A stretch of DNA of 64,000 nucleotides from positions 1 through 64,000 of the IMG/VR virus record IMGVR_UViG_3300042945_001689; one strand, written 5' to 3'. This stretch comes from a virus. The position numbers and the translations under genes are program-made. Positions 1 to 64,000 of this stretch are shown piece by piece (within the stretch, counting starts at the first letter, position 1; every line of letters begins with the position of its first letter). The notes under the pieces are model-generated. The model had not been told where the DNA came from and searched no databases. It saw only the letters and a program-made list of their open reading frames with translations.

Positions 1-268
1 TCATTGTTGCTTCATCAATAACTTCATATGCCTTTGCAATAAGTTTTCCATAATGTGCATCTGCAGCAGCAAGTGCTTCTTTAGCCCTAGAACGAATGGC
101 ATCATTTGCAGATACCATAACTTTCCATTCATTTAAATGTGCAACAACACGAGTTCTTGGAATACTTAAATCTTTAGAAATTTTTGTTGGATCGCTACCT
201 TTTAAATATTCTTCAACAACCTTATTGATTTCATCTAGATGTTCTACTATTTCAATATCTTTAGACAT
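1..268 (-). CDS. HTH DNA-binding protein, partial (terminase small subunit-like?)
   Basis: The gene starts with ATG at 268 and runs off the left edge, so only about 89 residues are visible. Residues 15-45 form a helix-turn-helix-like segment (EEYLKGSDPTKISKDLSIPR followed by a basic recognition-like helix), then an alanine-rich helical stretch. This layout resembles small terminase subunits or phage transcription factors, which recognise DNA through an N-terminal HTH. Its start overlaps the end of the DUF3310 gene by 8 bases, so it belongs to the same operon. Without the C-terminus, terminase and regulator cannot be told apart. HTH call fairly confident, specific role low. Confidence 0.6.
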   Translation of the reverse strand, partial: MSKDIEIVEHLDEINKVVEEYLKGSDPTKISKDLSIPRTRVVAHLNEWKVMVSANDAIRSRAKEALAAADAHYGKLIAKAYEVIDEATM

Positions 269-500
269 TTTTTCCTTCAATTCTATTAATTTCATCTTGT
301 ATATAAAAGATAGCCTTCTTTAAATCTTCAATATGTCTATACTCATCTTTTAATCCTGCTCTCCATAAATATTTAAATGCATTTCCAATATTAAAGTTTC
401 TATGACGGGTAATTTGAATACACTCAACACCAGATGGATCTGACGTGTAATGCTCAGGGTGATTCACCTGGTCTACTGTGATTTTAAGACTATCGCTCAT
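261..500 (-). CDS. DUF3310 family protein
   Basis: The protein has 79 residues from the ATG at 500. An upstream in-frame extension exists but would overlap the whole preceding HTH gene, while the ATG at 500 forms an ATGA junction with that gene's stop. The sequence has the DUF3310 signature: NHPEHYT near residue 13, then ECIQITRH, then FKYLWRAGLK and a C-terminal helix with DLKKAIFYIQDEI. The family is widespread in phages near nucleotide-metabolism and replication genes and has sometimes been labelled nucleotide kinase, but I know of no firm function. Small, complete and typical in length. Confidence 0.85.
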   Translation of the reverse strand: MSDSLKITVDQVNHPEHYTSDPSGVECIQITRHRNFNIGNAFKYLWRAGLKDEYRHIEDLKKAIFYIQDEINRIEGKNV

Positions 501-655
501 CTTTTTGACTTCCTTAATCCAAATTTTGCAAGATAAACATAGATTGTTTCTATGCTTGCCCCACACTCTTTTGCAATTTCTTCTGGAGACTTTTTGTCAA
601 TAACAAATCTTTTCTTTAGCCATACCTCTGAAGTATAAAGTTTAGCAGACATCAT
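497..655 (-). CDS. small helix-turn-helix protein
   Basis: This 52-residue gene has an ATG at 655 in an ATGA overlap with the stop of the gene before it, and a stop that overlaps the DUF3310 start. A second ATG follows at once. The sequence holds a compact HTH: SPEEIAKECGASIETIYVYL (about residues 23-42), with a basic C-terminus (LRKSKR). Such minimal HTH proteins resemble the DNA-binding unit of resolvases and sigma-like factors and may regulate transcription. Coupling on both sides supports it as a real gene although it is very short. Confidence 0.7.
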   Translation of the reverse strand: MMSAKLYTSEVWLKKRFVIDKKSPEEIAKECGASIETIYVYLAKFGLRKSKR

Positions 656-834
656 GCCTCTTTGTCAACTTTAATAACGGGATCAAGCCTATTCCAATAT
701 CCGTGAGGGCTACCTTGATACATCTGTCCAGTTTCACGATCCATCAATATCCACTTTGTTGGAGCAAGAGTTCTTACAGTTAAGATTACGTCAGAATCTT
801 CCTCTTTAAATAAAAACATGTCTCTATCGCTCAT
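652..834 (-). CDS. conserved hypothetical phage protein, 60 aa
   Basis: A 60-residue protein with an acidic start (FKEEDSD) and a middle segment TKWILMDRETGQMYQGS that looks like a beta-hairpin. The pattern WxLMDRETGxxYxG recurs in small phage proteins of unknown role, possibly an SH3-like or WD-like fold. The gene is locked between neighbours by 4-base overlaps at both ends, so it is translated with them. No catalytic motif, membrane segment or cysteine is seen. Function unknown. Confidence 0.6.
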   Translation of the reverse strand: MSDRDMFLFKEEDSDVILTVRTLAPTKWILMDRETGQMYQGSPHGYWNRLDPVIKVDKEA

Positions 835-1475
835 ACTTCACCATCAAATTCAAGAACATCATAGTTATAGGCATTGGAATCCTCAAGTATCCACTTGTCG
901 TAACTTTCAACATCCCATTTATTTGTATTAATTAGCCTATTTATTACTAGATCTTTTTTAGTAACAAATGATGGCTCTTTAATTCTTACCCTGTTGTTTG
1001 GCTGTACCGCAAAATTTCCATCATCTCTTTGTATTACATGTCCACATTTATGTTGTCCTGGATTTTCAGAATACCCATCATCCAAAATATTAGTTTCTGG
1101 GCTATGCCAATCTAAAGTAAATAGATAAGTTCCAGGAACATTAGTTTTATTTCTATCAATATAAGACATTCTCATATTGCTTAATGCCTGAAACTTTGTA
1201 ACAGAAACGTGTGAACTAAAAGAATTCCATAAAACAAGATTATGTATCGGCTCTTCTGGAACTCCTGGTTTAGTGCAGAATGCATTAATTGGCATTCTCC
1301 ACCAAATCCCACCATCTTCCATCATAAAATGAAACAGTGGGCTTCTTGCTTTAATACTTGAAACACCAAATATTACACATGGAAAATACTGATCATGACT
1401 ATCCAATTGATCTCTTAAAAAATTTCCACGAACATAACATTCAATTGGTGGTATGTTTGCATTTAACTCTGGCAT
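831..1475 (-). CDS. conserved hypothetical phage protein, 214 aa
   Basis: I choose the ATG at 1475. It forms TAATG with the stop of the RuvC-like gene and has a purine-rich AAAAGGGGG Shine-Dalgarno; a TTG start 21 bases upstream would place this signal inside the coding region. The 214-residue protein begins MPELNANIPPIECYVRG and contains aromatic-rich segments (GGIWWRMP, LVLWNSFSSHVS) and a central DWHSPETN. It looks like a globular beta-rich protein of a family seen in large phages near replication genes, with no assigned activity. Cysteines and histidines are scattered rather than in a zinc-finger pattern. Confidence 0.65.
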   Translation of the reverse strand: MPELNANIPPIECYVRGNFLRDQLDSHDQYFPCVIFGVSSIKARSPLFHFMMEDGGIWWRMPINAFCTKPGVPEEPIHNLVLWNSFSSHVSVTKFQALSNMRMSYIDRNKTNVPGTYLFTLDWHSPETNILDDGYSENPGQHKCGHVIQRDDGNFAVQPNNRVRIKEPSFVTKKDLVINRLINTNKWDVESYDKWILEDSNAYNYDVLEFDGEV

Positions 1476-2047
1476 TAACCAACCCCCTTTTCCCAATTAT
1501 TTAAACCCCAATGTCCTATGCCACAAGCATCTGCCACATCATTGTCATCTATAATCTTATCATAGTTGATTTCAATAAACTTTATAGTTCTTTCTTTTCT
1601 TATGTTACGCTCATAAGATTTATACCACGCATCTGACTTACCTGGATTTTTTAATCTAATAACAAGTTTTTCTTCTTTAGATAATGCTTTATTTCCAATA
1701 TAATTTTGCCAAGTTATTGGTGATACCTTTGCTACATTAAGCACTCCAGAAACTCCTGCTGCTCCAATAATAGCGCCTTGAACCAACGCAAGATCTGCTG
1801 CAGTTTTTGGACTATTCATAAATACGGTATGTTCAATAATTATAGAATCAGTATTAATAAATGATTTATCTTTTAAAAACGACTGCACTTTTTTTGATGC
1901 ATCAATACATTTTTGATAAATATCTTTTCCTTCAAAATTAATCTTTCCAATCATTTTTAAATTACCAAACTCAAAAAGGGCAAATGCTAAACTATTAGTG
2001 CTTGCATCAATAGCAACAAATTTTTCTGGTCTAACGTATGTCATCAT
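1475..2047 (-). CDS. ruvC: RuvC-like Holliday junction resolvase
   Basis: The protein has 190 residues and a RuvC/RNase H-type fold. The first acidic residue lies in FVAIDASTNS (Asp14), the second in DSIIIEHTVF (Glu near 71), and the last pair in DDNDVADACGIG near residue 168, the usual D-E-D-D spacing. These residues bind two metal ions that cut four-way DNA junctions during recombination or before packaging. Bacterial RuvC is about 170 residues, so this is full length. Two ATG codons occur in tandem at the start. It lies next to a Cas4-like nuclease and two genes from other nuclease-like proteins, within a recombination cluster. Confidence 0.8.
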   Translation of the reverse strand: MMTYVRPEKFVAIDASTNSLAFALFEFGNLKMIGKINFEGKDIYQKCIDASKKVQSFLKDKSFINTDSIIIEHTVFMNSPKTAADLALVQGAIIGAAGVSGVLNVAKVSPITWQNYIGNKALSKEEKLVIRLKNPGKSDAWYKSYERNIRKERTIKFIEINYDKIIDDNDVADACGIGHWGLNNWEKGVG

Positions 2048-2324
2048 AGTCTATCAACCCCTTCAACTCTTTTAATGCTTTATTAACTTTTTTATTATCT
2101 ACAGAACAGTTTTCACAATAGTTAGAGTCGTTATATGCTGAAAGAACAATCCCACATCCTCTTGCACATTTACGATCTTTGCCATGTCTTTTTTTGCGTT
2201 TATTAATTGCTTGCTTTTCTGCAATTTTAATTTTTGTCGCTTCAACTCGACATTCTGGACTACAATAAATTTGATAACTTACGGCAGGAGAAAATTCATT
2301 CTCGCACCACTCACATGGCTTCAC
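2031..2324 (-). CDS. zinc-finger protein
   Basis: The 97-residue protein carries two cysteine sets. The first is CEWC near residue 4 with CSPEC near 21, a treble-clef type arrangement. The second is CARGC near 53 followed by CENC near 70. Between them is a strongly basic helix (KRKKRHGKDRK), so nucleic-acid binding is likely. The ORF overlaps both neighbours (Cas4-like upstream, RuvC-like downstream) by 14 to 17 bases, which suggests a joint role in recombination. The family is common in phages but has no specific assigned activity. Confidence 0.65.
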   Translation of the reverse strand: MKPCEWCENEFSPAVSYQIYCSPECRVEATKIKIAEKQAINKRKKRHGKDRKCARGCGIVLSAYNDSNYCENCSVDNKKVNKALKELKGLIDYDDIR

Positions 2325-3123
2325 TCAATTGCTCCAGCGAACCAATTTTAATTACCCCTGGTTCTGATTGGGCGCATGCCTTTTGTATCGGACATCCTTT
2401 GCAAATTTTAGAGTTTGATCTATAATTTTTTTGTGGTAACTGCTTATCTTGCCATGCTTGCCTTACGGTTTTCATCCAGTCAAATGTAGTATTAATCCAT
2501 TGTCTATAGTGATCATTAACACTAATTGGAACTATAAACAACTCATAATTATTTTTATTCTCATAAATCATTAAACCATTAGACATCTTCAATATCTTCA
2601 TATAAATCAACAACTGTGCAATATGATATGTCTTTGCTTTGTTTGTTTTTTTAATATATTCAAAACCTTCATTGCTTACAGTTTTAATTTCAATAACAAA
2701 CTCTTCGTTATTCCACTCAACCATTCCATCTGCCCAGCCATAAATAGGAGGGTCGTTGCTAAGAATTTTAAACTCTGTCGTATCCTTACCATCTTCATCT
2801 ACAAACTTTTTAGCAATCCCAGACTTTAGTAGTGCATCTTGAATTCTACCGTGAGAAAGAGATCCATTAGACATATTTGCTACTGAAAACGGAGTGTTTG
2901 TGCTTTCAAAAACAACACCATCAAATGCGTGATACCAATATCTAGGACATTCTCCATGTCCATAAATTAAGCCTGATGGCGCAAATGTTTTTTTCTTTTG
3001 ATGTTTTGGATCTTGTCCGACCATATAGCCAGACTGTATTTGTTCAATAACTGCATTTACATCTATACTATTTTCTGATTTCGCTGGTCTAACCATTACT
3101 TGCTGTAGTAAACTTTTAGTCAT
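2311..3123 (-). CDS. Cas4/RecB-like PD-(D/E)XK exonuclease
   Basis: The protein has 270 residues. The nuclease core is visible: His91 (SHGR), Asp132 (GWADG), Glu145-Ile-Lys147 (EIKT) and the RecB-type Gln170-x3-Tyr174 motif. Cys59 (GECPRY) together with the C-terminal CKGCPIQKAC matches the four cysteines that hold an iron-sulfur cluster in Cas4 and AddB relatives. Such phage enzymes resect DNA ends for recombination. No CRISPR array or other cas genes are present, so I read it as a recombination nuclease that acts with the RecA-like and RuvC-like proteins nearby. A start with AAAGGA 8 bases upstream fits the ATG at 3123. Confidence 0.85.
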   Translation of the reverse strand: MTKSLLQQVMVRPAKSENSIDVNAVIEQIQSGYMVGQDPKHQKKKTFAPSGLIYGHGECPRYWYHAFDGVVFESTNTPFSVANMSNGSLSHGRIQDALLKSGIAKKFVDEDGKDTTEFKILSNDPPIYGWADGMVEWNNEEFVIEIKTVSNEGFEYIKKTNKAKTYHIAQLLIYMKILKMSNGLMIYENKNNYELFIVPISVNDHYRQWINTTFDWMKTVRQAWQDKQLPQKNYRSNSKICKGCPIQKACAQSEPGVIKIGSLEQLSEAM

Positions 3124-3143
3124 TATATTCCTTTGTTTATATA

Positions 3144-3149
3144 AGTATA
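3144..3149 (-). promoter_or_regulatory. possible -10 element upstream of the Cas4-like gene
   Basis: On the minus strand TATACT lies about 20 bases upstream of the Cas4-like start, with AAAGGA between. No clear -35 or TGn extension is present, so this is a weak call. Confidence 0.3.
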
Positions 3150-3151
3150 CA

Positions 3152-3451
3152 CTATTTGGTAATATATTTTAGTGCTGATACTAAACTGTTTACTGATTCT
3201 GCTGCAGTGTAGTAAATATTTTTCTTTCCCCTGTTACTTTTGTCAACATTTGCCATCCAAGTTGCCCTTAATGATAATTTAGCAGCAATAGCCTGAAGCC
3301 TGACAATTTCTAATGTTGCTACCTGAATTGGGATATCTGGCTTAATAATAAGTTTAGCAATCATAGTAAGTGCAGTTGTAAGATCTTCATCTTCCATATA
3401 GTCTGATATTTCAGATAAACCATTAATCATTTCTAAGGTTGTTTTTTCCAT
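3152..3451 (-). CDS. hypothetical protein, 99 aa, helical
   Basis: A 99-residue, mostly helical protein with an acidic N-terminal third (LSEISDYMEDEDLTTALTMI) and a repeat-like middle rich in Ile, Leu and Ala. It shares one base with the stop of the upstream oxygenase-like gene. Many actinobacterial phages carry a protein of this shape between recA and nuclease genes, but I do not recognise a named family. No catalytic or metal-binding residues stand out. Confidence 0.55.
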   Translation of the reverse strand: MEKTTLEMINGLSEISDYMEDEDLTTALTMIAKLIIKPDIPIQVATLEIVRLQAIAAKLSLRATWMANVDKSNRGKKNIYYTAAESVNSLVSALKYITK

Positions 3452-4089
3452 TAGATTAATCCTTTCTCATATTTCAACTTTAGTGTTTTTTGTTTTATAT
3501 CTATTTGTTTTTTAAATTCTAAACTTATTAAATTATCTTTTTCCGTTTTTTCTGAAAATTGACATAAAAGCATGTCTACATGTTCCCCTTGATTAAATAT
3601 TTTTTTCTCTCGCCAATGAACTTGATGAGTTCCAGAAAAAATTAATGCCTCATTATTATTTAAAACATACTTAACATTTTCTATAATAATTGGCCACGAT
3701 GTATTACTTTTTAACTGAACATCAAATGTTAATCTTGGTTGTTTAAAATTTGTATCTACATGTGGCAATAATTTTGGATTACCGTAATCTAAAGAGTATC
3801 TTGTAAAAGATATGCTTTCTAATTCTAAGTCAACGTCTGAACTTTTTTGCGCTGTATCTATAATTTTATTTACAAGACTTGCACTAATCTTAAAATCAAC
3901 TGTTCCATTATTTTGTATTGTATTTTCTTTCCAATACAAAGCAGAATATAGTCTTCCTAAATCATCTTGTTTTCTATAAAAATTATTAATTTCTAAATTA
4001 ATTTCTGAATACAATAATTTTATTTCTTCTGCTGAAAATATATTGCTAACTACAAAATTATTATTTACAATACTGCTATCATTTGACAT
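3451..4089 (-). CDS. divergent 2OG-Fe(II) oxygenase-like protein
   Basis: The 212-residue protein (ATG at 4089; a GTG lies 9 bases upstream) has an HxD pair at His110-Val-Asp112 in LLPHVDTNF, and a distal histidine region at THQVHWRE (His155 or His158), the spacing expected of a double-stranded beta-helix Fe(II)/2-oxoglutarate oxygenase. It lacks the YLNDDYEGGE block found in the P4H-type enzymes further along the window, and the usual basic residue that binds 2-oxoglutarate is not obvious. It therefore belongs to a different branch and may have another substrate. Its position among replication genes hints at DNA, nucleotide or protein modification, which is only inference. Confidence 0.55.
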   Translation of the reverse strand: MSNDSSIVNNNFVVSNIFSAEEIKLLYSEINLEINNFYRKQDDLGRLYSALYWKENTIQNNGTVDFKISASLVNKIIDTAQKSSDVDLELESISFTRYSLDYGNPKLLPHVDTNFKQPRLTFDVQLKSNTSWPIIIENVKYVLNNNEALIFSGTHQVHWREKKIFNQGEHVDMLLCQFSEKTEKDNLISLEFKKQIDIKQKTLKLKYEKGLI

Positions 4090-4381
4090 TATTTTCACCT
4101 TTTAATATTTGTTCTAAAACATCTACCTCTATTATAGCAAGTCTTATTTTTTTATTTCCTTCTCCTAAAACAATAACAAGTGCTGGATCACTATTATTCT
4201 TGATTGCATCTGTTACTACTTTTGCCCAAACATCAGAATTCAAAGTAAATGATTTTGCACTTTCTTTAAAATCTACAGTAAAACCATTCCAAGATGCATC
4301 TCCCTTTTTAGTATTTCTACCAGAGTTTTTATGCTGTGCAGCACCTAACCTTTTAGACTCAGAACGCTCACTCATTTTCAT
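4079..4381 (-). CDS. small nuclease-like (Hjc/PD-DEXK-type?) protein
   Basis: The 100-residue protein starts with a basic tail (SERSESKRLGAAQHKNSGR), then KKGDASWNGFTVDFKES, and ends with a beta-rich part (PALVIVLG, IRLAIIEVD). The order basic tail, Gly-Asp, then Val-Asp-Phe-Lys, then Ser near FTLNSDVWAKV resembles minimal phage PD-(D/E)XK resolvases, with Asp-x-Lys as the catalytic strand. It sits between RecA and the Cas4/RuvC genes. The assignment rests on pattern only; a non-catalytic DNA-binding protein is possible. A second start codon lies two codons in. Confidence 0.45.
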   Translation of the reverse strand: MKMSERSESKRLGAAQHKNSGRNTKKGDASWNGFTVDFKESAKSFTLNSDVWAKVVTDAIKNNSDPALVIVLGEGNKKIRLAIIEVDVLEQILKGENNVK

Positions 4382-4544
4382 AATCCCTTTTTGATTTAGG
4401 AAGTAGATTTACTTTAGACATATGTTTTTTCGTACACATCCAAGTTACGTCTTTTGTTTCAAGCCAAAACCTACAGATATCTACAACTTCACTACATTTT
4501 TGACATGCAAATTTACCAGTAAAAGTTTTAAACTTTTCAGACAT
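4368..4544 (-). CDS. small zinc-binding protein, 58 aa
   Basis: This 58-residue gene begins with ATG at 4544, overlapping the end of recA by 8 bases, and its stop overlaps the next gene. Cysteines at CQKC (residues 14-17) and later WMCTKKH suggest a single zinc-binding knuckle, and the tail is lysine-rich. The coupling to recA suggests an accessory role in recombination, but no family is recognised. Confidence 0.6.
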   Translation of the reverse strand: MSEKFKTFTGKFACQKCSEVVDICRFWLETKDVTWMCTKKHMSKVNLLPKSKRDYENE

Positions 4545-5553
4545 TATTAACTTTATTCTTTATCATATCTTGTAAGTCTAAATCTTCTCTTACTCTACTT
4601 ACAAATGTATCTCTACCCTGAATCTTTGTACCATCGTCAAGTTGATACCAAGCACCAGTCCTATTGATTATCCCCAAACTTTCTGCTGTATCAACCAAAT
4701 CAGCGATGGAATCAATACCAAGATCATCACCTCTAAAATAAAAATCATACTCACCAGATTGGAAGGATGGAGAAGTTTTTGAAAACTGTAACTCCCACCT
4801 AACTTTACGACCAACCTTTTCTTCAATGAGTTTGTCTCCGACATGTATCTTTCCCTTCAATGCTTGATTATCTGATTCTGATGAAAATAGTTTAACAACA
4901 GTTGATGAGTAAAACTTTGTTGCCTGACCACCAGTTGGTTGTTGGCTGGTATACATTGCATTAATATTATTTCTTGATTGTGAAATAAGAATAAACAAAG
5001 TTGGCTTAACTTTATTGTTTGCATAATTAATCATTTTCCACGCATTACTAAAATCACGAGATTCTGCACCAATTTGTTTAGTATTTTCTAATTGTTTTAG
5101 TTCATCCGTATCTTTTTCAAAATATATTGCTGGTAATAATGAAGTAATTGAGTCAACTACAATTAAATCAACTCCAGCCTCCATTAGTTGCACACCTACA
5201 TCAACCATTTCATTAATTGTTCTAGCCTTTGAAACAATTAATTTAGATGTATCTACGCCAAGTTTTTGTGACCATTCTTTATCATATGACATTTCAGCAT
5301 CAATCCAAGCACAAATCTTTCCTTCTTTTTGTGCTAAAGCAACTGTCTGAAGGCATAGAGAAGACTTTGCAGACGACTTAGATCCCCACATAAGAACTTG
5401 TCTACCATACGGCAAACCACCGTTTAAAGCCCTATTAAGACCAGTGCTAGGTGTTGCTGCATATTCTGTTGCTGGAACTGAATCTCCAGACATTATGCTT
5501 TTACGTAATTTAGGATTAAGTTGTGCTAAGACTTCTTCTATACTAACTGACAT
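4537..5553 (-). CDS. recA: RecA-like recombinase
   Basis: The protein has 338 residues from the ATG at 5553, chosen because GGAGG lies 6 bases before it and directly abuts an ATG two codons upstream. RecA binds ssDNA as a filament and catalyses strand exchange using ATP. Walker A is at residues 57-65 (GSKSSAKSS): the normal Gly before Lys is Ala and the normal Thr after it is Ser. The Walker B strand reads LIVVDS, and the L2 region has TGGQATKFYSS, which matches RecA closely. The start overlaps the DnaE gene end by 11 bases, so replication and recombination proteins are co-translated. The altered Walker A is common among phage RecA/UvsX relatives and need not mean loss of function. Confidence 0.92.
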   Translation of the reverse strand: MSVSIEEVLAQLNPKLRKSIMSGDSVPATEYAATPSTGLNRALNGGLPYGRQVLMWGSKSSAKSSLCLQTVALAQKEGKICAWIDAEMSYDKEWSQKLGVDTSKLIVSKARTINEMVDVGVQLMEAGVDLIVVDSITSLLPAIYFEKDTDELKQLENTKQIGAESRDFSNAWKMINYANNKVKPTLFILISQSRNNINAMYTSQQPTGGQATKFYSSTVVKLFSSESDNQALKGKIHVGDKLIEEKVGRKVRWELQFSKTSPSFQSGEYDFYFRGDDLGIDSIADLVDTAESLGIINRTGAWYQLDDGTKIQGRDTFVSRVREDLDLQDMIKNKVNNV

Positions 5554-8500
5554 GTACATCCTCCAATGTTACTGTTCCGTCTTTTGTCTTTCCAAAATCA
5601 AACTTATAGGATTTTCCTTCTTCAATATGCATATATGCTTTTGCAAATGCCGTAGGAAATACTGTGACAGAATGAAGATCTCTAGATGTATCTGCAAGTG
5701 TTAGAGAAGCCATCTTTTTACCTGTCTTTGTAATTCTTGGTTTAAGAGATATTACAAACATTTGATCGTCCTTGTATGGTAACTGTTTGTATCCAAGAAA
5801 CTTAACAAGTGCGTGAGATGATTCTTTTATTTCTTCAGAGGGTACGAAAGATACAATCCTATTATCATTGCAAAGAACCAAGTAAGAACGACCAGTCTCA
5901 ATAGTCGTATTTTCATCATCAAATATACCCACAGACCCAGTTTTGTCCAAAATTTCAACTCGTGACCATCCTGTTCCTCTTTTAATTGATTTTACCATAC
6001 CCATAAAAATGTATGATCCCTTTTCTTCAAAGTCAACAATATCCTGAATAAATGCATAGTAGTGAGAAGGTATTGTAATATTAAACTCTGGAAGATTTAA
6101 ATATTCATACAGGTTTTCTTTAATCTCCTGATCATTTCTAGGATTATCATCAAATGTTGCTGCACCAATTACTCTAAGTGCTTGGAGTGCACGACTGTTT
6201 ACTCCGTTGCCCTTGGTGAATGTAAACCCTTCAAGTTCTTTGTAAGAACTAAATGGTCGTGCTGCAATATATCTTTCTGCAATTTTGTCAGATATGTACT
6301 TGATAGCAGTGAGCCCAAACCGAATACCCTTACCTTCAATTTTAAAATCGATATCCGAATCGTTAATGTGAGGTAACTTAACGCTAATGCCCATTCTTTT
6401 TGCTTCAATAAGATATTCAGTTCTTGCATCTTTATCCTTTTCATTCTTTAGCACTGAGTACATAAACTCAAGTGGGTAATAATATTTTAGCCATGCTGTC
6501 CAATAAGATAGTGTAGAGTATGCTACTGCGTGTGACTTATTAAATGAATACCCCGCGTGAGCCTCAAAATCATGCCATAAGTCACGAGCAATGTTTGGAG
6601 AAACAAACTTAGATGCACCCTCTACGAACTTCTCTTTAAACTGATCAAATTCTTTAGCATCTTTTTTCTTGCCAATGATCTTTCTAACTTTATCTGCTTC
6701 TGACATGGACATACCGCCAAGGTGTACGCATGCTTGCATAACTTGTTCCTGGTAAAGAATGCAACCATAAGTATCCTCCGTAAATGGTTTTAGTACTTGG
6801 TGTGTATAAGAAATATTTTGACGACCATGTTTACGATCAATATAGTCCTTTCCAATAGTGTTCATTGCGCCTGGACGAACAAGTGCGTTTGATGCTGCAA
6901 GTTCATTTAGATTCTTGACACCCATTTTAACAAGAAGGTTTGTGTATGGTGCTGCTTCACATTGAAATACACCCTTTGTATATCCATCTGATAGCATCTG
7001 ATAAACATTTGCATCATCCATCTTAATCTTAAGAAGGTCAATCTTTTTGCCATCTCGTTCTTTGATTATGTTAATTGTATCCTTAAGAACAGATAAAGTC
7101 TTAAGACCCAATGCATCAATCTTAATCAAACCAATTCTTTCAGCCTCTTCCATATCAACACCAACTACAGGAATTCTTTCATCAGATCCAGTAGATGATC
7201 TTGTCTCAAGTGGTGCGTATCTAAAAATTGGTTCCTTGCTTGTTACTACACCTGCTGCGTGGATTCCTGTACCACGAATGCGACCACGAAGTTGTTCTCC
7301 ATAGACTTCTACTTCTGGATACTTCTCACGAAACTCTCTTGTTGATTTTGAACTACAGAAATCATCCCACGAGTCTACAGTCTTTAAAACCTTATTTACA
7401 TCTGACAGTGGAATATTTAGTACTCGTGAAACATCTCTCACAATTCCTTTGCCAGTAAACTCAAGGAAAGTAGCAATAGATGCAACGTGTCGATACTGTC
7501 TAACAAGATAATCTTTTACTTCTTCACGGCGAGTATCTTGAATATCTGTATCAATATCTGGAAAGTCATTACGCTCTGGGTTAATAAAACGGAAAAACAA
7601 AAGGTTATGCTCAATAGGATCTATGTCTGTAATCTTTAGTGCATAACAAACAAGAGAACCAGCAGATGAACCACGACCAGGCCCAACCATTATCTCTTCT
7701 TTCTTGGCCCAGTTGATCATGTTACTCACAACAAGGAAGTATGGAGCAAACTTCTTATCTTTGATAATTTGCAACTCTTCTTCAAGTCTATCAAGATACT
7801 CTTTGTTTTCTGATAAACCTCGCTCTGCCAAACCTTCTAATGCAACCTTTGCAAGTTCTTTATCAGGACTCTTGTACTGTACTGGTAGTAGGTTTAAGCC
7901 TTCTTGAATTCCATAGTCTCCTACTGTCTCTGCTAATAGGAGTGTGTTTGAGTATATGTCTGGTCTATCAATACCCTGCGCTTCCATGGCTGCTTTAATC
8001 TCTTCGTATGATAGCAAGTGTATATCAAACTTGTTAAATGACATCTGACGATCTTTGCCATAGAGATAGTCAAGGCGCTCCATCATGTTGCCCTTTTTCT
8101 TTGACTTTTCATATGTTGCATCTTTTACGAACTTACCGTGTGTGTTCATAAGCAACTTAAACTCTTGAACTTCTTTTTGTGATGAGTCAACATGGTGGCA
8201 GTCTGGTGTTACAACAACCTTAATACCAAACTCATCCGCAAGTTCAATTAAATACTTATTAATGTGCGCTTCGTTGTGAGGCATGACTTCAATATAGTAG
8301 TCATCCTCAAAGCGTTCCTTAAACCAAGATATATATTTCTTAGCAAGAGCAAACTCTTCTTCTTCTAGTGCCTTTACAAGTACGCTACTTGGACAGGCAG
8401 ATGTTACGATAATACCCTCTTTGTACTTTTCAAGAATCGTAAAATCAAATCGTGGCTTTTTAAAGAAACCATCTGTCCAAGATAATTCACTAATCTTGTT

Positions 8501-8818
8501 TAGGTTTTCTAAACCAATTTGATTCTTGGCTAGAAGGATAATGTGGTTGTAGACAAGATCTTGTTGACCTTGTCTTTCAGACTTATCTCGTGTATCAGAT
8601 ATGTCTGCACACATGTATCCTTCTAGACCTAGAATTGGCTTAATGCCCTTTGCTTTTGCAATACGGTGCAGTTCCCTATGCCCAGATAAAGTACCGTGGT
8701 CAGTGATGGCTATTGCAGGCATCCCTAACTCAACTGCTCGGTCAACGTATTCTTCTGGAGTAGCAATCCCATCAAATAAACTAAAATGGGTGTGGACATG
8801 TAAGCCTACGTAATTCAT
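5543..8818 (-). CDS. dnaE: DNA polymerase III alpha subunit (DnaE type)
   Basis: The protein has 1,091 residues and is the phage replicase. An N-terminal PHP domain is seen from HVHTHFSLFDG (residues 7-17) and AITDHGTLSGHRE. The palm carries PDIDTDIQD near residue 418, which holds two catalytic aspartates, preceded by GPGRGSSAGSLV. Finger and thumb motifs follow (KSHAVAYS near 750), and an OB-fold region near residues 935-975 (FMGMVKSIKRG). Cellular DnaE is about 1,160 residues, so this is near full length. No proofreading exonuclease, clamp or clamp-loader gene is seen in the window; proofreading may come from the PHP domain or from the host. Coupled to recA downstream and preceded by the ssDNA-binding protein gene. 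Confidence 0.95.
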   Translation of the reverse strand: MNYVGLHVHTHFSLFDGIATPEEYVDRAVELGMPAIAITDHGTLSGHRELHRIAKAKGIKPILGLEGYMCADISDTRDKSERQGQQDLVYNHIILLAKNQIGLENLNKISELSWTDGFFKKPRFDFTILEKYKEGIIVTSACPSSVLVKALEEEEFALAKKYISWFKERFEDDYYIEVMPHNEAHINKYLIELADEFGIKVVVTPDCHHVDSSQKEVQEFKLLMNTHGKFVKDATYEKSKKKGNMMERLDYLYGKDRQMSFNKFDIHLLSYEEIKAAMEAQGIDRPDIYSNTLLLAETVGDYGIQEGLNLLPVQYKSPDKELAKVALEGLAERGLSENKEYLDRLEEELQIIKDKKFAPYFLVVSNMINWAKKEEIMVGPGRGSSAGSLVCYALKITDIDPIEHNLLFFRFINPERNDFPDIDTDIQDTRREEVKDYLVRQYRHVASIATFLEFTGKGIVRDVSRVLNIPLSDVNKVLKTVDSWDDFCSSKSTREFREKYPEVEVYGEQLRGRIRGTGIHAAGVVTSKEPIFRYAPLETRSSTGSDERIPVVGVDMEEAERIGLIKIDALGLKTLSVLKDTINIIKERDGKKIDLLKIKMDDANVYQMLSDGYTKGVFQCEAAPYTNLLVKMGVKNLNELAASNALVRPGAMNTIGKDYIDRKHGRQNISYTHQVLKPFTEDTYGCILYQEQVMQACVHLGGMSMSEADKVRKIIGKKKDAKEFDQFKEKFVEGASKFVSPNIARDLWHDFEAHAGYSFNKSHAVAYSTLSYWTAWLKYYYPLEFMYSVLKNEKDKDARTEYLIEAKRMGISVKLPHINDSDIDFKIEGKGIRFGLTAIKYISDKIAERYIAARPFSSYKELEGFTFTKGNGVNSRALQALRVIGAATFDDNPRNDQEIKENLYEYLNLPEFNITIPSHYYAFIQDIVDFEEKGSYIFMGMVKSIKRGTGWSRVEILDKTGSVGIFDDENTTIETGRSYLVLCNDNRIVSFVPSEEIKESSHALVKFLGYKQLPYKDDQMFVISLKPRITKTGKKMASLTLADTSRDLHSVTVFPTAFAKAYMHIEEGKSYKFDFGKTKDGTVTLEDVHVS

Positions 8819-8821
8819 CTA

Positions 8822-9469
8822 CTACCAGTCAGTATTTGTGCTGGTAATAGATGGGCCGTCAAAGCCAAGATAGAACGCTTCTTGTTCTGCATAAGGAATC
8901 TTGCGAAGAGCAGACTCAAGTGGATATGGCTCTGTGCCTGTCCAATCAAATGGCTCCTTGTCTGGTGCAGATGGAATAAGTGTGTAGTTGGTTTCAGTTC
9001 CCTGACCATTACGTTTCAACTTCCAGACAACATTTGAAATGCTTCCAGTCTCCATTGCGTATTCCTTGATTGTATTAAATGATGATTGCTTGCTGATACC
9101 CATTGACCAGATAGCAACATATGGTGGCTCTAGGCCATCGTCTACAAGAACATTGCAGTAGAAACGAAGACGGGCTCTCCAGCCAGCCTTTGGATCTTTG
9201 CGATGCATCTCTTCTGCCCAATCACGACCTTCTGACTCCATTGTATCTAGAGCCTTACGCTTGTAGTCCTTTGGGTTGGTGTGTTCCTTGACAACTAGTG
9301 CAAGTCCACGACCTTCGTTATAGTTTGCAGAGTCTTCGTCAAGTTCTTCAATAAAACGAATCTTTGCTGATTGTCCGTCTGCTAACTTTAGCCAACGAAC
9401 CTTTGGTCCATCTGATTTTGGTTTTTCGAGCAGGGCATTGATGTTTTTTAGTCCCTTTACTACGCTCAT
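8822..9469 (-). CDS. ssb: single-stranded DNA-binding protein (gp32-like)
   Basis: The 215-residue protein starts SVVKGLKNINALLEKPK, then a beta-strand region WLKLADGQSAKIRFIEEL, which is the usual start of gp32-like phage ssDNA-binding proteins. The middle is basic and aromatic (KAGWRARLRFYCNVL, YVAIWSMGIS), as expected of an OB fold that stacks on bases. It lacks the zinc finger of T4 gp32 and ends SITSTNTDW rather than a long acidic tail. The gene has AAAGGAG before its ATG and a strong promoter of its own, so it is likely made at high level before the polymerase and recA genes that follow. Confidence 0.8.
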   Translation of the reverse strand: MSVVKGLKNINALLEKPKSDGPKVRWLKLADGQSAKIRFIEELDEDSANYNEGRGLALVVKEHTNPKDYKRKALDTMESEGRDWAEEMHRKDPKAGWRARLRFYCNVLVDDGLEPPYVAIWSMGISKQSSFNTIKEYAMETGSISNVVWKLKRNGQGTETNYTLIPSAPDKEPFDWTGTEPYPLESALRKIPYAEQEAFYLGFDGPSITSTNTDW

Positions 9470-9493
9470 ATTATTCTCCTTTGTTATATGTTT

Positions 9494-9522
9494 ATTGTAT
9501 ATTGTTTGCTTGTGTTTGTCAA
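9494..9522 (-). promoter_or_regulatory. sigma70-type promoter for the ssDNA-binding protein operon
   Basis: On the minus strand TTGACA (9522-9517), a 17-base spacer and TACAAT (9499-9494) lie 25 bases upstream of the gene. It is the best -35/-10 pair on this strand. It falls within the 54-base gap after the primase stop and probably fires the ssb-dnaE-recA block. Confidence 0.7.
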
Positions 9523-9523
9523 A

Positions 9524-10477
9524 CTATCTATTTGCTCCAAAAATTTGGTCAACAAAGTTGTCTGATTTTTGTAACAATTCTATTATATCACTGTCCAGCA
9601 TATCACCAATATCTTTATATTTATTGTCTAATTTTATCATATATGCTTTTGATCCTATTTTTTCAATAAGTTTATTAGCCATAGTGTTTCCAGCATCATC
9701 GTTATCTGCTACTACACATATCTCACTAAAATATTTTTTTAATAACTCAATCTGAGAACTTGATACATTTGCACCAAGAGTTGCTACTGCTGGAAATCCA
9801 ACCTGATCAACTCTTATAGCATCAAAAGACGACTCTAGAACATAAACTCTGCTAGAAGTCTTAATTCTATGCAGGTTAAAAAGTATTTTACTTTTTGGTA
9901 GACCTGGAGTATTTTTGAATTCTTTGCCTTCAATTGTTCGTGCAACAAAACCAATTGTCATTCCATCTGGAGATTGAACTGGTATTGTAACCATATCTTG
10001 TTTTTCAGAATAGCCAAGACTAAACTTCTCTATAGATCTTTTTGTTATTTTTCTACCTTCAAAATATCGCATTGCTCTAGGAGACTCTAGCGTTTGATTG
10101 TTTAATCTTTTTATTAATACCTCATCATATTGAATAAACTCTTTTGGTTTATATAACTTTTTATTAATAAGATCTTCAATGTTAGTTTCTTTTTCTTTAC
10201 TCTTGATAAATCTGATAGATTCAAAATAAGACCTATTAGTCATCTTCATAATAAGTTCTTGAAGATCTGCCGTTTGCTGACAACTAAAACAAAAGAACAG
10301 TCCACTTTGTTTAGACACTTCTCCTGCTGGCGTTTTTGTGTTATTGTGATATGGACAAAATATGATAAAGTCTGAACCAACTTCTGATTCTACGGTTATG
10401 CCTGATCCAACAAGGACTCTTTTAATCTGTTCTTCTGTATATGTATTGGTCTGTACCCGTCTACCGCGATTATCCAC
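9524..10477 (-). CDS. dnaG: DnaG-type DNA primase
   Basis: The 317-residue protein has a zinc-binding module C41-x2-H44 ... C63-x2-C66 (CPYH, CFSC) and a TOPRIM core with VLESSFDA (Glu near 213) and ADNDDAG (Asp-x-Asp near 257). These residues bind the metal ions for RNA primer synthesis. The conserved YFEGRKIT and FSLGYS segments lie between. It lacks the C-terminal helicase-interaction domain of bacterial DnaG (about 580 residues), as phage primases often do. The start is GTG at 10477; there is no in-frame ATG close by, and the TYTEEQIKRVL stretch just after it fits the family, so the 82-base overlap with the gene upstream is accepted. Confidence 0.9.
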   Translation of the reverse strand: MDNRGRRVQTNTYTEEQIKRVLVGSGITVESEVGSDFIIFCPYHNNTKTPAGEVSKQSGLFFCFSCQQTADLQELIMKMTNRSYFESIRFIKSKEKETNIEDLINKKLYKPKEFIQYDEVLIKRLNNQTLESPRAMRYFEGRKITKRSIEKFSLGYSEKQDMVTIPVQSPDGMTIGFVARTIEGKEFKNTPGLPKSKILFNLHRIKTSSRVYVLESSFDAIRVDQVGFPAVATLGANVSSSQIELLKKYFSEICVVADNDDAGNTMANKLIEKIGSKAYMIKLDNKYKDIGDMLDSDIIELLQKSDNFVDQIFGANR

Positions 10478-10719
10478 TGTATCTTCTTTCTTCCAACGTG
10501 CATTCCATATGCTGTAAGGCCAAACTCAAAATAATTTTTGTCACTATTATATTTTAGCGTAAAATCTGGTTCAATGTCAATTCTTGGCGCATATCCAGTT
10601 TCACGCATCTGTATGACCAAAAGACGTAAATATTCTTCCTTAAGTCTAGGTATGTGAGATTCATCCTTGATGATGCCATCAAGATAGAAGTTTTTAATCG
10701 GTTTATGATGAAGTGACAC
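10396..10719 (-). CDS. conserved hypothetical protein of the primase-helicase operon
   Basis: The 107-residue protein has a GTG start at 10719, 7 bases after the helicase stop. It contains a helix (RLKEEYLRLLVIQMRETGY) and a C-terminal beta portion with GLTAYGMHVGRKKIQWIIAVDGYRP. Its end overlaps the primase by 82 bases in another frame. The constant position between DnaB and DnaG-like genes suggests a replication accessory protein, but there is no motif for a specific activity. Confidence 0.65.
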   Translation of the reverse strand: MSLHHKPIKNFYLDGIIKDESHIPRLKEEYLRLLVIQMRETGYAPRIDIEPDFTLKYNSDKNYFEFGLTAYGMHVGRKKIQWIIAVDGYRPIHIQKNRLKESLLDQA

Positions 10720-10725
10720 ATTATA

Positions 10726-11952
10726 TTATAACGCCTTATCTTCGTAGTCTTTATATCGATAGTAACCTTTATCAAAATCTACCTGAACTAAAAACTCACC
10801 CATAAAACCATTGCGATTCTTTCTAAAGGCGCACTCGATAATATCTGAGTTAGTTGCCCTACCCAAAGCCATAACCCAGTCAGCATCGTACGCAATCTGT
10901 CTAGACCAGGCAGTCTGACCAAGCGTAGGAACACTGCTAAGATCATTTACATCATCTGGGGTAGCAGAGGAGATAGCAATAATTGGAACCTCTTCTGAAA
11001 TAGCCATAAGTTTAAGTTCACGAGACAAGTTCTTCATTCTTACTGTTTCATTATCAGATTTTTGATTTGGTGTCATAAGTTGTAGATAATCCACAATAAC
11101 AAAGTCTGGTTTATATTGGTCTATCTTGCCACGTAGAACAGACGGACTAATCTCTCCACCCTGATCATTTGAGATGATATGAAATGGGTTCTTGCCTTCA
11201 AGGTGACGCTTGTGCCATTCCTTTAATGTGTCTATCTCAATATTACCTTGACTAATTTTACGATGTGACCAAAGTCCTTCACCCATAATTGTAAATACAC
11301 GATTACGAACCTCTGTTTCAGACATCTCAAGACTAATAATTAGTGGTGTCTTGCCTTGCTTCCAAGCCTGTACCGCAAAATAAAGTGCAAGCCAAGACTT
11401 ACCAATTCCTGGATATGCAAGGAATACTCCTAGTTGTCCACCAGTAATCCCAGATGGTAGATAGTTGTCAAATCCTGGTAGGCCAGTTTTAATTCCTACA
11501 TTGCCCGCTGCTTCCATTTTTTTGAGATGATCAAAATAAGCAATTGCAGAATCTAGATCAATAACATCAATATCACGAACGGCAGATGTATTCTTTTTTA
11601 ACTCTGACGTTTTTGTAATTAAATTATTTAATGCTTCTACACCCTTGTCATTTTGAACATCTCCTGCTGCAGAACGCAGAATGTCTTTAAGGCTATCATT
11701 TAAATATTCATGCTGTAATTCTTCTAGATGGTGCTTAGTTGCTCCAATATCTTCAATTACCTCAAAGTCTCTAAACTTTTCAACGACAAGTGATGCTGGT
11801 GGAACAGAACTATTGTGCTCAAAATAATTTCTAATAAAATTCCAGATATCTGAGTGCGTTCTAAGAATGCCATCAACGTTAGCCTGTAATAGAACGTGTA
11901 TCTGCTTATCTTTTAATACAGCATTAATTACTTTTGCTTCTGAGTTATTCAC
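10726..11952 (-). CDS. dnaB: replicative DNA helicase (DnaB-like)
   Basis: The 408-residue protein has the RecA-like helicase core: Walker A AYPGIGKSW near residues 178-186, LIISLEMSETEVRNR just after it, Walker B FVIVDYLQLM near 288, and the sensor region IIAISSATPDD. The C-terminal AYDADWVMALGR and FRKNRNG segments match the DnaB arginine-finger region. The N-terminal domain of about 140 residues is shorter and more divergent than in cellular DnaB, which is typical for phages. It unwinds DNA at the fork as a hexamer, partnered by the primase two genes on. Overlaps the upstream gene by 8 bases. Confidence 0.93.
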   Translation of the reverse strand: MNNSEAKVINAVLKDKQIHVLLQANVDGILRTHSDIWNFIRNYFEHNSSVPPASLVVEKFRDFEVIEDIGATKHHLEELQHEYLNDSLKDILRSAAGDVQNDKGVEALNNLITKTSELKKNTSAVRDIDVIDLDSAIAYFDHLKKMEAAGNVGIKTGLPGFDNYLPSGITGGQLGVFLAYPGIGKSWLALYFAVQAWKQGKTPLIISLEMSETEVRNRVFTIMGEGLWSHRKISQGNIEIDTLKEWHKRHLEGKNPFHIISNDQGGEISPSVLRGKIDQYKPDFVIVDYLQLMTPNQKSDNETVRMKNLSRELKLMAISEEVPIIAISSATPDDVNDLSSVPTLGQTAWSRQIAYDADWVMALGRATNSDIIECAFRKNRNGFMGEFLVQVDFDKGYYRYKDYEDKAL

Positions 11953-12253
11953 TTAGCCACGCCCTTGCCTTCCTACGTCTTTCTAATCGATCTTTATCAT
12001 CTTGCTCTTTATCAAGTTTAGCCTTTAAAATTTTTTCAGCATTATATGCAAAATAATTCCAAGACGGATCTTGTGCCACTTTAAAATAGTATTGAAGTAG
12101 GTCGTAACATGCTGGCAATCCATAGGACTCAATTAACGCATCTGAGGCCCACTGTTCTACATTTAAATTTAAAGTAGACTTTGCCTGATATCTTTCGTTA
12201 TGATACTTAGAATATCTGCTTAGCAAAGCCATTCGGTCTTTGCGGTCTGCCAT
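11945..12253 (-). CDS. hypothetical protein, possible helicase loader
   Basis: The 102-residue, mostly helical protein contains WASDALIESYG and DLLQYYFKVAQDPSWNYFAYNAEKI, ending in a charged helix DKEQDDKDRLERRRKARAW. It directly precedes and overlaps the DnaB-like gene. Phage helicase loaders commonly sit there and are small and helical, so a loader role is plausible, but there is no diagnostic motif. Role by position only. Confidence 0.5.
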   Translation of the reverse strand: MADRKDRMALLSRYSKYHNERYQAKSTLNLNVEQWASDALIESYGLPACYDLLQYYFKVAQDPSWNYFAYNAEKILKAKLDKEQDDKDRLERRRKARAWLSE

Positions 12254-12462
12254 TATTCTTCTATTTCTGCCTTAGCCTCATTGATCTTCTCAGTCAATTT
12301 AGCCTCTACAAAGCCATAGACACGTTCCATAGCATCGTTGGTTGTCTCACCCTGCCTCTTTGCATCTACTACTCCCAAATCAAGTCGTAGCGATTGAAAA
12401 TTGCCAAGATTTAATGTATATCCTAAAGTAACAGATACCTTAGTGTCTTCGTTTTGTTCCAT
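12253..12462 (-). CDS. conserved hypothetical protein, 69 aa
   Basis: A 69-residue protein with a beta-hairpin start (VSVTLGYTLNLGNFQSLRLDLGV) and a C-terminal charged helix (AKLTEKINEAKAEIEE). This beta-beta-alpha shape is found in many small phage proteins next to helicase genes. AGGACTAATG gives a weak ribosome-binding site. It shares a base with the next gene. Function unknown. Confidence 0.6.
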   Translation of the reverse strand: MEQNEDTKVSVTLGYTLNLGNFQSLRLDLGVVDAKRQGETTNDAMERVYGFVEAKLTEKINEAKAEIEE

Positions 12463-12477
12463 TAGTCCTCCAAAGGC

Positions 12478-13023
12478 CTAGTTAATGCTTTCATTCCAAA
12501 CAGGGATAAATCTACCATCTTCAGTTCTTGTATATGTAAGTATACCATCGCCCATTCTGCGTGTCAACTCTTGTTTAGTGGGAGTATTATTATTTGTAAT
12601 TAATCCATCTTTTCTTGGTTGCCCCTGATGAATTGATGCAAGAATATCTCTCATTTCTCTAACCTGACTTTCAGAATAATATGATCTAATCTGAAAACCT
12701 ACTTTTCCATATTTACTACATCCTTTAGGAGATGGAATAATACCTTTTTTCATTAAACGTGGCATATATTTTCTATGTCTATTTAATAGTTGTGATGTTT
12801 CACTCACGGTATATGCTCGCTCTCTTTTCTTTTTAAACTCATGTAAAAAACAAATTTCATTTTGATCTTTATTAATGTTGTATAAAGTTATAGTACCAGT
12901 AGATCTGCTATTGTGATATATTCTTACAAGGTCTCCATTAAGAAACCATATTTTTTTGCTGCCAGAAATTACAGGGGCGCTATTGTAGTCTTTGCCCTTA
13001 TCTTTTCCTGAGAAAGCAGCCAT
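12478..13023 (-). CDS. MerR-like helix-turn-helix DNA-binding protein
   Basis: The 181-residue protein has a beta-rich N-terminal part (IWFLNGDLVRIYHNSRSTGTITLYN) then an HTH of the MerR/excisionase type near residues 88-120: AYTVSETSQLLNRHRKYMPR followed by LMKKGIIPSPKG. Many phages use such proteins as transcription regulators. The remainder is basic with no ligand-binding domain recognised. It overlaps the small zinc-ribbon gene upstream by 55 bases and lies between late tail genes and early replication genes, a plausible site for a switch regulator. Confidence 0.65.
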   Translation of the reverse strand: MAAFSGKDKGKDYNSAPVISGSKKIWFLNGDLVRIYHNSRSTGTITLYNINKDQNEICFLHEFKKKRERAYTVSETSQLLNRHRKYMPRLMKKGIIPSPKGCSKYGKVGFQIRSYYSESQVREMRDILASIHQGQPRKDGLITNNNTPTKQELTRRMGDGILTYTRTEDGRFIPVWNESIN

Positions 13024-13157
13024 GATCCCTCTTTAGAACTATCTGGTGGATGATAAAATTTTCTTTTACCACACATAATACAGTATACCTCAAGATGCTC
13101 AGATGTGCTAAATTGACGGTCTACTAGGATTTTGCCTTTACATTTTATACATTTCAA
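12969..13157 (-). CDS. small zinc-ribbon protein
   Basis: The 62-residue protein has CIKC at residues 3-6 and CIMC near 27-30, the two knuckles of a zinc ribbon, followed by a basic stretch. The gene starts at the stop of the structural gene upstream (4-base overlap), which supports translation, though the tail overlaps the next gene by 55 bases. It may bind nucleic acid; no family is recognised. Confidence 0.5.
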   Translation of the reverse strand: MKCIKCKGKILVDRQFSTSEHLEVYCIMCGKRKFYHPPDSSKEGSWLLSQEKIRAKTTIAPL

Positions 13158-13597
13158 TTTGGAATTCCAATAACAAGAACATTAACATCTATCGTAGCAA
13201 CACCATTAGAAGAAAACTTTGCAACAAGGTTAGCCTCTGATGTTGTGACATTTGTAAGAAACACAGAAACATTTTTACCAGCCTCTGTTCCACCCTTATT
13301 CCATGGTGTTGCAACTACAATTGGTGGATATTTAAAACTAAAGTTAACTTTAAATGGAACTTCTCCTCCAGCCGTAGTGGTAGCAGCATTAGTTACGTTT
13401 ACAGTTTCGCCATATATAGAGGCTCCTGGTGTTGGAACGGCATACTCTGTTCTTGGTGTGGTAGTACCAACAATTTTAGTATTATTAGAAGATGTTGGAG
13501 AGGACTGTCTTAAAAGTTGATTAACTGTTGTAACAATGCTAGAGATGTATGAAACATCTAATGGCTGACCTCTTTGTGGTATTGGTAACTCAGGCAT
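13154..13597 (-). CDS. virion-type beta-sandwich protein (minor tail/fiber)
   Basis: The 147-residue protein starts MPELPIPQRGQPLD with a short helix, then a Thr/Ser-rich linker, then an all-beta domain from residue 75 (FKVNFSFKYPPIVVATPWN ... FLTNVTTSEANLVAKF ... ATIDVNVLVIGI). This order resembles H-type lectin domains found in tail fibers and may bind sugars on the cell surface. The gene has no ribosome-binding site; an extended -10 lies 8 bases before its ATG, so a leaderless mRNA is likely. It closes the tail module. Confidence 0.6.
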   Translation of the reverse strand: MPELPIPQRGQPLDVSYISSIVTTVNQLLRQSSPTSSNNTKIVGTTTPRTEYAVPTPGASIYGETVNVTNAATTTAGGEVPFKVNFSFKYPPIVVATPWNKGGTEAGKNVSVFLTNVTTSEANLVAKFSSNGVATIDVNVLVIGIPN

Positions 13598-13605
13598 GAT
13601 ATTTA

Positions 13606-13611
13606 ATTATA
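13606..13611 (-). promoter_or_regulatory. extended -10 promoter, leaderless gene
   Basis: TGTGCTATAAT on the minus strand, 8 bases before the ATG at 13597 and with no Shine-Dalgarno. Transcription would begin at or next to the start codon. Confidence 0.6.
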
Positions 13612-13623
13612 GCACATTCCGAA

Positions 13624-14109
13624 TTAAAGATTTTCTTTAGTTGTTTTAACTAAAATCTGATTGGTATTTATTATCCTATCATATGTTGCATTTTGAACAA
13701 TAACATTAAAATTGTCTACTTCATTTTGATCTAACAGAAATCTAACACTAAAAAATCCTTGTTCGGTCTTGCTATATGAATAGGTTGAAACTGCTGGTTC
13801 TCCAACCGCAGTATTTGTTTTTAAAAATATATCATAATTTCTCATTACTTGCAACTGTGCTCCTGGAGGAACCCACTGCAAGATTACTTCATAAATTGAA
13901 GTGCTTCCCTGTTGTTGTACAGATAAAGTATATGAATATGGAGAAGCAATTGTTGGCAACGCAACCTCTTGTATTTTTGACCAGTGCGATGCTCTGTTTC
14001 TATCTTCAGAAATAACTCTATATCTTAATCTAATTTTTCCACTTTGCCCACTAAAAGGTGGAAGATCTTTGTTTTTAATAATAGATTTTTTAATATTTTT
14101 ATCTGCCAT
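13624..14109 (-). CDS. minor tail protein, fibronectin-like
   Basis: The 161-residue protein has a beta-rich segment GKIRLRYRVISEDRNRASHWSK followed by YSYTLSVQQQGSTSIYEVILQW, which fits a fibronectin-type III-like domain. Such proteins decorate tail tips. The start overlaps the stop of the upstream fiber gene by one base, so it belongs to the tail-tip operon. No catalytic residues seen. Confidence 0.55.
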   Translation of the reverse strand: MADKNIKKSIIKNKDLPPFSGQSGKIRLRYRVISEDRNRASHWSKIQEVALPTIASPYSYTLSVQQQGSTSIYEVILQWVPPGAQLQVMRNYDIFLKTNTAVGEPAVSTYSYSKTEQGFFSVRFLLDQNEVDNFNVIVQNATYDRIINTNQILVKTTKENL

Positions 14110-15236
14110 TATTCAACACCAACAGACATCCTATACTCTATATAATTATTTGTGTTTGATGCTTTTAATATTGGTTGCTCATCAGCATTTTTTACTACTG
14201 TATATGCTGTTAATCCATATAGTGGATTTTGAGTTGTTACGTTTTCAACTCTAATTGCATCAAGACCAATATAGTAACTATCGGTCAATGCATTACTTGT
14301 AACTGCACAAGCATATATTTTTAAAGATGTTACATCTGCCCAAGAAAATCCATCTTCTTGTACAACATCTGAAATATTTTTTTCAATAGTATAATATCTA
14401 TTGCTTGAAAAATCAATGCTTGCGTTTCCTGCATCAACAACATTAAAAATTAATCTTGCTTTTTTAGTAGATGTATTGATAAAATCAACAATAATTTTTA
14501 CGCTATCTGGGCCAGTGTAGGGGGTTGAAAGTGTTAGGGCTGCAGACTTATTTATAACAGAAAAGGCAATTTTAATTTTATCAGATAGAGAGTTTTGAGA
14601 TAAGTTAATTGATGTTCCAGTTTTTAAAATATGATATGCCGATGATAAATTTGTAGAAGATGTAGCATCTTTAATACTAGAAAAATCTCCAGCCACAAGA
14701 ATAACATTATTAAAAAACCTACATCTTTCATGATAGTCATTTCTATTATTTCTATAAAAAATTCTATTATCAGAATTTGCTTGAAAAACATCATAGGCAA
14801 CATCAATAACATTATCATCACCAGGATCTAATGCAGTAGTTACAACAGGTATATTTGCCGTTGATGCAGTTACTGATTGCCAAGCCTCTTCTTGTGAAAA
14901 TAAAACAATATTTCTGCTATCAAATCCCGCAGCAGATGGATTGCTTCCAGCAGAATAAATTCCAATTTCAGTAATCTCATATTTTTCCTGGCTAGGAAGT
15001 TCTCCTGTAAATACTAACTTATTTACTCCATCTTCAAATACATAACCACGAGATGAAATCGGTACCCTAAACATTTCAAAGTCTAGCGATTCTTTTTGTG
15101 CATATGTATTAAAACTATGTGAGTCTGCAGATCCTAATGGTTGTGGTCCAGAACCAAAAGCCATGTAGGATGCAAATGCTGGGGCAGTGCCTAAAAGGTA
15201 CTTTGCCACAATTTCTTTGCCAGTGTTAGTTATCAA
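14109..15236 (-). CDS. tail fiber/minor tail protein
   Basis: The 375-residue protein opens with NTGKEIVAKYLLGTAPAFASYMAFG, the usual beginning of phage tail proteins that sit below the baseplate hub, then EKYEITEIGIY. The rest is beta-rich with one segment like a carbohydrate-binding jelly roll (VKIIVDFINTS ... ARLIFNVVDAG). Likely a host-contact protein. It is linked by short overlaps to both neighbours. Confidence 0.65.
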   Translation of the reverse strand: MITNTGKEIVAKYLLGTAPAFASYMAFGSGPQPLGSADSHSFNTYAQKESLDFEMFRVPISSRGYVFEDGVNKLVFTGELPSQEKYEITEIGIYSAGSNPSAAGFDSRNIVLFSQEEAWQSVTASTANIPVVTTALDPGDDNVIDVAYDVFQANSDNRIFYRNNRNDYHERCRFFNNVILVAGDFSSIKDATSSTNLSSAYHILKTGTSINLSQNSLSDKIKIAFSVINKSAALTLSTPYTGPDSVKIIVDFINTSTKKARLIFNVVDAGNASIDFSSNRYYTIEKNISDVVQEDGFSWADVTSLKIYACAVTSNALTDSYYIGLDAIRVENVTTQNPLYGLTAYTVVKNADEQPILKASNTNNYIEYRMSVGVE

Positions 15237-15787
15237 GACTCATCAACTCCTAATGTATCATTATATATTGTACCACCTGAAATGATTTCAATTTGAATTC
15301 TTTCATCAGAAGCATTGTCTTTTGTTTCTATGACCAAATCTCCATTTGCATCTATATATACATTAGTTCCATTTGTGCTAGAACTTGTTGGAACATCTGG
15401 TATTCTAGTGAGAAGGTTAATAGCAAAATTAAAAAAATACACATCTGAAGTATCTTGAAGGGCTATAATCTTTTTTGGATCATAGGTGTTTTTAAAATTT
15501 GCAATATTTGCAATAGGCTGATAATCTATATTTTTAGTATTAACAAAATTTTTATTACTTAATATTAAAAGTTCGTGGCCAGCAATTTGTTCAAAAAACA
15601 AATTTACAATTTCTCCCTCTCCTATAGGGTTTATAACATTTTCATCAAAATTAACATATTGTGGAGTTGCTATTTTAATAGAGGCTTTTGTTACTAAATT
15701 AGATGATTGTTGATCTATTTGTGGGACTGCTGGTGTTGCTGCTTTATCTTTGGTCATGTCTAGCCACTCTTCTTCCCAAGTACCCAT
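15233..15787 (-). CDS. minor tail protein
   Basis: The 184-residue protein starts at the ATG at 15787, where GAGGTG lies a few bases upstream inside the end of the large tail gene. Its sequence begins GTWEEEWLDMTKDK and has a beta-rich middle. No family motif is recognised. Position between the tail hub and the fiber gene suggests a structural part of the tail tip. Confidence 0.55.
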   Translation of the reverse strand: MGTWEEEWLDMTKDKAATPAVPQIDQQSSNLVTKASIKIATPQYVNFDENVINPIGEGEIVNLFFEQIAGHELLILSNKNFVNTKNIDYQPIANIANFKNTYDPKKIIALQDTSDVYFFNFAINLLTRIPDVPTSSSTNGTNVYIDANGDLVIETKDNASDERIQIEIISGGTIYNDTLGVDES

Positions 15788-15788
15788 A

Positions 15789-18700
15789 TTACACCTCACT
15801 CAAATAAACTGTCATAGATGGTCCACTATTATTTCTGTTGTACTCAATATTATAAACAATAAACCTTGTATTTGTTGTTGCCACCATATCAACATCGTCA
15901 TTGTTTTTATAATCAATAGTAACAATATCTCCTAACTGAACTATTGGAGTTGCAAACATTTCAACCCCTACTGATTTTTTAGGTTGCATTAATTTATCAA
16001 TTATCCACCCCATTAAATTTTCAGCATCATCAGATGTTTGAATATAATCACTTTCAATAGAAAAGTCATTTTTTCCATAAATAATTCTGCTATTTTTAAT
16101 AGTGTTATATTTTTGTTCTTCAATAACAGGTGAATATACAATAGCATTTCCTTTAAGTTCTTGATCTGAAAAACTTGAAGTTTTCTTAAAATAGTCATCA
16201 ACAGTTAATGTGCTAGTGTTATCTTGTGTAAATGCAATACCTAGAATGTTTAAAAAGTTAAAAGATGTAGTTCCTAGGTCTAATAAAGAATCCGTTGAAT
16301 TAAAAACTAAAAACTCTGCGCCATAAGCATTTGATTGATAATTTGAAATAGTAAAATCTTTTACTCTATCTTGTGGTTTTAATATCTGTGAGGATAGTGC
16401 TGGATATGCATTATCAAATCTAATATTTAAATATGCACACTCTCTCATGATAGTTCCAAACTCATCATAAAAAATTTTATAATTTGGATTGTTTCCAGGT
16501 CCAACACCAGATAAATATGTATCTTGCAAAACACCGCTTAGTGCATATTTTCTTAATGAATCCTTAATGTTAATTGAGTTACCACTAAACACTTTACTAA
16601 TTGGCTCAGTTATAGTGGTTGCTCCATTAGTAGAATAATTTGGTCCCATAGCAAGTAGATGTTCAAACATACATTTTGATCCGCCACGAGTAAATAGTGC
16701 TGTATTATAATTTTTAGGAAGTGGATCTTTGTCATCAACTGTTGCAACTAAAACATTGTTTATGTACAAATAAAACCTTCTGCTATTTTGACCTAAAGCA
16801 TTGTCTACATACTCTACTGCCAAATCATAAACTGTTGTGTATTTGTCTTCAAACTTTTTAGAAACACCAACAAAGTTTCCAGAGTCAGATAAAATATCTC
16901 CGTTGCCACTCCACAAAAGTTCTGGTATTGCTTTAGTAGAACTTGAATCTTTTTTAATTTTATAAAATATAATATTTGCTTGTTCTTCAGTTCCACCATC
17001 TAAAGAAATAATTTCAAAATAATAGCCATTATTATTTGCTGCATTAACCAATACACCAAGTCCTCCAGAATTACCAGATAGTTTAATTGGTTGGTTTGGA
17101 GAACTTGTTGGTATTTGATAGTATATTGATCCATCTAGTGGTGTAAGTGTTTTATACGAATCATTATTTTCGTCTTGAATTTCTCCAACAGATGCACCAA
17201 TAATTCTAATTCTTGTACCAAAATAATTATATCGATCTTGAAAACTTTTAGTAATAAGCGTAATAAAATTTGTTGAATTTGGATCAGTACTTGTAAAGTT
17301 TGGCCCCTTTAAGACAAGTGCTGACGATTGTATAACTCCTTTATGTTTTTGTGGATTAATAATGTTAGTTGTTAATATTTCATTTTCTGTTAAATTAGAT
17401 TTACCCAAATACTTTTTAACAACACTGTTGGCTGTAGATTTTTTAGCCAAATCATTATTTACACCAGCAGGGCCAGTTGTTGTGCTTCCAGCAAAAGGAC
17501 TTCCTCCAAAAAGATACTGTGATTCCATAACACAGCCTTTTCTGTTATCATAACTTAACCATTCTTGTAAAAGTCCAGCAGTATGATAGGCAATTTGTGT
17601 TCCAAACTGCGCCCTTCCACTTGATATTACTGCACCCTCTTTCATTCTACTAGTTCCAGCAACAAGTTCATAATATGGCTCAGAATATATTCTTACTCTA
17701 CCAGTATGATATATTTTTCCATTAAATGGCATATTTGATAAATAATATTTATATTCAGCATCATTACTAATCCAAACATTTCCAATCCCTGCAACATTAT
17801 ACTCAACAGCATCATATTTTATAACTTCACCATTTGCATAAAAATAACCTTGATATCTGACTAACAAATATGCACTTTCGCCAAAATCAACAACATTGTT
17901 TTGAACAACTCCACCTTGAACAGTAGGTGGTAAATTGCTAAGATCTTTATTTAAAACAAGCGCAGCAAGACTATATCCTCCAGAACCATTACCGATTCTT
18001 GATTCTTTTGTATCTTGTACTTGCCATAACAAAGATGGTTTATATATCCAAGATTTGTCTTCAGAACTAATATTTGTTTCTTGTCCTAATTGACTATATA
18101 TCTTATCGATGTATCTTGTTTTATAAGTAATCTTTCCATCATTATATATTTTTTTATCTTGAGATGCCAGACTAATAATATTAGCAAGTTTTTTTCCGTC
18201 AATAATTTTGTTTTGAATAATATTGACAGTGTCAGTTACTTTTGAACCTATTAGTTCATAACTAGTAGGTCTTTGTGATGCGCTTGGCATTAAATAGTCT
18301 TTGCTCATAACTATAAAATTATTATATTCATCAAAAAACATTGCCGTTTGTGTTGATATTGCTAAATCATTTAATATTTGGGCTAAATTTTTATCTGGAC
18401 TGACAAAAAAATATGGAATAACTGGATCAATATCGCTAACATTTCTTTTATAAATATAATTGCTAAATCCAACATAATCAAGTAATAGTGCCACAGCATA
18501 ACTTAGTGAAACATTTGTAATAAATAATTCTGGTGCTGGCATTGACTCAAAATAAAAATATAAATCTCTTAACTTGATAGAAATTGTTCCACCTGTTATA
18601 TCTGCTTGAGGAAAACCTTCTGAGTATAAAGTTTTTATTGGAACTAAATAGTCATATCCAGAAACATTAATAATATTTTCATAAAAAGTAAATTTAACAT

Positions 18701-20135
18701 TTTTTCTAATATAGTCTGAAATCAAACTATTTGAGTTTTCATTAAAAGACTGATCTTCATCAAAAATATTTATTGTTCCAGTTGATGCAAGCAATTGTCC
18801 AATAGGAAGTGCACCAGAGCCGAGATCTCCTAGAGATTTTGTAACATTATAAGAAACAACTCTATCAGAAATGTCCACATTAAGTCGTGGAGAAAACTCA
18901 ATAAGGTCAAATGTTGAATTAAATTTATTCATAGAATCAACAACAATTCTAACACCACGAATATACTCAAACTCTCTATATGTAATTTGATTAGTTTTTG
19001 CTTCTAAATATGAAGATGGATTAACCAAGTTAGTTACAAAATGTTTTGTTTGATCTAATGATTCATCAGTCAAAAACCATGTATATTCTGGAACAAATTG
19101 ATCGTATTTATTTTCTAAATTATTCCAAATATAGTATGTACCTTTATCAGAACTACTAGTTATAACTAAATATGCATACCCATCTACTGCATCTTTTGGA
19201 AGCAAAGTTGTTGATGATAAAATTTCAGCATGAATAAAACGAGATTTATATTGATCTGGAATTTTTAATCCATAGGATAACTCTACGTACCCATCATCTG
19301 GAACAATTGGCAGTCCGCCTGGTCTTGTTGATGAAAAATTAAAATCTTGAACAGTTACCCATTGATTTCCTTTTAGTATTTGAATCTTCCATATAGTTGG
19401 AGTTGTTTTATTTAAGGTACCGTAAAAAGGATCTGCTAAAGTGCTAACTGTAGATTTATACGGACCTAAATTAACACCACCAACATTGGTCTGCATTTTA
19501 ACAATAACTCTATTAGATGGAACATTATTTTTATAAACAACAAATGGGGCTGCATCATCTATATAATACGACTGTCCTATAAGTCTATTTGCTATACCTC
19601 GTTCTGTTGTATTAGCAGAAGAAGTAGATTCTTTTTCGGTTCTATAAGAGGTCCAGTATTTAAATTCATCATTTCTATCTGGCATATAATATCTTGGCCT
19701 TTGTGTAAAAAAAGAACCTTGATCGTTTAATGCATCAGTAGTAAGTGAAGGGACATATCTGCCTGGAATATAAGATGTTTTGTTAATTCCTGATCTTGGT
19801 CTAAATGGCTTGATACAATCTTCTAAAGAATAATACAGTTTAAGTTGTTCTTTTGTTGCGGTATACAGTATTGGGTTGTCATCATCATCTACCCCACCAT
19901 CTACTACAACATCAGCATCTGTTGCACCAGTATAAAATTGTCCGACATCATTTGCATCAAATGTTGACTGAATTGTTAAATATCTAGTATCACTACTTTG
20001 TGGGCGATATCTATAGTTGCCTAACTTAAAAATATTATCTGGCATATTCATATTCCACTCAGCAACTATTTTTGATTTTGACTGAATAGTTGGTGAATTT
20101 TGAAAATGATTTTTTAATGCTGTATTATTAAACAT
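15789..20135 (-). CDS. large tail-tip protein (baseplate hub-like)
   Basis: The protein has 1,448 residues from the ATG at 20135, which forms TAATG with the upstream stop and has GGAAG before it. After a 400-residue beta-rich region comes a part resembling hub proteins (GVRIVVDS ... LNVDISDRVVSYNVTKS, SIKLRDLYFYFE, LLDYVGFSNYIY, QILNDLAISTQTAMFFDE), which is how gp27/tail-endopeptidase-like proteins read. A laminin-like domain may follow (YFEIISLDGG ... RRFYLYINNVLVAT). It probably forms the central tail hub or the major host-binding platform. No peptidase motif was seen. Confidence 0.7.
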   Translation of the reverse strand: MFNNTALKNHFQNSPTIQSKSKIVAEWNMNMPDNIFKLGNYRYRPQSSDTRYLTIQSTFDANDVGQFYTGATDADVVVDGGVDDDDNPILYTATKEQLKLYYSLEDCIKPFRPRSGINKTSYIPGRYVPSLTTDALNDQGSFFTQRPRYYMPDRNDEFKYWTSYRTEKESTSSANTTERGIANRLIGQSYYIDDAAPFVVYKNNVPSNRVIVKMQTNVGGVNLGPYKSTVSTLADPFYGTLNKTTPTIWKIQILKGNQWVTVQDFNFSSTRPGGLPIVPDDGYVELSYGLKIPDQYKSRFIHAEILSSTTLLPKDAVDGYAYLVITSSSDKGTYYIWNNLENKYDQFVPEYTWFLTDESLDQTKHFVTNLVNPSSYLEAKTNQITYREFEYIRGVRIVVDSMNKFNSTFDLIEFSPRLNVDISDRVVSYNVTKSLGDLGSGALPIGQLLASTGTINIFDEDQSFNENSNSLISDYIRKNVKFTFYENIINVSGYDYLVPIKTLYSEGFPQADITGGTISIKLRDLYFYFESMPAPELFITNVSLSYAVALLLDYVGFSNYIYKRNVSDIDPVIPYFFVSPDKNLAQILNDLAISTQTAMFFDEYNNFIVMSKDYLMPSASQRPTSYELIGSKVTDTVNIIQNKIIDGKKLANIISLASQDKKIYNDGKITYKTRYIDKIYSQLGQETNISSEDKSWIYKPSLLWQVQDTKESRIGNGSGGYSLAALVLNKDLSNLPPTVQGGVVQNNVVDFGESAYLLVRYQGYFYANGEVIKYDAVEYNVAGIGNVWISNDAEYKYYLSNMPFNGKIYHTGRVRIYSEPYYELVAGTSRMKEGAVISSGRAQFGTQIAYHTAGLLQEWLSYDNRKGCVMESQYLFGGSPFAGSTTTGPAGVNNDLAKKSTANSVVKKYLGKSNLTENEILTTNIINPQKHKGVIQSSALVLKGPNFTSTDPNSTNFITLITKSFQDRYNYFGTRIRIIGASVGEIQDENNDSYKTLTPLDGSIYYQIPTSSPNQPIKLSGNSGGLGVLVNAANNNGYYFEIISLDGGTEEQANIIFYKIKKDSSSTKAIPELLWSGNGDILSDSGNFVGVSKKFEDKYTTVYDLAVEYVDNALGQNSRRFYLYINNVLVATVDDKDPLPKNYNTALFTRGGSKCMFEHLLAMGPNYSTNGATTITEPISKVFSGNSINIKDSLRKYALSGVLQDTYLSGVGPGNNPNYKIFYDEFGTIMRECAYLNIRFDNAYPALSSQILKPQDRVKDFTISNYQSNAYGAEFLVFNSTDSLLDLGTTSFNFLNILGIAFTQDNTSTLTVDDYFKKTSSFSDQELKGNAIVYSPVIEEQKYNTIKNSRIIYGKNDFSIESDYIQTSDDAENLMGWIIDKLMQPKKSVGVEMFATPIVQLGDIVTIDYKNNDDVDMVATTNTRFIVYNIEYNRNNSGPSMTVYLSEV

Positions 20136-20770
20136 TACACTTCTTCCAAGGCAACAGAAATGTTCCAAAGATCGTGGTTATTCCTACCTCTTTTTACAAC
20201 ATCATAACTAAAGTCTGCAATATATACCTGAACAATTTCACTATAACTTGTTAAGTGTAAGAATGCTGCATCATCTGTTCCAAAATTTTTATAATTATCA
20301 TATGATAAAAACATCCAAAATGGACCTTGATGGTTTTCATACCAATCAAGAAGTTCAACTCCGCCTGCGCCACCGTCTGCTGTATACTCATTTTGTCCAG
20401 TAAGATCAGACTTGCCTGTTGAATTAAAATCTGCAACTCTTAAATATGCTCTTGATGGCAAATTATCCCATGACATAGATATAGTCATTTTGTCTGCAAT
20501 ATGATGAGATCTCATATTTCCATTAATCATTCTTTGTCTTTGTTCTATTCTTGTTGGTTTAAATTGTATTGATGATCTATTATGATCTGATAAAATTAAA
20601 AATTGATTTGCTGGTTGAGAAGTAGTTGCTAATGATGAATCAGCACCTATTTCTTGACCAGTAGGAATGTAAATACCAGTTGCATCTAATGTGCCAGAAT
20701 TTTCTGACCAAATTATAGCCTGTGGCCTAGCATATCTTTTTCTACCTAAAATATATGATGCTGTTGCCAT
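20135..20770 (-). CDS. distal tail protein-like
   Basis: The 211-residue protein follows the tape measure gene directly (one-base overlap), the standard place for a distal tail (Dit) protein. It has beta-rich stretches and the phrase GPFWMFLSYDNYK, and ends YDVVKRGRNNHDLWNISVALEEV, which resembles tail-tube-related proteins. Dit proteins form the ring joining tube and tip. Assignment rests on position and shape. Confidence 0.6.
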   Translation of the reverse strand: MATASYILGRKRYARPQAIIWSENSGTLDATGIYIPTGQEIGADSSLATTSQPANQFLILSDHNRSSIQFKPTRIEQRQRMINGNMRSHHIADKMTISMSWDNLPSRAYLRVADFNSTGKSDLTGQNEYTADGGAGGVELLDWYENHQGPFWMFLSYDNYKNFGTDDAAFLHLTSYSEIVQVYIADFSYDVVKRGRNNHDLWNISVALEEV

Positions 20771-23700
20771 TATCTATTACCCCTAATTCTTTGTGCGTCA
20801 ATTTGTTTAATTTGATTAATAACAGTTCTTGCAATATCATTTGGATTTGCATTGCTATTTGATACATTGACGCTTAGACTATAATTATACACTGAGTTAC
20901 CTAGAACTTCTCCATTATTAATACTATTCATTACCCCTGTGCCAAGCATATCAACTGCTCTTTTTTGTACTACAAACTCCCCAGGAGTTAGCATTGCTGG
21001 GATAGTGTCTGTTCCTTTACCATATCCGCCTGCTGCAAAATATTTTGGAACAACTCCACCCATTGCCATATATTTAGGAACCATTCCACCAGAGTTCATT
21101 GGGATGCGTAGGTAATTTAAAGGGTTGTAGGCTGCAGGCTGAGGCTTAGGTTTAGTTTGTTTCGCTGCCCACACTGGCGGGGCTTCTTTTTGCACCCCAC
21201 CTAAATATTTGCCCATCTGAGTGGCCCAATCATCAGCAGCCTTTGGCGCATCTGGTGTTGGTAGATTCAGGTGATTTAGGAAAGGAGGTGATGTTGATGT
21301 TGGTGTCCCACCTGCTTCTGCAAGTGCTTTTAATCTTGCTTCTTCTTTTAATCTTGCTTCTTCTGCTTCTCTCTGTTTTTTTATCTCTTCATCTGAATAA
21401 CCACTACCTGTAAGTTCTACTTTTTTTGTAGACTGTTGTGCAAGCAATTCTTTAACTTGAACTCCAACAGCCTTAAGCGCAGTTACGGTAGCATTTGCAT
21501 CTCCAACAACACCCTGTAATATTTGTCCCAAGAAATCTTTATTGTTTGGATCAATGCCAGCATCAAGAGCCTTAGCAATTCCAGTAACTGCAGACTCTAT
21601 TTCAACTCGTGTCATTCCAATGGTTTTCTTAAGTTCATCGTCTAAAGCATTTTTAGCAAGTCTAATTCTTTCTTCAATATCTGATAGGCTATTAATAATA
21701 GCCTTATTATCTGCTTCAATTTTCTCTCTTGTTTTACCACCAAATTCAATGCCAGCAAGTTGTTTCTTTCTTGCATCTTCAATTGCCTTGCGTTTTCTTT
21801 CAATCTGTGCAGCAGCCTCTGCTTGTCTAATTTCCTGAATTGCTCCTGCTGCGCCTGCCATATCTCCACCAGCAAGTGCCTGAGCAAGACCAAATCTTCT
21901 TTGCTGTATTTGATTAATTTCTTCTTGTTTTACTGCAATCTTGTCTAATGCTTCAATTTGCTTGTCATACTTTTCATTAATTTTTTCTTCTTCTTGCGAT
22001 ATCTTTTCTAAAGCATATTCATTTGCTTCTTGACGAGAACTTAAAATTGCTTTTTCAGATGCATATTGATTTTCAATTAACTGCTCTTGTAATGCTACAA
22101 ACTTTTGCACCATTTCAAATCTAGCCTTTTGGCCATCCATCGCATCCATAAGACCAATTTTTTCTACTCTTTCATATTGTTTTTGAGCATGAGTTAGTTT
22201 TTGTGTTTCTTCTTTAAGTTTTTGTAGTTGTTCTGGACTAAGTTCCTTATTTGCAATTGCAAGAGCAAGAGTTTGATCTTTAGCAAGTTCTTGGGCTTCT
22301 GCAAAAGTAAATCCAGCCTTGACAAGTGTTGATGTGGCCTGTGTTTGCTGCTTAAGTGCTAGAACGTTGTTTCTAATGCTTACCTGGTACTCGCCTAGTT
22401 TTGCAGAAACCATACCACGCATAATTGCCTTACCAGCCTCATTGAGAATAAGTAGTCCCTTTTGACCTTTTTCAACAAACTTTTCAAGATTTTTTTGTAT
22501 TCCTTCTGGACCAAAAGAATCTACAAAATCTAAAAATTCTTGACTTACTTGGCCATTTCCTAAAAGTTGTTGATCAACACCTTTAAATTTTGTTAAACTG
22601 ATTGCATCTTTACCAGACATAACTCTCTTTAATTCTTTAAGTCCACCAAGAGCATTAATGCTGCGGTCTTGAACCATCTTTAGTCTCATTAATAAGTCAT
22701 CAAATGTTGTATCTCTTTCTTTTTTACCACCAGCACCTTTGCCACCACCTGGAACAGATGACTTATCTCCTGCAGTTTTTGTTACCTGTCTTGCTTTAAA
22801 GTCAGCATATTTTCTAAGGTAAGAATCTGTAAATCCGCTTTGGTCCGCTTGTCTTGGGTTAACACCCTGTTCTTTTAACCATGATTGAAATTCTGGATTA
22901 TTAGCATCTATAGTTTCCGTTGTTGTAATTAATGTTTTTAAATAAACTTTTTGATCTTCTGCTGGAAGTTTGAGATAATAATCAAGATTTTCATTAAGTG
23001 TTTGAATTGCTTTTGGACTTGAGCCTAAAATCTTAGTTGCAATATCTACCTTAATCTTGCCTTTCTTTGCATCAACTTGTTTAAAAATATCCATAAGACG
23101 TGCTTGTTTATCTACATCTTTTGATATTACGTTTCCAATTATACTTACGTCTAATACTCCGCCAACTTTGCTAATCTGATTCCAAAAATCAATTTTTTCT
23201 TGTGCTTCTTTAGATGTCGGTGCTGCTCCTACTTCAAGCATAATTTGTTTTTGTAGTTCAACGTTTGCGCCATCTTTTCCAGCAAACATTGAAGCAACGC
23301 TTAAGGCTTCATTTGACACTGCTCCACCAAACTTAGTGGTGATGTTAAAAAATTTTTCTTGATCTTCTTTAGTTTTAAAAATGTCTACAATATCAAGGAC
23401 CTGCATAGGATCAAGTTGTCCAGATGCTAATTGCATTTTAAGAGTATACTTTTGTTCATCTTTAAGTTCCATGTCATCAATAGTAGATTTTGATAATGTA
23501 GCAACATCTTCAAGTGCTGTACCTTTATATTTAGAAGTTATAGCCTTATCTACACCCGTCATAAGTTGTGATTGTGCCTTTGAATTTGTAAATGACTCAG
23601 TAATTTGTTGTGTTGTTTTTTGATTTTCTTCAACAAGTTTTTGCCTATTTGTATCATATTCTACTTGAAGTTTTTTGGCTTCTACAATTTTTCCTTCTGC

Positions 23701-26700
23701 TTTTAGAAGTTCTATTTTTCGTTGATATTCTAAATCCATAGAGTCTAACAATTCTTGTTGTTGTTCTAATGCAATTTTTTGTAATGCTACTTGAGCACCT
23801 GAACTCTCACCCATTCTTTTTGCTCTATCTTTTCTACCATATATTGCACCAGCAATTGCACCGCCAATTGAGCCGACAACAGCGCCAATGGCTGTACCAA
23901 CGACTGGAAGAATCATTGATCCCACCACTGCTCCCGCTAATGCACCTCCGCCAGCACCTGCTGCTTGCCAACCTTGAGCCTTAACCATATCCATGCCTGT
24001 CACTTTGCTTGACCTATTAGTAGCCGCTGCTGCTTGACCCATTCTTTCTCTTGTATCTTGAACTAATTTTGTTCTAACAGTTAATGGATCTGTCATTAAG
24101 TTTTCACCACTGGGGCCAAGGATAGATATTAACTTAGCGTTAACGCTCATTCCAAATGAATAATCTCCAAGTTCTTGAGCAATATTTGCAACAACGCTTC
24201 TTGCTTGTTCAGCGCTCATTGCTCCAGAACTTACTGCTGTTGCCATTTGTGAAACAAGTGCACTTTGAGCACCTGCTTGTCCACTTTGTTTAATGTTTTT
24301 TCCAACATCTTTAGCCATTTGCTTACCCTGCTCACCTTCAGCAAATGCTTGTCCAAATGTTTTTTTGCCTGGTTGAATTTGATAGATTCCAGTTTTTTCT
24401 TTTCTTCTTCTTTCCATAACTTCACCAGCAGATACTTTTCCTGCTGCTTCTGCAAACATTCTTATGTTTTTAGAACTTGCTCCCATTTGTTCTGCAAATG
24501 CAAGAGTTTCATCTTGTGCCTTATCAAAACTTCTTCTAACCAGTACTGCTGAAAGAGCAATTGCTCCAATTCCAACAACAGCAGCACTTATTGGTCCCTG
24601 AATCATGGACATGGCCATTATTGCTCCACTAGCAGCCGTCATCATTGGAGCAACCTTATCTGCAATTCCTCCACCCATCAATGACGCACCCTGAGCAACA
24701 GCACTTAAACCAAATGCAGCCATGTTTGCCCTTTGCATAAGCATTTGATTTCTTACTCTCATTGCTTCAACATCTTGTCCTCCTGCTCCACCCGCACCTC
24801 TACCAAACCTACCAAATCTTCTTTTAGTTGTTTGCTTAGTTTTTTCTTTTTCCTTATCTTCAAATGGATAATCAACACCTACTGGAATAGCAATTCCTCC
24901 AGGACTTACACGTTCACCAGATGGTAGTGTTGAAACAGGGTTTTGCATTGATGCTTGATTATTAAGTGCATCTCTAGTACTTCCAAGCAATGCTCGTGAT
25001 AGCACATTTGCAAACGCTGTACTTGCTTTTGATAAACCACTTTCTACAACAGTACTAAATCTTTTACCAGCACTATCTGCGCTTTGTGGACTTATTCCAA
25101 TATCTGCATATGGATTGCCTTGGCCTGGTGGAAGAGGGATAATCGGTTCATAAGGTGTGGGTCCTCCTGTGGTTCCTTTAGACCTATATTGAACCTTACC
25201 TGAATTCATTGCTTCAAGAATTGGACCATTTTCTTGTGTAGCCTTTTTATTTACTACAAATTCTCCTGGGGTAAGTAATGCTGGTACAGTGTCCTTCTCT
25301 CCATACCCTGGAACAGAGCCACCAGATGCAAATCTCTTTGGAGTTCCATATTTCCTATTGGCAACATTTAATTTACTAAATCCAACTCCACGCATTTTTA
25401 ACATATTAAACATCATATTTGGTGCTCTTAACATTTTTTTATGCGATTCTGGTAGTGCATCAAAATCAGATTGCCTTCTAGGAAAAAATCCCATAAATGC
25501 AGTAGAGTTTGATTTTTTAGAATGTATGGAACCTAGTGCATTAAGTACATGGCCTTGAATACCACCTTTTCCTGTTTGTTTAAGTCTTGGTTGGCCTTTA
25601 CTAGGGTCTATCTTCCCTCTAGATGTCATGCCCTTATCTTTAGACATTCCTAATCTATAATCTTTTGCAGCAAGTTTAACTATATTTTTTGATATATCTT
25701 CTGTATTTTTTAATTGAATAGACATAAAACGTTTATACAGTCTTCGGTAAGTTTTACCGTCTATTCCTTCTCCTTCGGACATTGCACCAGCAAGTGCATA
25801 TCGCATTGCCATTTCTTTTTTCCATTTAAGAGGATTAGAGTGTATTTTTAAATTAGTATCAAGATCTGCTAAAGCCATTTTCATAAACTTAGTATCTCTT
25901 TCTAATTTCACAAGACTTTGCTTAGTTGGTGGTTGTGGAGGTCTTGACTCCATCTTTTGTAATTCTTTTTGAATAGTTGCTTTTGATCGTATTGCATCTT
26001 CATAAGTTAAAGGATATGGTCTTGCAATATCAAGACTAGGTCTTTCGCTTATTTGATTATAACCATGATTTCCTAAAATAGTAAAACCACTATCGATTTT
26101 ATATCCTGCTTTTGCACCCATAGTATGCAAGTTTGAATCTTTTCCACTTGTAAAATGTAATTTTTCTAAAGAGTTTAAACTTGGATCATATTCTCCTGTT
26201 AACGGAGATCTTCTAGGAGTCCCCCCGTTCCTTAATACAAAACCACCCTTATTTAATCTTTGTAAAAATCCTTTATTTTCTTGTGCTGCATCTTTTCTTA
26301 CAACAAACTCTCCAGGAGTTAGCATTGCAGGAACTGTGTCTCCACTTCCTGATCCTGGAACAAATCCTCCTGCTGCAAATTTCTTTCTTCTAGTTGGCCC
26401 TAGCATGCCAGGGTTTGCTATTGCAAAATTATTTGCTGCAACAACACCACGTCTATATGCATTTGTTAATCCATCAACTGCACTAGATTCTAAAGTAAAT
26501 GTTTGAATTAATTTTGAATGTGCTTGATTTAAAGATGCAGCAATTGTAGCAGCCTCAATTTGTTCAGAAGACATGTATTGAGTTTGAAATGCTAACTGGT
26601 TAGATTGTTTTCCTAGACCAAGAAATCCACTTCTCATTGTTGTAAATAGTTTAATAATATTTGCTGCGCCGTTGGCAATCAAACCAAAAGTCATAAGGAA

Positions 26701-28371
26701 TACTGGACCAATTGCTCCTATAATTGTTGTAACTACAACTAATGCTTTTTTAGTTCCGTCTCCAAGACCATTAAACTTTTCGAGTATCTTGCCGACAAAC
26801 TCTGCTATTGGTGTAACTGCCTTTAAGAACTGTTCTCCAACTGGCGCAATTGCTGATTTAAGACCTTCCATTGCCTTTTGAAATTTTGTTCCAGTTGCAT
26901 TTTCTAATGTTTTTAATTCTCTTTCAGAAAGAATTGCCAACTCTTCGGTTGATTGTGAAACTAAATTTAAAACTCGTGATGCCTGTGTTCCATCTTTACT
27001 TACGTTTTGAAATAGAGTTGAAAGTCTTGAAAACTGGAATTTACCAAAAAGTTGCTCAATTGCTCTTGCTCTAGTTAGTGGGTCTAATGTATCTAATGCA
27101 GCAGCAAAATCTAAAACAATTCCTTTAACATTTCCTTGATTAGATTCAACAATTTGATTAATATTAACACCAAACTCCATAAGCATTGCTGATGCTTTTT
27201 CAGTTGGGTTAATTAATGCTGCAAGGCCAGACTTTAATGCGTTTGCACCTTCAGAAGCATTAATTCCACCTTCCTTCATTGCTGTAAGGAAGAATGCAAG
27301 ATCTTCTACGTCTCCACCAAGTTGTTTAACAACTGGACCAGCCTTTGGAATTGCAATAGTTAAATCTTCAATGCTGACAACAGTTTGGTTTTCAACTGCG
27401 TTAAGAAAATTAATTTTTCTAGCAAGGTCTTCTGCTGATGTTCCAAATGCATCTTGTAATGCAATTGTCGTAGATAAAGCCTCTGACTGCTCTACAGACC
27501 CAAGAACCGCAAGACGTGTTGCTTCTGTAACTTGCGCCATAAGGTCTGCGCCCATCTTACCGCTGGCTGCTGCATCTGCTGCAAGTTTCATAGTGTCTAC
27601 AACTGCAACACCGTATTTTGTAAACTCATCAGCAAGCAATCTTATATTTTCAAGAGCAGCATTTGTCTCTTCTGTTGTAGTAAATATTTCACCATAAACA
27701 CGCTTAAATCTAATTGCTTGTTTTTCTAAATCCATAAATACTTGAGATGCTTTAGTACCAAAAATAGTAAGAGGAATTGTAAAACCAACCATGAGTTGGC
27801 GACCAGCCCATTGTGTATTCTTACCAAAATTTAAAAGGTTTGTTGATCCTTGTTTTAATAGTTGTCCGAACAACTGTTGTTTTTGTGCAGCAAGAGCAAT
27901 TTTTGTTGATAAGTCTTGCATGTCTAGAGTAAGCGGTCTTACTGCTATAGACTGTAGCGCTCCGTTTGCTGAACGACCCATCTTAATATACTGGGTCTGC
28001 ATTGTTTTGACACGCTCTTCAGCAACCTTGCCAATTGTGTCAAATTCAGATTTAAATAATTTACCAAAAGTTCTTGTAGAACCAGCAGCAAACCTAAAGT
28101 ATTCTCTGGTAGAAAGTTTATTTCTTTCTAAAGAATCAGTAAATGATTCTGTTGTACTTTTTATTTCTCTAATGCCTGCTGAAAACTTACCCGTAGCATT
28201 GATAGAGTTAATTAAATTATTTTGTAAATCTTGTTGTGCCCTTGCTGCCTGAGCACTATTTTTTGCTAAAGAGGTGTGAAATGTTGATATTTGTCGTTGC
28301 AGTGCTTTTAATTGTGCTAACGCTTCACTAGCATCAATATTAACTTGAATATTGGACTGAATATCAGCCAT
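20770..28371 (-). CDS. tail tape measure protein
   Basis: The protein has 2,533 residues, which would set a tail of several hundred nanometres. It starts with a coiled-coil region, then a TP901-type core near residues 209-460 (VFMDLEKQAIRFKRVYGE, GTSAEDLARKINFL), and hydrophobic segments near 535-575, 1255-1280 and 1465-1505, which could insert in the host membrane. Three copies of a GGxxPGxG...DTxPAxLTPGEFVV cassette occur near 670-695, 1018-1045 and 2445-2470. A basic domain of about 310 residues between the first two copies is unlike the rest. The C-terminal half has long charged helices. There is no obvious peptidase domain. Confidence 0.93.
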   Translation of the reverse strand: MADIQSNIQVNIDASEALAQLKALQRQISTFHTSLAKNSAQAARAQQDLQNNLINSINATGKFSAGIREIKSTTESFTDSLERNKLSTREYFRFAAGSTRTFGKLFKSEFDTIGKVAEERVKTMQTQYIKMGRSANGALQSIAVRPLTLDMQDLSTKIALAAQKQQLFGQLLKQGSTNLLNFGKNTQWAGRQLMVGFTIPLTIFGTKASQVFMDLEKQAIRFKRVYGEIFTTTEETNAALENIRLLADEFTKYGVAVVDTMKLAADAAASGKMGADLMAQVTEATRLAVLGSVEQSEALSTTIALQDAFGTSAEDLARKINFLNAVENQTVVSIEDLTIAIPKAGPVVKQLGGDVEDLAFFLTAMKEGGINASEGANALKSGLAALINPTEKASAMLMEFGVNINQIVESNQGNVKGIVLDFAAALDTLDPLTRARAIEQLFGKFQFSRLSTLFQNVSKDGTQASRVLNLVSQSTEELAILSERELKTLENATGTKFQKAMEGLKSAIAPVGEQFLKAVTPIAEFVGKILEKFNGLGDGTKKALVVVTTIIGAIGPVFLMTFGLIANGAANIIKLFTTMRSGFLGLGKQSNQLAFQTQYMSSEQIEAATIAASLNQAHSKLIQTFTLESSAVDGLTNAYRRGVVAANNFAIANPGMLGPTRRKKFAAGGFVPGSGSGDTVPAMLTPGEFVVRKDAAQENKGFLQRLNKGGFVLRNGGTPRRSPLTGEYDPSLNSLEKLHFTSGKDSNLHTMGAKAGYKIDSGFTILGNHGYNQISERPSLDIARPYPLTYEDAIRSKATIQKELQKMESRPPQPPTKQSLVKLERDTKFMKMALADLDTNLKIHSNPLKWKKEMAMRYALAGAMSEGEGIDGKTYRRLYKRFMSIQLKNTEDISKNIVKLAAKDYRLGMSKDKGMTSRGKIDPSKGQPRLKQTGKGGIQGHVLNALGSIHSKKSNSTAFMGFFPRRQSDFDALPESHKKMLRAPNMMFNMLKMRGVGFSKLNVANRKYGTPKRFASGGSVPGYGEKDTVPALLTPGEFVVNKKATQENGPILEAMNSGKVQYRSKGTTGGPTPYEPIIPLPPGQGNPYADIGISPQSADSAGKRFSTVVESGLSKASTAFANVLSRALLGSTRDALNNQASMQNPVSTLPSGERVSPGGIAIPVGVDYPFEDKEKEKTKQTTKRRFGRFGRGAGGAGGQDVEAMRVRNQMLMQRANMAAFGLSAVAQGASLMGGGIADKVAPMMTAASGAIMAMSMIQGPISAAVVGIGAIALSAVLVRRSFDKAQDETLAFAEQMGASSKNIRMFAEAAGKVSAGEVMERRRKEKTGIYQIQPGKKTFGQAFAEGEQGKQMAKDVGKNIKQSGQAGAQSALVSQMATAVSSGAMSAEQARSVVANIAQELGDYSFGMSVNAKLISILGPSGENLMTDPLTVRTKLVQDTRERMGQAAAATNRSSKVTGMDMVKAQGWQAAGAGGGALAGAVVGSMILPVVGTAIGAVVGSIGGAIAGAIYGRKDRAKRMGESSGAQVALQKIALEQQQELLDSMDLEYQRKIELLKAEGKIVEAKKLQVEYDTNRQKLVEENQKTTQQITESFTNSKAQSQLMTGVDKAITSKYKGTALEDVATLSKSTIDDMELKDEQKYTLKMQLASGQLDPMQVLDIVDIFKTKEDQEKFFNITTKFGGAVSNEALSVASMFAGKDGANVELQKQIMLEVGAAPTSKEAQEKIDFWNQISKVGGVLDVSIIGNVISKDVDKQARLMDIFKQVDAKKGKIKVDIATKILGSSPKAIQTLNENLDYYLKLPAEDQKVYLKTLITTTETIDANNPEFQSWLKEQGVNPRQADQSGFTDSYLRKYADFKARQVTKTAGDKSSVPGGGKGAGGKKERDTTFDDLLMRLKMVQDRSINALGGLKELKRVMSGKDAISLTKFKGVDQQLLGNGQVSQEFLDFVDSFGPEGIQKNLEKFVEKGQKGLLILNEAGKAIMRGMVSAKLGEYQVSIRNNVLALKQQTQATSTLVKAGFTFAEAQELAKDQTLALAIANKELSPEQLQKLKEETQKLTHAQKQYERVEKIGLMDAMDGQKARFEMVQKFVALQEQLIENQYASEKAILSSRQEANEYALEKISQEEEKINEKYDKQIEALDKIAVKQEEINQIQQRRFGLAQALAGGDMAGAAGAIQEIRQAEAAAQIERKRKAIEDARKKQLAGIEFGGKTREKIEADNKAIINSLSDIEERIRLAKNALDDELKKTIGMTRVEIESAVTGIAKALDAGIDPNNKDFLGQILQGVVGDANATVTALKAVGVQVKELLAQQSTKKVELTGSGYSDEEIKKQREAEEARLKEEARLKALAEAGGTPTSTSPPFLNHLNLPTPDAPKAADDWATQMGKYLGGVQKEAPPVWAAKQTKPKPQPAAYNPLNYLRIPMNSGGMVPKYMAMGGVVPKYFAAGGYGKGTDTIPAMLTPGEFVVQKRAVDMLGTGVMNSINNGEVLGNSVYNYSLSVNVSNSNANPNDIARTVINQIKQIDAQRIRGNR
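20940..21060 (-). repeat. TPGEFVV cassette 3 in the tape measure gene
   Basis: Encodes a Gly-rich linker and DTIPAMLTPGEFVVQKRA; related copies lie near 25250-25330 and 26280-26380. These are in-frame protein repeats common in tape measure proteins. Confidence 0.75.
25240..25330 (-). repeat. TPGEFVV cassette 2 in the tape measure gene
   Basis: Encodes FASGGSVPGYGEKDTVPA and LLTPGEFVVNKKATQENGP, closely matching copy 1. It marks the far edge of the basic inserted domain. Confidence 0.75.
26270..26380 (-). repeat. TPGEFVV cassette 1 in the tape measure gene
   Basis: Encodes FAAGGFVPGSGSGDTVPAM and LTPGEFVVRKDAAQENKG. It marks the near edge of the basic inserted domain. Confidence 0.75.
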
Positions 28372-28390
28372 TCACAGCACCTCTTTAGTT

Positions 28391-28708
28391 TTAAATATTT
28401 AGAAGGTCAGCCTCTTGAAGATTAACTCCAGATGCTGCTTCAATAATCTTATATACAGTTGGAAGATCCAAGATTTCTTCTAACTTTTCCATGTCGTCTG
28501 CTAATTCTGGCTTATATTGCTGCAATGCAATATTTACACATTCTAGAAGAACGACAAGCGACTTTTCGTTATCCTGAGAAACAGTTGCAATCTCCTCAAA
28601 CTTTTTCATAAAAGGCTTAAGCAATGATATTTTTAGAGGTCTTAGTGCAATCTTAGTTCCATCAATAAGAACTACAGTTTTTTCATCTTTTGCAGTAGTT
28701 GCTGCCAT
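28391..28708 (-). CDS. tail assembly chaperone, short paralog
   Basis: The 105-residue protein (ATG at 28708 with AAAGGAAC before it) aligns over its whole length with residues 1-95 of the gene upstream. Shared features are PLKI near the start, an FExI helix, a QYxPE motif, DLxxVY and a final ExAAxxN. It therefore looks like a second tail assembly chaperone that lacks the C-terminal extension. Such proteins bind tape measure during tail assembly. It has its own extended -10 promoter. Confidence 0.7.
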   Translation of the reverse strand: MAATTAKDEKTVVLIDGTKIALRPLKISLLKPFMKKFEEIATVSQDNEKSLVVLLECVNIALQQYKPELADDMEKLEEILDLPTVYKIIEAASGVNLQEADLLNI

Positions 28709-28737
28709 TATATTGTTCCTTTCAACATAGTAAATCA

Positions 28738-28743
28738 ATTATA
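28738..28743 (-). promoter_or_regulatory. extended -10 promoter before the short chaperone and tape measure
   Basis: TATGCTATAAT on the minus strand, 29 bases upstream of the start codon, with a Shine-Dalgarno in the leader. It lies directly after the stop of the long chaperone. Confidence 0.6.
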
Positions 28744-28753
28744 GCATAAAACA

Positions 28754-29446
28754 CTATTTTTGGGTAAGATCTTCGTACTCTAAACCCATTCCTATTCCAA
28801 ACCCAGCCATTTGTGCATTTGCACCTTGTAATGATAAAACATCATTACCATCAGATGTTTTTCCTTTGCTAAATACTCTAGCCTTTAAGTTTTCCCATTC
28901 ATTTTGCTGATTTTTTCCCTTGTCAATATCTACACCTTGTATTGCTGCTAAAAACTTTTTTTCTTCATAATCTAACTCTCTTCGTGAAGCAAGGGTTGCC
29001 ATAAGTTCTGGCATTGATAAAGATAGTTCTAATTCTCTATAATCTTTCCAAATTCCTATTAAAAATACTTCAGACTCTAGTTTTGCAAGATCTAAATCTG
29101 ACCATCCAGATGCTTTTTCACCATCCATAGTTTTTTGTTTTACATCTTTATCATCTTTACTATTTACTTTAATATTGGCTGCATACTCTAATATTTCATA
29201 AACCATATGTAAATCTACTAAATTTTCTACATCTTCCAGGGATTTAGCCTCGGGATAATATTGTCTCATTGCAATAGCAGCGCACTTAACCAAAACATCA
29301 ACTGCATCCATATCATCTTTTACATCTTTTATATTTTCAAATTCGTCCATAAGATCATGCAAATGTTTAATTTTTAATGGCACCATCTCAATGTACCTGC
29401 CATTTAATAACTCAAGATTTTTTGAAGAATATATTTTTGTAGCCAT
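28754..29446 (-). CDS. tail assembly chaperone, long paralog
   Basis: The 230-residue protein has an N-terminal domain paralogous to the 105-residue protein that follows and a C-terminal part (WSDLDLAKLESEVFLIGIWKDYREL ... SRRELDYEEKKFLAAIQG) like the extension made by frameshifting in lambda G-GT type chaperones. Here the extension is in frame, so no frameshift is required for it. I saw no clear slippery heptamer at the domain boundary. The gene is likely leaderless, with TGTGCTAAAAT 7 bases before the ATG. Confidence 0.7.
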   Translation of the reverse strand: MATKIYSSKNLELLNGRYIEMVPLKIKHLHDLMDEFENIKDVKDDMDAVDVLVKCAAIAMRQYYPEAKSLEDVENLVDLHMVYEILEYAANIKVNSKDDKDVKQKTMDGEKASGWSDLDLAKLESEVFLIGIWKDYRELELSLSMPELMATLASRRELDYEEKKFLAAIQGVDIDKGKNQQNEWENLKARVFSKGKTSDGNDVLSLQGANAQMAGFGIGMGLEYEDLTQK

Positions 29447-29453
29447 TTACATA

Positions 29454-29459
29454 ATTTTA
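29454..29459 (-). promoter_or_regulatory. extended -10 promoter, leaderless long chaperone gene
   Basis: TGTGC-TAAAAT on the minus strand, 7 bases before the ATG at 29446 and no Shine-Dalgarno. It lies just after the terminator of the tail-tube gene. Confidence 0.5.
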
Positions 29460-29460
29460 G

Positions 29461-29495
29461 CACAAAAAGACAAAGCCCATCTATAAAAGATGGGC
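29461..29495 (-). terminator. intrinsic terminator of the major tail protein gene
   Basis: A perfect 8-base stem (29488-29495 with 29475-29482, GCCCATCT/AGATGGGC) with a 5-base loop is followed on the minus strand by TTTGTCTTTTTG. It lies 19 bases after the stop codon. Confidence 0.8.
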
Positions 29496-29513
29496 CTTAT
29501 CAATCAGTTAAGA

Positions 29514-30155
29514 TTATGATGCAGTGTGAGTGCGATCAACGATCTTGCCGTATGTTGCTGTCAAGTCATCTGGAAGAAGACGGAATGAAACTTCAAACAT
29601 TGAAGCCTCGTCACGCTTAGCAGATACTGTAACATTTTCAATGGAAAGAGCACGATACGCAACGTATACACGCTCAACGTTTCCAGAATCTTCACAGTCA
29701 CCAGTTCCTGGACCTACTGCAACGATACCACGCTCAACTGGGCATTCTCCAATGTCTCCTGCGGAGAGATTAAGAGTGCGACCTGCTGATGAAGCCTTGT
29801 TGCCTGAAAGGTCGGAATCCTGGCCTGCGGTAGCAAGAAGAAGATTCTCAAGAGTTGCCTCTGCAAAAGCGGTAGCAAGATTTACTTGCATTCCCTGCTT
29901 GTAGAGTTTTGCAACGTCTAGAATCTGGTCGACCTGAACCTCACCAAAATCTGGTTGGAATTGAAGTTCAATACCGTTCATTGTATAACCAACGTTTGTG
30001 TAGTCTGGGTCTGCTGAAAGAGTAGACTTGTAAGACTCTGTGCTTACAAACGATGGAATAGCGTTAGTAGTGGTATTGAGATTGGCATCAGCAACGAAAA
30101 GGGCTGCTGCACCTACGATAATATTAGTGGATGTACCACGAGAATATGCTGGCAT
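29514..30155 (-). CDS. major tail (tube) protein
   Basis: The 213-residue protein is moderately acidic and beta-rich (NVGYTMNGIELQFQPDFGEVQVDQIL ... VERVYVAYRALSIENVTVSAKRDEASMFEVSFRLLPDD), typical of tail tube subunits of the lambda gpV/Hcp fold. Its place two genes upstream of the tape measure and after the head-tail connectors is the standard one. It has an AGAGGTGAA ribosome-binding site, a promoter with a 70-base leader and a terminator, so it is a single-gene unit for high expression. Base composition is higher in GC than its neighbours, as is common for abundant virion proteins. Confidence 0.85.
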   Translation of the reverse strand: MPAYSRGTSTNIIVGAAALFVADANLNTTTNAIPSFVSTESYKSTLSADPDYTNVGYTMNGIELQFQPDFGEVQVDQILDVAKLYKQGMQVNLATAFAEATLENLLLATAGQDSDLSGNKASSAGRTLNLSAGDIGECPVERGIVAVGPGTGDCEDSGNVERVYVAYRALSIENVTVSAKRDEASMFEVSFRLLPDDLTATYGKIVDRTHTAS

Positions 30156-30228
30156 ATTTAATTCACCTCTTTTTTAGTTTTGTATTAAGTTGTGTAGTGG
30201 TAAACAAGGCGATGTTTCCTCTAAACCC

Positions 30229-30234
30229 AGTATA
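30229..30234 (-). promoter_or_regulatory. extended -10 promoter of the major tail protein
   Basis: CTGATATACT on the minus strand, giving a leader of about 67 bases before the ATG at 30155. The leader can form an imperfect GGAAACA/TGTTTACC hairpin. Confidence 0.5.
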
Positions 30235-30243
30235 TCAGTGTTT

Positions 30244-30855
30244 TTAGGTATAATTAATATCAGGATCTGGGATGGCAGTATTAATGATTTTCTGCTGATT
30301 AATGGAATGGTAGTCATATTCAATAACGAATTTATTGAGCGTCAAGCCTCTTAAAGCAGCAAGTTCAGTTAGGTCTCTAACTTCTTCCAATTGATAAACT
30401 TTAATGTCATGAAAATATACGTTATGTGTAATTGGTACGGCTGAATCACTTATTGGGCTATTCCCGTTTTGCTTAGCCATGCACCATCTATTTAGGTCCT
30501 CTGCAGCAGCATCTGATCTATCAAGAAGTTGTGAAATTATAATTCCAGCATCTATGATCTTGCTTGGGACTGAATAGACATAATATAAGAGTTGTTCACA
30601 CTTCATAGGATAAAAAGCATCTCTTCTAAATCTTAGGAGCCTATCATACTGAATAGCAATATCCCATTGCACTGAAAGAGCAGTTCCATTTTCATCATAT
30701 TGTTGTGGAATATCAACTCTGTTTTTTGTTAAATCATCTATTGCATTCGGACTGCTTGGAATTGTAAGAACACTAAAGCCATACTTGTTTAGTTCTTCTT
30801 TAATATATTCATTAATCCAGATAGGTGGAAATGGAAGGTCTCTTATGTCTTTCAT
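30244..30855 (-). CDS. tail completion/terminator-like protein
   Basis: The 203-residue protein lies between the head-tail connectors and the tail tube protein, the usual location of a tail terminator. It contains a start like MKDIRDLPFPPIWINEYIKEEL and a beta region (VQWDIAIQYDRLLRFRRDAF). No sequence family is recognised, so the role is by position. Confidence 0.55.
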   Translation of the reverse strand: MKDIRDLPFPPIWINEYIKEELNKYGFSVLTIPSSPNAIDDLTKNRVDIPQQYDENGTALSVQWDIAIQYDRLLRFRRDAFYPMKCEQLLYYVYSVPSKIIDAGIIISQLLDRSDAAAEDLNRWCMAKQNGNSPISDSAVPITHNVYFHDIKVYQLEEVRDLTELAALRGLTLNKFVIEYDYHSINQQKIINTAIPDPDINYT

Positions 30856-30859
30856 ACTC

Positions 30860-31540
30860 TTATTCTACCCCAATTGTTGCATTCAATATCCAATTATATC
30901 CTGTTTGTATTCCTTTTGATTTGCCTTGCTTAGATCCTGCTTTAAAATTATTCTTATAGGCTTTTGGACTTTCTAAATAGTCAATAAGGCCACTAGATCT
31001 TAAAAATATCTGACTAAAATATGATCTAAAAAATGAATCAAAAACTTTTTCATATGACCCCTGAACTTGATCTCCTCCAGGATTTTCTACTGTAACTGGT
31101 TGTTTGGTAAACACCTGTTCTCCATTGTCTTCAAATGCAAGAACACTTTTATTTTTAGGTCTAATGGTTACTGGAATTCCATTTTCCATTATTCTAGCCT
31201 TGTCATAAAACGGAACAGAGGATCCACTTTTTCTTGATCTTGACTGAGTAAAGGTAGAATTAAAAGAAATTCCAATATCATTTACAATATACTTAATTTC
31301 ATATAGTCTTGCTGATGGGCTTGCAATTCTATCCCACTCATAAATATGATGTAACGCCCCTGGACTCATTCTTGCATTAACATCAATATATTTTTTTAAA
31401 CCGTCTATAGTTCCTTTTGCTAAATTTGTCATAAATCTTGACTCACCCAATTTTGTTCCATCAATAAATCCTATTGAATAATCAACAACATTAAGCATAG
31501 TTTTTTCAAACTTTAAAGAATTTAATCTTGTTGTTATCAT
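30860..31540 (-). CDS. head-tail connector (gp10-like) protein
   Basis: The 226-residue protein is basic with a helical start (MLNVVDYSIGFIDG ... NLAKGTIDGLKKYIDVNARMSP) and a beta-rich remainder; the phrase GALHHIYEW is typical of HK97 gp10-like neck proteins. It overlaps the upstream gene by one base and lies in the connector operon. Confidence 0.6.
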   Translation of the reverse strand: MITTRLNSLKFEKTMLNVVDYSIGFIDGTKLGESRFMTNLAKGTIDGLKKYIDVNARMSPGALHHIYEWDRIASPSARLYEIKYIVNDIGISFNSTFTQSRSRKSGSSVPFYDKARIMENGIPVTIRPKNKSVLAFEDNGEQVFTKQPVTVENPGGDQVQGSYEKVFDSFFRSYFSQIFLRSSGLIDYLESPKAYKNNFKAGSKQGKSKGIQTGYNWILNATIGVE

Positions 31541-31986
31541 TAATCATCAACGCCTTGATTTTCTGCTCGTCTAACAAGTATTTTATAGTATTCAATATTT
31601 CCAAATGGACCAGTGAATGGCTCAAGAGTTGCAATTTCAAATATTGTTCCACGATCTTCTCTAGCACCAGATGTTTCTTTATAAATAACTTCTCCAGAAC
31701 AGTTACGAACATTAGTAATTAAAATATTTGTAATTGAATTATTTGTTCCATCTTTTCCTATACGAATATCATTTTTAACTCTGCCAAGAAGCATGTTTTC
31801 GTACTGTACAAATATTTTTGGTTTTACCTCTTCTTCAAATGCTGAGCCTACTGGATTTAAACTAATTACGATAGTTCTGTCAAATCCCCAGTCTTTTTTT
31901 ATTTGACCATAAACATCTTGTTCAACAATGGGATGATATATATCTGCAATCATTGGGTACATAAAATCTATTTCGTTGCATGACAT
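31540..31986 (-). CDS. head-tail stopper-like protein
   Basis: The 148-residue beta-rich protein contains YPMIADIYHPIVEQDVYGQIKKDW, which resembles stoppers (gp16/FII-like) where the N-terminal hairpin is followed by a small barrel. Short overlaps at both ends place it in the connector operon. Stoppers plug the portal until the tail is attached. Assignment by shape and position. Confidence 0.55.
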   Translation of the reverse strand: MSCNEIDFMYPMIADIYHPIVEQDVYGQIKKDWGFDRTIVISLNPVGSAFEEEVKPKIFVQYENMLLGRVKNDIRIGKDGTNNSITNILITNVRNCSGEVIYKETSGAREDRGTIFEIATLEPFTGPFGNIEYYKILVRRAENQGVDD

Positions 31987-32900
31987 TACAATACCCCAGG
32001 AACAATAATGTTACTCGCATATCTCTCAAGAATCTTATCAACAATAAGGTTTCCAGTACCAGCAAACAGGGTCTTATCAAACTGAATTCTAAATTGATCT
32101 GTATTATATGCAGAGGCATACCTCTTAAAATAATCTAACTTTCCACACTTAATGTCATCCATTAACATTAATGTTGCTTCTTTTATATCTGTAGGAACAA
32201 CCTTATATCCTGCTTCTACCACAAACGTATAGTCTGAACCCTTAGAAAATGTATTGCCCCAGCCAATTGGACCAAGCCAGTCTGATTGTGCAGTAGGCAG
32301 CATAAGCGGTGCTTGATCTGCTCTATTGTAAGCACCTGTAATTTCTTGAATAATAGCAGTTTTGTTGTCACTTAATTTATAAGTAACTCCAAAAATTGCT
32401 GGCTCTGCCAAGGAAGAGTCATACCAAAGTTCGTTGTTTTGATATACCTTCAATACTTTACGTGCTCTATGTTTGATTGGAGCATAGTCTGTGTTAAGAC
32501 CAGTATGCTCTATTGTTTCAGTTTTATAATAAAATCCACCAGTAATAGCATCAATAATTAATCTTGCTGTTAATTCTCTTTGAGTAATTTCCGCTATTTC
32601 TGTTGCTGTTGTGCCAAGGCTTGCTGGATCAACATACGGCCTTGTAATTTGAAGCATATCTTCTACAACAACATCTTCATCAACCTCTTGAATTCTTAAC
32701 GCATAAACTTTATCGTATAAATGCCACTCATCTGTTTCAAACGCATAGTTTATTTTTTTGCCTGTTGTTGATGTTATTCTTTCTTCTAAAATAACTACAT
32801 CTCTATCTTCGTCTTCAATAATCAAATCATATGCTGTAGATGCTGCTGGTACATCATAGGAAATGCTTAACGGGTAAGGGGGAAGACGAAGTATTTTCAT
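31986..32900 (-). CDS. head-tail adaptor-like protein
   Basis: The 304-residue protein has a beta-rich first 80 residues (PPYPLSISYDVPAASTAYDLIIEDEDR) and a helical second half with TAAEIAEITQRELTARLIIDAIT-like and ATLMLMDDIKCGKLDYFKRYASAYN sequences. The helical half looks like the head-tail adaptor of gp6/gp15 type; the first half is an added domain. It lies between the capsid and the other neck genes. Confidence 0.55.
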   Translation of the reverse strand: MKILRLPPYPLSISYDVPAASTAYDLIIEDEDRDVVILEERITSTTGKKINYAFETDEWHLYDKVYALRIQEVDEDVVVEDMLQITRPYVDPASLGTTATEIAEITQRELTARLIIDAITGGFYYKTETIEHTGLNTDYAPIKHRARKVLKVYQNNELWYDSSLAEPAIFGVTYKLSDNKTAIIQEITGAYNRADQAPLMLPTAQSDWLGPIGWGNTFSKGSDYTFVVEAGYKVVPTDIKEATLMLMDDIKCGKLDYFKRYASAYNTDQFRIQFDKTLFAGTGNLIVDKILERYASNIIVPGVL

Positions 32901-33112
32901 TTATTTTTGCCGTAATATTTTGCTAATTCAACGGCGCTAACCTCTCGTACAGACTTAGATTGTAAAAATACCTCTAAATTTCCTTTATCAATAATAGAAA
33001 ATCCTTGATCAACATGTCCATATCCTTCAAAATATAAATTCTTTTCAGAATAAATGACTGTTTGATCATTAACATCAGCCTTTGATGTTACCTTTTTGTT
33101 TGTAGTTGCCAT
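32897..33112 (-). CDS. small neck-region protein, 71 aa
   Basis: The 71-residue protein begins MATTNKKVTSKADV and has a beta segment NLYFEGYGHVDQGFSIIDKG and a short C-terminal helix VSAVELAKYYGK. Similar small proteins follow the capsid gene in many phages, often annotated as head fiber or neck protein with no proof. It has AAGGAG and starts the connector operon. Confidence 0.55.
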   Translation of the reverse strand: MATTNKKVTSKADVNDQTVIYSEKNLYFEGYGHVDQGFSIIDKGNLEVFLQSKSVREVSAVELAKYYGKNK

Positions 33113-33138
33113 GTGTTACGCTCCTTAATAGTACCTTA

Positions 33139-33144
33139 ATTATA
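33139..33144 (-). promoter_or_regulatory. extended -10 promoter of the connector operon
   Basis: TCTGCTATAAT on the minus strand, just after the capsid terminator and 26 bases before the start codon at 33112. A Shine-Dalgarno AAGGAG lies between. Confidence 0.6.
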
Positions 33145-33149
33145 GCAGA

Positions 33150-33184
33150 TTGTTAAAAAGGGCAGAGGACGAATCCCCTGCCCT
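33150..33184 (-). terminator. intrinsic terminator of the major capsid gene
   Basis: AGGGCAG (33159-33165) pairs with CTGCCCT (33178-33184), extended by two GC pairs after one mismatch, with a 6-base loop. On the minus strand it is followed by TTTTTAAC. It lies 18 bases after the capsid stop. Confidence 0.75.
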
Positions 33185-33202
33185 AATTAATTTTTTTAGT
33201 GA

Positions 33203-34324
33203 TTAGGAAGCAGCAATGTCCTTATAGGCAATTGCATCTTCTTCTTCAATCTGGATACCGAAACGGACAAACACTGTGTATTCGATAGTATCTTTCTTTG
33301 GTTGATACTGACGGTTTACAGTGATATCGCGTTGGAAGCCCCAGATACGGTTTGCTGGGAATGTCAAATCGACATAATCTGCTGGATAGTAAGGAACTTC
33401 CATTACGTCAATGCCGAGTACACGAGTGGTACGAGCATTGCCAATAACCTGTCCTTGACCATCAAGATACGCTTGACGATTTGCTTGTGTGCTACCTGTA
33501 CGGCTTGAAAAAGCCTCAGAAATAGCATCAGCAAGTGTACCGTTGTTGCGAACAATGCTCTGGAACACATCTGTACCTGCATAAAACTTAAGATTATTCT
33601 TAAGTGCACGATACTTACGTGGCATTGCATTGATAATACCCTGCATAACTGGAGTTGTCCAGTTATCGGATGTAACTGCTGGAAGCACAGAATCGTGTGC
33701 ATCTCCATTAGTTGTAATTAAGTGGTGGAAACCTTCCATGATTGACAAGAAGTTTCCTGTTGAACCATCTCCGTTGATAGCCAAATCTTCGATATCATTA
33801 CCGAATGCATTGGTCATCAAACGAACAAGATGATCTTCAAGTGCTGCACCTTCAACGTTATCTTCAAGTGCTTCTGTAGTAACTTCCCAATCAAGACGAA
33901 TCTTCTTGGTTGTTAATTCTACCTTAGTAAATGTTGCACCTGTGTTAGCAAAAGCACCATCTCCTTGAGCAGCAGCGCGAAGAACACGCTCACCAACGTT
34001 AACTTTTTCAAGTTCCATTGTGTTGGCTCGCATAGTAACTCTACGGCCATCCTTAGCGAGAACTGTAGCATCCCAGACATAATCAATAAATTGACGTGCC
34101 TGTTCTGGTCTCAGAATTCCACTAGCAGCAGATCCCGAAGGATTTACAGCGTTTGCACCAGTTGTTACACCGAATTGTGCGGTTGGGATGTTACCCAAGG
34201 TGCTTGCACCTGGAGTAGAAACACCACCGATTCCACCAGAAGCAAAGCCACCATCCGCGTTATATAAACCCGAGTCTGATGCGCCTGCGCTACCTGGTTG
34301 ATTCTTAATAATTTCTTCTGACAT
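33203..34324 (-). CDS. major capsid protein (HK97-like)
   Basis: The 373-residue protein starts at the ATG at 34324, 8 bases after AGGAGG; an upstream GTG is less likely. A Gly/Ser/Ala-rich N-terminal arm is followed by GILRPEQARQFIDYVWDATVLA, an N-arm/E-loop-like sequence, then a beta-rich core and FVRFGIQIEEEDAIAYKDIAAS. This is the pattern of HK97-fold capsid proteins with the scaffold as a separate gene, as here. It follows the protease/scaffold gene and precedes a strong terminator. GC content is higher than in its neighbours, which fits very high expression. Confidence 0.88.
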   Translation of the reverse strand: MSEEIIKNQPGSAGASDSGLYNADGGFASGGIGGVSTPGASTLGNIPTAQFGVTTGANAVNPSGSAASGILRPEQARQFIDYVWDATVLAKDGRRVTMRANTMELEKVNVGERVLRAAAQGDGAFANTGATFTKVELTTKKIRLDWEVTTEALEDNVEGAALEDHLVRLMTNAFGNDIEDLAINGDGSTGNFLSIMEGFHHLITTNGDAHDSVLPAVTSDNWTTPVMQGIINAMPRKYRALKNNLKFYAGTDVFQSIVRNNGTLADAISEAFSSRTGSTQANRQAYLDGQGQVIGNARTTRVLGIDVMEVPYYPADYVDLTFPANRIWGFQRDITVNRQYQPKKDTIEYTVFVRFGIQIEEEDAIAYKDIAAS

Positions 34325-34349
34325 ATTGTTCACCTCCTAGTGAATTTCC

Positions 34350-34880
34350 TTACTTAAATAGGTCGGTTGCGAGGAAACGACCGCCCCATAAGGATTTCTG
34401 AACCATTTCTGGTTCCTGTACGATTTCGCCTAGATCGCCAGATTTGCGGAAAGCAGTGTCTTGCTCTACAGCATCGACTCTCTTTCCAAACTCAGCATTA
34501 CTTTCTTTGACGTTCTTAACCTCTTTAGATACGTCTGTAATGGACTTGCTTAATTCAGCAACTTGAGTCTGGACCATCTTCATGGTCTCTTCATTCAAGG
34601 ACTTAATAGTTGCTGCTAGATCGCCAAAGGCACTCGCAAGAGTTTCTTTAATTTCGGCAACTGCATTGACTACCACCTCGTCAGATTTTACAATCTCTTC
34701 AGTTGCTTTTGCAACTTCATCTGACTTAGCAAGTTCAGTCTCAACAACTGCTTCGGCTGCCTCAGTTGTTTCAGCAACAATTGCTTCTTCAACTTCAACA
34801 CTCTTGGTAACAGTTTCAACATCTGTTGCCTTTGGAGCGACCTCAACATCTTCAACAACTTCTGTTGTTTCATTTGTCAT
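34350..34880 (-). CDS. internal-start scaffold protein
   Basis: The ATG at 34880, in frame with the protease gene (its residue 255), is preceded by AAAGGAGGT with 8 bases between. This is one of the strongest Shine-Dalgarno sites in the window and lies within a coding region. Translation would give a 176-residue scaffold without the protease domain. It parallels lambda C/Nu3, where a nested gene makes the scaffold. Evidence is the sequence only. Confidence 0.65.
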   Translation of the reverse strand: MTNETTEVVEDVEVAPKATDVETVTKSVEVEEAIVAETTEAAEAVVETELAKSDEVAKATEEIVKSDEVVVNAVAEIKETLASAFGDLAATIKSLNEETMKMVQTQVAELSKSITDVSKEVKNVKESNAEFGKRVDAVEQDTAFRKSGDLGEIVQEPEMVQKSLWGGRFLATDLFK

Positions 34881-35642
34881 AGGACTTACCTCCTTTTGAA
34901 TCTCAGTTGGACTAATACCTTTGGCACTATCAACTAAGAACTTTATCATGTTTGTTTTTTCATCATCATTTTTCTCAACAAAACCTATATTTTTCATTGC
35001 TTGTCCAGAAGTGGGGCTAACTTCTGTTTCATTTTCTGAAACCATAACAAGGCCAGACTCTTTGTCCCAAAATACGTTTTCTACAACAATATCTGCTGCA
35101 GAACCCTTAAAAACATTTATCCCATCTACTTTTTCAATAGAAATAATGCTTGCAAATTGATTTGCTGGGTTATCAACAAGTGAAAGTTCTATAAGATCAT
35201 AGTCTTTAATAATTCTAATTGGCTTATCCATTTTCTCATCATAGCCATCATCCCACTTATTCATTCTTCCGCCAATTGAAAAACCTGTATATGTTCCATC
35301 CAATACTTTCTCCCACGCATTTTGTGCGCCTTTTGATACATATGCAGAAACAAAAACACCAGAATAAAACTTCTTTGACTCTGGATCAAAATATTTATCT
35401 TCTTTAAATGCCACCATTTTGCCTACTGCAGATGGCTGATGCATTTCACGGATGTTCCCTCTAAACTGAGAAAAAGCCTTTAAACTAGCGTCATTTGTTA
35501 CAATATCGTTTTGTACATCAAGATTGTCAAGTGTTGCAAAACCTGATACAATTCTACGTTCCTTATCAACTTTAGCAAAAGGCATTGACAACCTTACGTT
35601 GTCTCCTTGTGTTGACCAGTGGGCTTTATTTATGATACTCAT
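34350..35642 (-). CDS. prohead protease fused to scaffold
   Basis: The 430-residue protein has an N-terminal XkdF-like serine protease (about residues 1-190): His68 in REMHQPSAVG and Ser122 in YTGFSIGGRM are candidate catalytic residues, and the SLVDNPANQFA segment is typical. The second half is very acidic and repetitive in Ala, Val, Glu and Thr, then a coiled-coil (AEIKETLASAFGDLAATIKSL ...). That is how internal scaffolds look. The product would cleave itself and the capsid arm during maturation. Residue 255 is a methionine with a strong internal ribosome-binding site, so the scaffold is probably also made alone. Confidence 0.82.
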   Translation of the reverse strand: MSIINKAHWSTQGDNVRLSMPFAKVDKERRIVSGFATLDNLDVQNDIVTNDASLKAFSQFRGNIREMHQPSAVGKMVAFKEDKYFDPESKKFYSGVFVSAYVSKGAQNAWEKVLDGTYTGFSIGGRMNKWDDGYDEKMDKPIRIIKDYDLIELSLVDNPANQFASIISIEKVDGINVFKGSAADIVVENVFWDKESGLVMVSENETEVSPTSGQAMKNIGFVEKNDDEKTNMIKFLVDSAKGISPTEIQKEVSPMTNETTEVVEDVEVAPKATDVETVTKSVEVEEAIVAETTEAAEAVVETELAKSDEVAKATEEIVKSDEVVVNAVAEIKETLASAFGDLAATIKSLNEETMKMVQTQVAELSKSITDVSKEVKNVKESNAEFGKRVDAVEQDTAFRKSGDLGEIVQEPEMVQKSLWGGRFLATDLFK

Positions 35643-35651
35643 ATCACATCC

Positions 35652-35657
35652 ATTATA
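35652..35657 (-). promoter_or_regulatory. extended -10 promoter of the protease/capsid operon
   Basis: GTTGATATAAT on the minus strand, 9 bases before the ATG at 35642. An inverted repeat (ATATCAAC/GTTGATAT, 35653-35688 region) overlaps it. The leader would be only about 3 bases. Confidence 0.55.
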
Positions 35658-35683
35658 TCAACTATTTTATCAGTTTGTTGATA

Positions 35684-37285
35684 TTATGTGGAAGACCTTC
35701 CCTCTCCTTGTGGATTACGTCCAGAAATTGTGGATGGAGAGTCTGAATTGTTATTTGTTCTTTGAGAGTCTCTTTCTCTATTTCCAGAAAGATTTGCTCT
35801 AGCATCTGTTGCTTGTCTTGCAGACATCTCAAATGGTGCATCTCCATCTGGTCTTTGTGGCAAGCCAATAGCCTCTCTAGCCTCGTTTGGCATCATAACC
35901 TGAGTCTTAACATATCTTTCTAGAATCTGAGATTGTGCAATTTCATCAGTTAATGTAAGTTCATTAAACTTAAGTTCAAGAATATCTGTTTTTTCACGAA
36001 CAACTTTGTTAATAAGTTTTTCTAATTCTTGTTGTGCTGGTCTAGCAACCTGCTCTTTGAATGTTCTATCTTGTGATAAAGCAGCAGCAATTGATCCACT
36101 ATCTGATCCACCCAGTTTAGAAATGGGCACTTGATGAGCAATCAAAATGTCATCACGATTTCTAATTCTATATTCATTAAATGAAGCCTCTTGAATTCCA
36201 TTTTCAATTGGATCCATTTTAAACTCAACTTTATTATTTTCACTATCTCCAGGAAGTGGGATATAAAGCGTTCTATGTGATTGTGATTTTAATCCAGTTT
36301 GTAAGAACCTAAACATCTTATCTTCTGCGTCTGCGCTTAATTTTGCACCCTTAAGAGTAATTATGTATCTAGGAACTGCCTTATTTTCAAAATAATCAAT
36401 GTTATATTGTGTTGCTAGTTGATCTCCAACAAGTGCTGGCAATGCAGCAATAATATCTGGTACACCATAATATGTGTTTAATGGTGAGTATTGTTTAAAG
36501 TGAATAATTTCATTTGGTCTACGATCTGTTGTAATTGGGTTTGGATTCTTTGCCCCAAAATTTCTAAAGTAAATTACAGATGGACCAATAATTTGAACAT
36601 AACCATCTCTTAGTCTGCGAACACGAATAGTTGTGGCTGGAATGTGTCCAATATACCCAATCTCTCCAGCAACAGTACGACCAATTTCTAGATATGCATT
36701 GCCAGTTGCTTGCATATCTACATAGATTTTTTCCATTGTTTTCGTAAAACTATCATCATCATTAAGGCCCTCTAGCCAATCTTTCATTTCAATCTTTGCA
36801 CGTTCAATACGCTTTCTTGCTCTACCCAAGGATGTCTCATCTTCAACATTTTCAAGTTTAAGCATTGTACGTGAACCAACGACAAAGTCATATCCAAGAC
36901 CAACAACATTTTCTACTTTTGCATCAATCGCTGCATGATTTGCAAAAGAAGTGTCATAATAATTTGCTAATTCATAAAGATTATATGGTGGTGTAATAAC
37001 ATCAAATAATCCGTAGCCATTTCTAATTACTGCACCAGGATTAATAGCCTTTGATCGTGCATCTTCAACACCTGCTGGACTTGAGTTTGCACTATTAAGA
37101 TATGCAGTTGCTGCTGTATCTGCCTTGCCTAAATTTCTTGATGTGCGTCTTTTAAAGTTTTGATCTAAATTTGCTAAACCCTTTAAATCATCCCAAGACT
37201 TTCCAAAAATATCGTTTTTCTTAAAGGTGTCATCTTTTTCTACTGGATCGCTAATTGAAGCGCCAATAATGTAATCTTCATTCAT
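35684..37285 (-). CDS. portal protein
   Basis: The 533-residue protein has the usual portal features: GYGLFDVITPPYNLYELANYYDTSFANHAAIDAKV-type start near residue 90, then MQATGNAYLEIGR, PNEIIHFKQYSP, GVPDIIAALPAL and the long stem helix EQVARPAQQELEKLINKVV. The C-terminal 60 residues are Ser, Asn and Arg-rich and likely disordered. The portal ring is where DNA enters and leaves the head. No separate MuF-like gene follows; the protease gene comes next. Confidence 0.9.
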   Translation of the reverse strand: MNEDYIIGASISDPVEKDDTFKKNDIFGKSWDDLKGLANLDQNFKRRTSRNLGKADTAATAYLNSANSSPAGVEDARSKAINPGAVIRNGYGLFDVITPPYNLYELANYYDTSFANHAAIDAKVENVVGLGYDFVVGSRTMLKLENVEDETSLGRARKRIERAKIEMKDWLEGLNDDDSFTKTMEKIYVDMQATGNAYLEIGRTVAGEIGYIGHIPATTIRVRRLRDGYVQIIGPSVIYFRNFGAKNPNPITTDRRPNEIIHFKQYSPLNTYYGVPDIIAALPALVGDQLATQYNIDYFENKAVPRYIITLKGAKLSADAEDKMFRFLQTGLKSQSHRTLYIPLPGDSENNKVEFKMDPIENGIQEASFNEYRIRNRDDILIAHQVPISKLGGSDSGSIAAALSQDRTFKEQVARPAQQELEKLINKVVREKTDILELKFNELTLTDEIAQSQILERYVKTQVMMPNEAREAIGLPQRPDGDAPFEMSARQATDARANLSGNRERDSQRTNNNSDSPSTISGRNPQGEGRSST

Positions 37286-37650
37286 TATTCTTCACCATGT
37301 TCCTTTAATGTTTGCTGTGCATCATAAACTGCACCAAGATCGTTCATGTTTGGAATAAGACCTTCACGCATTCTTGATAGTTGCTCTGTATATTCCATCT
37401 CACTTACTCTTTTAATTCCTGCATGAAATTCTGCATGACCACCTTCACAGCCATAATATTCCGCTGATCTTCTTAACTCAGCCATTTTTTGTATATCGCC
37501 ACGCATTGATGGTATGTTAAGAAGGTTTCCATGACCATCTCCAAACGCCTTTCCATTAGGCTTCATCCAAATATAAATACCCCAGTCGTAACCTTTTTCA
37601 ATTACTTTGAGTTTAGTTTTACCAACTTTTTCTGGTTTTGAATTATTCAT
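37285..37650 (-). CDS. hypothetical protein next to the portal, 121 aa
   Basis: The ATG at 37650 is chosen because an extended -10 element ends 7 bases before it; the GTG two codons upstream would lie within the promoter spacer. The 121-residue protein has a beta-rich segment with two tryptophans (YDWGIYIWMKPNGKAFGDG) and histidines in GCEGGHAEFHAG. It overlaps the portal start by one base. No family is recognised; by position it could be a packaging or head protein. Confidence 0.55.
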   Translation of the reverse strand: MNNSKPEKVGKTKLKVIEKGYDWGIYIWMKPNGKAFGDGHGNLLNIPSMRGDIQKMAELRRSAEYYGCEGGHAEFHAGIKRVSEMEYTEQLSRMREGLIPNMNDLGAVYDAQQTLKEHGEE

Positions 37651-37657
37651 AACCACA

Positions 37658-37663
37658 AGTATA
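37658..37663 (-). promoter_or_regulatory. extended -10 promoter, leaderless gene before portal
   Basis: ATGGTATACT on the minus strand, 7 bases before the ATG at 37650, no Shine-Dalgarno. Probable start of the portal transcription unit. Confidence 0.55.
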
Positions 37664-37668
37664 CCATA

Positions 37669-40600
37669 TTATGCTGGGGTGACAATATATTCTTGCCAGG
37701 ATGTGTCCTGATATGCAGCAACGCTATTTGATACTATTCTAAAATCATTATTAAAATCATCTACGACAGTTGTTCTATTTCCAATATATGTCTTATAGAC
37801 TTCTGATGGATTAACAATATATCTAGAATCTCTAGACCTAATTAACATATTGTTCCAGTCTCCTTCATTTTCCCACCCCTGCCAACTAGCCTCTTCATCT
37901 TCAACTTCCTGCCAAGTTCTTAAAACAAGGCGTTGTACTACCTGCAAGGCTGTTCCTTGATAAAAAGAAATATTGTTAAACATCATCAAATATTTCAAAA
38001 CAATACTTCCAGAATAATTATCAAAATTTAAAGATGAGTTAAATGATATACCAAAAGAATACCATTGCTGAATATCAATAACTGGTTGACCAACTAATTT
38101 ACCATTTAAATAATATGACAAATCTGTAAAAATAGTACCAGATGACCTTAACTTGCTAAATATAACTCCTCGCTTTCCAGTTGATGAGTTTGACTGGATG
38201 TAGAAATCTAAAGAATCTCCTTTATAATTAACTTCAAATATCTTAACTGGATTTTCTGGAAATGCATAAAGGTCACATCTTGTAAACATTTGTATAGCAC
38301 TTAAAGAATATTTATCTATAAGTGTTGATGAAACTGGTATTGAAACTCCTCTTTCAATATCATTGATACCATTTCGTAATTCTAGACCACTCTTTCTTGT
38401 TAAATATAAATATGGAGTATTGTCTTTATCAATAATTAATGGATTTTTTCCTTTATGGCCAGTATAAAATCCAACTTTTTTAAATGGATAAAGATCTATT
38501 CCATATTTTGTTCCAATTGGTGTACTAGATGTATAGTTTAGCGTTCTTGCAGCAAACTCTAGTTTTCTCAAAAAAACTTTTTTCTTTAAAATACTTTTTA
38601 CTTTAAAGTTAACAAAATATATTAATGACATATTTTCTAAATTAACATTTTTATCTGGATATATTAAATAGCCATCCACTAACTCAAACTTTTTATCTGT
38701 CCATGATGTTGTATTTAAATCTAAAACTCTTGACTGGTTTGCAGAAACATCTGTATAATCTTCATCTGGTTTTGAATATCCATTCGATGTATAGTCAAAT
38801 GCTATGTAAGATCTGACAGATGCGTCTGATGTAGAATATGTATTTGATACAGAAGAATTAGTCCAATAGTTTTGTCCTGCTGCTGGGATATCTGATGGAG
38901 ACGGATAATCAATGTTAAACTGAACATAATCTAAATCACTAACTATATTATTTTCTGAGTTTGCTACTTGAGACATTAATGAGGATACTGGCAGATAATC
39001 TCTCCAGTATCCCGCCACTGAAATATCTAAAAAGAATTTACCGTATTCTTTAAATGGAGAGAGTGTATAACTTGCAATATGTGGTAGCAAAGAAGAATAG
39101 GCATTTATTGTTGCAGTACCATTAGAAGCAAAATGATGATCTATTTCTAAAGAATTTTTAATAGTTGATATTCCAAAAGTATAAATTCTACCAGTAAACT
39201 TGTTATCATCAAAATCATTGCCAACATACATTTTTAAAGATAATGAATTAGATAAAAATTGAGATAACCCTAATATATTATTGCTTAAAAGTTTACTAAA
39301 CTCAAAACCAGCAACAAACTCGTGTAATGGAATTACACCAGATGCAATTGTAGAAATTGTTCCATTATAACAAAAGACATAGTTAATACTTCCATTACTT
39401 GCAAGTCTTCTAACTTTTAAATAATTGTTGTTATCTTGAAATAAACAAATCAAAGTTTGATCTGTTGAAGAACTTGTAAACTCAAAAATACCATATATAG
39501 CATTAATTGGTGATTGAATAAAACTTAAATCATTAAAATAAATAGAAGAATTTACTGTATTCCATGTTGAGTTAGGATTAAGAGAGAAAAATGCTTCGCC
39601 ATCATCTTGTATTGCAAAACTATCTTCTTCTAACTCTGATAAAGTTTTTGTTCCTAAATTAAATGTTGGCAAACTATATTCTGGAGTTTTTAATGATGTA
39701 TCTGTTGCATTTAAATTATCGATGTCTGCTTGTTGCCACGATAGATTTAATGGGTATGTTTTATTATTATTATACTTAGAAACAGAGTAATCAATTTCTA
39801 CTGATGTACCTCCATAATAACTATCAATAACTTCAGAAGACAATGGAATGCCTTGTCCATAAACATAATGCGATTTAGCAACTAGTGTTGACATAGAATA
39901 TGGAAAGATAGAAAATGATCCCAAAATAATTGGATCTACAACATTATCTTTATATGCATAAAATCCAATCCAGTCATTGCTTTTATCATTTAATGTAAAT
40001 TCTTCTGGCAAAGTTAAATCTTTTGTAGTAAAAGATAATTGTCCAACTTCTTCTCCATTTACCAATAAAGTAGCAGAATCTTTAATAAGTCTAATATGAA
40101 CTAGCATTGGCCTAAACCATTCGCCAACGTAATGAGAAACAAAATTATTTCCAACTACTAGAGTTAAAAATGCATTTTCTACATATAAACCATCTGTAGA
40201 AGTAATTGGACCAAATATTCTTTTTGGTGTGGTTGCATTAGAATCTATATTAAGCCAACATTCTACTGTGTAATCTTGATTTCTACCCGCCTCGTTTAAA
40301 AATCCACAACCTGGAAAAATAATTGATGGTTTTGCACTAATAATAAATTCACTTTGATCAAGATCTCTTAAACTTTGCCATGTTTCGTTTTCTTCCCAAT
40401 ATGCCCAATCCTCTTCTGCAGTTTGATCCCATGACTGGGTAGTAAGCAATTCTTCATGTGGTATCAATTCTATAGAACCACTAGATCCAAAAACAAGTGG
40501 AATTGATCCATCCCTAGCAACAAGATTATTATTTGCTACAACATAGTATCCATTGCGATCTGAAAGACCATATGCATCTGCAACTACTACACCATCTAAA

Positions 40601-41268
40601 TTTAAATTTATAGAAGATGGTAAATTTATTTTTTGTTTACCTAATGATTCCGCATGGTATTCTTCACATAATTGTCCCATTGTTAGCCCATGCCAACTAA
40701 ACCGATAATCTGATGATGATGAGCCTGCTGTGCTTGTTGTTATTTTAACAAGAATATCAATTGCCTCATTTGTTACTCCAGCAGGTATGTCGAAAGTACC
40801 AGAGACAAAAAACCATCCTGTTTTTTCTTGTGTATTAGAAAAATTTAAATCTTTATATACTGTTGATCCACCAGAATACTTATAGCCAATAGAAAGTTTA
40901 GTTAGATGTCTGCTTTCTGAATAAACCCAGGCACCAATACAAAAAGTTTGAAGATTAATGTCAAGATCATCAAAACCTATAAAGCCTGGAGTTTCTAATA
41001 CTATTGGACTATTTTCATTTATAATTTCAACAGAAAGAATATCTTCTTCAGGAAATGGGTACGGAGACATTGATTTAATTACTGCAGATGCTGGAGAATA
41101 CGTTGTTACTGCATTTGTAACAGTCCAATCTTCGTACCCAGTAAATAAATCTGCTCTAACTGCATCACTAATCAAACTAATATAATCAGCACTATCGTCT
41201 AAATGCCAGATGGCAATAGGATGCTCTGCATATAGTTTTTCAGCATACAGATTTGATAAAACTGTCAT
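37669..41268 (-). CDS. large laminin-G-like virion protein (adhesin?)
   Basis: The 1,199-residue protein is all-beta and contains at least three concanavalin/laminin-G-like parts: YAEHPIAIWHLDDSADY at the start, DYTVECWLNIDSNATTPKRIFG near residue 335, and LSAIQMFTRCDLYAFPENP near 990. Two tryptophan-rich acidic patches (SWDQTAEEDWAYWEE near 285, SWQGWENEGDW near 1140) look related to each other. Such domains bind glycans or decorate the virion. Its place just upstream of the portal, away from the fibers, is unusual and suggests a head decoration or large appendage. Leader of about 3 bases. Confidence 0.6.
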   Translation of the reverse strand: MTVLSNLYAEKLYAEHPIAIWHLDDSADYISLISDAVRADLFTGYEDWTVTNAVTTYSPASAVIKSMSPYPFPEEDILSVEIINENSPIVLETPGFIGFDDLDINLQTFCIGAWVYSESRHLTKLSIGYKYSGGSTVYKDLNFSNTQEKTGWFFVSGTFDIPAGVTNEAIDILVKITTSTAGSSSSDYRFSWHGLTMGQLCEEYHAESLGKQKINLPSSINLNLDGVVVADAYGLSDRNGYYVVANNNLVARDGSIPLVFGSSGSIELIPHEELLTTQSWDQTAEEDWAYWEENETWQSLRDLDQSEFIISAKPSIIFPGCGFLNEAGRNQDYTVECWLNIDSNATTPKRIFGPITSTDGLYVENAFLTLVVGNNFVSHYVGEWFRPMLVHIRLIKDSATLLVNGEEVGQLSFTTKDLTLPEEFTLNDKSNDWIGFYAYKDNVVDPIILGSFSIFPYSMSTLVAKSHYVYGQGIPLSSEVIDSYYGGTSVEIDYSVSKYNNNKTYPLNLSWQQADIDNLNATDTSLKTPEYSLPTFNLGTKTLSELEEDSFAIQDDGEAFFSLNPNSTWNTVNSSIYFNDLSFIQSPINAIYGIFEFTSSSTDQTLICLFQDNNNYLKVRRLASNGSINYVFCYNGTISTIASGVIPLHEFVAGFEFSKLLSNNILGLSQFLSNSLSLKMYVGNDFDDNKFTGRIYTFGISTIKNSLEIDHHFASNGTATINAYSSLLPHIASYTLSPFKEYGKFFLDISVAGYWRDYLPVSSLMSQVANSENNIVSDLDYVQFNIDYPSPSDIPAAGQNYWTNSSVSNTYSTSDASVRSYIAFDYTSNGYSKPDEDYTDVSANQSRVLDLNTTSWTDKKFELVDGYLIYPDKNVNLENMSLIYFVNFKVKSILKKKVFLRKLEFAARTLNYTSSTPIGTKYGIDLYPFKKVGFYTGHKGKNPLIIDKDNTPYLYLTRKSGLELRNGINDIERGVSIPVSSTLIDKYSLSAIQMFTRCDLYAFPENPVKIFEVNYKGDSLDFYIQSNSSTGKRGVIFSKLRSSGTIFTDLSYYLNGKLVGQPVIDIQQWYSFGISFNSSLNFDNYSGSIVLKYLMMFNNISFYQGTALQVVQRLVLRTWQEVEDEEASWQGWENEGDWNNMLIRSRDSRYIVNPSEVYKTYIGNRTTVVDDFNNDFRIVSNSVAAYQDTSWQEYIVTPA

Positions 41269-41277
41269 AGTAGCCTA

Positions 41278-41283
41278 ATTATA
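41278..41283 (-). promoter_or_regulatory. extended -10 promoter of the laminin-G-like gene
   Basis: CCTGATATAAT on the minus strand, 9 bases before the ATG at 41268, directly after the reductase stop codon. A very short leader is predicted. Confidence 0.55.
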
Positions 41284-43317
41284 TCAGGAAACAGTTTTAA
41301 TTTCACAATAGTCTGTAGTACAGTACATTTCTCCAATAGAATCAAGATTTTCAACACCATCATAAATTGCATCAAAGTTAATATGAGCAACCTTTCCAAC
41401 ATAAACATCATACTCTTCTTTAGTAATTTGTGTGTATGGCTGTTGTGGATAGGTATGATTTCCCATTGGGAGGAATGAAACTGCTTTTAATTGACCTTCA
41501 TACATGTGAAGTGCTGGAGCAATATGTTTTGTTTCTGTTTCTTTGTCAAAAGATAAAGTTACAGAGACTCCATTATCTGACCAATATTTTTGTGTAGTTG
41601 CAGCAAGACCAATCTTTTCAAAAAGACTTACATCCTTCTCTGATCTTGGATGTCCTGAAGACACTGGGAAGTATACTACGCTAGTATTTGCCGATACTAA
41701 ATCATCTTCAATTTTATACCCTGCTGCTTTAAATAAATGCAACATTGGATCTGTATTTCCAAAACGAATTGCACGTAAGAAATATTCTCCACCAACAGAC
41801 CAATGAACTCCTGGAGATGCTCCAGAAAGTAATGAGACAGATCCTGAAGGTTTTACAGTAGTTACACGAATTGACTCACGAACACATAGCCATTCTGAAT
41901 ATTGCTTATCGTAATGGCGAATCTTTTTATATCCTTCGTCCATCCACTCTCTGGTTGTTGGCATTCCATTAATATCAGTGAAAGATGCAATTCCAGTTAA
42001 AGATGTTCCAATTCTGCGGTTTCTTTGCATAATACCGTTTGTAATTTGCCAATGTGTTGGAAGTAATGTTACAGTTTTTCCATAAAGATATGCAAACTTT
42101 AGTGTACGCATAAAATCTTCTTTATCTGTGTGACGATTTAAATGAACTTCAACAAGTGTACAAAGTTCATAGGACTCTAGTGGTTGTTCCGCACAAGGAT
42201 TAAAACCCATAACACGATAATCTTTTCCATCTGCTGGATCTGCTAATCTTCCATAATTTCTTGCAACATCAAGCCAAATAAAACCAGGCTCTCCGTTATC
42301 TGCAATTAAATCTACATAGTCTTCATAATGAGTTCCAACTTCAGCAGAGATTGAGTTATTACTCATCCATGCCCACCCTGGATTTTCTGAATCAAATGAG
42401 TTACGATCTGGAAATACTTCTGAGTTTTTAAGATTAATAAAGTCTTTATCATTTGGATTTCCAAGAGCAAGAGTTGCAGATCTTCGAACATTTCCAGAAA
42501 CAACACATGTTCCAATAAGATTTACAATATCTACGATTGCTCTAGAATCTAACTTCTCTCCTGCTCTGGAGCCAATAACTTTGCGTATCCTTGTATGTAG
42601 ATCAATCAATGGTTTTGGACCGCTTGCAACCCCACCAAAGCCTTTAATTGGTGCTCCTAGAGGACGGATCAGATCATAGTTAAATTCTTGAATTGGTTGA
42701 TTTGTTCTTAAGAATGAATTAAGCAAAAGCCTAACAGATTCTACCCAACCTTCACGAGTATCTGGAATATCATATACAGATGCTGGTTCTGTTGGTGCAT
42801 AAATAGATAAATCTTTTTCTTGACCTACCGTGTCAAATCCAACTCCGATTCCAAGCATTAAAGCATCCATAACCCACGCAAATAAAGATCCAGGATCATT
42901 ACGATCAATATCTCTGGTTGAAACCATCGCACAGTTCTGAAGAGAAGCAGAGTTTTTCTTTTCCATTGTCATTGGAGTACCAAAAGCCCATAGACCTCTT
43001 CCTGGTGGAGTCCACTTCAAAGTAAACATACGGTCATAGGCTTCTTGTGCTGATTTTTGTGCCTTATAGTCATTCCAAGGTAGTCTGTTTTCTTTTGCAT
43101 GATTCTTTTGTACTGAATACATACCTTCGATCACTCTTTTACAAACCTCATGCCATCTTTCCTTAGTTCCATCCTCTTTTACACGGGAATAAGTACGGAT
43201 AAAAGTAATCTCTCCTAATGAGTTAAGACCAGCATCCTTAAAGCCAAAAGGAGGCTCTATTTCTGCATATTTTGTAACAAAATCATCGGAAAGGCGAAAA
43301 GAAAAAACATCTGACAT
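41284..43317 (-). CDS. nrdJ: adenosylcobalamin-dependent ribonucleotide reductase (class II, monomeric)
   Basis: The 677-residue enzyme makes deoxynucleotides. The active-site cysteines are Cys129 (LQNCAMVS), Cys375 and Cys386 in NPCAEQPLESYELC with Glu377, and the C-terminal shuttle pair Cys666-x4-Cys671 (CTTDYC). This spacing matches the monomeric Lactobacillus-type triphosphate reductase. It uses vitamin B12 coenzyme to make the thiyl radical and needs no small subunit, so B12 must come from the host or its surroundings. The gene is placed between adhesin genes and the head operon rather than near dnaE. AGGAGA and a promoter lie upstream. Confidence 0.95.
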   Translation of the reverse strand: MSDVFSFRLSDDFVTKYAEIEPPFGFKDAGLNSLGEITFIRTYSRVKEDGTKERWHEVCKRVIEGMYSVQKNHAKENRLPWNDYKAQKSAQEAYDRMFTLKWTPPGRGLWAFGTPMTMEKKNSASLQNCAMVSTRDIDRNDPGSLFAWVMDALMLGIGVGFDTVGQEKDLSIYAPTEPASVYDIPDTREGWVESVRLLLNSFLRTNQPIQEFNYDLIRPLGAPIKGFGGVASGPKPLIDLHTRIRKVIGSRAGEKLDSRAIVDIVNLIGTCVVSGNVRRSATLALGNPNDKDFINLKNSEVFPDRNSFDSENPGWAWMSNNSISAEVGTHYEDYVDLIADNGEPGFIWLDVARNYGRLADPADGKDYRVMGFNPCAEQPLESYELCTLVEVHLNRHTDKEDFMRTLKFAYLYGKTVTLLPTHWQITNGIMQRNRRIGTSLTGIASFTDINGMPTTREWMDEGYKKIRHYDKQYSEWLCVRESIRVTTVKPSGSVSLLSGASPGVHWSVGGEYFLRAIRFGNTDPMLHLFKAAGYKIEDDLVSANTSVVYFPVSSGHPRSEKDVSLFEKIGLAATTQKYWSDNGVSVTLSFDKETETKHIAPALHMYEGQLKAVSFLPMGNHTYPQQPYTQITKEEYDVYVGKVAHINFDAIYDGVENLDSIGEMYCTTDYCEIKTVS

Positions 43318-43359
43318 AAGTATAAATCTCCTAATTAAATTGAATTTGAATAATAACTA

Positions 43360-43365
43360 ATTGTA
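43360..43365 (-). promoter_or_regulatory. extended -10 promoter of nrdJ
   Basis: CTGCTACAAT on the minus strand, 43 bases before the start at 43317. No good -35 is present. Confidence 0.5.
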
Positions 43366-43385
43366 GCAGAGTTTTTATTTTCTAC

Positions 43386-43416
43386 AAACTCTACATCTTT
43401 AGATTAGGTAGAGTTT
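43386..43416. terminator. possible bidirectional terminator hairpin
   Basis: AAACTCTAC (43386-43394) and GTAGAGTTT (43408-43416) form a perfect 9-base stem with a 13-base loop, between the stop of the downstream-facing gene and the reductase promoter. The T-runs beside it are short, so the call is weak. Confidence 0.4.
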
Positions 43417-43433
43417 TTAATATATAAAAACTA

Positions 43434-44165
43434 CTACTTGTATGTTCTTTGTTCCCAAATTTTATTTTTATATACTCCACCATTTGGTTTTCTGTATATT
43501 TTACTATTTGCAATATTTTTATAAACTATAACATTTGAATTAATTATATTGAATTCACTTTCCCAATTATCCCTTTTAAATGGAATCATTTGAACTATTG
43601 GAGTACCTTTTGGTAATATTCCAGAAAATTCTTTATTTATAAAAAATGGCATGCTTCCTGGCAACAAGACCTTATCATTATCTACAATTCCAGAAACTGT
43701 ATAAAAAGGCAACTCAAACCTATTTAAAGGATGTGTATACAATACGCTATAACCCTCTGGAACTTGAATTCCCCAATCTGCAAACCAAGCAAAATGATCA
43801 TCTCTATATCCATGTGGTGTAACAAAACCATCCATTTTGCTTCTTGGTGTACAAAAATCTTTATATTTTAAGTCTTCTATTTCAACACTTAATCCATTTT
43901 CACTTTGTATAAAATTAATATCACACGGTGTTAAATATGTGTATCCAGATCCCATTACGTCAAAAACTGCTGGACAGGCCTTCCAAGTTGGCATTTTGCC
44001 ACCATCTTGCCCAATATAAAAATCATTATTTTGTGGATTTTTAATAAATCTATCCATTTTTCGATACCACTCTGGAATAGTTTTAAGTATAGATGTTGGC
44101 TTAAATAGACTGTCTTGGTTTAACCATGGTCTATTATTAGTAAAAATTATTTTTTTAATGTCCAT
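43434..44165 (-). CDS. hypothetical protein distantly like DUF6065
   Basis: The 243-residue protein contains IPEWYRKM, ACPAVFDVMGSGYTYLTPCDINF, YTHPLNRFELPFYTVSG and FSGILPKGTPIVQMIPFKRDNWESE. The order (aromatic start, tP-D, IP/TP-I-xxxxPF) resembles the neighbouring DUF6065-type protein and I suspect a distant common fold. Such genes sit next to 2OG-Fe(II) oxygenases in phages, and the family's function is unknown. Overlaps the upstream gene by one base. Confidence 0.45.
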   Translation of the reverse strand: MDIKKIIFTNNRPWLNQDSLFKPTSILKTIPEWYRKMDRFIKNPQNNDFYIGQDGGKMPTWKACPAVFDVMGSGYTYLTPCDINFIQSENGLSVEIEDLKYKDFCTPRSKMDGFVTPHGYRDDHFAWFADWGIQVPEGYSVLYTHPLNRFELPFYTVSGIVDNDKVLLPGSMPFFINKEFSGILPKGTPIVQMIPFKRDNWESEFNIINSNVIVYKNIANSKIYRKPNGGVYKNKIWEQRTYK

Positions 44166-44881
44166 TATTTTTTTCTTTTATCATTTGTTTTTAATCTAAT
44201 TGTTTTTAATTCATGCTTTCCTACAGGAATATCTGATTCGTCTGTAGCATTTCTGTAAAAGTGTGTCCACTCACCAACTCTATTTTTTAATTGAGACACC
44301 TCTCCATATTTTTTATTTTTAATTTCATCTTCTTTAGAAAAAACATAATCATTAATATCTAATTCATATTGGTTTATGTTTTGTAAAGATATTGGAACAA
44401 TAGCAGCAATAGGAGTTTTTGCTGGAATTGTTATAACAACATTTGGTTTTGTAACTTTGGCTGCTAGTGGCAATGGATATCTAAAAAAAGAAGTAGAAAT
44501 AAGTGTTGTGTATAAATGAATTCCATCAATAAATAGATTTGGAACTGGCATTGTTAACAAAGTTGTATTTTCATCAGTAATAAATTTAGTAAATGTATCA
44601 AAACTTAGCGTTGCACTTCTTCTATTTTCATTGACATATTTGTTACCAGATAGGATAGTTATATGACCATCCTCTTTATCTGTATCAATTCCGTCCCAAA
44701 TAAAACTAATATCTTCATCAAAACTAATTCCCCAACCTAATGTATTTGAAATTGATAACGGAAAACAATGATATGCGTGTGCATTTGACACATTGTCCAT
44801 CCAATCTCTTTTAGCAGAAATTTGAGAGATGTTTACACCAGAATTTGGCATCATGTATGCATTAAAAACTTTATTAGTCAT
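44165..44881 (-). CDS. DUF6065-like protein, copy 2
   Basis: The 238-residue protein (ATG at 44881, within the stop region of the preceding oxygenase) has the signature KRDWMDNVSNAHAYHCFPLSISNTLGWGISF, then DISFIWDGID, and PAKTPIAAIVPISL near residue 170. It is a clear paralog of the gene at 56106-56825. DUF6065-type proteins are uncharacterised; the pairing with 2OG oxygenases in both copies here suggests that the two act together. Confidence 0.7.
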   Translation of the reverse strand: MTNKVFNAYMMPNSGVNISQISAKRDWMDNVSNAHAYHCFPLSISNTLGWGISFDEDISFIWDGIDTDKEDGHITILSGNKYVNENRRSATLSFDTFTKFITDENTTLLTMPVPNLFIDGIHLYTTLISTSFFRYPLPLAAKVTKPNVVITIPAKTPIAAIVPISLQNINQYELDINDYVFSKEDEIKNKKYGEVSQLKNRVGEWTHFYRNATDESDIPVGKHELKTIRLKTNDKRKK

Positions 44882-45554
44882 TTGTTTCTTCATGAAGGTC
44901 TGGCCTATGATATTTTGCGCTATAATCAAGCATTGTTACTAACGAATATTTTGTTCCAGATACCACTGGCATTGCTGTATGAGGATACATATAGTTTGAT
45001 GGAAAAATATATAAATCACCTGCCTGTGGTTTAACTTTTATTCCTTGTAGTCTAAAATCCAACTCTCCACCTTCGTAATCATCATTTAAATATCCTACTA
45101 AAGAAACTACACAGTTATATGTAGGACCTTGATCATGATGCTCTTGAAAATGTTGTCCTGGACCATATTTTATAAAATTAAATGATTCCCAGTATCTTAG
45201 TTCTCCAACACGAAAAAAATGAGAGTAGTCTTTAACTGCTGGAAGTTGTAAGTCATAACAGTCCTGCCAGACTTCTTGCAGCAAAACTGATTGAACGCTT
45301 TTATCATTCAGTAAATTTTCTTTTCTATATTTAAAATCAACACAGTCTCTATATTCTGGAATTTTTTGGGCATATCCAACTAAAGCCTCTCTCCAAAAAT
45401 AATTTGGATTTTTGCCTGTTAGACTATTTTCTAGTCTACTAATTATTTTCATGTCTTTTTTAAATACATTTCTATAAACTGCTATTCCATCTGCAAGTAA
45501 TTCTTTACTATCCCAAGTTGGATTTTCAACAACATTTGGTTCAAAATTAATCAT
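44874..45554 (-). CDS. 2OG-Fe(II) oxygenase, P4H type (A)
   Basis: The 226-residue enzyme has His139-x-Asp141 (EHHDQG), distal His192 (YPHTAM) and Lys202 (SGTKYS), the iron and 2-oxoglutarate ligands of a P4H-type dioxygenase. The YLNDDYEGGE block lies in between. Such enzymes hydroxylate prolines or other protein or small-molecule targets using O2, Fe(II) and 2-oxoglutarate. It is coupled to its paralog upstream and to the DUF6065 gene downstream. Substrate unknown; the nearby PPPF-repeat protein is the candidate I propose. Confidence 0.85.
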   Translation of the reverse strand: MINFEPNVVENPTWDSKELLADGIAVYRNVFKKDMKIISRLENSLTGKNPNYFWREALVGYAQKIPEYRDCVDFKYRKENLLNDKSVQSVLLQEVWQDCYDLQLPAVKDYSHFFRVGELRYWESFNFIKYGPGQHFQEHHDQGPTYNCVVSLVGYLNDDYEGGELDFRLQGIKVKPQAGDLYIFPSNYMYPHTAMPVVSGTKYSLVTMLDYSAKYHRPDLHEETND

Positions 45555-46285
45555 TGTTGCCTTTCTGTGTAAGTATACTTATGTCCCAATTCATTAATAT
45601 CTGTCATAATAACAATACAATATTTTGTTCCATTAACCATGTCCATTGACGCATGCTCATAAATATAATTAGATGGAAAAATTGCTATATCACCAAACTT
45701 TGGTTTATAAACTAAGTTGTCTAGCCTTGGAAAAAATAATTCTCCGCCTTCATAATCATCATTTAAATAAATTACAACAGAAACTGTTGTATTATATGCT
45801 GGACCGTGATCTGCATGAATTCTAAATTGCTGTCCTACACCTTCATACTTTACAAAATTAAATGCTTCATAATAGACCACATTAATTCCCCAATAACGAG
45901 CATAGTCATCAACACATAATTTTAAAGTATTGTAAATTTCTTCATACATATCAATTAATTCAGCATTTTGCTCATCTCTTGCTCCCAGAGAATAAGGATT
46001 ATACTTAAAATCAGAGCAGTTTCTAGCATACTTTATTGGTTGATCTGAGTTTGTAACTTTTGCTTCATTCCACTTATACCTTGTTTGTCCATTTAAATTA
46101 TTTTCTAATATACTTAAATATTTTTCACAATTTTCTTTTGAAATTGCATTATTATAGATATTTAAACCTAATCCTGGATTGCTTACTTTAATATTATTAA
46201 AAGTTTTGTCTGGCATTCTAAAAGATGCAGATTCTGACCTATCTTTTGTAAACCAAGGATTTTGTGATTCATTTACTTCAATCAT
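45551..46285 (-). CDS. 2OG-Fe(II) oxygenase, P4H type (B)
   Basis: The 244-residue protein has His157-Ala-Asp159 (RIHADHGPAY), distal His211 (YEHASM) and Lys221 (NGTKYC), with YLNDDYEGGELFFP in between. It is a paralog of the next gene downstream and of the ones at 54834-58112. The N-terminal 100 residues are helical and less conserved. Its start is preceded by AAAGGAGACT, which lies within a hairpin described separately. It directly follows the Hint-domain gene. Confidence 0.85.
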   Translation of the reverse strand: MIEVNESQNPWFTKDRSESASFRMPDKTFNNIKVSNPGLGLNIYNNAISKENCEKYLSILENNLNGQTRYKWNEAKVTNSDQPIKYARNCSDFKYNPYSLGARDEQNAELIDMYEEIYNTLKLCVDDYARYWGINVVYYEAFNFVKYEGVGQQFRIHADHGPAYNTTVSVVIYLNDDYEGGELFFPRLDNLVYKPKFGDIAIFPSNYIYEHASMDMVNGTKYCIVIMTDINELGHKYTYTERQQ

Positions 46286-46290
46286 TAGCG

Positions 46291-46336
46291 AGTCTCCTTT
46301 ATTTAATTATAGCATAAGAATTATTTAAAGGAGACT
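46291..46336 (-). promoter_or_regulatory. promoter inside a ribosome-binding-site hairpin
   Basis: On the minus strand AGTCTCCTTT (46336-46327) is a perfect 10-base complement of AAAGGAGACT (46300-46291), which is the Shine-Dalgarno of the oxygenase gene. The 26-base loop contains TTATGCTATAAT (46311-46306 for the -10). A transcript initiated there would start at about 46299, at the beginning of the Shine-Dalgarno, so it lacks the other arm. Only read-through RNA forms the hairpin. T4 gene e is controlled in this way. Confidence 0.65.
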
Positions 46337-46343
46337 GCGCTTT

Positions 46344-47648
46344 TTATTCAATACTTTGATCTCTTGTGTCATATACTAACATATTTTCTGTAAAGAAGTT
46401 GTCGTATGGTTCACAGTTAATCGAATATACTGTTTCTTCATAATTTAGAACGTCTAATGAATCAATATTGACAAACCCTAACTCTTCATATGAATATACC
46501 ATATATGTGTCATCAATTGAATCAATTCTTAAGAATTTTGAAACATTATCTTTTTTAGTTAAAATATAATGCGTTTCAGAATATGCATCGCCGTTAAGAA
46601 GATATACTTTATCTACTTGCTTTGATGATACTGCATAAACTGTAGTTTCTCTTAAATTGGTTTCATTTAGGATTAAGTCTTCTGCTGTCCAATTTAACCA
46701 ATCAGCGTTATGTGCTGAGGCTTGTTCTGGAAGTTCCATAGCAATTAAAACATCTCCTACAACTATGTCTTTGGCTTCTTTTCTGCCATTGGTAGTCATG
46801 ATGCCTGTATTGCTGGCAATGGAATACTCTGAGAATCCAAACCCTGGGAAAAATGGTCCGAATGGTGGTGGGAATGGTGGTGGGAATGGTGGTGGGAATG
46901 GTGGTGGGAATGGTGGTGGGAATGGTGGTGGTGCGAAACTTGGGAAGAACGGAAAGAACGGGAAGAATGGGAAAAATGGGAAGAATGGGAAGAATGGTGA
47001 AAGTGTAGTAACGCTAGAAGTTGTTGCTCCTAATGATGCTCCATTAGCATTTGTTGCAGTAACAGTGTAAGTCTGTGAAGTTCCTGCTGTATCAGCAATA
47101 GTTGATGATGTTGCTGATGATGCTAAATCTCCAGAAGAAGTTCCGTCAGAACCAGTAACGTTATGCTTAGATAAAGCCTTTCCACCAGTGGCACCAATTG
47201 TCCAACTGATTGTGTTTTGGTTAACACCAGCACTGGCGACCGCACCTTGAGGCGCTTGTGGAACTGTTGTTGCAGTTACTGAAGAAGAAGTTGTTCCGCT
47301 TGCAGTTCCTGCAGCGTTTGTTCCTTTTACTGTAAATGTGTATGAAGTATTTGATGCTAATCCCTGAAAAGTATAAGAAGGAGTGGAAGAGCCAGTATTT
47401 ACTTCGTAAGTTGAGGGGGTTGTTGTAATGATATAAGCAGTTGCTGCTGGAGATCCCGCTGGCAATGTCCAAGTAAGGCTTACTGCTCCACCTGTGCCTG
47501 CTGCAGATGCTGCTGAAGTAGTATTAGCAGTAGCAAGATAAGGACGAGATGTTCCTACATCTGTACCACTTAAGGAAGTAACATTATCTGGTTGCAAAAA
47601 GTTGTCTTGTGCTGAAGACTTGATACCTCTTTTTTTACTAACTGCCAT
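46344..47648 (-). CDS. Pro/Phe-repeat protein with Hint domain (copy 2)
   Basis: The 434-residue protein has two fibronectin-III-like domains (about 45-128 and 130-215), an FFP repeat tract (218-236), PPPF repeats (240-263) and a Hint-like domain (276-427). The Hint shows position-1 Ser276, GDVL near 298, SETH at 357-360 in place of TxxH, and NFFTENMLVYD at its end, where inteins have ...VHN. No C-terminal partner follows (7 residues). So it resembles a bacterial intein-like domain that may cleave or attach its N-terminal part, or is merely structural. It lies after a fiber gene and before P4H-type oxygenases. A promoter and AGAGGAG precede it. Confidence 0.7.
   Translation of the reverse strand: MAVSKKRGIKSSAQDNFLQPDNVTSLSGTDVGTSRPYLATANTTSAASAAGTGGAVSLTWTLPAGSPAATAYIITTTPSTYEVNTGSSTPSYTFQGLASNTSYTFTVKGTNAAGTASGTTSSSVTATTVPQAPQGAVASAGVNQNTISWTIGATGGKALSKHNVTGSDGTSSGDLASSATSSTIADTAGTSQTYTVTATNANGASLGATTSSVTTLSPFFPFFPFFPFFPFFPFFPSFAPPPFPPPFPPPFPPPFPPPFPPPFGPFFPGFGFSEYSIASNTGIMTTNGRKEAKDIVVGDVLIAMELPEQASAHNADWLNWTAEDLILNETNLRETTVYAVSSKQVDKVYLLNGDAYSETHYILTKKDNVSKFLRIDSIDDTYMVYSYEELGFVNIDSLDVLNYEETVYSINCEPYDNFFTENMLVYDTRDQSIE
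46861..47000 (-). repeat. tandem coding repeats (PPPF and FFP)
   Basis: 12-base units (five near-identical, 46861-46920 and a sixth variant) encode PPPF, and 9-base units (46939-46998) encode FFP on the minus strand. They are in-frame protein repeats, very regular at the DNA level, which favours slippage and length changes. Confidence 0.85.
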
Positions 47649-47665
47649 TTTTACTCCTCTTTTCT

Positions 47666-47671
47666 ATTATA
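47666..47671 (-). promoter_or_regulatory. extended -10 promoter of the Hint gene
   Basis: TTTGATATAAT on the minus strand, 17 bases before the ATG at 47648. The predicted transcript start lies at the AGAGGAG ribosome-binding site. Confidence 0.55.
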
Positions 47672-47679
47672 TCAAACTA

Positions 47680-49623
47680 TTATGCTTTTAAATCTCCCAT
47701 TACAACCCAAAGATTTGCTGCTCTCTTAAATAATGTTGCTGATGACCATTGTGCACGAAGTTTTAATCCAGGAGTTGCATTTACTGTTGTTGTTCCTGGT
47801 GTTACTGCTTCAATTGTCACTTCGCCAGTATTTGTTCGAAGAATATCAATTGATGTTCCGACTGGATAATTAAGTGTAGCATCTGTTGGGATTAAAACCT
47901 TAACTGCAGTTCCACCTGTATGTGAAACTTCAATTAATGAGTCTCTTTCATTTGCTGCTGAAAGGGTGTATTCTGCTGTCTTCTGAATAATTGATGTCCG
48001 TGATGGAACACCTTCTTTTGTTTGTGTACCGTCGGTAAAAATAAATCCACCAGCAGTTGTACTAATAACTGAAGTTCCGTTTACTTTAAGATCTTTTCCT
48101 GAAGCAAGGTTGATATGCTCGGAAGATGTCCAAGAATCTGTAGAATCTACCCAGTTAAAGGTTTTGTCTGTTGCGCCTTTAAGTGTAATACCTCCGCCAT
48201 CTGCAGTTGTATCAGTAGGAGTTCCTGTATCTCCAAGAACAATGTTTTTGTCTTCAATAACAAGGTTAGTTGAGTTAAGGTTTGTTGTAGTTCCATTAAT
48301 CGTTAAGTTTCCAGAAAGAGTTAAGTCTGTTCCAGAAACGGCTCCTGTAAATGTTGCTCCAGTAAGAGAAGCCTTAGCGTCTAACTGTGTTTGAATGGCT
48401 GAAGTTACCCCATCAACGTAGTTAAGTTCTGTAGTTGATGTGGTTACACCATCAAGAATGTTAAGTTCTGCTGCTGTAGAAGTAATAGAACTTCCAGCAA
48501 TCTGTAAAGTTGTGGCGTTTACTTCGCCTGCAGAGCCATAAATAACTGCTTTGCTATTTGCAATAGTTCCTGCTGATGATCCATCTACTAAGTTAAGTTC
48601 TGCTGCTGTAGAAGTAATAGAAGTGCCAGCAATTTGTAAAGTTGTAGCATTTACTTGGCCTGCTGGACCATAAATTACTGCCTTGCTATCTACAATTGTT
48701 CCAGCAATAGATCCATCTATTAAATTAACTTCTGATGCTGTTGCAGTGACATCTGTTGCACCTGCTGAAAGAACATGTGTATGACCTGTTCCTGCTTTTC
48801 CATCAATCTGTCCTTGAATTCCAGCAGAAACTCCTTCTAGGTACCCTATTTCTGTTGAAGATAGATCTCCAATTGATGTGGTACTTGGAAGAGTTACTGT
48901 TCCAGTAAATGTAGGACCTGCTAGTGCTGCTTTAGCATCTAACTGAGTTTGAATTGCTGAGGTTACACCATTAAGATAACTAATTTCAGTATTTGATACA
49001 TCTGCAACAACTGCTTGCTTATTGTCTAATTGTGTTTGAATTGCTGAAGTAACACCAGCAAGATATCCTAATTCTGTTGATGTTGCACCAGTTGCACTAA
49101 GGTTTCCTGTTGTAACAACAGTTCCGCTTACGTTTGGAAATGTAATAGTTCTATCGGCTGTAGGATCTGTTACTGTTAAAGTGGTTTCATAATCGTTTGC
49201 TGTAGTACCTTCAAAAACAATTCCTGTTGTAGCATTAATTGTTGTGCTGTTAATAGTAGTGGTTGTACCACTTACTGTTAAATCTCCTGAAACGGTAACG
49301 TTTCCACTACCATCGGACAAAACAACTGTGCCTGTTGCATCTGGAAATGTAATTGTACGGTCTGCTGTAGGATCTGTTACGGCAAGAGTTGTTTCAAATG
49401 CGTTGTCTGTAGCACCTTCAAATGTAATGCTTGAACCAAATGATGGGTTTACTGTAGAGGATTGGTCAATAAAGTAGTCAATATTTGCCCAGTGGTTAGT
49501 GCCATCACCGATCTTAAACTTATTAGTGTCTGATTCCCATCCGATTTCACCAGCATTTAGTATTGGGTTTGCTGATGTCCATTGTGCTGCAGTACCTCTG
49601 CGTTGCTGCATTCTTGTTGCCAT
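47680..49623 (-). CDS. tail fiber with Mtd-like N-terminal domain
   Basis: The 647-residue protein starts MATRMQQRRGTAAQWTSANP and GEIGWESDTNKFKIGDG, which is the N-terminal domain of major tropism determinant-like and other fiber proteins that attach to the virion. Then come several repeats of a 45-residue unit (TAAELNLVDG ... VIYGSAGEVNATTLQIAG), typical of shaft repeats. The last 100 residues (EYTLSAANERDSLIEVSH ... ATLFKRAANLWVVMGDLKA) are shared with the fiber at 59014-59814. It precedes the Hint gene in both copies. Mtd in Bordetella phage is diversified by a retroelement; none is seen here. Confidence 0.8.
   Translation of the reverse strand: MATRMQQRRGTAAQWTSANPILNAGEIGWESDTNKFKIGDGTNHWANIDYFIDQSSTVNPSFGSSITFEGATDNAFETTLAVTDPTADRTITFPDATGTVVLSDGSGNVTVSGDLTVSGTTTTINSTTINATTGIVFEGTTANDYETTLTVTDPTADRTITFPNVSGTVVTTGNLSATGATSTELGYLAGVTSAIQTQLDNKQAVVADVSNTEISYLNGVTSAIQTQLDAKAALAGPTFTGTVTLPSTTSIGDLSSTEIGYLEGVSAGIQGQIDGKAGTGHTHVLSAGATDVTATASEVNLIDGSIAGTIVDSKAVIYGPAGQVNATTLQIAGTSITSTAAELNLVDGSSAGTIANSKAVIYGSAGEVNATTLQIAGSSITSTAAELNILDGVTTSTTELNYVDGVTSAIQTQLDAKASLTGATFTGAVSGTDLTLSGNLTINGTTTNLNSTNLVIEDKNIVLGDTGTPTDTTADGGGITLKGATDKTFNWVDSTDSWTSSEHINLASGKDLKVNGTSVISTTAGGFIFTDGTQTKEGVPSRTSIIQKTAEYTLSAANERDSLIEVSHTGGTAVKVLIPTDATLNYPVGTSIDILRTNTGEVTIEAVTPGTTTVNATPGLKLRAQWSSATLFKRAANLWVVMGDLKA
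48480..48770 (-). repeat. fiber shaft repeats
   Basis: Successive copies of a segment encoding SxTSTAAELN(L/I)(V/L)DG and KAVIYGxAGEVNATTLQIAG, about 135 bases each. Related units occur in the fiber at 50143-51969. Confidence 0.75.
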
Positions 49624-49657
49624 ATTATTTTCCTCCTACAGAAAATTTCTTATTTTT

Positions 49658-49663
49658 ATTATA
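49658..49663 (-). promoter_or_regulatory. extended -10 promoter of the fiber gene
   Basis: TCTGTTATAAT on the minus strand, 35 bases before the ATG at 49623. GTAGGAGG lies in the leader. The -10 overlaps the 3' arm of a hairpin at 49663-49690. Confidence 0.55.
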
Positions 49664-49690
49664 ACAGATAATTAATTAAAGTTATCTGTT
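49663..49690 (-). terminator. hairpin at the end of the small fiber gene
   Basis: AACAGATAA (49663-49671) and TTATCTGTT (49682-49690) form a perfect 9-base stem with a 10-base loop that includes the stop codon. No T-run follows, so it could mark RNA processing or regulation rather than termination. Confidence 0.35.
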
Positions 49691-50130
49691 GCAACTCCTC
49701 CATCATAGGTATTTTCCCATGATGAAGTGCTATAGTCTCCTGCGCTTACTAGAACACCTGGTTCATTATAAGCACCTCCAGAAACAAATGTACTTACAAT
49801 AAGACCAGATCCATCAATTGCGGTATTGTGAATGTGGTCTTGTAATACTTCTGCATCTTCAAGAGTTGCAATTGCTACCCATTGAGATCCATAATAAACA
49901 TGAACTCTTTCTGTTAATGTGTCAAACCAAAGATTTCCATTTGATGGAGAATTTGGTGCTGTTCCGCTAACAGTTACTCCTGCACTACCCGCAACACTAT
50001 CAACATATGCTTTTGTTGCTGCATGTGTATTTTGAGTTGGAGTGGCAACTGTAACCGTTGATCCGAAAGTACCGCCATCGGCTACGACTAAGCCATGTTT
50101 TACCTTAAAATCTCTGTTTACAGTTGCCAT
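49672..50130 (-). CDS. small fiber/attachment protein
   Basis: The 152-residue protein starts MATVNRDFKVKHGLVVADG, almost identical in pattern to the start of the next gene upstream. A collar-like part follows (NTHAATKAYVDSVAG ... APNSPSNGNLWFDTLTERVHVYYGSQWV), typical of short fiber proteins. It may cap or bridge the longer fibers. It is 12 bases after the upstream gene and has AGGAG before its ATG. Confidence 0.65.
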   Translation of the reverse strand: MATVNRDFKVKHGLVVADGGTFGSTVTVATPTQNTHAATKAYVDSVAGSAGVTVSGTAPNSPSNGNLWFDTLTERVHVYYGSQWVAIATLEDAEVLQDHIHNTAIDGSGLIVSTFVSGGAYNEPGVLVSAGDYSTSSWENTYDGGVATDNFN

Positions 50131-50142
50131 TTAATCTCCTTT

Positions 50143-51969
50143 TTATGCCTCTATGTATGTCTTTGAAACCTTAACAGAAGTATCTGCTGCTGCTGCAGTA
50201 ACTTGAAGAAGAACATTTCCACCGCTATAAACAGCATTTGTTGTTCCAAGTTCTGTATTGCTTATAACATTAGCATACTCTGTTACATAAACATTATTGT
50301 CACCATCTATAGCAACAAGCATTTCAATTACTTCAATGTTGCCAGACTTTTTCATCTGAATAACATACTTAGCAGCAGAATATGTTGTTGCTGAGAATGT
50401 ATCAATTGTTGTTGCTGAAGTGCCAGCAGTTGCTGTTGCAGATCCAACAAGAGCATCTGGTAGAGCAAGGCTAGTACCTGTTGCTGCTCCAAGTTCTGGA
50501 GTTACAAGAGTTGGTGTATTAGCAAATACCAGTGCACCAGTTCCTGTTTCATCAGTTACTGCTGAAGCAAGGTTTGCTGAAGAAGGGGTTCCCAAAAATG
50601 TTGCAACACCTGCTGCCAAACCAGAAACATCATTTGCAATTCTTACTGTAAGTGTATTGTTTGCACCGCTGATTGTCTTGTTTGTAAGAGTTTCGGCTGC
50701 ATCTTTAAGTGATGTTCCATTAACCTTAAATTCTTTTCCTGAAGCAAGGTTTAAGTGTTCAGATGAGGTCCATGCATCAGTTGCATCTACCCATGAGAAA
50801 GTCTTGTCTGTAGCACCCTTAAGAGTAATACCACCACCATCAGCACCTGCATCTGTTGGAGATGTTACTGCACCAAGTGTAAGGTTCTTGTCATCAACTG
50901 TGATTTCTGTTGAGTTAATTGTAGTTGTTGTACCGTTAACTGTTAGGTCCCCTGAAAGAACCAAAGATGTACCAGTTGCTGCACCAATGTTTGGTGTTAC
51001 GAGTGTTGGTGTATTAGCAAAAACAAGTGCTCCAGTACCAGTCTCGTCTGAAATAATTCCAGCGAGTTCTGATGAAGATGTTGCTGCAAGTACGTTTAAC
51101 TTATCTGTTGTTACAACAAGAGTCTTTGTGTTTGGAATAGTTGTACCATTGATAGAATCAGCAGTAGCAACACCAAGTGCTGGAGTTGTAAGTGTTGGGC
51201 TTGTAAGTGTCTTATTTGTAAGTGTCTGTGTGTTAGTTGTTCCAACTACCGCACCAGTTGCACCATGTGCTTCTGTAAGGTTGCCATGAGTTGTAAGATC
51301 TGAAGAAGTAGCCTTAGCATCCAACTGAGTCTGGATTGCTGAAGTTACGCCATCTACGTAGTTAAGTTCTGTAGCGGTTGCAGTAAGTGATGTACCAGCA
51401 ATTTGTAGAGTTGTAGCATTTACTTCTCCTGCTGCTCCATAAATAACTGCCTTACCATTTGCAATAGTCCCTGCAGATGATCCATCTACTAAGTTGAGTT
51501 CAGAAGCACTTGCAGTCAAATCCGAAACATTTGCTACTTGAACTGTAACTGTGTTGTTTGTATAAGAAATTGTTTTGTTGCTTAATGTTTGTGTTGCATC
51601 ATTAAGTGTTACAGTGCCTGTAGCGTTTGGAAGTGTGATAGTACGATCTGCTGTTGGATCTGCTACTTCAAGAATTGTCTCATAGTCATCTGCTGTTGCA
51701 CCTTCAAATGAAATTGAAGAACCAAATACACCAACGGCTGCTGGGGCTGACCACTCAACTCCGTATGTTGCACTTGAATTTGCTGTGAGGACCTGTCCGT
51801 TTGTACCAATGGCTAAACGTGCTACTGCATCATCTGCACTACCAACAATTAAGTCACCCTTAGCATCTACGGTTCCTGCGGTAAGAACATTCTTACCATT
51901 AACGGTTGCTGTTGATCCTTCAACAACTAATCCCGATTTTACTCTAAAATCTTTATTTACTGTTGCCAT
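50143..51969 (-). CDS. tail fiber protein
   Basis: The 608-residue protein has the same first residues (MATVNKDFRVKSGLVVEG) as the small fiber protein and shares shaft repeats with the fiber at 47680-49623 (STAELNYVDGVTSAIQTQLDAKA, TSSELAGIISDETGTGALVFANTP). Its last 90 residues resemble the C-terminal domain of the next gene upstream. It is probably a trimeric host-recognition fiber. Higher GC than the surrounding genes, as for several fibers here. Confidence 0.75.
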   Translation of the reverse strand: MATVNKDFRVKSGLVVEGSTATVNGKNVLTAGTVDAKGDLIVGSADDAVARLAIGTNGQVLTANSSATYGVEWSAPAAVGVFGSSISFEGATADDYETILEVADPTADRTITLPNATGTVTLNDATQTLSNKTISYTNNTVTVQVANVSDLTASASELNLVDGSSAGTIANGKAVIYGAAGEVNATTLQIAGTSLTATATELNYVDGVTSAIQTQLDAKATSSDLTTHGNLTEAHGATGAVVGTTNTQTLTNKTLTSPTLTTPALGVATADSINGTTIPNTKTLVVTTDKLNVLAATSSSELAGIISDETGTGALVFANTPTLVTPNIGAATGTSLVLSGDLTVNGTTTTINSTEITVDDKNLTLGAVTSPTDAGADGGGITLKGATDKTFSWVDATDAWTSSEHLNLASGKEFKVNGTSLKDAAETLTNKTISGANNTLTVRIANDVSGLAAGVATFLGTPSSANLASAVTDETGTGALVFANTPTLVTPELGAATGTSLALPDALVGSATATAGTSATTIDTFSATTYSAAKYVIQMKKSGNIEVIEMLVAIDGDNNVYVTEYANVISNTELGTTNAVYSGGNVLLQVTAAAADTSVKVSKTYIEA

Positions 51970-51982
51970 TTTTTATCTCCTT

Positions 51983-52429
51983 TTATGCCTTTAATCCTAT
52001 ACGTGCATAACGTACGGTTATAGGTGTTGTACCGACTACTGGAGTAACCGTTAAGGATACTGTATTTCCAGCGCGGGAGACGCTTATGGTGCCAATATTC
52101 CCATCGTTGTCTATAGTTCCATATTCACTAACGCTAACATCTGTACCGTCAATTAATATGTTAATCTCTGTGGCGTAATATTTATTAGCGCCTCCAGAAG
52201 TATGTTTGATTGAGATTAGGTATTTAACCATTCTCCATTCTGTTGCGTTAAAATTATCAACTACCGTAGAACTTTCAATTCCGTTAATTGTTGATTCATT
52301 ATTACCAGTAGTTCCTAAGTCTGTGGCTTGGGCTGATGTTGAGTCAATTAAATCTTCATAATCTTGCTGAGTAGGACGATCTCCTGTTTGAAACAAGGCC
52401 TTGACTGATGCTAATGATATTTTTGCCAT
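51983..52429 (-). CDS. fiber tip/attachment protein
   Basis: The 148-residue protein begins MAKISLASVKALFQTGDRPTQQDYEDLIDS, an N-terminal sequence common to short phage fiber proteins, and ends with a beta domain (VDNFNATEWRMVKYLISIKH ... TVRYARIGLKA) that matches the C-terminus of the gene just downstream. The start is leaderless by appearance. Confidence 0.65.
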   Translation of the reverse strand: MAKISLASVKALFQTGDRPTQQDYEDLIDSTSAQATDLGTTGNNESTINGIESSTVVDNFNATEWRMVKYLISIKHTSGGANKYYATEINILIDGTDVSVSEYGTIDNDGNIGTISVSRAGNTVSLTVTPVVGTTPITVRYARIGLKA

Positions 52430-52435
52430 ACCTAG

Positions 52436-52441
52436 ATTATA
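52436..52441 (-). promoter_or_regulatory. extended -10 promoter, leaderless gene
   Basis: ATGTTATAAT on the minus strand, 6 bases before the ATG at 52429; predicted start is the A of ATG. Confidence 0.6.
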
Positions 52442-52469
52442 ACATAATTATTTTAATAGTTTTATAATT

Positions 52470-52697
52470 TTATAAAATATAGTTGCTTACACCAATCATT
52501 TGTAAGGGAATTGGTGGCGCATTATTAGCGTTAAAGGCTATAATATCTATATCAGTTATTCTTACTCTAAATGGTAAAAATTCATTTATTGTTATCCCTC
52601 TGTCAATCTTTTCTTCAATAGAAACTTTAGGAAATGTGTGTTGATCAATTGATTTTAATATTGTTGTTTGTTTATCAAATATTGCAACAGAAGCCAT
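52470..52697 (-). CDS. hypothetical structural protein, 75 aa
   Basis: The 75-residue protein has strands ASVAIFDKQ, FLPFRVRITDIDIIAF and PIPLQMIGV. It shares one base with the upstream BppU-like gene, so it belongs to this adhesin operon. Function is unknown. Confidence 0.5.
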   Translation of the reverse strand: MASVAIFDKQTTILKSIDQHTFPKVSIEEKIDRGITINEFLPFRVRITDIDIIAFNANNAPPIPLQMIGVSNYIL

Positions 52698-53098
52698 TAA
52701 CTTGTTACGTCTTCTAAAACAACCATTTGACCTCTAGCAACTGTCCAAACTCGTGTTGCATCAGATAGTTGAACATCAAAAACATCTCCAGTTTTTAATT
52801 GTGCTGACTGTACAGATGTTAATTTAACTGTAAATTCTCCAGTTTCATCTCCCGCGTCTGGGGCAGGCGTTATTGTAAATACTGTACCAGCAGAATCTTG
52901 ATCAAAATTATTTTCTATATCTGGTCTTCTAAATCTTGCAGCAATTGTCCAGTTGGCTATTACAAGTGGATTTTTAGCATCATCTGTAACATATATCCTA
53001 AATGCAACGGTATCTCCCTTTACAATTGTCCATTTTACTAATGGCGGGGCATCACCAATATCATAAACAGATTGTCCAGCACCTCTATAATTAGCCAT
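52697..53098 (-). CDS. BppU-like baseplate/adhesin protein (copy 1)
   Basis: The 133-residue protein has LVKWTIVKGDTVAFRIYVTD near residue 20 and ends WTVARGQMVVLEDVT. This is the pattern (K/RGDT..F, then G.(M/I)(V/T)V..DVT) of N-terminal domains of upper baseplate proteins (BppU) that anchor fibers. Two related genes lie at 60389-60778 and 61623-62009. It is leaderless by appearance. Confidence 0.65.
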   Translation of the reverse strand: MANYRGAGQSVYDIGDAPPLVKWTIVKGDTVAFRIYVTDDAKNPLVIANWTIAARFRRPDIENNFDQDSAGTVFTITPAPDAGDETGEFTVKLTSVQSAQLKTGDVFDVQLSDATRVWTVARGQMVVLEDVTS

Positions 53099-53104
53099 AT
53101 AAGA

Positions 53105-53110
53105 ATTATA
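53105..53110 (-). promoter_or_regulatory. extended -10 promoter, leaderless gene
   Basis: ATGTTATAAT on the minus strand, 6 bases before the ATG at 53098, no Shine-Dalgarno. Back to back with the lysozyme promoter. Confidence 0.6.
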
Positions 53111-53136
53111 ACATAATTACAAGAATATGTAAAAAG

Positions 53137-53166
53137 TTGACAAAAAACAAAACTTCATGTTATACT
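53137..53166 (+). promoter_or_regulatory. sigma70-type promoter of the lysozyme gene
   Basis: TTGACA (53137-53142), 18-base spacer and TATACT (53161-53166). It faces away from the BppU-like gene and lies 50 bases before the lysozyme start. Confidence 0.7.
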
Positions 53167-53173
53167 GGTAGGT

Positions 53174-53200
53174 AACACCATAAAAAATGGTGTTTTGTTT
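53174..53200 (+). terminator. attenuator-like hairpin in the lysozyme leader
   Basis: AACACCAT and ATGGTGTT (53174-53181, 53187-53194) form an 8-base stem with an AAAAA loop, followed by TTGTTTTC before the ribosome-binding site. It has the form of an intrinsic terminator and is placed immediately after the promoter, so it could attenuate expression. Confidence 0.5.
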
Positions 53201-53215
53201 TCTAAGGAGGAAACT

Positions 53216-53782
53216 ATGATTAAATTTATCGAAAGAAACAAAGAGGTCATTAGTATACTCGGCATACTGACTTTAGTAACGACATTGTCAAACGTTGCTA
53301 ATGCTGAAACACGAATAAGTGACAAAAATAATTTGAGTATAGAACAGGCTCAGGAGCAGGAAAACGCCTCGAAAGAGGTTTTTTTGGTTTCTAAAGAAGA
53401 AAATAATAAAATTAACAAAAAATACAAATATGGAACCCCCCTTGAAAAAGACGAACTAATTAAAATATTAAAGCAAGTAGGCTTTAAAGGATATTCACTA
53501 AAGGTTGCTTGGGCAACGGTAATGAAAGAATCTATGGGCACTCCTAACTCTTGGAATCCTAATAGACAGACTGGAGATAATTCTTATGGCCTATTTCAAA
53601 TCAATATGCTTGGAGGACTGGGCGAAGAAAGAAGAAGCAAGTTTAATCTAAAGTCTAACGAAGATCTGTTTGATCCAGTTAGAAATGCAGAAATCGCTTA
53701 TCATATGAGTAATGGTGGTGAAGATTGGTCTGCCTGGAAAGGCATTACCTGGAAAACTAAAGAGTGGATGGAAAGATATTAA
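53216..53782 (+). CDS. secreted lytic transglycosylase/lysozyme-like protein
   Basis: The 188-residue protein starts at ATG 53216, 5 bases after AAGGAGG. It has a signal peptide (MIKFIERNKE, hydrophobic VISILGILTLV, cleavage after ANA at residue 30), then a charged linker, then a transglycosylase-type domain with AWATVMKESMG (Glu105 as the likely catalytic acid) and GDNSYGLFQIN near 120-130, ending WSAWKGITWKT. It would cleave cell-wall glycan from outside the membrane. With the holin-like gene far away, export by the host Sec pathway is possible. It is one of few plus-strand genes; a fiber operon lies on either side. Confidence 0.8.
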   Translation: MIKFIERNKEVISILGILTLVTTLSNVANAETRISDKNNLSIEQAQEQENASKEVFLVSKEENNKINKKYKYGTPLEKDELIKILKQVGFKGYSLKVAWATVMKESMGTPNSWNPNRQTGDNSYGLFQINMLGGLGEERRSKFNLKSNEDLFDPVRNAEIAYHMSNGGEDWSAWKGITWKTKEWMERY

Positions 53783-54783
53783 TTTTTAATATCTTGTATT
53801 ATCTCTAAAAATCCTTCTGCCCAATGCATATGTTTATGAACTCCACTATGCCTTGCCTTTTTTGAATAATACTTTTCATCTTCTATGTCTGTTGATGTAT
53901 CAAAATTTTTTGGATACAAATGTCTTAAATGTTCGTGTTTATTACATTCGTCTAAATATACATCAAGTCCATCATCACTTTTGTACCATCTATTAGACTT
54001 TAAATAAACAAAATTATTTGATACATTTTCTTGTTGTGTTATTAAGTCATACAAAAAACCACTCCACGTTGACCATAAAAATAAAATTTTTGCTTCTTTA
54101 CAATACTGCTCTAACATTTTAATATATTGATATGAGTAAAAAAATGGTAAATCTGGAGAAAAAACATCTTCAGAATAATGTGGTTTTTTAGAATATTTTT
54201 CTGATTCTTGATAAATTACGTGAGTTGAAGACAACATACTCTCTGGATGTACTGGAAAATAAGTATTTTTTGTTATTAATGTTTCAGTATTTACTGGAAC
54301 CATAAATCTATAAAAATCTGGAAACAAACATAAAAGAGTTTTTGGATGACCATATTCTTCAAAATATTTATATATATTATTTATAATTGCAACAACAGAG
54401 TCTCCTGGTTGACTTATATTTGAATACTTTACATTTAAAGCCTTTGCTACTTGACTGCCCCATATTTCTTTTTCTGGCAATCCCAACCCAAATGTAAAAG
54501 AACAGCCACCAAAAACAAGTTCATTGTTTTCATTAAAATCTTTTCCTCTAAAACCTAAATTATTTATAATATATGAATTAGACTGGTCCAATAAAAATTC
54601 TGTTTCTGTATAATGTCCCGTCCATAGCAAACCATTTGGATACAAACCTGGTTTTCTTTTATTTGTAATAATCCAATCATTTAAAAATAAATGTTTAACA
54701 TTTTCATGATCAACTACATCATTTCCAATTAAACCTAAGTCACTTATAGTTTCTTTTATAGTTTTAGTATATGTATTTTTCAT
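53779..54783 (-). CDS. SGNH-like hydrolase
   Basis: The 334-residue protein carries GGCSFTFGLGL near residue 92-101, a GDSL-type block with Ser95, preceded by NNLGFRGKDF and followed by the helical NxGxxGDSVVAI region (ISQPGDSVV). The last block, SGVHKHMHWAEGF, holds His316, but the Asp three residues before it is Ser313. Family members remove acyl groups from glycans or lipids. The replaced Asp occurs in some active SGNH enzymes, so activity is uncertain. Its stop overlaps that of the plus-strand lysozyme gene. Confidence 0.7.
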   Translation of the reverse strand: MKNTYTKTIKETISDLGLIGNDVVDHENVKHLFLNDWIITNKRKPGLYPNGLLWTGHYTETEFLLDQSNSYIINNLGFRGKDFNENNELVFGGCSFTFGLGLPEKEIWGSQVAKALNVKYSNISQPGDSVVAIINNIYKYFEEYGHPKTLLCLFPDFYRFMVPVNTETLITKNTYFPVHPESMLSSTHVIYQESEKYSKKPHYSEDVFSPDLPFFYSYQYIKMLEQYCKEAKILFLWSTWSGFLYDLITQQENVSNNFVYLKSNRWYKSDDGLDVYLDECNKHEHLRHLYPKNFDTSTDIEDEKYYSKKARHSGVHKHMHWAEGFLEIIQDIKN

Positions 54784-54833
54784 ATTTTTTATCCTTTTTT
54801 TTAAATATTTTTTTAAATTTATACAAATAATAT

Positions 54834-55424
54834 TTAATTTTTATTAACATATTTATTTCTAATTTCATTTTCAAATATTCTGTATTTAGTTGGAATCCAA
54901 AAAGATGGTGTGGTATATCTTGTGCCTTTTGTTATCTCCCGCACACCGTGTATATACATTGTGTTTGATGGGAAAAATACCAATGTACCAGCACTAGGTT
55001 TAAAGTCTAAGTTATGATCTGGGAAGTATATCTCTCCGCCTTCGTAGTCATCGTTCAAATATATAACAGCCCCATAGTCAACTATAAATGCTTCATTTGG
55101 ATGTCCTTCTGGATCTTCTCCATCTGCATGTAGTGGTTGAAACTCTCCTGCGTCCCATCTTCTTATTCCAGCAGAATTTGTTTCAAGAGGTCTTCCAAAA
55201 TAAAGTTCTATCTCTTGCTGTACTCTATCAATTGCTTTTTTTAGTATGGCATGGGCCTCTGGCTTTTCAGAAGCAAGATTTCTTGTTACTTTGTCTGGTA
55301 TTCCAGCCATTGAATTAGAACCCCAAGAAATTGTATCGTCTATTGATGATAATACAATGTCTAAATCTTTCTTTGAAACAAAATTTTCTTTTATAACAAT
55401 ATTTTTTGTAGATCCTATTTTCAT
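54834..55424 (-). CDS. 2OG-Fe(II) oxygenase, P4H type (C)
   Basis: The 196-residue enzyme has His99-Ala-Asp101 (LHADGED), distal His159 (YIHGVR) and Arg169 (KGTRYT) as ligands for iron and 2-oxoglutarate. The YLNDDYEGGEIYFP block is very like oxygenases A, B and D, and the C-terminal TPSFWIPTKYRIF matches the plus-strand enzyme at 57528. A GGAG site is placed 8 bases upstream. It is the last oxygenase in the first cluster. Confidence 0.85.
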   Translation of the reverse strand: MKIGSTKNIVIKENFVSKKDLDIVLSSIDDTISWGSNSMAGIPDKVTRNLASEKPEAHAILKKAIDRVQQEIELYFGRPLETNSAGIRRWDAGEFQPLHADGEDPEGHPNEAFIVDYGAVIYLNDDYEGGEIYFPDHNLDFKPSAGTLVFFPSNTMYIHGVREITKGTRYTTPSFWIPTKYRIFENEIRNKYVNKN

Positions 55425-55433
55425 TTTTTCTCC

Positions 55434-55592
55434 TTAATTAGGTAACTCTGATTGCTCTGCTATTTCTTTTACTTTGTCAAAGTTTGATGCATCAACCATT
55501 GAAGATAAAACATAACATATCCATTGATAAGATGACTTTTCGCAATACCCCTTTGACTGCATAATTTTAGCAATATCTTCTATAATTTCCAT
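55434..55592 (-). CDS. small hypothetical protein, 52 aa
   Basis: This 52-residue gene begins with a TAATG overlap on the stop of oxygenase D and ends just before the ribosome-binding site of oxygenase C. The protein is helical (MEIIEDIAKIMQSKGY ... SSMVDASNFDKVKEIAEQS). Tight coupling to two oxygenases suggests a small partner, but no family is recognised. Confidence 0.55.
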   Translation of the reverse strand: MEIIEDIAKIMQSKGYCEKSSYQWICYVLSSMVDASNFDKVKEIAEQSELPN

Positions 55593-56113
55593 TACTTATA
55601 CTCCAAAAATATGTTAATTGCATATCTTGTTCCAGAATGAACCTGATGCGCTATGTGCATATATGGGTAGTTTGATGGAAATAATACCATAGAATTTTTT
55701 ACTGGCTTAACTTTAATGTCAAAGTTGCAAAATTCTATCTCTCCGCCTTCGTAGTCATCGTTTAAATATATAACGCAACTAGTAACTCTGTTAGAAACAT
55801 GCTTTGAGCCATCATCATAGTGCATTACATACTTTTCTCCAGGCTCGTATTTTAATGCCTCTATTGTAAGATATGTTAGTTCTGGAAGAAAATATAAATC
55901 ACGATATGCACTTAAAGAACTATGCAGCGCCTCATCTATAATTTTAAAAATTTCTTTTTGCAACTCTTTGTCTTGAAAGTATATGACTGAATTAGATCTA
56001 TCTTCTGTTTTTACATTTAGTGGTTTTGTCCACTCATACTTATTAATTTCTTTAATTAATAAATCTGAATTATTCAAAACATTATAATAAAACTCTATTC
56101 CGTTTTTATTCAT
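55592..56113 (-). CDS. 2OG-Fe(II) oxygenase, P4H type (D)
   Basis: At 173 residues this is the shortest of the set. His98-Tyr-Asp100 (VMHYDDG), distal His153 (YMHIAH) and Arg163 (GTRYAI) are in place, with YLNDDYEGGEIEF between. The N-terminal segment is short, which suggests a minimal catalytic domain. It overlaps the DUF6065-like gene upstream by 8 bases. Confidence 0.82.
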   Translation of the reverse strand: MNKNGIEFYYNVLNNSDLLIKEINKYEWTKPLNVKTEDRSNSVIYFQDKELQKEIFKIIDEALHSSLSAYRDLYFLPELTYLTIEALKYEPGEKYVMHYDDGSKHVSNRVTSCVIYLNDDYEGGEIEFCNFDIKVKPVKNSMVLFPSNYPYMHIAHQVHSGTRYAINIFLEYK

Positions 56114-56825
56114 TTTTTTTCCTTATGTCTTTGGTATGCAACTTTATTTTTTTTACTTCGTGTGATCCAACAGAATTGCCAAATTGATCAGTAGCGCTTC
56201 GATAAAAATCAGAAAACTTTGGAATTTTATTATTTTCTAATATTACATTTCCATAGTCTGTTACTTTTTTATGGTATTCATTAATATTATGTGGATTATT
56301 ATTTAAAGTAATTGTAGAATTTTGTAAATTTGTTAAAGATATTGGCAAAACAGAAATAATTGGAGAGTTTGCTTTAAACGTAATAACAGTGTTTGGCCTT
56401 GTAATTTTCCAAGATACTGGTATAGGTTTTTGCCAAAAACTAGAACTAATTAAGTTTGTTAACGGAACTGCGCCATCAATGTCTAAATTTGGTGGACCAA
56501 AAAACAATAAACTAGTTTCTGGATTTGTTTCAAAAAACCAACCTATATTAAAAATTAGTGTTGCAGTTCCTCTGTTAGTGTCAACAAATTCTTTACCTTT
56601 TAAAACCGTTATGTGATTTCCTTCAGAAGAGTCGTTTCCATCCCAAACAACAGAAATATCTTTGGGGAATGAAAATCCCCATCCCATTTGATTTGTTAAC
56701 GATAAAGGAAAACACCTGTATGCATGTTGATCAAATGTTTTATCCATCCAGTCTCTTTTTAAAGAAAGTTGTTCTATTCTTGCACCTAAACCTGGATTTA
56801 CTTCATATGCATTGATTTCATACAT
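56106..56825 (-). CDS. DUF6065-like protein, copy 1
   Basis: The 239-residue protein shares with copy 2 the KRDWMDKTFDQHAYRCFPLSL sequence, WDGNDSSEGNHITVLKG, PNLDIDGAVPLTNLISSSF and KANSPIISVLPISL. No enzymatic signature is known for the family. It stands between two oxygenases. The start directly follows the stop of the upstream gene. Confidence 0.7.
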   Translation of the reverse strand: MYEINAYEVNPGLGARIEQLSLKRDWMDKTFDQHAYRCFPLSLTNQMGWGFSFPKDISVVWDGNDSSEGNHITVLKGKEFVDTNRGTATLIFNIGWFFETNPETSLLFFGPPNLDIDGAVPLTNLISSSFWQKPIPVSWKITRPNTVITFKANSPIISVLPISLTNLQNSTITLNNNPHNINEYHKKVTDYGNVILENNKIPKFSDFYRSATDQFGNSVGSHEVKKIKLHTKDIRKKNE

Positions 56826-57488
56826 TTATTGTTTTTGCCTTAGTGGAGAGTTTGCTCCGTGTACCCTATCATTATAGTCAAACATTGTTACTGCAGAATA
56901 TTTTATTCCTTCTTTTACAGGCAAAGCAGCATGAGAATATAAAAAGTTTGATGGGAACAAAACAATATCTCCCTCTTCTGGAGTATAAGTATAGTTTATG
57001 TATGGGAAAAACAATTCTCCTCCAGTATAGTTGTCATTTAAATACATAACTGTAGAAACAGTACATACATAACTAAAACCATGATCTGAATGAACCTGAA
57101 AGTGTTGATCTTTTCCATATCTAACAAAATTAACTGCTTCTTGATACTCTAAGTTTAAATTAAAAAGTGAAGAATAATGTTTTACACATTCCTGTAGTCG
57201 TTCATCTATGTCAAAGTATATTTTTCTTAAATCTGACATAGTTGCTCTTGGGTTATTTACAAAATCATTTTTTCTTACTTTAAAGTCTACGCAATCTCTA
57301 TAATCTTTTCTTGTTTCATAATCACCAACTTGTGCTTCGCTCCATTTGAAAAAATTATCGCCATGTTTTTCAATAACATCTTCAAGTCGCTGAACAAGAT
57401 TTAAGTCTTTATTAAGCGCATTTTTATAAACGAATACAGCAGGCGCAGGATTTTCTATAGTGGTTGTTTCTATAAAGTTAGATAACAT
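56826..57488 (-). CDS. 2OG-Fe(II) oxygenase, P4H type (E)
   Basis: The 220-residue enzyme has His133-Ser-Asp135 (QVHSDHG), distal His186 (YSHAAL) and Lys196 (EGIKYS). It is most like oxygenases A and B in the second cluster (shared CVDFK, NFVxYG, YLNDxYxGGEL, FPSN). This matches the idea that the cassette was duplicated. GGAGATT lies before the start. Confidence 0.85.
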   Translation of the reverse strand: MLSNFIETTTIENPAPAVFVYKNALNKDLNLVQRLEDVIEKHGDNFFKWSEAQVGDYETRKDYRDCVDFKVRKNDFVNNPRATMSDLRKIYFDIDERLQECVKHYSSLFNLNLEYQEAVNFVRYGKDQHFQVHSDHGFSYVCTVSTVMYLNDNYTGGELFFPYINYTYTPEEGDIVLFPSNFLYSHAALPVKEGIKYSAVTMFDYNDRVHGANSPLRQKQ

Positions 57489-57513
57489 TTAATCTCCTTT
57501 TTGGTCAATATAT

Positions 57514-57521
57514 AGTATACT
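57514..57521. promoter_or_regulatory. palindromic, possibly bidirectional -10 element
   Basis: AGTATACT reads TATACT on both strands. On the minus strand it is 26 bases before oxygenase E and on the plus strand 6 bases before the ATG of oxygenase F, which would be leaderless. Confidence 0.5.
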
Positions 57522-57527
57522 ACATAT

Positions 57528-58112
57528 ATGGACAATATGTATAAGGTACAACCTGGCTATTTTGGGGACTCTGTTGATAATATCATTGTTTTAGAAAATT
57601 TTATAAGTCCAGATGACTTAGATAAATTTTACTTTTACTCTAAATCAATAGAAAATTTTTTATCCATACCTGATGACAACTGGGACAACAGGGTTCATAG
57701 TTCAGAGTTATTTAAAAATAGTAATAAGGCATTATTTCTTAAACTTTTAGAATATCAAAAAAAATTAAAAATAGAAATAGAAAAAAGATTTAACTTTGTT
57801 TTACAAGAAAATTCACCATCAATAGTTCTTTGGAGACCTGGAGACGATCAGCCTCCTCATGCAGACAAACAGGAGCAAGATGGTAATCCAAATTCTTATC
57901 CTGAAAATGATGTGGCATCCCTAATGTATATAAACGACAATTATGATGGTGGAGAAATATACTTTACTAACCAGGATATAACCATAAAGCCCAAGGCTGG
58001 TTCTGCAATATTTTTTCCTGGAGATATACATTATACTCATGGGGTAACAAAAGTATTAAATAACAACAGATATACATCGCCAGCATTTTGGCGTGTAAAA
58101 AACTTTAATTAA
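57528..58112 (+). CDS. 2OG-Fe(II) oxygenase, P4H type (F)
   Basis: This 194-residue oxygenase is on the plus strand. His111-Ala-Asp113 (PPHADKQ), distal His171 (YTHGVT) and Arg181 (NNRYTS) are in place, with YINDNYDGGEIYF between. It is closest to oxygenase C (both have an extended, charged insert after HAD and end SPxFW). There is no ribosome-binding site; a start at 57528 fits leaderless initiation, with a second ATG at 57537. Its stop overlaps that of the convergent Hint gene, so a transposed or inverted copy is likely. Confidence 0.82.
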   Translation: MDNMYKVQPGYFGDSVDNIIVLENFISPDDLDKFYFYSKSIENFLSIPDDNWDNRVHSSELFKNSNKALFLKLLEYQKKLKIEIEKRFNFVLQENSPSIVLWRPGDDQPPHADKQEQDGNPNSYPENDVASLMYINDNYDGGEIYFTNQDITIKPKAGSAIFFPGDIHYTHGVTKVLNNNRYTSPAFWRVKNFN

Positions 58113-59014
58113 ATATTATCCCTAACATCAAAAACCAACATATTTTCTGTAAAGAAATTATCATATGGTTCGCAATTGATTGAATAAACCGTATCTTCAT
58201 ATTCTATAATATCGAACACTTCTATTGGAACAAACTGTAGATCAGCAAAAGAGTATACAAAATATGAACTATCAATTTCTGATGTTTGTATAAATTTAAC
58301 AACATTATCTTTTTTAGTTAAAATATAATGCGTTCCCGAATATGCATCTCCGTTAATTATATAAAGTGTACCGATAGGTCTTGAGGTAATAGAAACAACC
58401 TCTGTTTCTCTTAAATTGGTTTCATCTAATAATAAATCTTCTTTACTCCAAGTTGTCCAATCAGAAACATTGTTGGTATCTAAATCCATAGCAACCAAAA
58501 CGTCTCCTACTACAATATCTTTAGCGTCTTTTCTTCCATTAATAGTTATAATTCCAGTATTGCTTGCAATGGAATATTCTGAATAGACTCCAAACCCTGG
58601 GAAAAATGGTGGTATTGGGAACGGTGGTGGGAACGGTGGTGGGGCAACGGCGAACGGTGGTGGGAACGGTGGTGGGAACGGTGGTGGGAACGGTGGTGGT
58701 GCTGGGGCTACTGGAGTAACAGAATTACTTGCTGCAGATTCTAACGATGTAGCAACACCATTTCCTAGTTTTACTTTAAATGTATAGGCTGTTCCATTTG
58801 ACAAACCACTAACAGTTATTGGAGAAGTTGAAGATGTTCCTGTTATATCTGATGGAGTTGAAGTTGCAGTGTAAGTTGTTCCAATTGGTTTGCCTAAATA
58901 GGCTGGTGCTGTAAATGAAACTGTTGCTGTTTCATTACCTTCTGTTGCAGTTCCAATTGTTGGAGTTCCTGGTTGTATTCCTCCACTACCTGAAGATATT
59001 GGTGGTAATGGCAT
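58109..59014 (-). CDS. Pro-rich protein with Hint domain (copy 1)
   Basis: The 301-residue protein begins at ATG 59014 (TAATG with the fiber stop). It has one fibronectin-III-like domain (about 15-100), PPPF repeats at 106-121 and 125-132, and a Hint-like domain from Ser148 (SIASNTGIITINGR, GDVL at about 171, SGTH at 226-229, NFFTENMLVFD near the end). It lacks the FFP tract and one fibronectin-like domain found in copy 2. As there, the terminal His-Asn of inteins is Phe-Asp and there is no partner sequence. The Hint parts of both are very similar, the N-terminal parts less so. Confidence 0.7.
   Translation of the reverse strand: MPLPPISSGSGGIQPGTPTIGTATEGNETATVSFTAPAYLGKPIGTTYTATSTPSDITGTSSTSPITVSGLSNGTAYTFKVKLGNGVATSLESAASNSVTPVAPAPPPFPPPFPPPFPPPFAVAPPPFPPPFPIPPFFPGFGVYSEYSIASNTGIITINGRKDAKDIVVGDVLVAMDLDTNNVSDWTTWSKEDLLLDETNLRETEVVSITSRPIGTLYIINGDAYSGTHYILTKKDNVVKFIQTSEIDSSYFVYSFADLQFVPIEVFDIIEYEDTVYSINCEPYDNFFTENMLVFDVRDNI
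58611..58700 (-). repeat. tandem coding repeats (PPPF)
   Basis: 12-base units (ggtggtgggaac on the plus strand) in two groups separated by ggcaacggcgaac encode PPPF on the minus strand. Confidence 0.8.
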
Positions 59015-59814
59015 TATGCACTCAGATCGCCAATTGCAATCCAAGTATTGGTTGCTCGTTTAATTAATGTACAAGATGAATACTGTGTTCTTAATTTTGC
59101 TGCATTTGAAGAAACTTGAGGTGTGCAATTTAGTGTAACTCCTGCAGTGACTACTACTGTTGTTGCTCCAGTTCCAGTTTGAATAATTGTAATTTGTGAA
59201 CCAATTGCAAATGCTTGAGTTGCATTAAGTGGAATAGTAACTGTATTTGCAGTTGATGTTAAATTCATTTCAATAATTTTATATGCATCTGACAAAACCA
59301 ATGCGTGATTTGCTGTTTTTTCTAAAATAGTAAAATCTAATGCAGATTTAGTATCTTGAACTGCTTTGACTGCAGTTGGTGTTGCTGCTTTAACTGATGA
59401 AGTCTCTGATGTTGAATCTGACAATTGAACAACTCCAGGTGTTGAAACTGATGCTGCTGTAGGTGCAGCCCATTTAAGACCAAATGTGCCCTGTGTTGAG
59501 TCTGCAGTTAAAATATGTCCATCGCTACCAACTGTTAAATTATCTAAATTATTATTTGATGTCCCTACTAAAAGATCGCCTTTAGCGTCAATGACAGTTT
59601 CTTCTACAGCATTTGTTAAAGTTGCATCAATTGCATCAATTCTTGTATCTATATCATCTAGATACTTTGAAATACCTGCGGTTGCTGTGCCTTCTGGCTC
59701 TGCTTCTTGTCCCCAATGATAATATTTAAGTGCAACCTGTATGTCGGCTGGATCAGCCATTGCTGGAATTTTTGCTAGGGGATACTTAGAACTTCCTATA
59801 TTTGTGGCTGCCAT
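59014..59814 (-). CDS. tail fiber/attachment protein
   Basis: The 266-residue protein has an N-terminal segment ADIQVALKYYHWGQEAEPEG, a coiled segment (DDIDTRIDAIDATLTN), then ETVIDAKGDLLVGTSNNNL as in other fibers, and a C-terminal 100 residues (LEKTANHALVLSDAYKIIEM ... TLIKRATNTWIAIGDLSA) shared with the fiber at 47680-49623. In both locations the Hint gene follows. Very short leader, with TATGCTATAAT just upstream. Confidence 0.7.
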   Translation of the reverse strand: MAATNIGSSKYPLAKIPAMADPADIQVALKYYHWGQEAEPEGTATAGISKYLDDIDTRIDAIDATLTNAVEETVIDAKGDLLVGTSNNNLDNLTVGSDGHILTADSTQGTFGLKWAAPTAASVSTPGVVQLSDSTSETSSVKAATPTAVKAVQDTKSALDFTILEKTANHALVLSDAYKIIEMNLTSTANTVTIPLNATQAFAIGSQITIIQTGTGATTVVVTAGVTLNCTPQVSSNAAKLRTQYSSCTLIKRATNTWIAIGDLSA

Positions 59815-59823
59815 AGTCTAAAT

Positions 59824-59829
59824 ATTATA
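59824..59829 (-). promoter_or_regulatory. extended -10 promoter of the fiber-Hint pair
   Basis: CTATGCTATAAT on the minus strand, 9 bases before the ATG at 59814, with no Shine-Dalgarno. Confidence 0.6.
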
Positions 59830-59840
59830 GCATAGTTATT

Positions 59841-60389
59841 CTAAGAAGCAGAAGATGTGTTGTCTTCCCCTATGCTAATTGAAATCATTACATCATAATC
59901 CCCTGATAAATTTGACCAGGTTGATCCGCTCAAAGACTTAGCCTTAATTGTAAAGTCTAGATCAGTAGCGGTTAATGTTGGCTGAGTTATCACAGAGGCT
60001 ATAACATTTGTTGTTCCAATGATGTTGTGATGTACAACAAAACTTCCAGTTGTTTCTGTTATTCCAAACATATCATTAATGTCATATGTAAAATCTGCGC
60101 TTCCAGAAATAAAAGTGACAGTTTCATTAACGTTATATGTTAGTGGAGCAAACTTACCAACAATAGTCCAGACGTTATCAATATACTGATAAAGTTCTGA
60201 AGTAGAAACATCTAAATACATATCGTTTGCTAGTGGAGTTTCTGCAATTGTTAAACCACTTGGCAACCCAGTTCCAACAAATTGTTTGCTTCCTCTTGTG
60301 CCAGTTTGTCCAATGTCAACTGATACAGTAATTTCTTCTACTGGGCCATAAACAGAAAGTTCGGGATCAAGGACAACTACCTCTGGCAT
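59841..60389 (-). CDS. baseplate/adhesin protein
   Basis: The 182-residue protein has an N-terminal beta strand segment (VEEITVSVDIGQTGTRGSKQFVG), then ANDMYLDVSTSELYQYIDNVWTIVG, which resembles the collar-like repeats used to bind fibers. The second half is beta-sandwich. It overlaps the BppU-like gene upstream by one base. Confidence 0.6.
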   Translation of the reverse strand: MPEVVVLDPELSVYGPVEEITVSVDIGQTGTRGSKQFVGTGLPSGLTIAETPLANDMYLDVSTSELYQYIDNVWTIVGKFAPLTYNVNETVTFISGSADFTYDINDMFGITETTGSFVVHHNIIGTTNVIASVITQPTLTATDLDFTIKAKSLSGSTWSNLSGDYDVMISISIGEDNTSSAS

Positions 60390-60778
60390 TAAACTGCCCC
60401 AGTAACATCATCTTGAACTGTAATTGTGCCAGTTAATAAAGTATATCTAAGTGCTGCGCCATTATAAATTTCAAGATCATAATAATAAGTTGAGCCACCC
60501 TCTAGATCTCTTCCTCCATCAGGAGTAATCGTACATGTTATTGTATTGTCTGAAGTGTTGATAGATGCACCTAAATCTGAAGATCCGTTAGATGTTAGGA
60601 CTAATTCTCTGGTACTGCCTCTAGCGTCTGCTATTGTAAAAATTGCATCTCTTGCTGGACTTGCTGATTTATAAGCAGAAAGAGCAAATGCTGCTCCTGT
60701 AGAATCTTTTGGGGATACAACAAACCTAAATGTATCGCCACGATAATAGTCAAAATTATAAGTGCCTGGAAATGCCAT
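60389..60778 (-). CDS. BppU-like baseplate/adhesin protein (copy 2)
   Basis: The 129-residue protein has NFDYYRGDTFRFVVSPKD near the start and ends LLTGTITVQDDVTG, like the other two BppU-like copies. These N-terminal domains anchor receptor-binding proteins to the baseplate. It is leaderless by appearance. Confidence 0.65.
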   Translation of the reverse strand: MAFPGTYNFDYYRGDTFRFVVSPKDSTGAAFALSAYKSASPARDAIFTIADARGSTRELVLTSNGSSDLGASINTSDNTITCTITPDGGRDLEGGSTYYYDLEIYNGAALRYTLLTGTITVQDDVTGAV

Positions 60779-60784
60779 GTATTT

Positions 60785-60790
60785 ATTATA
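60785..60790 (-). promoter_or_regulatory. extended -10 promoter, leaderless gene
   Basis: AGTGGTATAAT on the minus strand, 6 bases before the ATG at 60778, with no Shine-Dalgarno. Confidence 0.6.
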
Positions 60791-60793
60791 CCA

Positions 60794-61540
60794 CTAAGAA
60801 ATATGGACTGTAAAGGATTTGACCTTTACGGCAGAATCTAGATCAGTTCTTATCTGTGGAACAACATTTGCTCGTTTCATTTTTTCATTTAAAATATACA
60901 GTGTTTGAGAAATTGAAAAGTCATAAGTATACTTATATTTTAGATTAGCAACAAATTGTGAAACATTTACAGCGGGAATAGAATAGGTCCTTAGCCAAAC
61001 CTCAACATTATTATCAAATGTTTCTATTTCAAAATTATAAACTATCTCTACCCTTGTGCCAATCTCTAATTGTTTAAAATTTAACTTCTGTGTTTCTGTA
61101 TTCCACAAACTTACTTTTCCTATTGGCAAATGTTTTTCTATTGTTTGTCCTTTAGAATCATTTAATAGGTCTACCCAGCCCTCGTCACCTTTATCTAATC
61201 CTAAAAATATTTGCTCTTGGTTTAAATTTTCGTAATATGCCCAACCAGATTTTGTTGGTTGTATTTCAGCACCTTCTTTATTTATATATAAAGTTTCTCC
61301 AGCAGGTCCTCTTTCACCCTTTGGTCCCCTTTCTCCCTTTTCTCCAGGATCCCCTTTATCGCCTTTTGGACCAGCCTCTCCAGCCCTTCCAGTTAGTCCT
61401 TGAGGTCCTTGTGGCCCTACAAGTATTCTATAGTCTATATCGGGCTCTGGAGCCGTTTTTTCTTCTTCAACAACTTTGCCATAAGAAGGTTTATTTTTTT
61501 GATTACCTGGAATTTCTGCTTTACGACTAATACTCATCAT
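60794..61540 (-). CDS. collagen-like virion protein
   Basis: The 248-residue protein has a collagen-like stretch of 14 Gly-X-Y triplets (residues 42-83: GPQGPQGLTGRAGEAG and so on), enough for a short triple helix. Proline stands mostly at X; GDP has it at Y. An acidic N-terminal part precedes it, and a beta-rich C-terminal domain with tryptophans (SGWAYYENLNQEQIFLGLD) follows. Such proteins form trimeric fibers. The start overlaps the minigene upstream, with ATGATG tandem codons. Confidence 0.8.
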   Translation of the reverse strand: MMSISRKAEIPGNQKNKPSYGKVVEEEKTAPEPDIDYRILVGPQGPQGLTGRAGEAGPKGDKGDPGEKGERGPKGERGPAGETLYINKEGAEIQPTKSGWAYYENLNQEQIFLGLDKGDEGWVDLLNDSKGQTIEKHLPIGKVSLWNTETQKLNFKQLEIGTRVEIVYNFEIETFDNNVEVWLRTYSIPAVNVSQFVANLKYKYTYDFSISQTLYILNEKMKRANVVPQIRTDLDSAVKVKSFTVHIS

Positions 61541-61626
61541 TCACCAGTTTTAATTATAAATGTTTTGTCATCGACTTTTATAACTTTTGCTGGCGTTACT
61601 GCAGGGGAAGTAATTTTAATTATCAT
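61537..61626 (-). CDS. 29-residue minigene
   Basis: ATG at 61626 overlaps the stop of the BppU-like gene (ATGA), and its TGA overlaps the start of the collagen-like gene in the same way. The peptide reads MIIKITSPAVTPAKVIKVDD then KTFIIKTGE. It may be a leader-like coupling peptide or a small structural piece; the double coupling suggests that it is translated. Confidence 0.45.
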   Translation of the reverse strand: MIIKITSPAVTPAKVIKVDDKTFIIKTGE

Positions 61627-62009
61627 AGTCCACCTGGAGTTATATCACTGTATACACTAATTGTTCCAATAATTGGAGTCCAAACAATATCATCATCTGT
61701 AATGATCTGAACGTCAAAAGGTAGGTTTGCTACAACATTTTTATAACCATTTCCCCAGAACGTTGTTAAGTCTGAAGGGGCTGTAACAATAATATATCCA
61801 TCATATTTAGTAACAGTGAGTTCGTCTAACAAGTCCCCAGAAGAATCGTATGACGTTGCTGAAACTGTCCAATCATCAATATCTATTTCTGTTGTTTCAT
61901 CATCTTCTAAAAAATCTACCCTTAGAGTTGCGGTATCACCACGAACTACTTTCCATTTAATATTGATTGGCTCTGCGCCTACCTGTTCAATAGAAGATAT
62001 TGTACTCAT
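61623..62009 (-). CDS. BppU-like baseplate/adhesin protein (copy 3)
   Basis: The 128-residue protein has NIKWKVVRGDTATLRVDFLED near residue 17, a central DDWTVSATSYDSSGD, and ends IGTISVYSDITPGG. This matches the other two copies. It is the first gene of the baseplate/adhesin operon and is leaderless by appearance. Confidence 0.65.
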   Translation of the reverse strand: MSTISSIEQVGAEPINIKWKVVRGDTATLRVDFLEDDETTEIDIDDWTVSATSYDSSGDLLDELTVTKYDGYIIVTAPSDLTTFWGNGYKNVVANLPFDVQIITDDDIVWTPIIGTISVYSDITPGGL

Positions 62010-62016
62010 ACGTAAA

Positions 62017-62022
62017 ATTATA
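62017..62022 (-). promoter_or_regulatory. extended -10 promoter, leaderless gene
   Basis: TGTGTTATAAT on the minus strand, 7 bases before the ATG at 62009, no Shine-Dalgarno. Confidence 0.6.
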
Positions 62023-62060
62023 ACACAATAATCAATTTTTTCTAGCCAGGAGAAGGAAAC

Positions 62061-62089
62061 TTGACAAACTTAGAAAGTTGGTGTATACT
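62061..62089 (+). promoter_or_regulatory. sigma70-type promoter facing right
   Basis: TTGACA (62061-62066), 17-base spacer and TATACT (62084-62089). The RNA would start near 62096, run antisense across the holin-like gene and reach the DHH-like gene at 62419. It lies in a 158-base intergenic space with a run of TATA-like sequence. Confidence 0.7.
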
Positions 62090-62167
62090 TTAAATATATA
62101 AGAAAAAAGAACTATCTTTAAGTTAAATATATAGAAGATATCTTATATATAGTATATAGAGTATATC
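62090..62167. other. AT-rich intergenic region with palindrome
   Basis: A very AT-rich stretch with the perfect palindrome AAGATATCTT (62135-62144) and flanking TATATAG repeats. It could serve as a protein-binding site or as a leader structure of the rightward RNA. No gene seen. Confidence 0.3.
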
Positions 62168-62383
62168 TTATTTATTAGAATCTGAAACTCGATTTTCAAT
62201 TAAAATGTCATACAGTTTGTCAACCTTAATTTCTAACCTGTTGACCTGGTCTTTTACACTAGATCCACCATTTGGGCGGAGTTCAGAAAGATAATGTTTT
62301 ACAAGCCACTTGATTCCAAAGGCGATTGATGATACAATTGTTAAGATGGCTACTAAAAGGGAAGCCCAATCTTGCACTGTCAT
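62168..62383 (-). CDS. holin-like membrane protein
   Basis: The 71-residue protein has one hydrophobic helix (LLVAILTIVSSIAFGIKWLV, about residues 9-28) followed by a charged coiled-coil-like helix (VKDQVNRLEIKVDKLYDIL). This small one-membrane-span form is common to many actinophage holins and similar membrane proteins next to lysis genes. Pore formation is not proven. It has a possible promoter 11 bases upstream and lies antisense to a rightward transcript. Confidence 0.55.
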   Translation of the reverse strand: MTVQDWASLLVAILTIVSSIAFGIKWLVKHYLSELRPNGGSSVKDQVNRLEIKVDKLYDILIENRVSDSNK

Positions 62384-62393
62384 AATAAAATTA

Positions 62394-62399
62394 ATTCTA
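62394..62399 (-). promoter_or_regulatory. possible extended -10 promoter of the holin-like gene
   Basis: TGTGATAGAAT on the minus strand, 10 bases before the ATG at 62383, no clear Shine-Dalgarno. Five of six bases match TATAAT. Confidence 0.4.
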
Positions 62400-62418
62400 T
62401 CACATTTTTAGGAGTGTT

Positions 62419-63195
62419 TTGAAAAAACAAATTCTGGATACCATTGCGTACTCCAAAAAGTTGATAGTCTCGCCAGATATCGATGGACTCATGTCGGCAA
62501 TGTTGTTATCAAAATATAATGGTTCGTCAGTGGTAGGTACATACGATAAAAATCTTTTAGTTCTCGCGGATGGCATTGATCCAAAAGACTGTCTATTCGT
62601 TGACTGCGATATGAACTCTCCAGACTATGTATCAATTGGAAACCATATGCGACTTATGGAAGACAATATTTCAGTCGAATCGTTTAATCCAAATACGCAT
62701 TACGAAGTCAAGCAATACAATCAAAAGTTTCCATTTGCAACGTGTTTCCTTCTCGCGTTTGGAATAGAGACTCAAACATCCCTATCTGACAACCTATGCA
62801 TGGCATATGCAGATTCGACTTACAAGAATAAAGTCAACTATGCACCTAACATGCAGCATTGGTCAATGTTGATGGATTGTCCAGAAGTTCAATTTGTTAT
62901 GAACAATGATGTCCACACATCTGTGGAAAACCATATGGGTTATATGGAAGGTAAGCAAGGTTTTGTTTCAAGACGATTAGGCAAGGAAAAGTATATTGAT
63001 CAAATGAACCAGGCATTAGATAATCAAGGCGCATGGTCATTTGCATTTCCTAATAAATTAACCAGGGGATACAAATACCAAACAGGCCTAATAGACAAAA
63101 CAACCTGTATACGATATAATAAAGATATAATCTCATACGCAGAAGTATATGGAGGAGAATATAGCGTGACTTATAAGGATGAAGTAGAATGGTAG
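62419..63195 (+). CDS. DHH-like phosphoesterase
   Basis: The 258-residue protein starts with TTG at 62419, 4 bases after AGGAGTGTT, so TTG is well supported. The N-terminal motif VSPDIDGLMSAMLLSKY (Asp20, Asp22) matches the first metal-binding motif of DHH-superfamily phosphoesterases, and CLFVDCDMNS near 58-66 fits the second. A canonical DHH triplet is not visible; NNDVHTS near 160 could be its counterpart. These enzymes cut short nucleotides, cyclic dinucleotides or oligoribonucleotides, which in a phage might affect signalling or nucleotide supply. Plus-strand pair with the next gene. Confidence 0.5.
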   Translation: MKKQILDTIAYSKKLIVSPDIDGLMSAMLLSKYNGSSVVGTYDKNLLVLADGIDPKDCLFVDCDMNSPDYVSIGNHMRLMEDNISVESFNPNTHYEVKQYNQKFPFATCFLLAFGIETQTSLSDNLCMAYADSTYKNKVNYAPNMQHWSMLMDCPEVQFVMNNDVHTSVENHMGYMEGKQGFVSRRLGKEKYIDQMNQALDNQGAWSFAFPNKLTRGYKYQTGLIDKTTCIRYNKDIISYAEVYGGEYSVTYKDEVEW

Positions 63196-63380
63196 GGCCT
63201 TGGGATTTATTAAATCCAAATGCGCCAAGAACACCAGAAGGTCTTGCTGCTGCCCGCCTAGAAATCTGTCAATCGTGTGATTGGTTTAGACCAAAAACTC
63301 AAACATGTAAAAAGTGTGGATGTTTTATGAAACTTAAGACTACCCTTGAACAGGCTAAGTGTCCATTGGGTAAGTGGTAG
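63189..63380 (+). CDS. small cysteine-rich (zinc-binding) protein
   Basis: The 63-residue protein carries CQSCDWF, CKKCGCFMKLK and CPLGKW, a known arrangement of five to six cysteines in small phage proteins (DUF6171-like). It probably binds zinc. The ATG overlaps the stop of the DHH-like gene by 7 bases. Its 3' end overlaps the end of the convergent gene by 26 bases. Confidence 0.65.
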   Translation: MVGPWDLLNPNAPRTPEGLAAARLEICQSCDWFRPKTQTCKKCGCFMKLKTTLEQAKCPLGKW

Positions 63381-63957
63381 ACTCATTACGATATATCCTA
63401 ACTAGGTTAGATATTGTTGGATATTGAGAGTTATACTTGTTTTCCATAAGAAGTAAGCCATGAACGTTGTTTGCTTCGCATTCCCTCAAAAATTCAATAA
63501 ACTCATTTTCTGAAAAATTTTCTAGATCTACATTGTCTGGTCTATCATCTCCTATTACAGGACAAATTGAGATAACATACTTTTTGTCAGTTAGATCAAA
63601 CTTATTTATTTTATACCAAGAATATGGAACAATCATTGGAAAGTCATTATCTGCACAAACATTAAAAACCTCTTTGTTTGTTGTTGAAATGTAAAAGTCA
63701 TTATCGCTTATTCTTTTAAATTCTTTTGCATATTCAAGCATATAGTTAGATCTTTCAATATTTGATGAATTGTCGTTTAGATCAGACAATATACCGCCAA
63801 AAATTTTTTCTTTCTCGTAGATAAATCCACTTATAAAATTAATTGATACTGCCTTGTCATTAATTTCATTTATAGAAGAACATATCATAGATAGATACTG
63901 TGGCGAGATTGAGTGAGGCCTAATTGCAACTATAAATTTAAAGTTATCTTTTTCCAT
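63355..63957 (-). CDS. luciferase-like monooxygenase-fold protein, short
   Basis: The 200-residue protein contains VAIRPHSISPQYLSMICSSI, SINFISGFIYE and ERSNYMLEYAKEF, in the order of the (beta/alpha)8 flavin-dependent luciferase-like family (RPG..SP....m....d, iNvv.G, R..ey.). It also has FNVCADNDFPMIV. Full-length members are about 330 residues, so this is truncated or very minimal. If it binds F420 or FMN it could modify a phage or host metabolite. An alternative is an unrelated barrel fold. The start is coupled (TAATG) to the gene upstream. Confidence 0.4.
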   Translation of the reverse strand: MEKDNFKFIVAIRPHSISPQYLSMICSSINEINDKAVSINFISGFIYEKEKIFGGILSDLNDNSSNIERSNYMLEYAKEFKRISDNDFYISTTNKEVFNVCADNDFPMIVPYSWYKINKFDLTDKKYVISICPVIGDDRPDNVDLENFSENEFIEFLRECEANNVHGLLLMENKYNSQYPTISNLVRIYRNESTTYPMDT

Positions 63958-64000
63958 TATTCTAGATATTTTTGTAAAGTAGTCATTGCTATAGATTGTG
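63957..64000 (-). CDS. partial gene, C-terminus only
   Basis: Only the last 13 codons are in the window (...SIAMTTLQKYLE, TAA at 63957-63959), continuing past the right edge. The TAATG junction with the luciferase-like gene argues for co-translation. Identity cannot be told. Confidence 0.45.
   Translation of the reverse strand, partial: QSIAMTTLQKYLE

Follow-up and report, generated by a model that had tools for sequence, protein, structure and literature searches.

Analysis of a 64,000-nucleotide window (positions 1-64,000 of IMG/VR record IMGVR_UViG_3300042945_001689), centred on the block at 43434-59814, revealed a cassette of prolyl 4-hydroxylase (P4H)-type 2OG-Fe(II) oxygenases and a DUF6065 protein that is common in freshwater phages and is present, almost exactly, only alongside a tail-region protein with a Pro/Phe tandem repeat. 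It is this repeat that the cassette tracks, rather than Hint or fiber. Functional linkage of cassette and repeat is strongly supported and suggests that in these phages a tail segment resembling collagen or extensin undergoes chemical maturation.

Every open reading frame of the initial annotation was found where it had been placed (Table 1). Both copies of the cassette it described are present, although their gene content differs: cassette 1 additionally holds the plus-strand oxygenase oxyP and an SGNH-like gene, cassette 2 terminates in the phrog_7084 gene, and nothing in cassette 2 corresponds to oxyC, oxyD or oxyP. The gene oxyP had been overlooked, and the Pro/Phe repeats of the two Hint proteins, which are the key element, had gone unmentioned. 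In both proteins the repeat lies between FN3 and Hint, as (PPPF)n in protein 1 and (FFP)n(PPPF)n in protein 2; the fn3 profile (PF00041) scored 34.4 bits for protein 2 and 23.4 bits, slightly below the cut-off of 25, for protein 1. The ATG at 59014 as start of protein 1 agrees with its homologue in phage L490, which has the same beginning, MPLPPISSGSGGI. Judged by gene position and the annotation of distant homologues, the repeat protein is probably a virion component.

Table 1. Features of the studied block, in window positions
Feature	Position	Strand	Remarks
Fiber 1 (Phage_fiber_2)	59014..59814	-	C-terminal domain common to fiber 2
FN3-(PPPF)n-Hint protein 1	58109..59014	-	Predicted substrate of cassette 1
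Pro/Phe repeat, protein 1	58580..58714	-	Residues 101-145: PVAPAPPPFPPPFPPPFPPPFAVAPPPFPPPFPIPPFFPGFGVYS; 24 Pro, 9 Phe
oxyP, P4H-type 2OG-Fe(II) oxygenase	57528..58112	+	Opposite strand
oxyA, P4H-type oxygenase	56826..57488	-	Class immediately before DUF6065
duf1, DUF6065	56106..56825	-	Predicted dUTPase-like (beta-clip) fold, pLDDT 92.4
oxyC, P4H-type oxygenase	55592..56113	-	Cassette-1 type only
oxyD, P4H-type oxygenase	54834..55424	-	Cassette-1 type only
SGNH-like protein	53779..54783	-	Named by eye from GCSFTFG motif; no Pfam match
Fiber 2	47680..49623	-	Mtd_N domain
FN3-(FFP)n(PPPF)n-Hint protein 2	46344..47648	-	Predicted substrate of cassette 2
Pro/Phe repeat, protein 2	46830..47000	-	Residues 217-273; 27 Pro, 23 Phe
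oxyB, P4H-type oxygenase	45551..46285	-	Second before DUF6065
oxyE, P4H-type oxygenase	44874..45554	-	First before DUF6065
duf2, DUF6065	44165..44881	-	Pfam match
phrog_7084 protein	43434..44165	-	dUTPase-like fold, GIVDND motif kept; neighbour, not diagnostic part

The dependence on Pro-Pro (PP) was observed directly among related FN3-repeat-Hint proteins collected by a Hint-motif scan that was blind to DUF6065 and oxygenases. DUF6065 lay within 5 kb downstream of 19/23 PP-rich proteins versus 0/34 PP-poor ones (Fisher 1.4e-11), whose repeats are of the types (FGA)n and (FGFTP)n, and at least two oxygenases accompanied 20/23 versus 1/34. DUF6065 was found in none of the 16 PP-poor records of at least 20 kb, and 9/16 PP-poor records carried no oxygenase; an apparent, weakly matching DUF6065 in the PP-poor record G015 proved to be a phrog_7084-type protein. 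Where a PP-rich protein had no adjacent cassette, DUF6065 was encoded elsewhere (in trans) in 7/8 records longer than 20 kb, with 6-8 oxygenases each, and G312 (27 kb) is a PP-rich record without DUF6065. Contigs with two scoreable Hint loci were rich/rich (5) or poor/poor (7) and never mixed. On the Hint tree the PP state switches few times on supported branches and those pairs never disagree, while phylogeny-corrected pair and sign tests are underpowered and point in the same direction.

A second scan, in which viral contigs were chosen solely by DNA encoding FFPPFFPPFF, yielded 43 loci with 5 kb downstream, followed by a P4H-type oxygenase in 37 and by DUF6065 in 32. The contigs sampled are fragments. 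Seemingly repeat-less DUF6065 loci numbered 37, and 28 of them have less than 4.5 kb upstream; five of the nine longer ones were inspected, L111, L114, L127 and L067 holding an FFPP repeat outside the called ORFs and L021 having no FFPP repeat at its DUF6065 locus. Co-occurrence of DUF6065, oxygenases and fiber/Hint genes in other phages was massive, and the recurrence of the order Hint-oxy-oxy-DUF6065 in dozens of other viral contigs indicates that the arrangement is more than chance. Hint itself was rejected as a predictor of the cassette on the PP-poor Hint loci without cassette, the empty sites and the FFPP-only scan.

A double empty site was observed in L490, a close relative with an NrdJ 97% identical in amino acids to that of the window; the NrdJ control phages are relatives of the window phage and not a random background. 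Both fiber-Hint loci of L490 are present with FGFTP repeats and both cassettes are absent, Hint 1 running directly into the SLT gene and Hint 2 directly into phrog_7084; oxyP is absent from the empty site, and the SGNH-like gene is the last of the missing block. In L298, DNA identity of 92.9% stops inside the FN3-Hint gene and returns at 91% past phrog_7084, from which it can be deduced that everything from the repeat through Hint and the cassette to phrog_7084 is swapped as a single block.

All six cassette oxygenases matched 2OG-FeII_Oxy_3 (PF13640) with 39-62.5 bits (cut-off 27), and all six retain HxD...H...[KR]Y, the iron ligands together with the basic residue for 2-oxoglutarate. Their best PDB matches by sequence were the prolyl 4-hydroxylases 3itq, 5hv0 and 5iax (E 5e-17), and these closest solved relatives, together with the tracking of Pro-Pro repeats, suggest hydroxylation of peptide proline. 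The oxygenase tree clusters by cassette position (21 changes against 62.9 when shuffled). Some PP-poor phages retain 1-5 oxygenases, so not every phage P4H serves repeat maturation.

Quite probably, then, the cassette enzymes hydroxylate the Pro/Phe repeat, DUF6065 being a partner that binds it. Each locus would comprise a tail-region protein (FN3, a Pro/Phe low-complexity segment and usually a C-terminal Hint) and the enzymes maturing that segment. Several P4H-type oxygenases, each cassette position having its own dedicated family, would convert prolines in the (FFP/PPPF/FFPP/FFxPPx)n repeat to hydroxyproline. The product would be a hydroxyproline-rich polyproline-II rod, possibly serving in adsorption, with chemistry comparable to collagen or plant extensin. 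DUF6065 would act as a dUTPase-fold, non-nucleotide partner binding the polyproline chain as chaperone or adaptor, while Hint, bordering the repeat on its C-terminal side, would be a processing module in its own right.

The P4Hs of collagen, algal and plant extensin and Bacillus anthracis share the 2OG-Fe(II) fold and the HxD...H...K/R motif with the window enzymes, and the candidate phage substrate is, like theirs, a tandem Pro-rich structural repeat. Unlike those systems, the cassettes are phage-encoded with two to nine position-specific paralogues each, and their repeat is aromatic-rich (FFPP/PPPF) instead of Gly-X-Y or Ser-Pro4; to our knowledge, none of them has a DUF6065 partner. A literature search returned no paper on DUF6065 and none on a phage prolyl hydroxylase with Hint. 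Three isolates, Yersinia phage fHe-Yen9-02, phage NCTB and Erwinia phage SNUABM_2, resemble the window in having a C-terminal Hint with a Pro/Gly-rich stretch beside tail fibers, but differ in their collagen-like Gly-X-Y repeats and lack of DUF6065, which two different queries found in 0 of 50,697 phage records.

The repeats are Phe-rich as well as Pro-rich, and multiple oxygenase families in a cassette point to more than one site or position; the oxygenases could accordingly modify Phe, or hydroxyproline could only anchor sugars added by other enzymes. This we consider unlikely, as the Phe-rich, PP-poor repeats (FGA)n and (FGFTP)n have no cassette, making Pro-Pro and not Phe the predictor, and a non-systematic look at the window cassettes noticed no glycosyltransferase.

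The block exchange in L298 would also suit a simple passenger, an island for auxiliary metabolism or DNA repair that block recombination happens to carry along with one repeat allele. Cyanophage 2OG-Fe(II) oxygenases, which fall in the same PHROG (61) as those of the window, have been placed among auxiliary metabolic or DNA-repair genes, with DNA repair or 2-oxoglutarate/nitrogen metabolism as guessed roles (PMC3037559). Mere hitch-hiking is nevertheless decidedly improbable: the linkage persists with the cassette elsewhere in the record and at two loci at once, across unrelated N-terminal domains, with or without Hint, and outside phages, and the nearest solved oxygenase relatives are prolyl hydroxylases. 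The PHROG 61 enzymes are themselves reported to resemble the human prolyl hydroxylase EGLN3 in structure (PMC12774648); unlike the window oxygenases, they have no described link to a repeat-bearing tail protein.

Outside phages, the DUF6065 gene of Sinorhizobium lies 9 bp downstream of an autotransporter containing a stretch of more than 20 Pro, that of Ochrobactrum follows a collagen-like ORF, and no polyproline neighbour was found at DUF6065 in Niveispirillum and one Verrucomicrobiota genome. No P4H was found nearby in these bacterial neighbourhoods, hence DUF6065 need not depend on hydroxylation. Among alphaproteobacteria, Caulobacter too has a chromosomal DUF6065. A DUF6065 scan of GTDB contigs gave one locus, likely on a phage contig that was binned with a Verrucomicrobiales MAG.

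DUF6065 (PF19541, an entry with no function recorded) was matched by duf1 with 124.8 bits and duf2 with 91.3 bits (cut-off 26.6). The AlphaFold2 model of duf1 appears dUTPase-like, with a best Foldseek E of 2e-4 and a TM-score up to 0.75 by target but only 0.30-0.41 by query; identity to the dUTPase and dCTP deaminase hits is about 6-13%, and a sequence search of the PDB gave nothing convincing. This predicted fold and the homology to phrog_7084 (hhalign 96%), which adjoins nrdJ in the window, lies near thymidylate synthase in halovirus HSTV-2 and has the dUTPase/dCTP deaminase fold as its best Foldseek matches, would fit a nucleotide enzyme of the adjoining NrdJ/phrog_7084 block, unconnected with the tail protein. 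Such a role appears quite doubtful. The dUTPase catalytic Asp motif (GxIDxxY) is absent from DUF6065, which has S/T-S-F at the aligned site (alignments A6 and A8) where phrog_7084 carries I-(I/V)-D-x-D-K (GIIDNDK), and DUF6065 follows the repeat, whereas phrog_7084 stays in empty-site phages. For that reason phrog_7084 was rejected as a diagnostic cassette member and is regarded as a neighbour.

In the window Hint domains position 1 is Ser, and Asp replaces the C-terminal Asn, so that protein splicing is not expected. A splicing intein was rejected on this Asp, the missing C-extein and Intein_splicing scores of 22.9 and 17.1 bits (cut-off 35.8). The residues are consistent with Hedgehog/BIL-like Hints (Cys/Ser1 and a block-B His), Ser1 being joined by the TxxH-like SETH/SGTH; among over 100 Hint relatives position 1 is Cys in 48 and Ser in 44, with the His in 59. 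A Hint profile found no match in the PDB.

The paralogy claimed between the copies was borne out for the fiber C-termini (42% over 109 aa), Hint domains (64% over 158 aa), DUF6065 pair (46% over 234 aa) and oxygenases (oxyA-oxyE 42%, oxyB-oxyE 43.5%, oxyA-oxyB 39%). A recent block duplication did not hold, as sisterhood was rejected for duf1+duf2 (AU p 3e-4) and hint1+hint2 (AU p 4e-5): the genes of cassette 1 join phages of the L021/L022/L028 type, those of cassette 2 phages of the L009/L011/L016 type, and oxyA and oxyE fall in different pre-DUF6065 clades. The data permit an old common origin for both lineages (AU p 0.685). What was duplicated is the fiber-Hint locus, of which relatives without either cassette also have two copies. 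The initial proposal, taken to mean that DUF6065 works together with the oxygenases on the fiber/Hint product as such (its Hint domain or the C-terminus of the fiber) within a recently duplicated unit, keeps its core, one functional unit tied to a fiber/Hint gene and lying directly after it in both window copies and many contigs, but as a whole is very improbable, given this rejected sisterhood, the fiber-Hint loci that without Pro-Pro have no cassette, and the Hint-less PASTA/FN3-FFPP proteins that do carry it.

The fullest version of the maturation reading has, in our judgement, an even chance of being right: an undescribed phage system in which prolyl hydroxylases and a catalytically dead, polyproline-binding DUF6065 make a hydroxyproline rod whose C-terminus Hint then processes, DUF6065 being a general polyproline/collagen partner, also of bacterial surface proteins.

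Few "auxiliary metabolic" genes are as common in aquatic phages as those for 2OG-Fe(II) oxygenases, whose roles have been guessed to lie in DNA repair or metabolism. Here a specific protein target, the polyproline-aromatic repeat of a tail-region protein, is proposed for a large class of them, and DUF6065 gains its first functional context from the polyproline or collagen-like genes beside it, in phages as in bacteria. The analysis also brings to light a tail-protein family in which low-complexity repeats of the types (FGA)n, (FGFTP)n, (YGGFSH)n and (FFPP)n change hands along with their modifying enzymes and, if the proposal is true, hydroxyproline-type protein maturation would join phage virion assembly.

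Every gene named in the initial annotation of the window, the first 64 kb of a 108 kb IMG/VR virus record, was found where it had been placed, and the assignment to DUF6065, 2OG-Fe(II) oxygenases, FN3+Hint proteins and fibers was confirmed together with the paralogies. Overlooked were a fourth oxygenase and an SGNH-like gene in cassette 1, and a Pro/Phe repeat in both Hint proteins.

Features of the window and repeats of its Hint proteins
Feature	Position	Strand	Remark
Hint protein 1	58109-59014	-	Pro/Phe repeat between FN3 and Hint: PPPFPPPFPPPFPPPFAVAPPPFPPPF
Hint protein 2	46344-47648	-	Pro/Phe repeat between FN3 and Hint: (FFP)n(PPPF)n
Overlooked oxygenase	57528-58112	+	opposite strand, cassette 1
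SGNH-like gene	53779-54783	-	cassette 1
Collagen-like phage protein	60794-61540	-	shortly upstream of cassette 1; has Gly-X-Y repeats and scores 36.1 bits with Pfam Collagen
phrog_7084 gene	43434-44165		adjoins nrdJ

Relatives of DUF6065 occur on at least 569 IMG/VR contigs. Co-occurrence in other phages, which the annotation had proposed to look for, is borne out: the contigs read repeatedly show a P/F-repeat protein followed by two oxygenases, DUF6065, (phrog_7084) and more oxygenases. A P/F-repeat ORF was called at 129 of 166 DUF6065 loci; 28 of the other 37 have too little upstream sequence, and among the remaining nine the repeat was present after all in four of five inspected by eye. The repeat is worded (FFPP)n, (YFPP)n, (PPPF)n, (FFSPPG)n or (PPHF)n, and its carriers differ, with FN3 or PASTA-like domains on the N-terminal side and Hint or nothing on the C-terminal side. 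In some cassettes (L009-L011, L045-L066) seven to nine different oxygenases follow one another, well above the window's number. Contig DUCD01000215.1, whose title gives a coverage of 0.075 and which was assigned to a Verrucomicrobiales MAG, is probably of phage origin; it encodes a fiber, an FFPP-repeat protein, P4Hs, DUF6065 and, named by eye, TauD-like and glutathione-peroxidase-like proteins.

The cassette had been tied to the fiber/Hint product; it does adjoin such genes, but what it tracks is the Pro-Pro repeat and not Hint. NrdJ-related phages carry the same FN3-repeat-Hint gene with repeats devoid of Pro-Pro ((FGA)n, (FGFTP)n, (YAGFGH)n) and lack the cassette. When IMG/VR was scanned without bias for two Hint motifs only, and proteins with at least 2.5 kb downstream were scored, DUF6065 lay within 5 kb downstream of 0/34 PP-poor (without Pro-Pro) and 19/23 PP-rich proteins (Fisher 1.4e-11), and at least two oxygenases accompanied 1/34 and 20/23, respectively. 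Conversely, when DNA that encodes FFPPFFPPFF was the only thing scanned for, the search recovered an oxygenase at 37 and DUF6065 at 32 of 43 sites. Since the cassette is absent even beside single-Pro FGFTP repeats, the predictor is Pro-Pro rather than Pro or Phe alone. Hint types are common to PP-rich and PP-poor proteins, and Hint and cassette are therefore independent modules. Across L295-L374 and L377-L488, aromatic repeats as different as (FGA)n, (FGFTP)n, (YGGFSH)n and (FVPYS)n occupy one and the same FN3-X-Hint gene, with rapid turnover of repeat type; they recall silk-like or FG-nucleoporin sequences.

It could be argued that the cassette merely hitch-hikes with the repeat type. Where a PP-rich protein has no cassette next to it, however, DUF6065 was found elsewhere in 7/8 records longer than 20 kb (6-8 oxygenases in each of the seven) against 0/9 shorter ones, while true DUF6065 occurred in 0/16 PP-poor records (22-111 kb), nine of which wholly lack a PF13640 oxygenase. 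The association is thus independent of adjacency, which speaks against hitch-hiking. Repeat and cassette are very probably functionally linked, in a sample of fragmentary contigs with few independent repeat-type switches on supported tree branches.

Duplication of the whole unit, as initially proposed, was not borne out as a recent event. The DUF6065 tree places the cassette 1 copy with L021/L027/L028 and the cassette 2 copy with L009/L010/L011/L016, the Hint and oxygenase trees agree, and sisterhood was rejected for the DUF6065 pair (AU 3e-4) and the Hint pair (AU 4e-5); an older common origin of both lineages is compatible with the test (AU 0.685). What was duplicated is the fiber-Hint locus, and a cassette may be present or absent at either copy. 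Contig L490 (record G006), its NrdJ 97% identical to the window's, has FGFTP repeats at both loci: at the first, the Hint stop overlaps the SLT gene end and window 58109 to about 53807 is wholly absent; at the second, phrog_7084 follows after 12 bp and oxyB, oxyE and duf2 are absent. Its two Hint genes (L490:1-19046) have near-identical repeats and Hint domains despite different N-termini and fibers, which suggests gene conversion between the fiber loci. Contig L298 matches window DNA at 92.9% identity over 48445-47259, diverges within the FN3-Hint gene and is alike again, at 91.3%, from 43433 onward; the block that is swapped as a whole comprises repeat, Hint, cassette and phrog_7084. Contigs with two scoreable Hint loci were rich/rich in five cases, poor/poor in seven and mixed in none.

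HxD...H...[KR]Y is conserved in each of the window's six oxygenases, and their profile best matches the prolyl 4-hydroxylases 3itq, 5hv0 and 5iax (E about 5e-17), followed by prolyl 3-hydroxylase and algal P4H. Proline hydroxylation is the probable chemistry predicted for the cassette, and the collagen-like protein is another possible substrate. Each cassette slot has its own oxygenase family (21 changes against 62.9 with shuffled labels, 28 cassettes), suggesting that the families may share out the work by proline or by position on the ring. In cyanophages, 2OG-Fe(II) genes were interpreted as DNA repair or metabolism (PMC3037559), in contrast to the hydroxylation of a tail repeat proposed here; PHROG 61 resembles human EGLN3 (PMC12774648).

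DUF6065 and phrog_7084 are homologous (hhalign 96%), and their high-confidence AlphaFold2 models (pLDDT 92.4 and 92.6) are dUTPase-like, with weak likeness by TM-score. phrog_7084 retains G-I-(I/V)-D-x-D-K and GTPxxQxIPF, which resemble dUTPase motifs, and lies near thymidylate synthase in halovirus HSTV-2; in the window and in L375 it looks like an unannotated, putative dUTPase-like enzyme, and it is widespread among haloarchaeal tailed viruses. Where the Asp motif would stand, DUF6065 has S/T-S-F. A non-nucleotide role as candidate polyproline-binding partner has about an even chance; conserved W26, Y36 and W61 would fit such binding. In Sinorhizobium medicae DUF6065 starts 9 bp past an autotransporter that contains over 20 consecutive prolines, an arrangement broken in S. 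meliloti pSymA. In L495, L497 and other pSymA/pSymB matches, DUF6065 and its autotransporter seem to be disrupted or split on many S. meliloti plasmids, whereas both are intact in S. medicae. The Ochrobactrum copy lies downstream of an ORF with terminal collagen-like GPTGPT repeats. P4H is absent from both neighbourhoods. These contexts suggest that DUF6065 tracks polyproline or collagen-like chains themselves, not oxygenases. No such neighbour was found in Niveispirillum or one Verrucomicrobiota genome.

Among 100 Hint relatives, position 1 is Cys in 48 and Ser in 44, the block-B His is kept in 59, and the C-terminal Asn position holds Asn in 44 and Asp in 48. As there is no C-extein, a splicing intein is ruled out; an N-terminal acyl shift and cleavage or transfer at the repeat end may take place. 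Distant Hint homologues also adjoin tail fibers in the isolated jumbo phages fHe-Yen9-02, NCTB and SNUABM_2, preceded there by Gly-X-Y collagen-like repeats, unlike the window's Pro/Phe repeat.

In the literature searched, DUF6065 was not the subject of any paper, and no paper brought phage, prolyl 4-hydroxylase and Hint domain together. The proposed chemistry would belong to a familiar type; undescribed, as far as that literature reaches, are the phage system, the aromatic polyproline that it would act on and the proposed DUF6065 partner.
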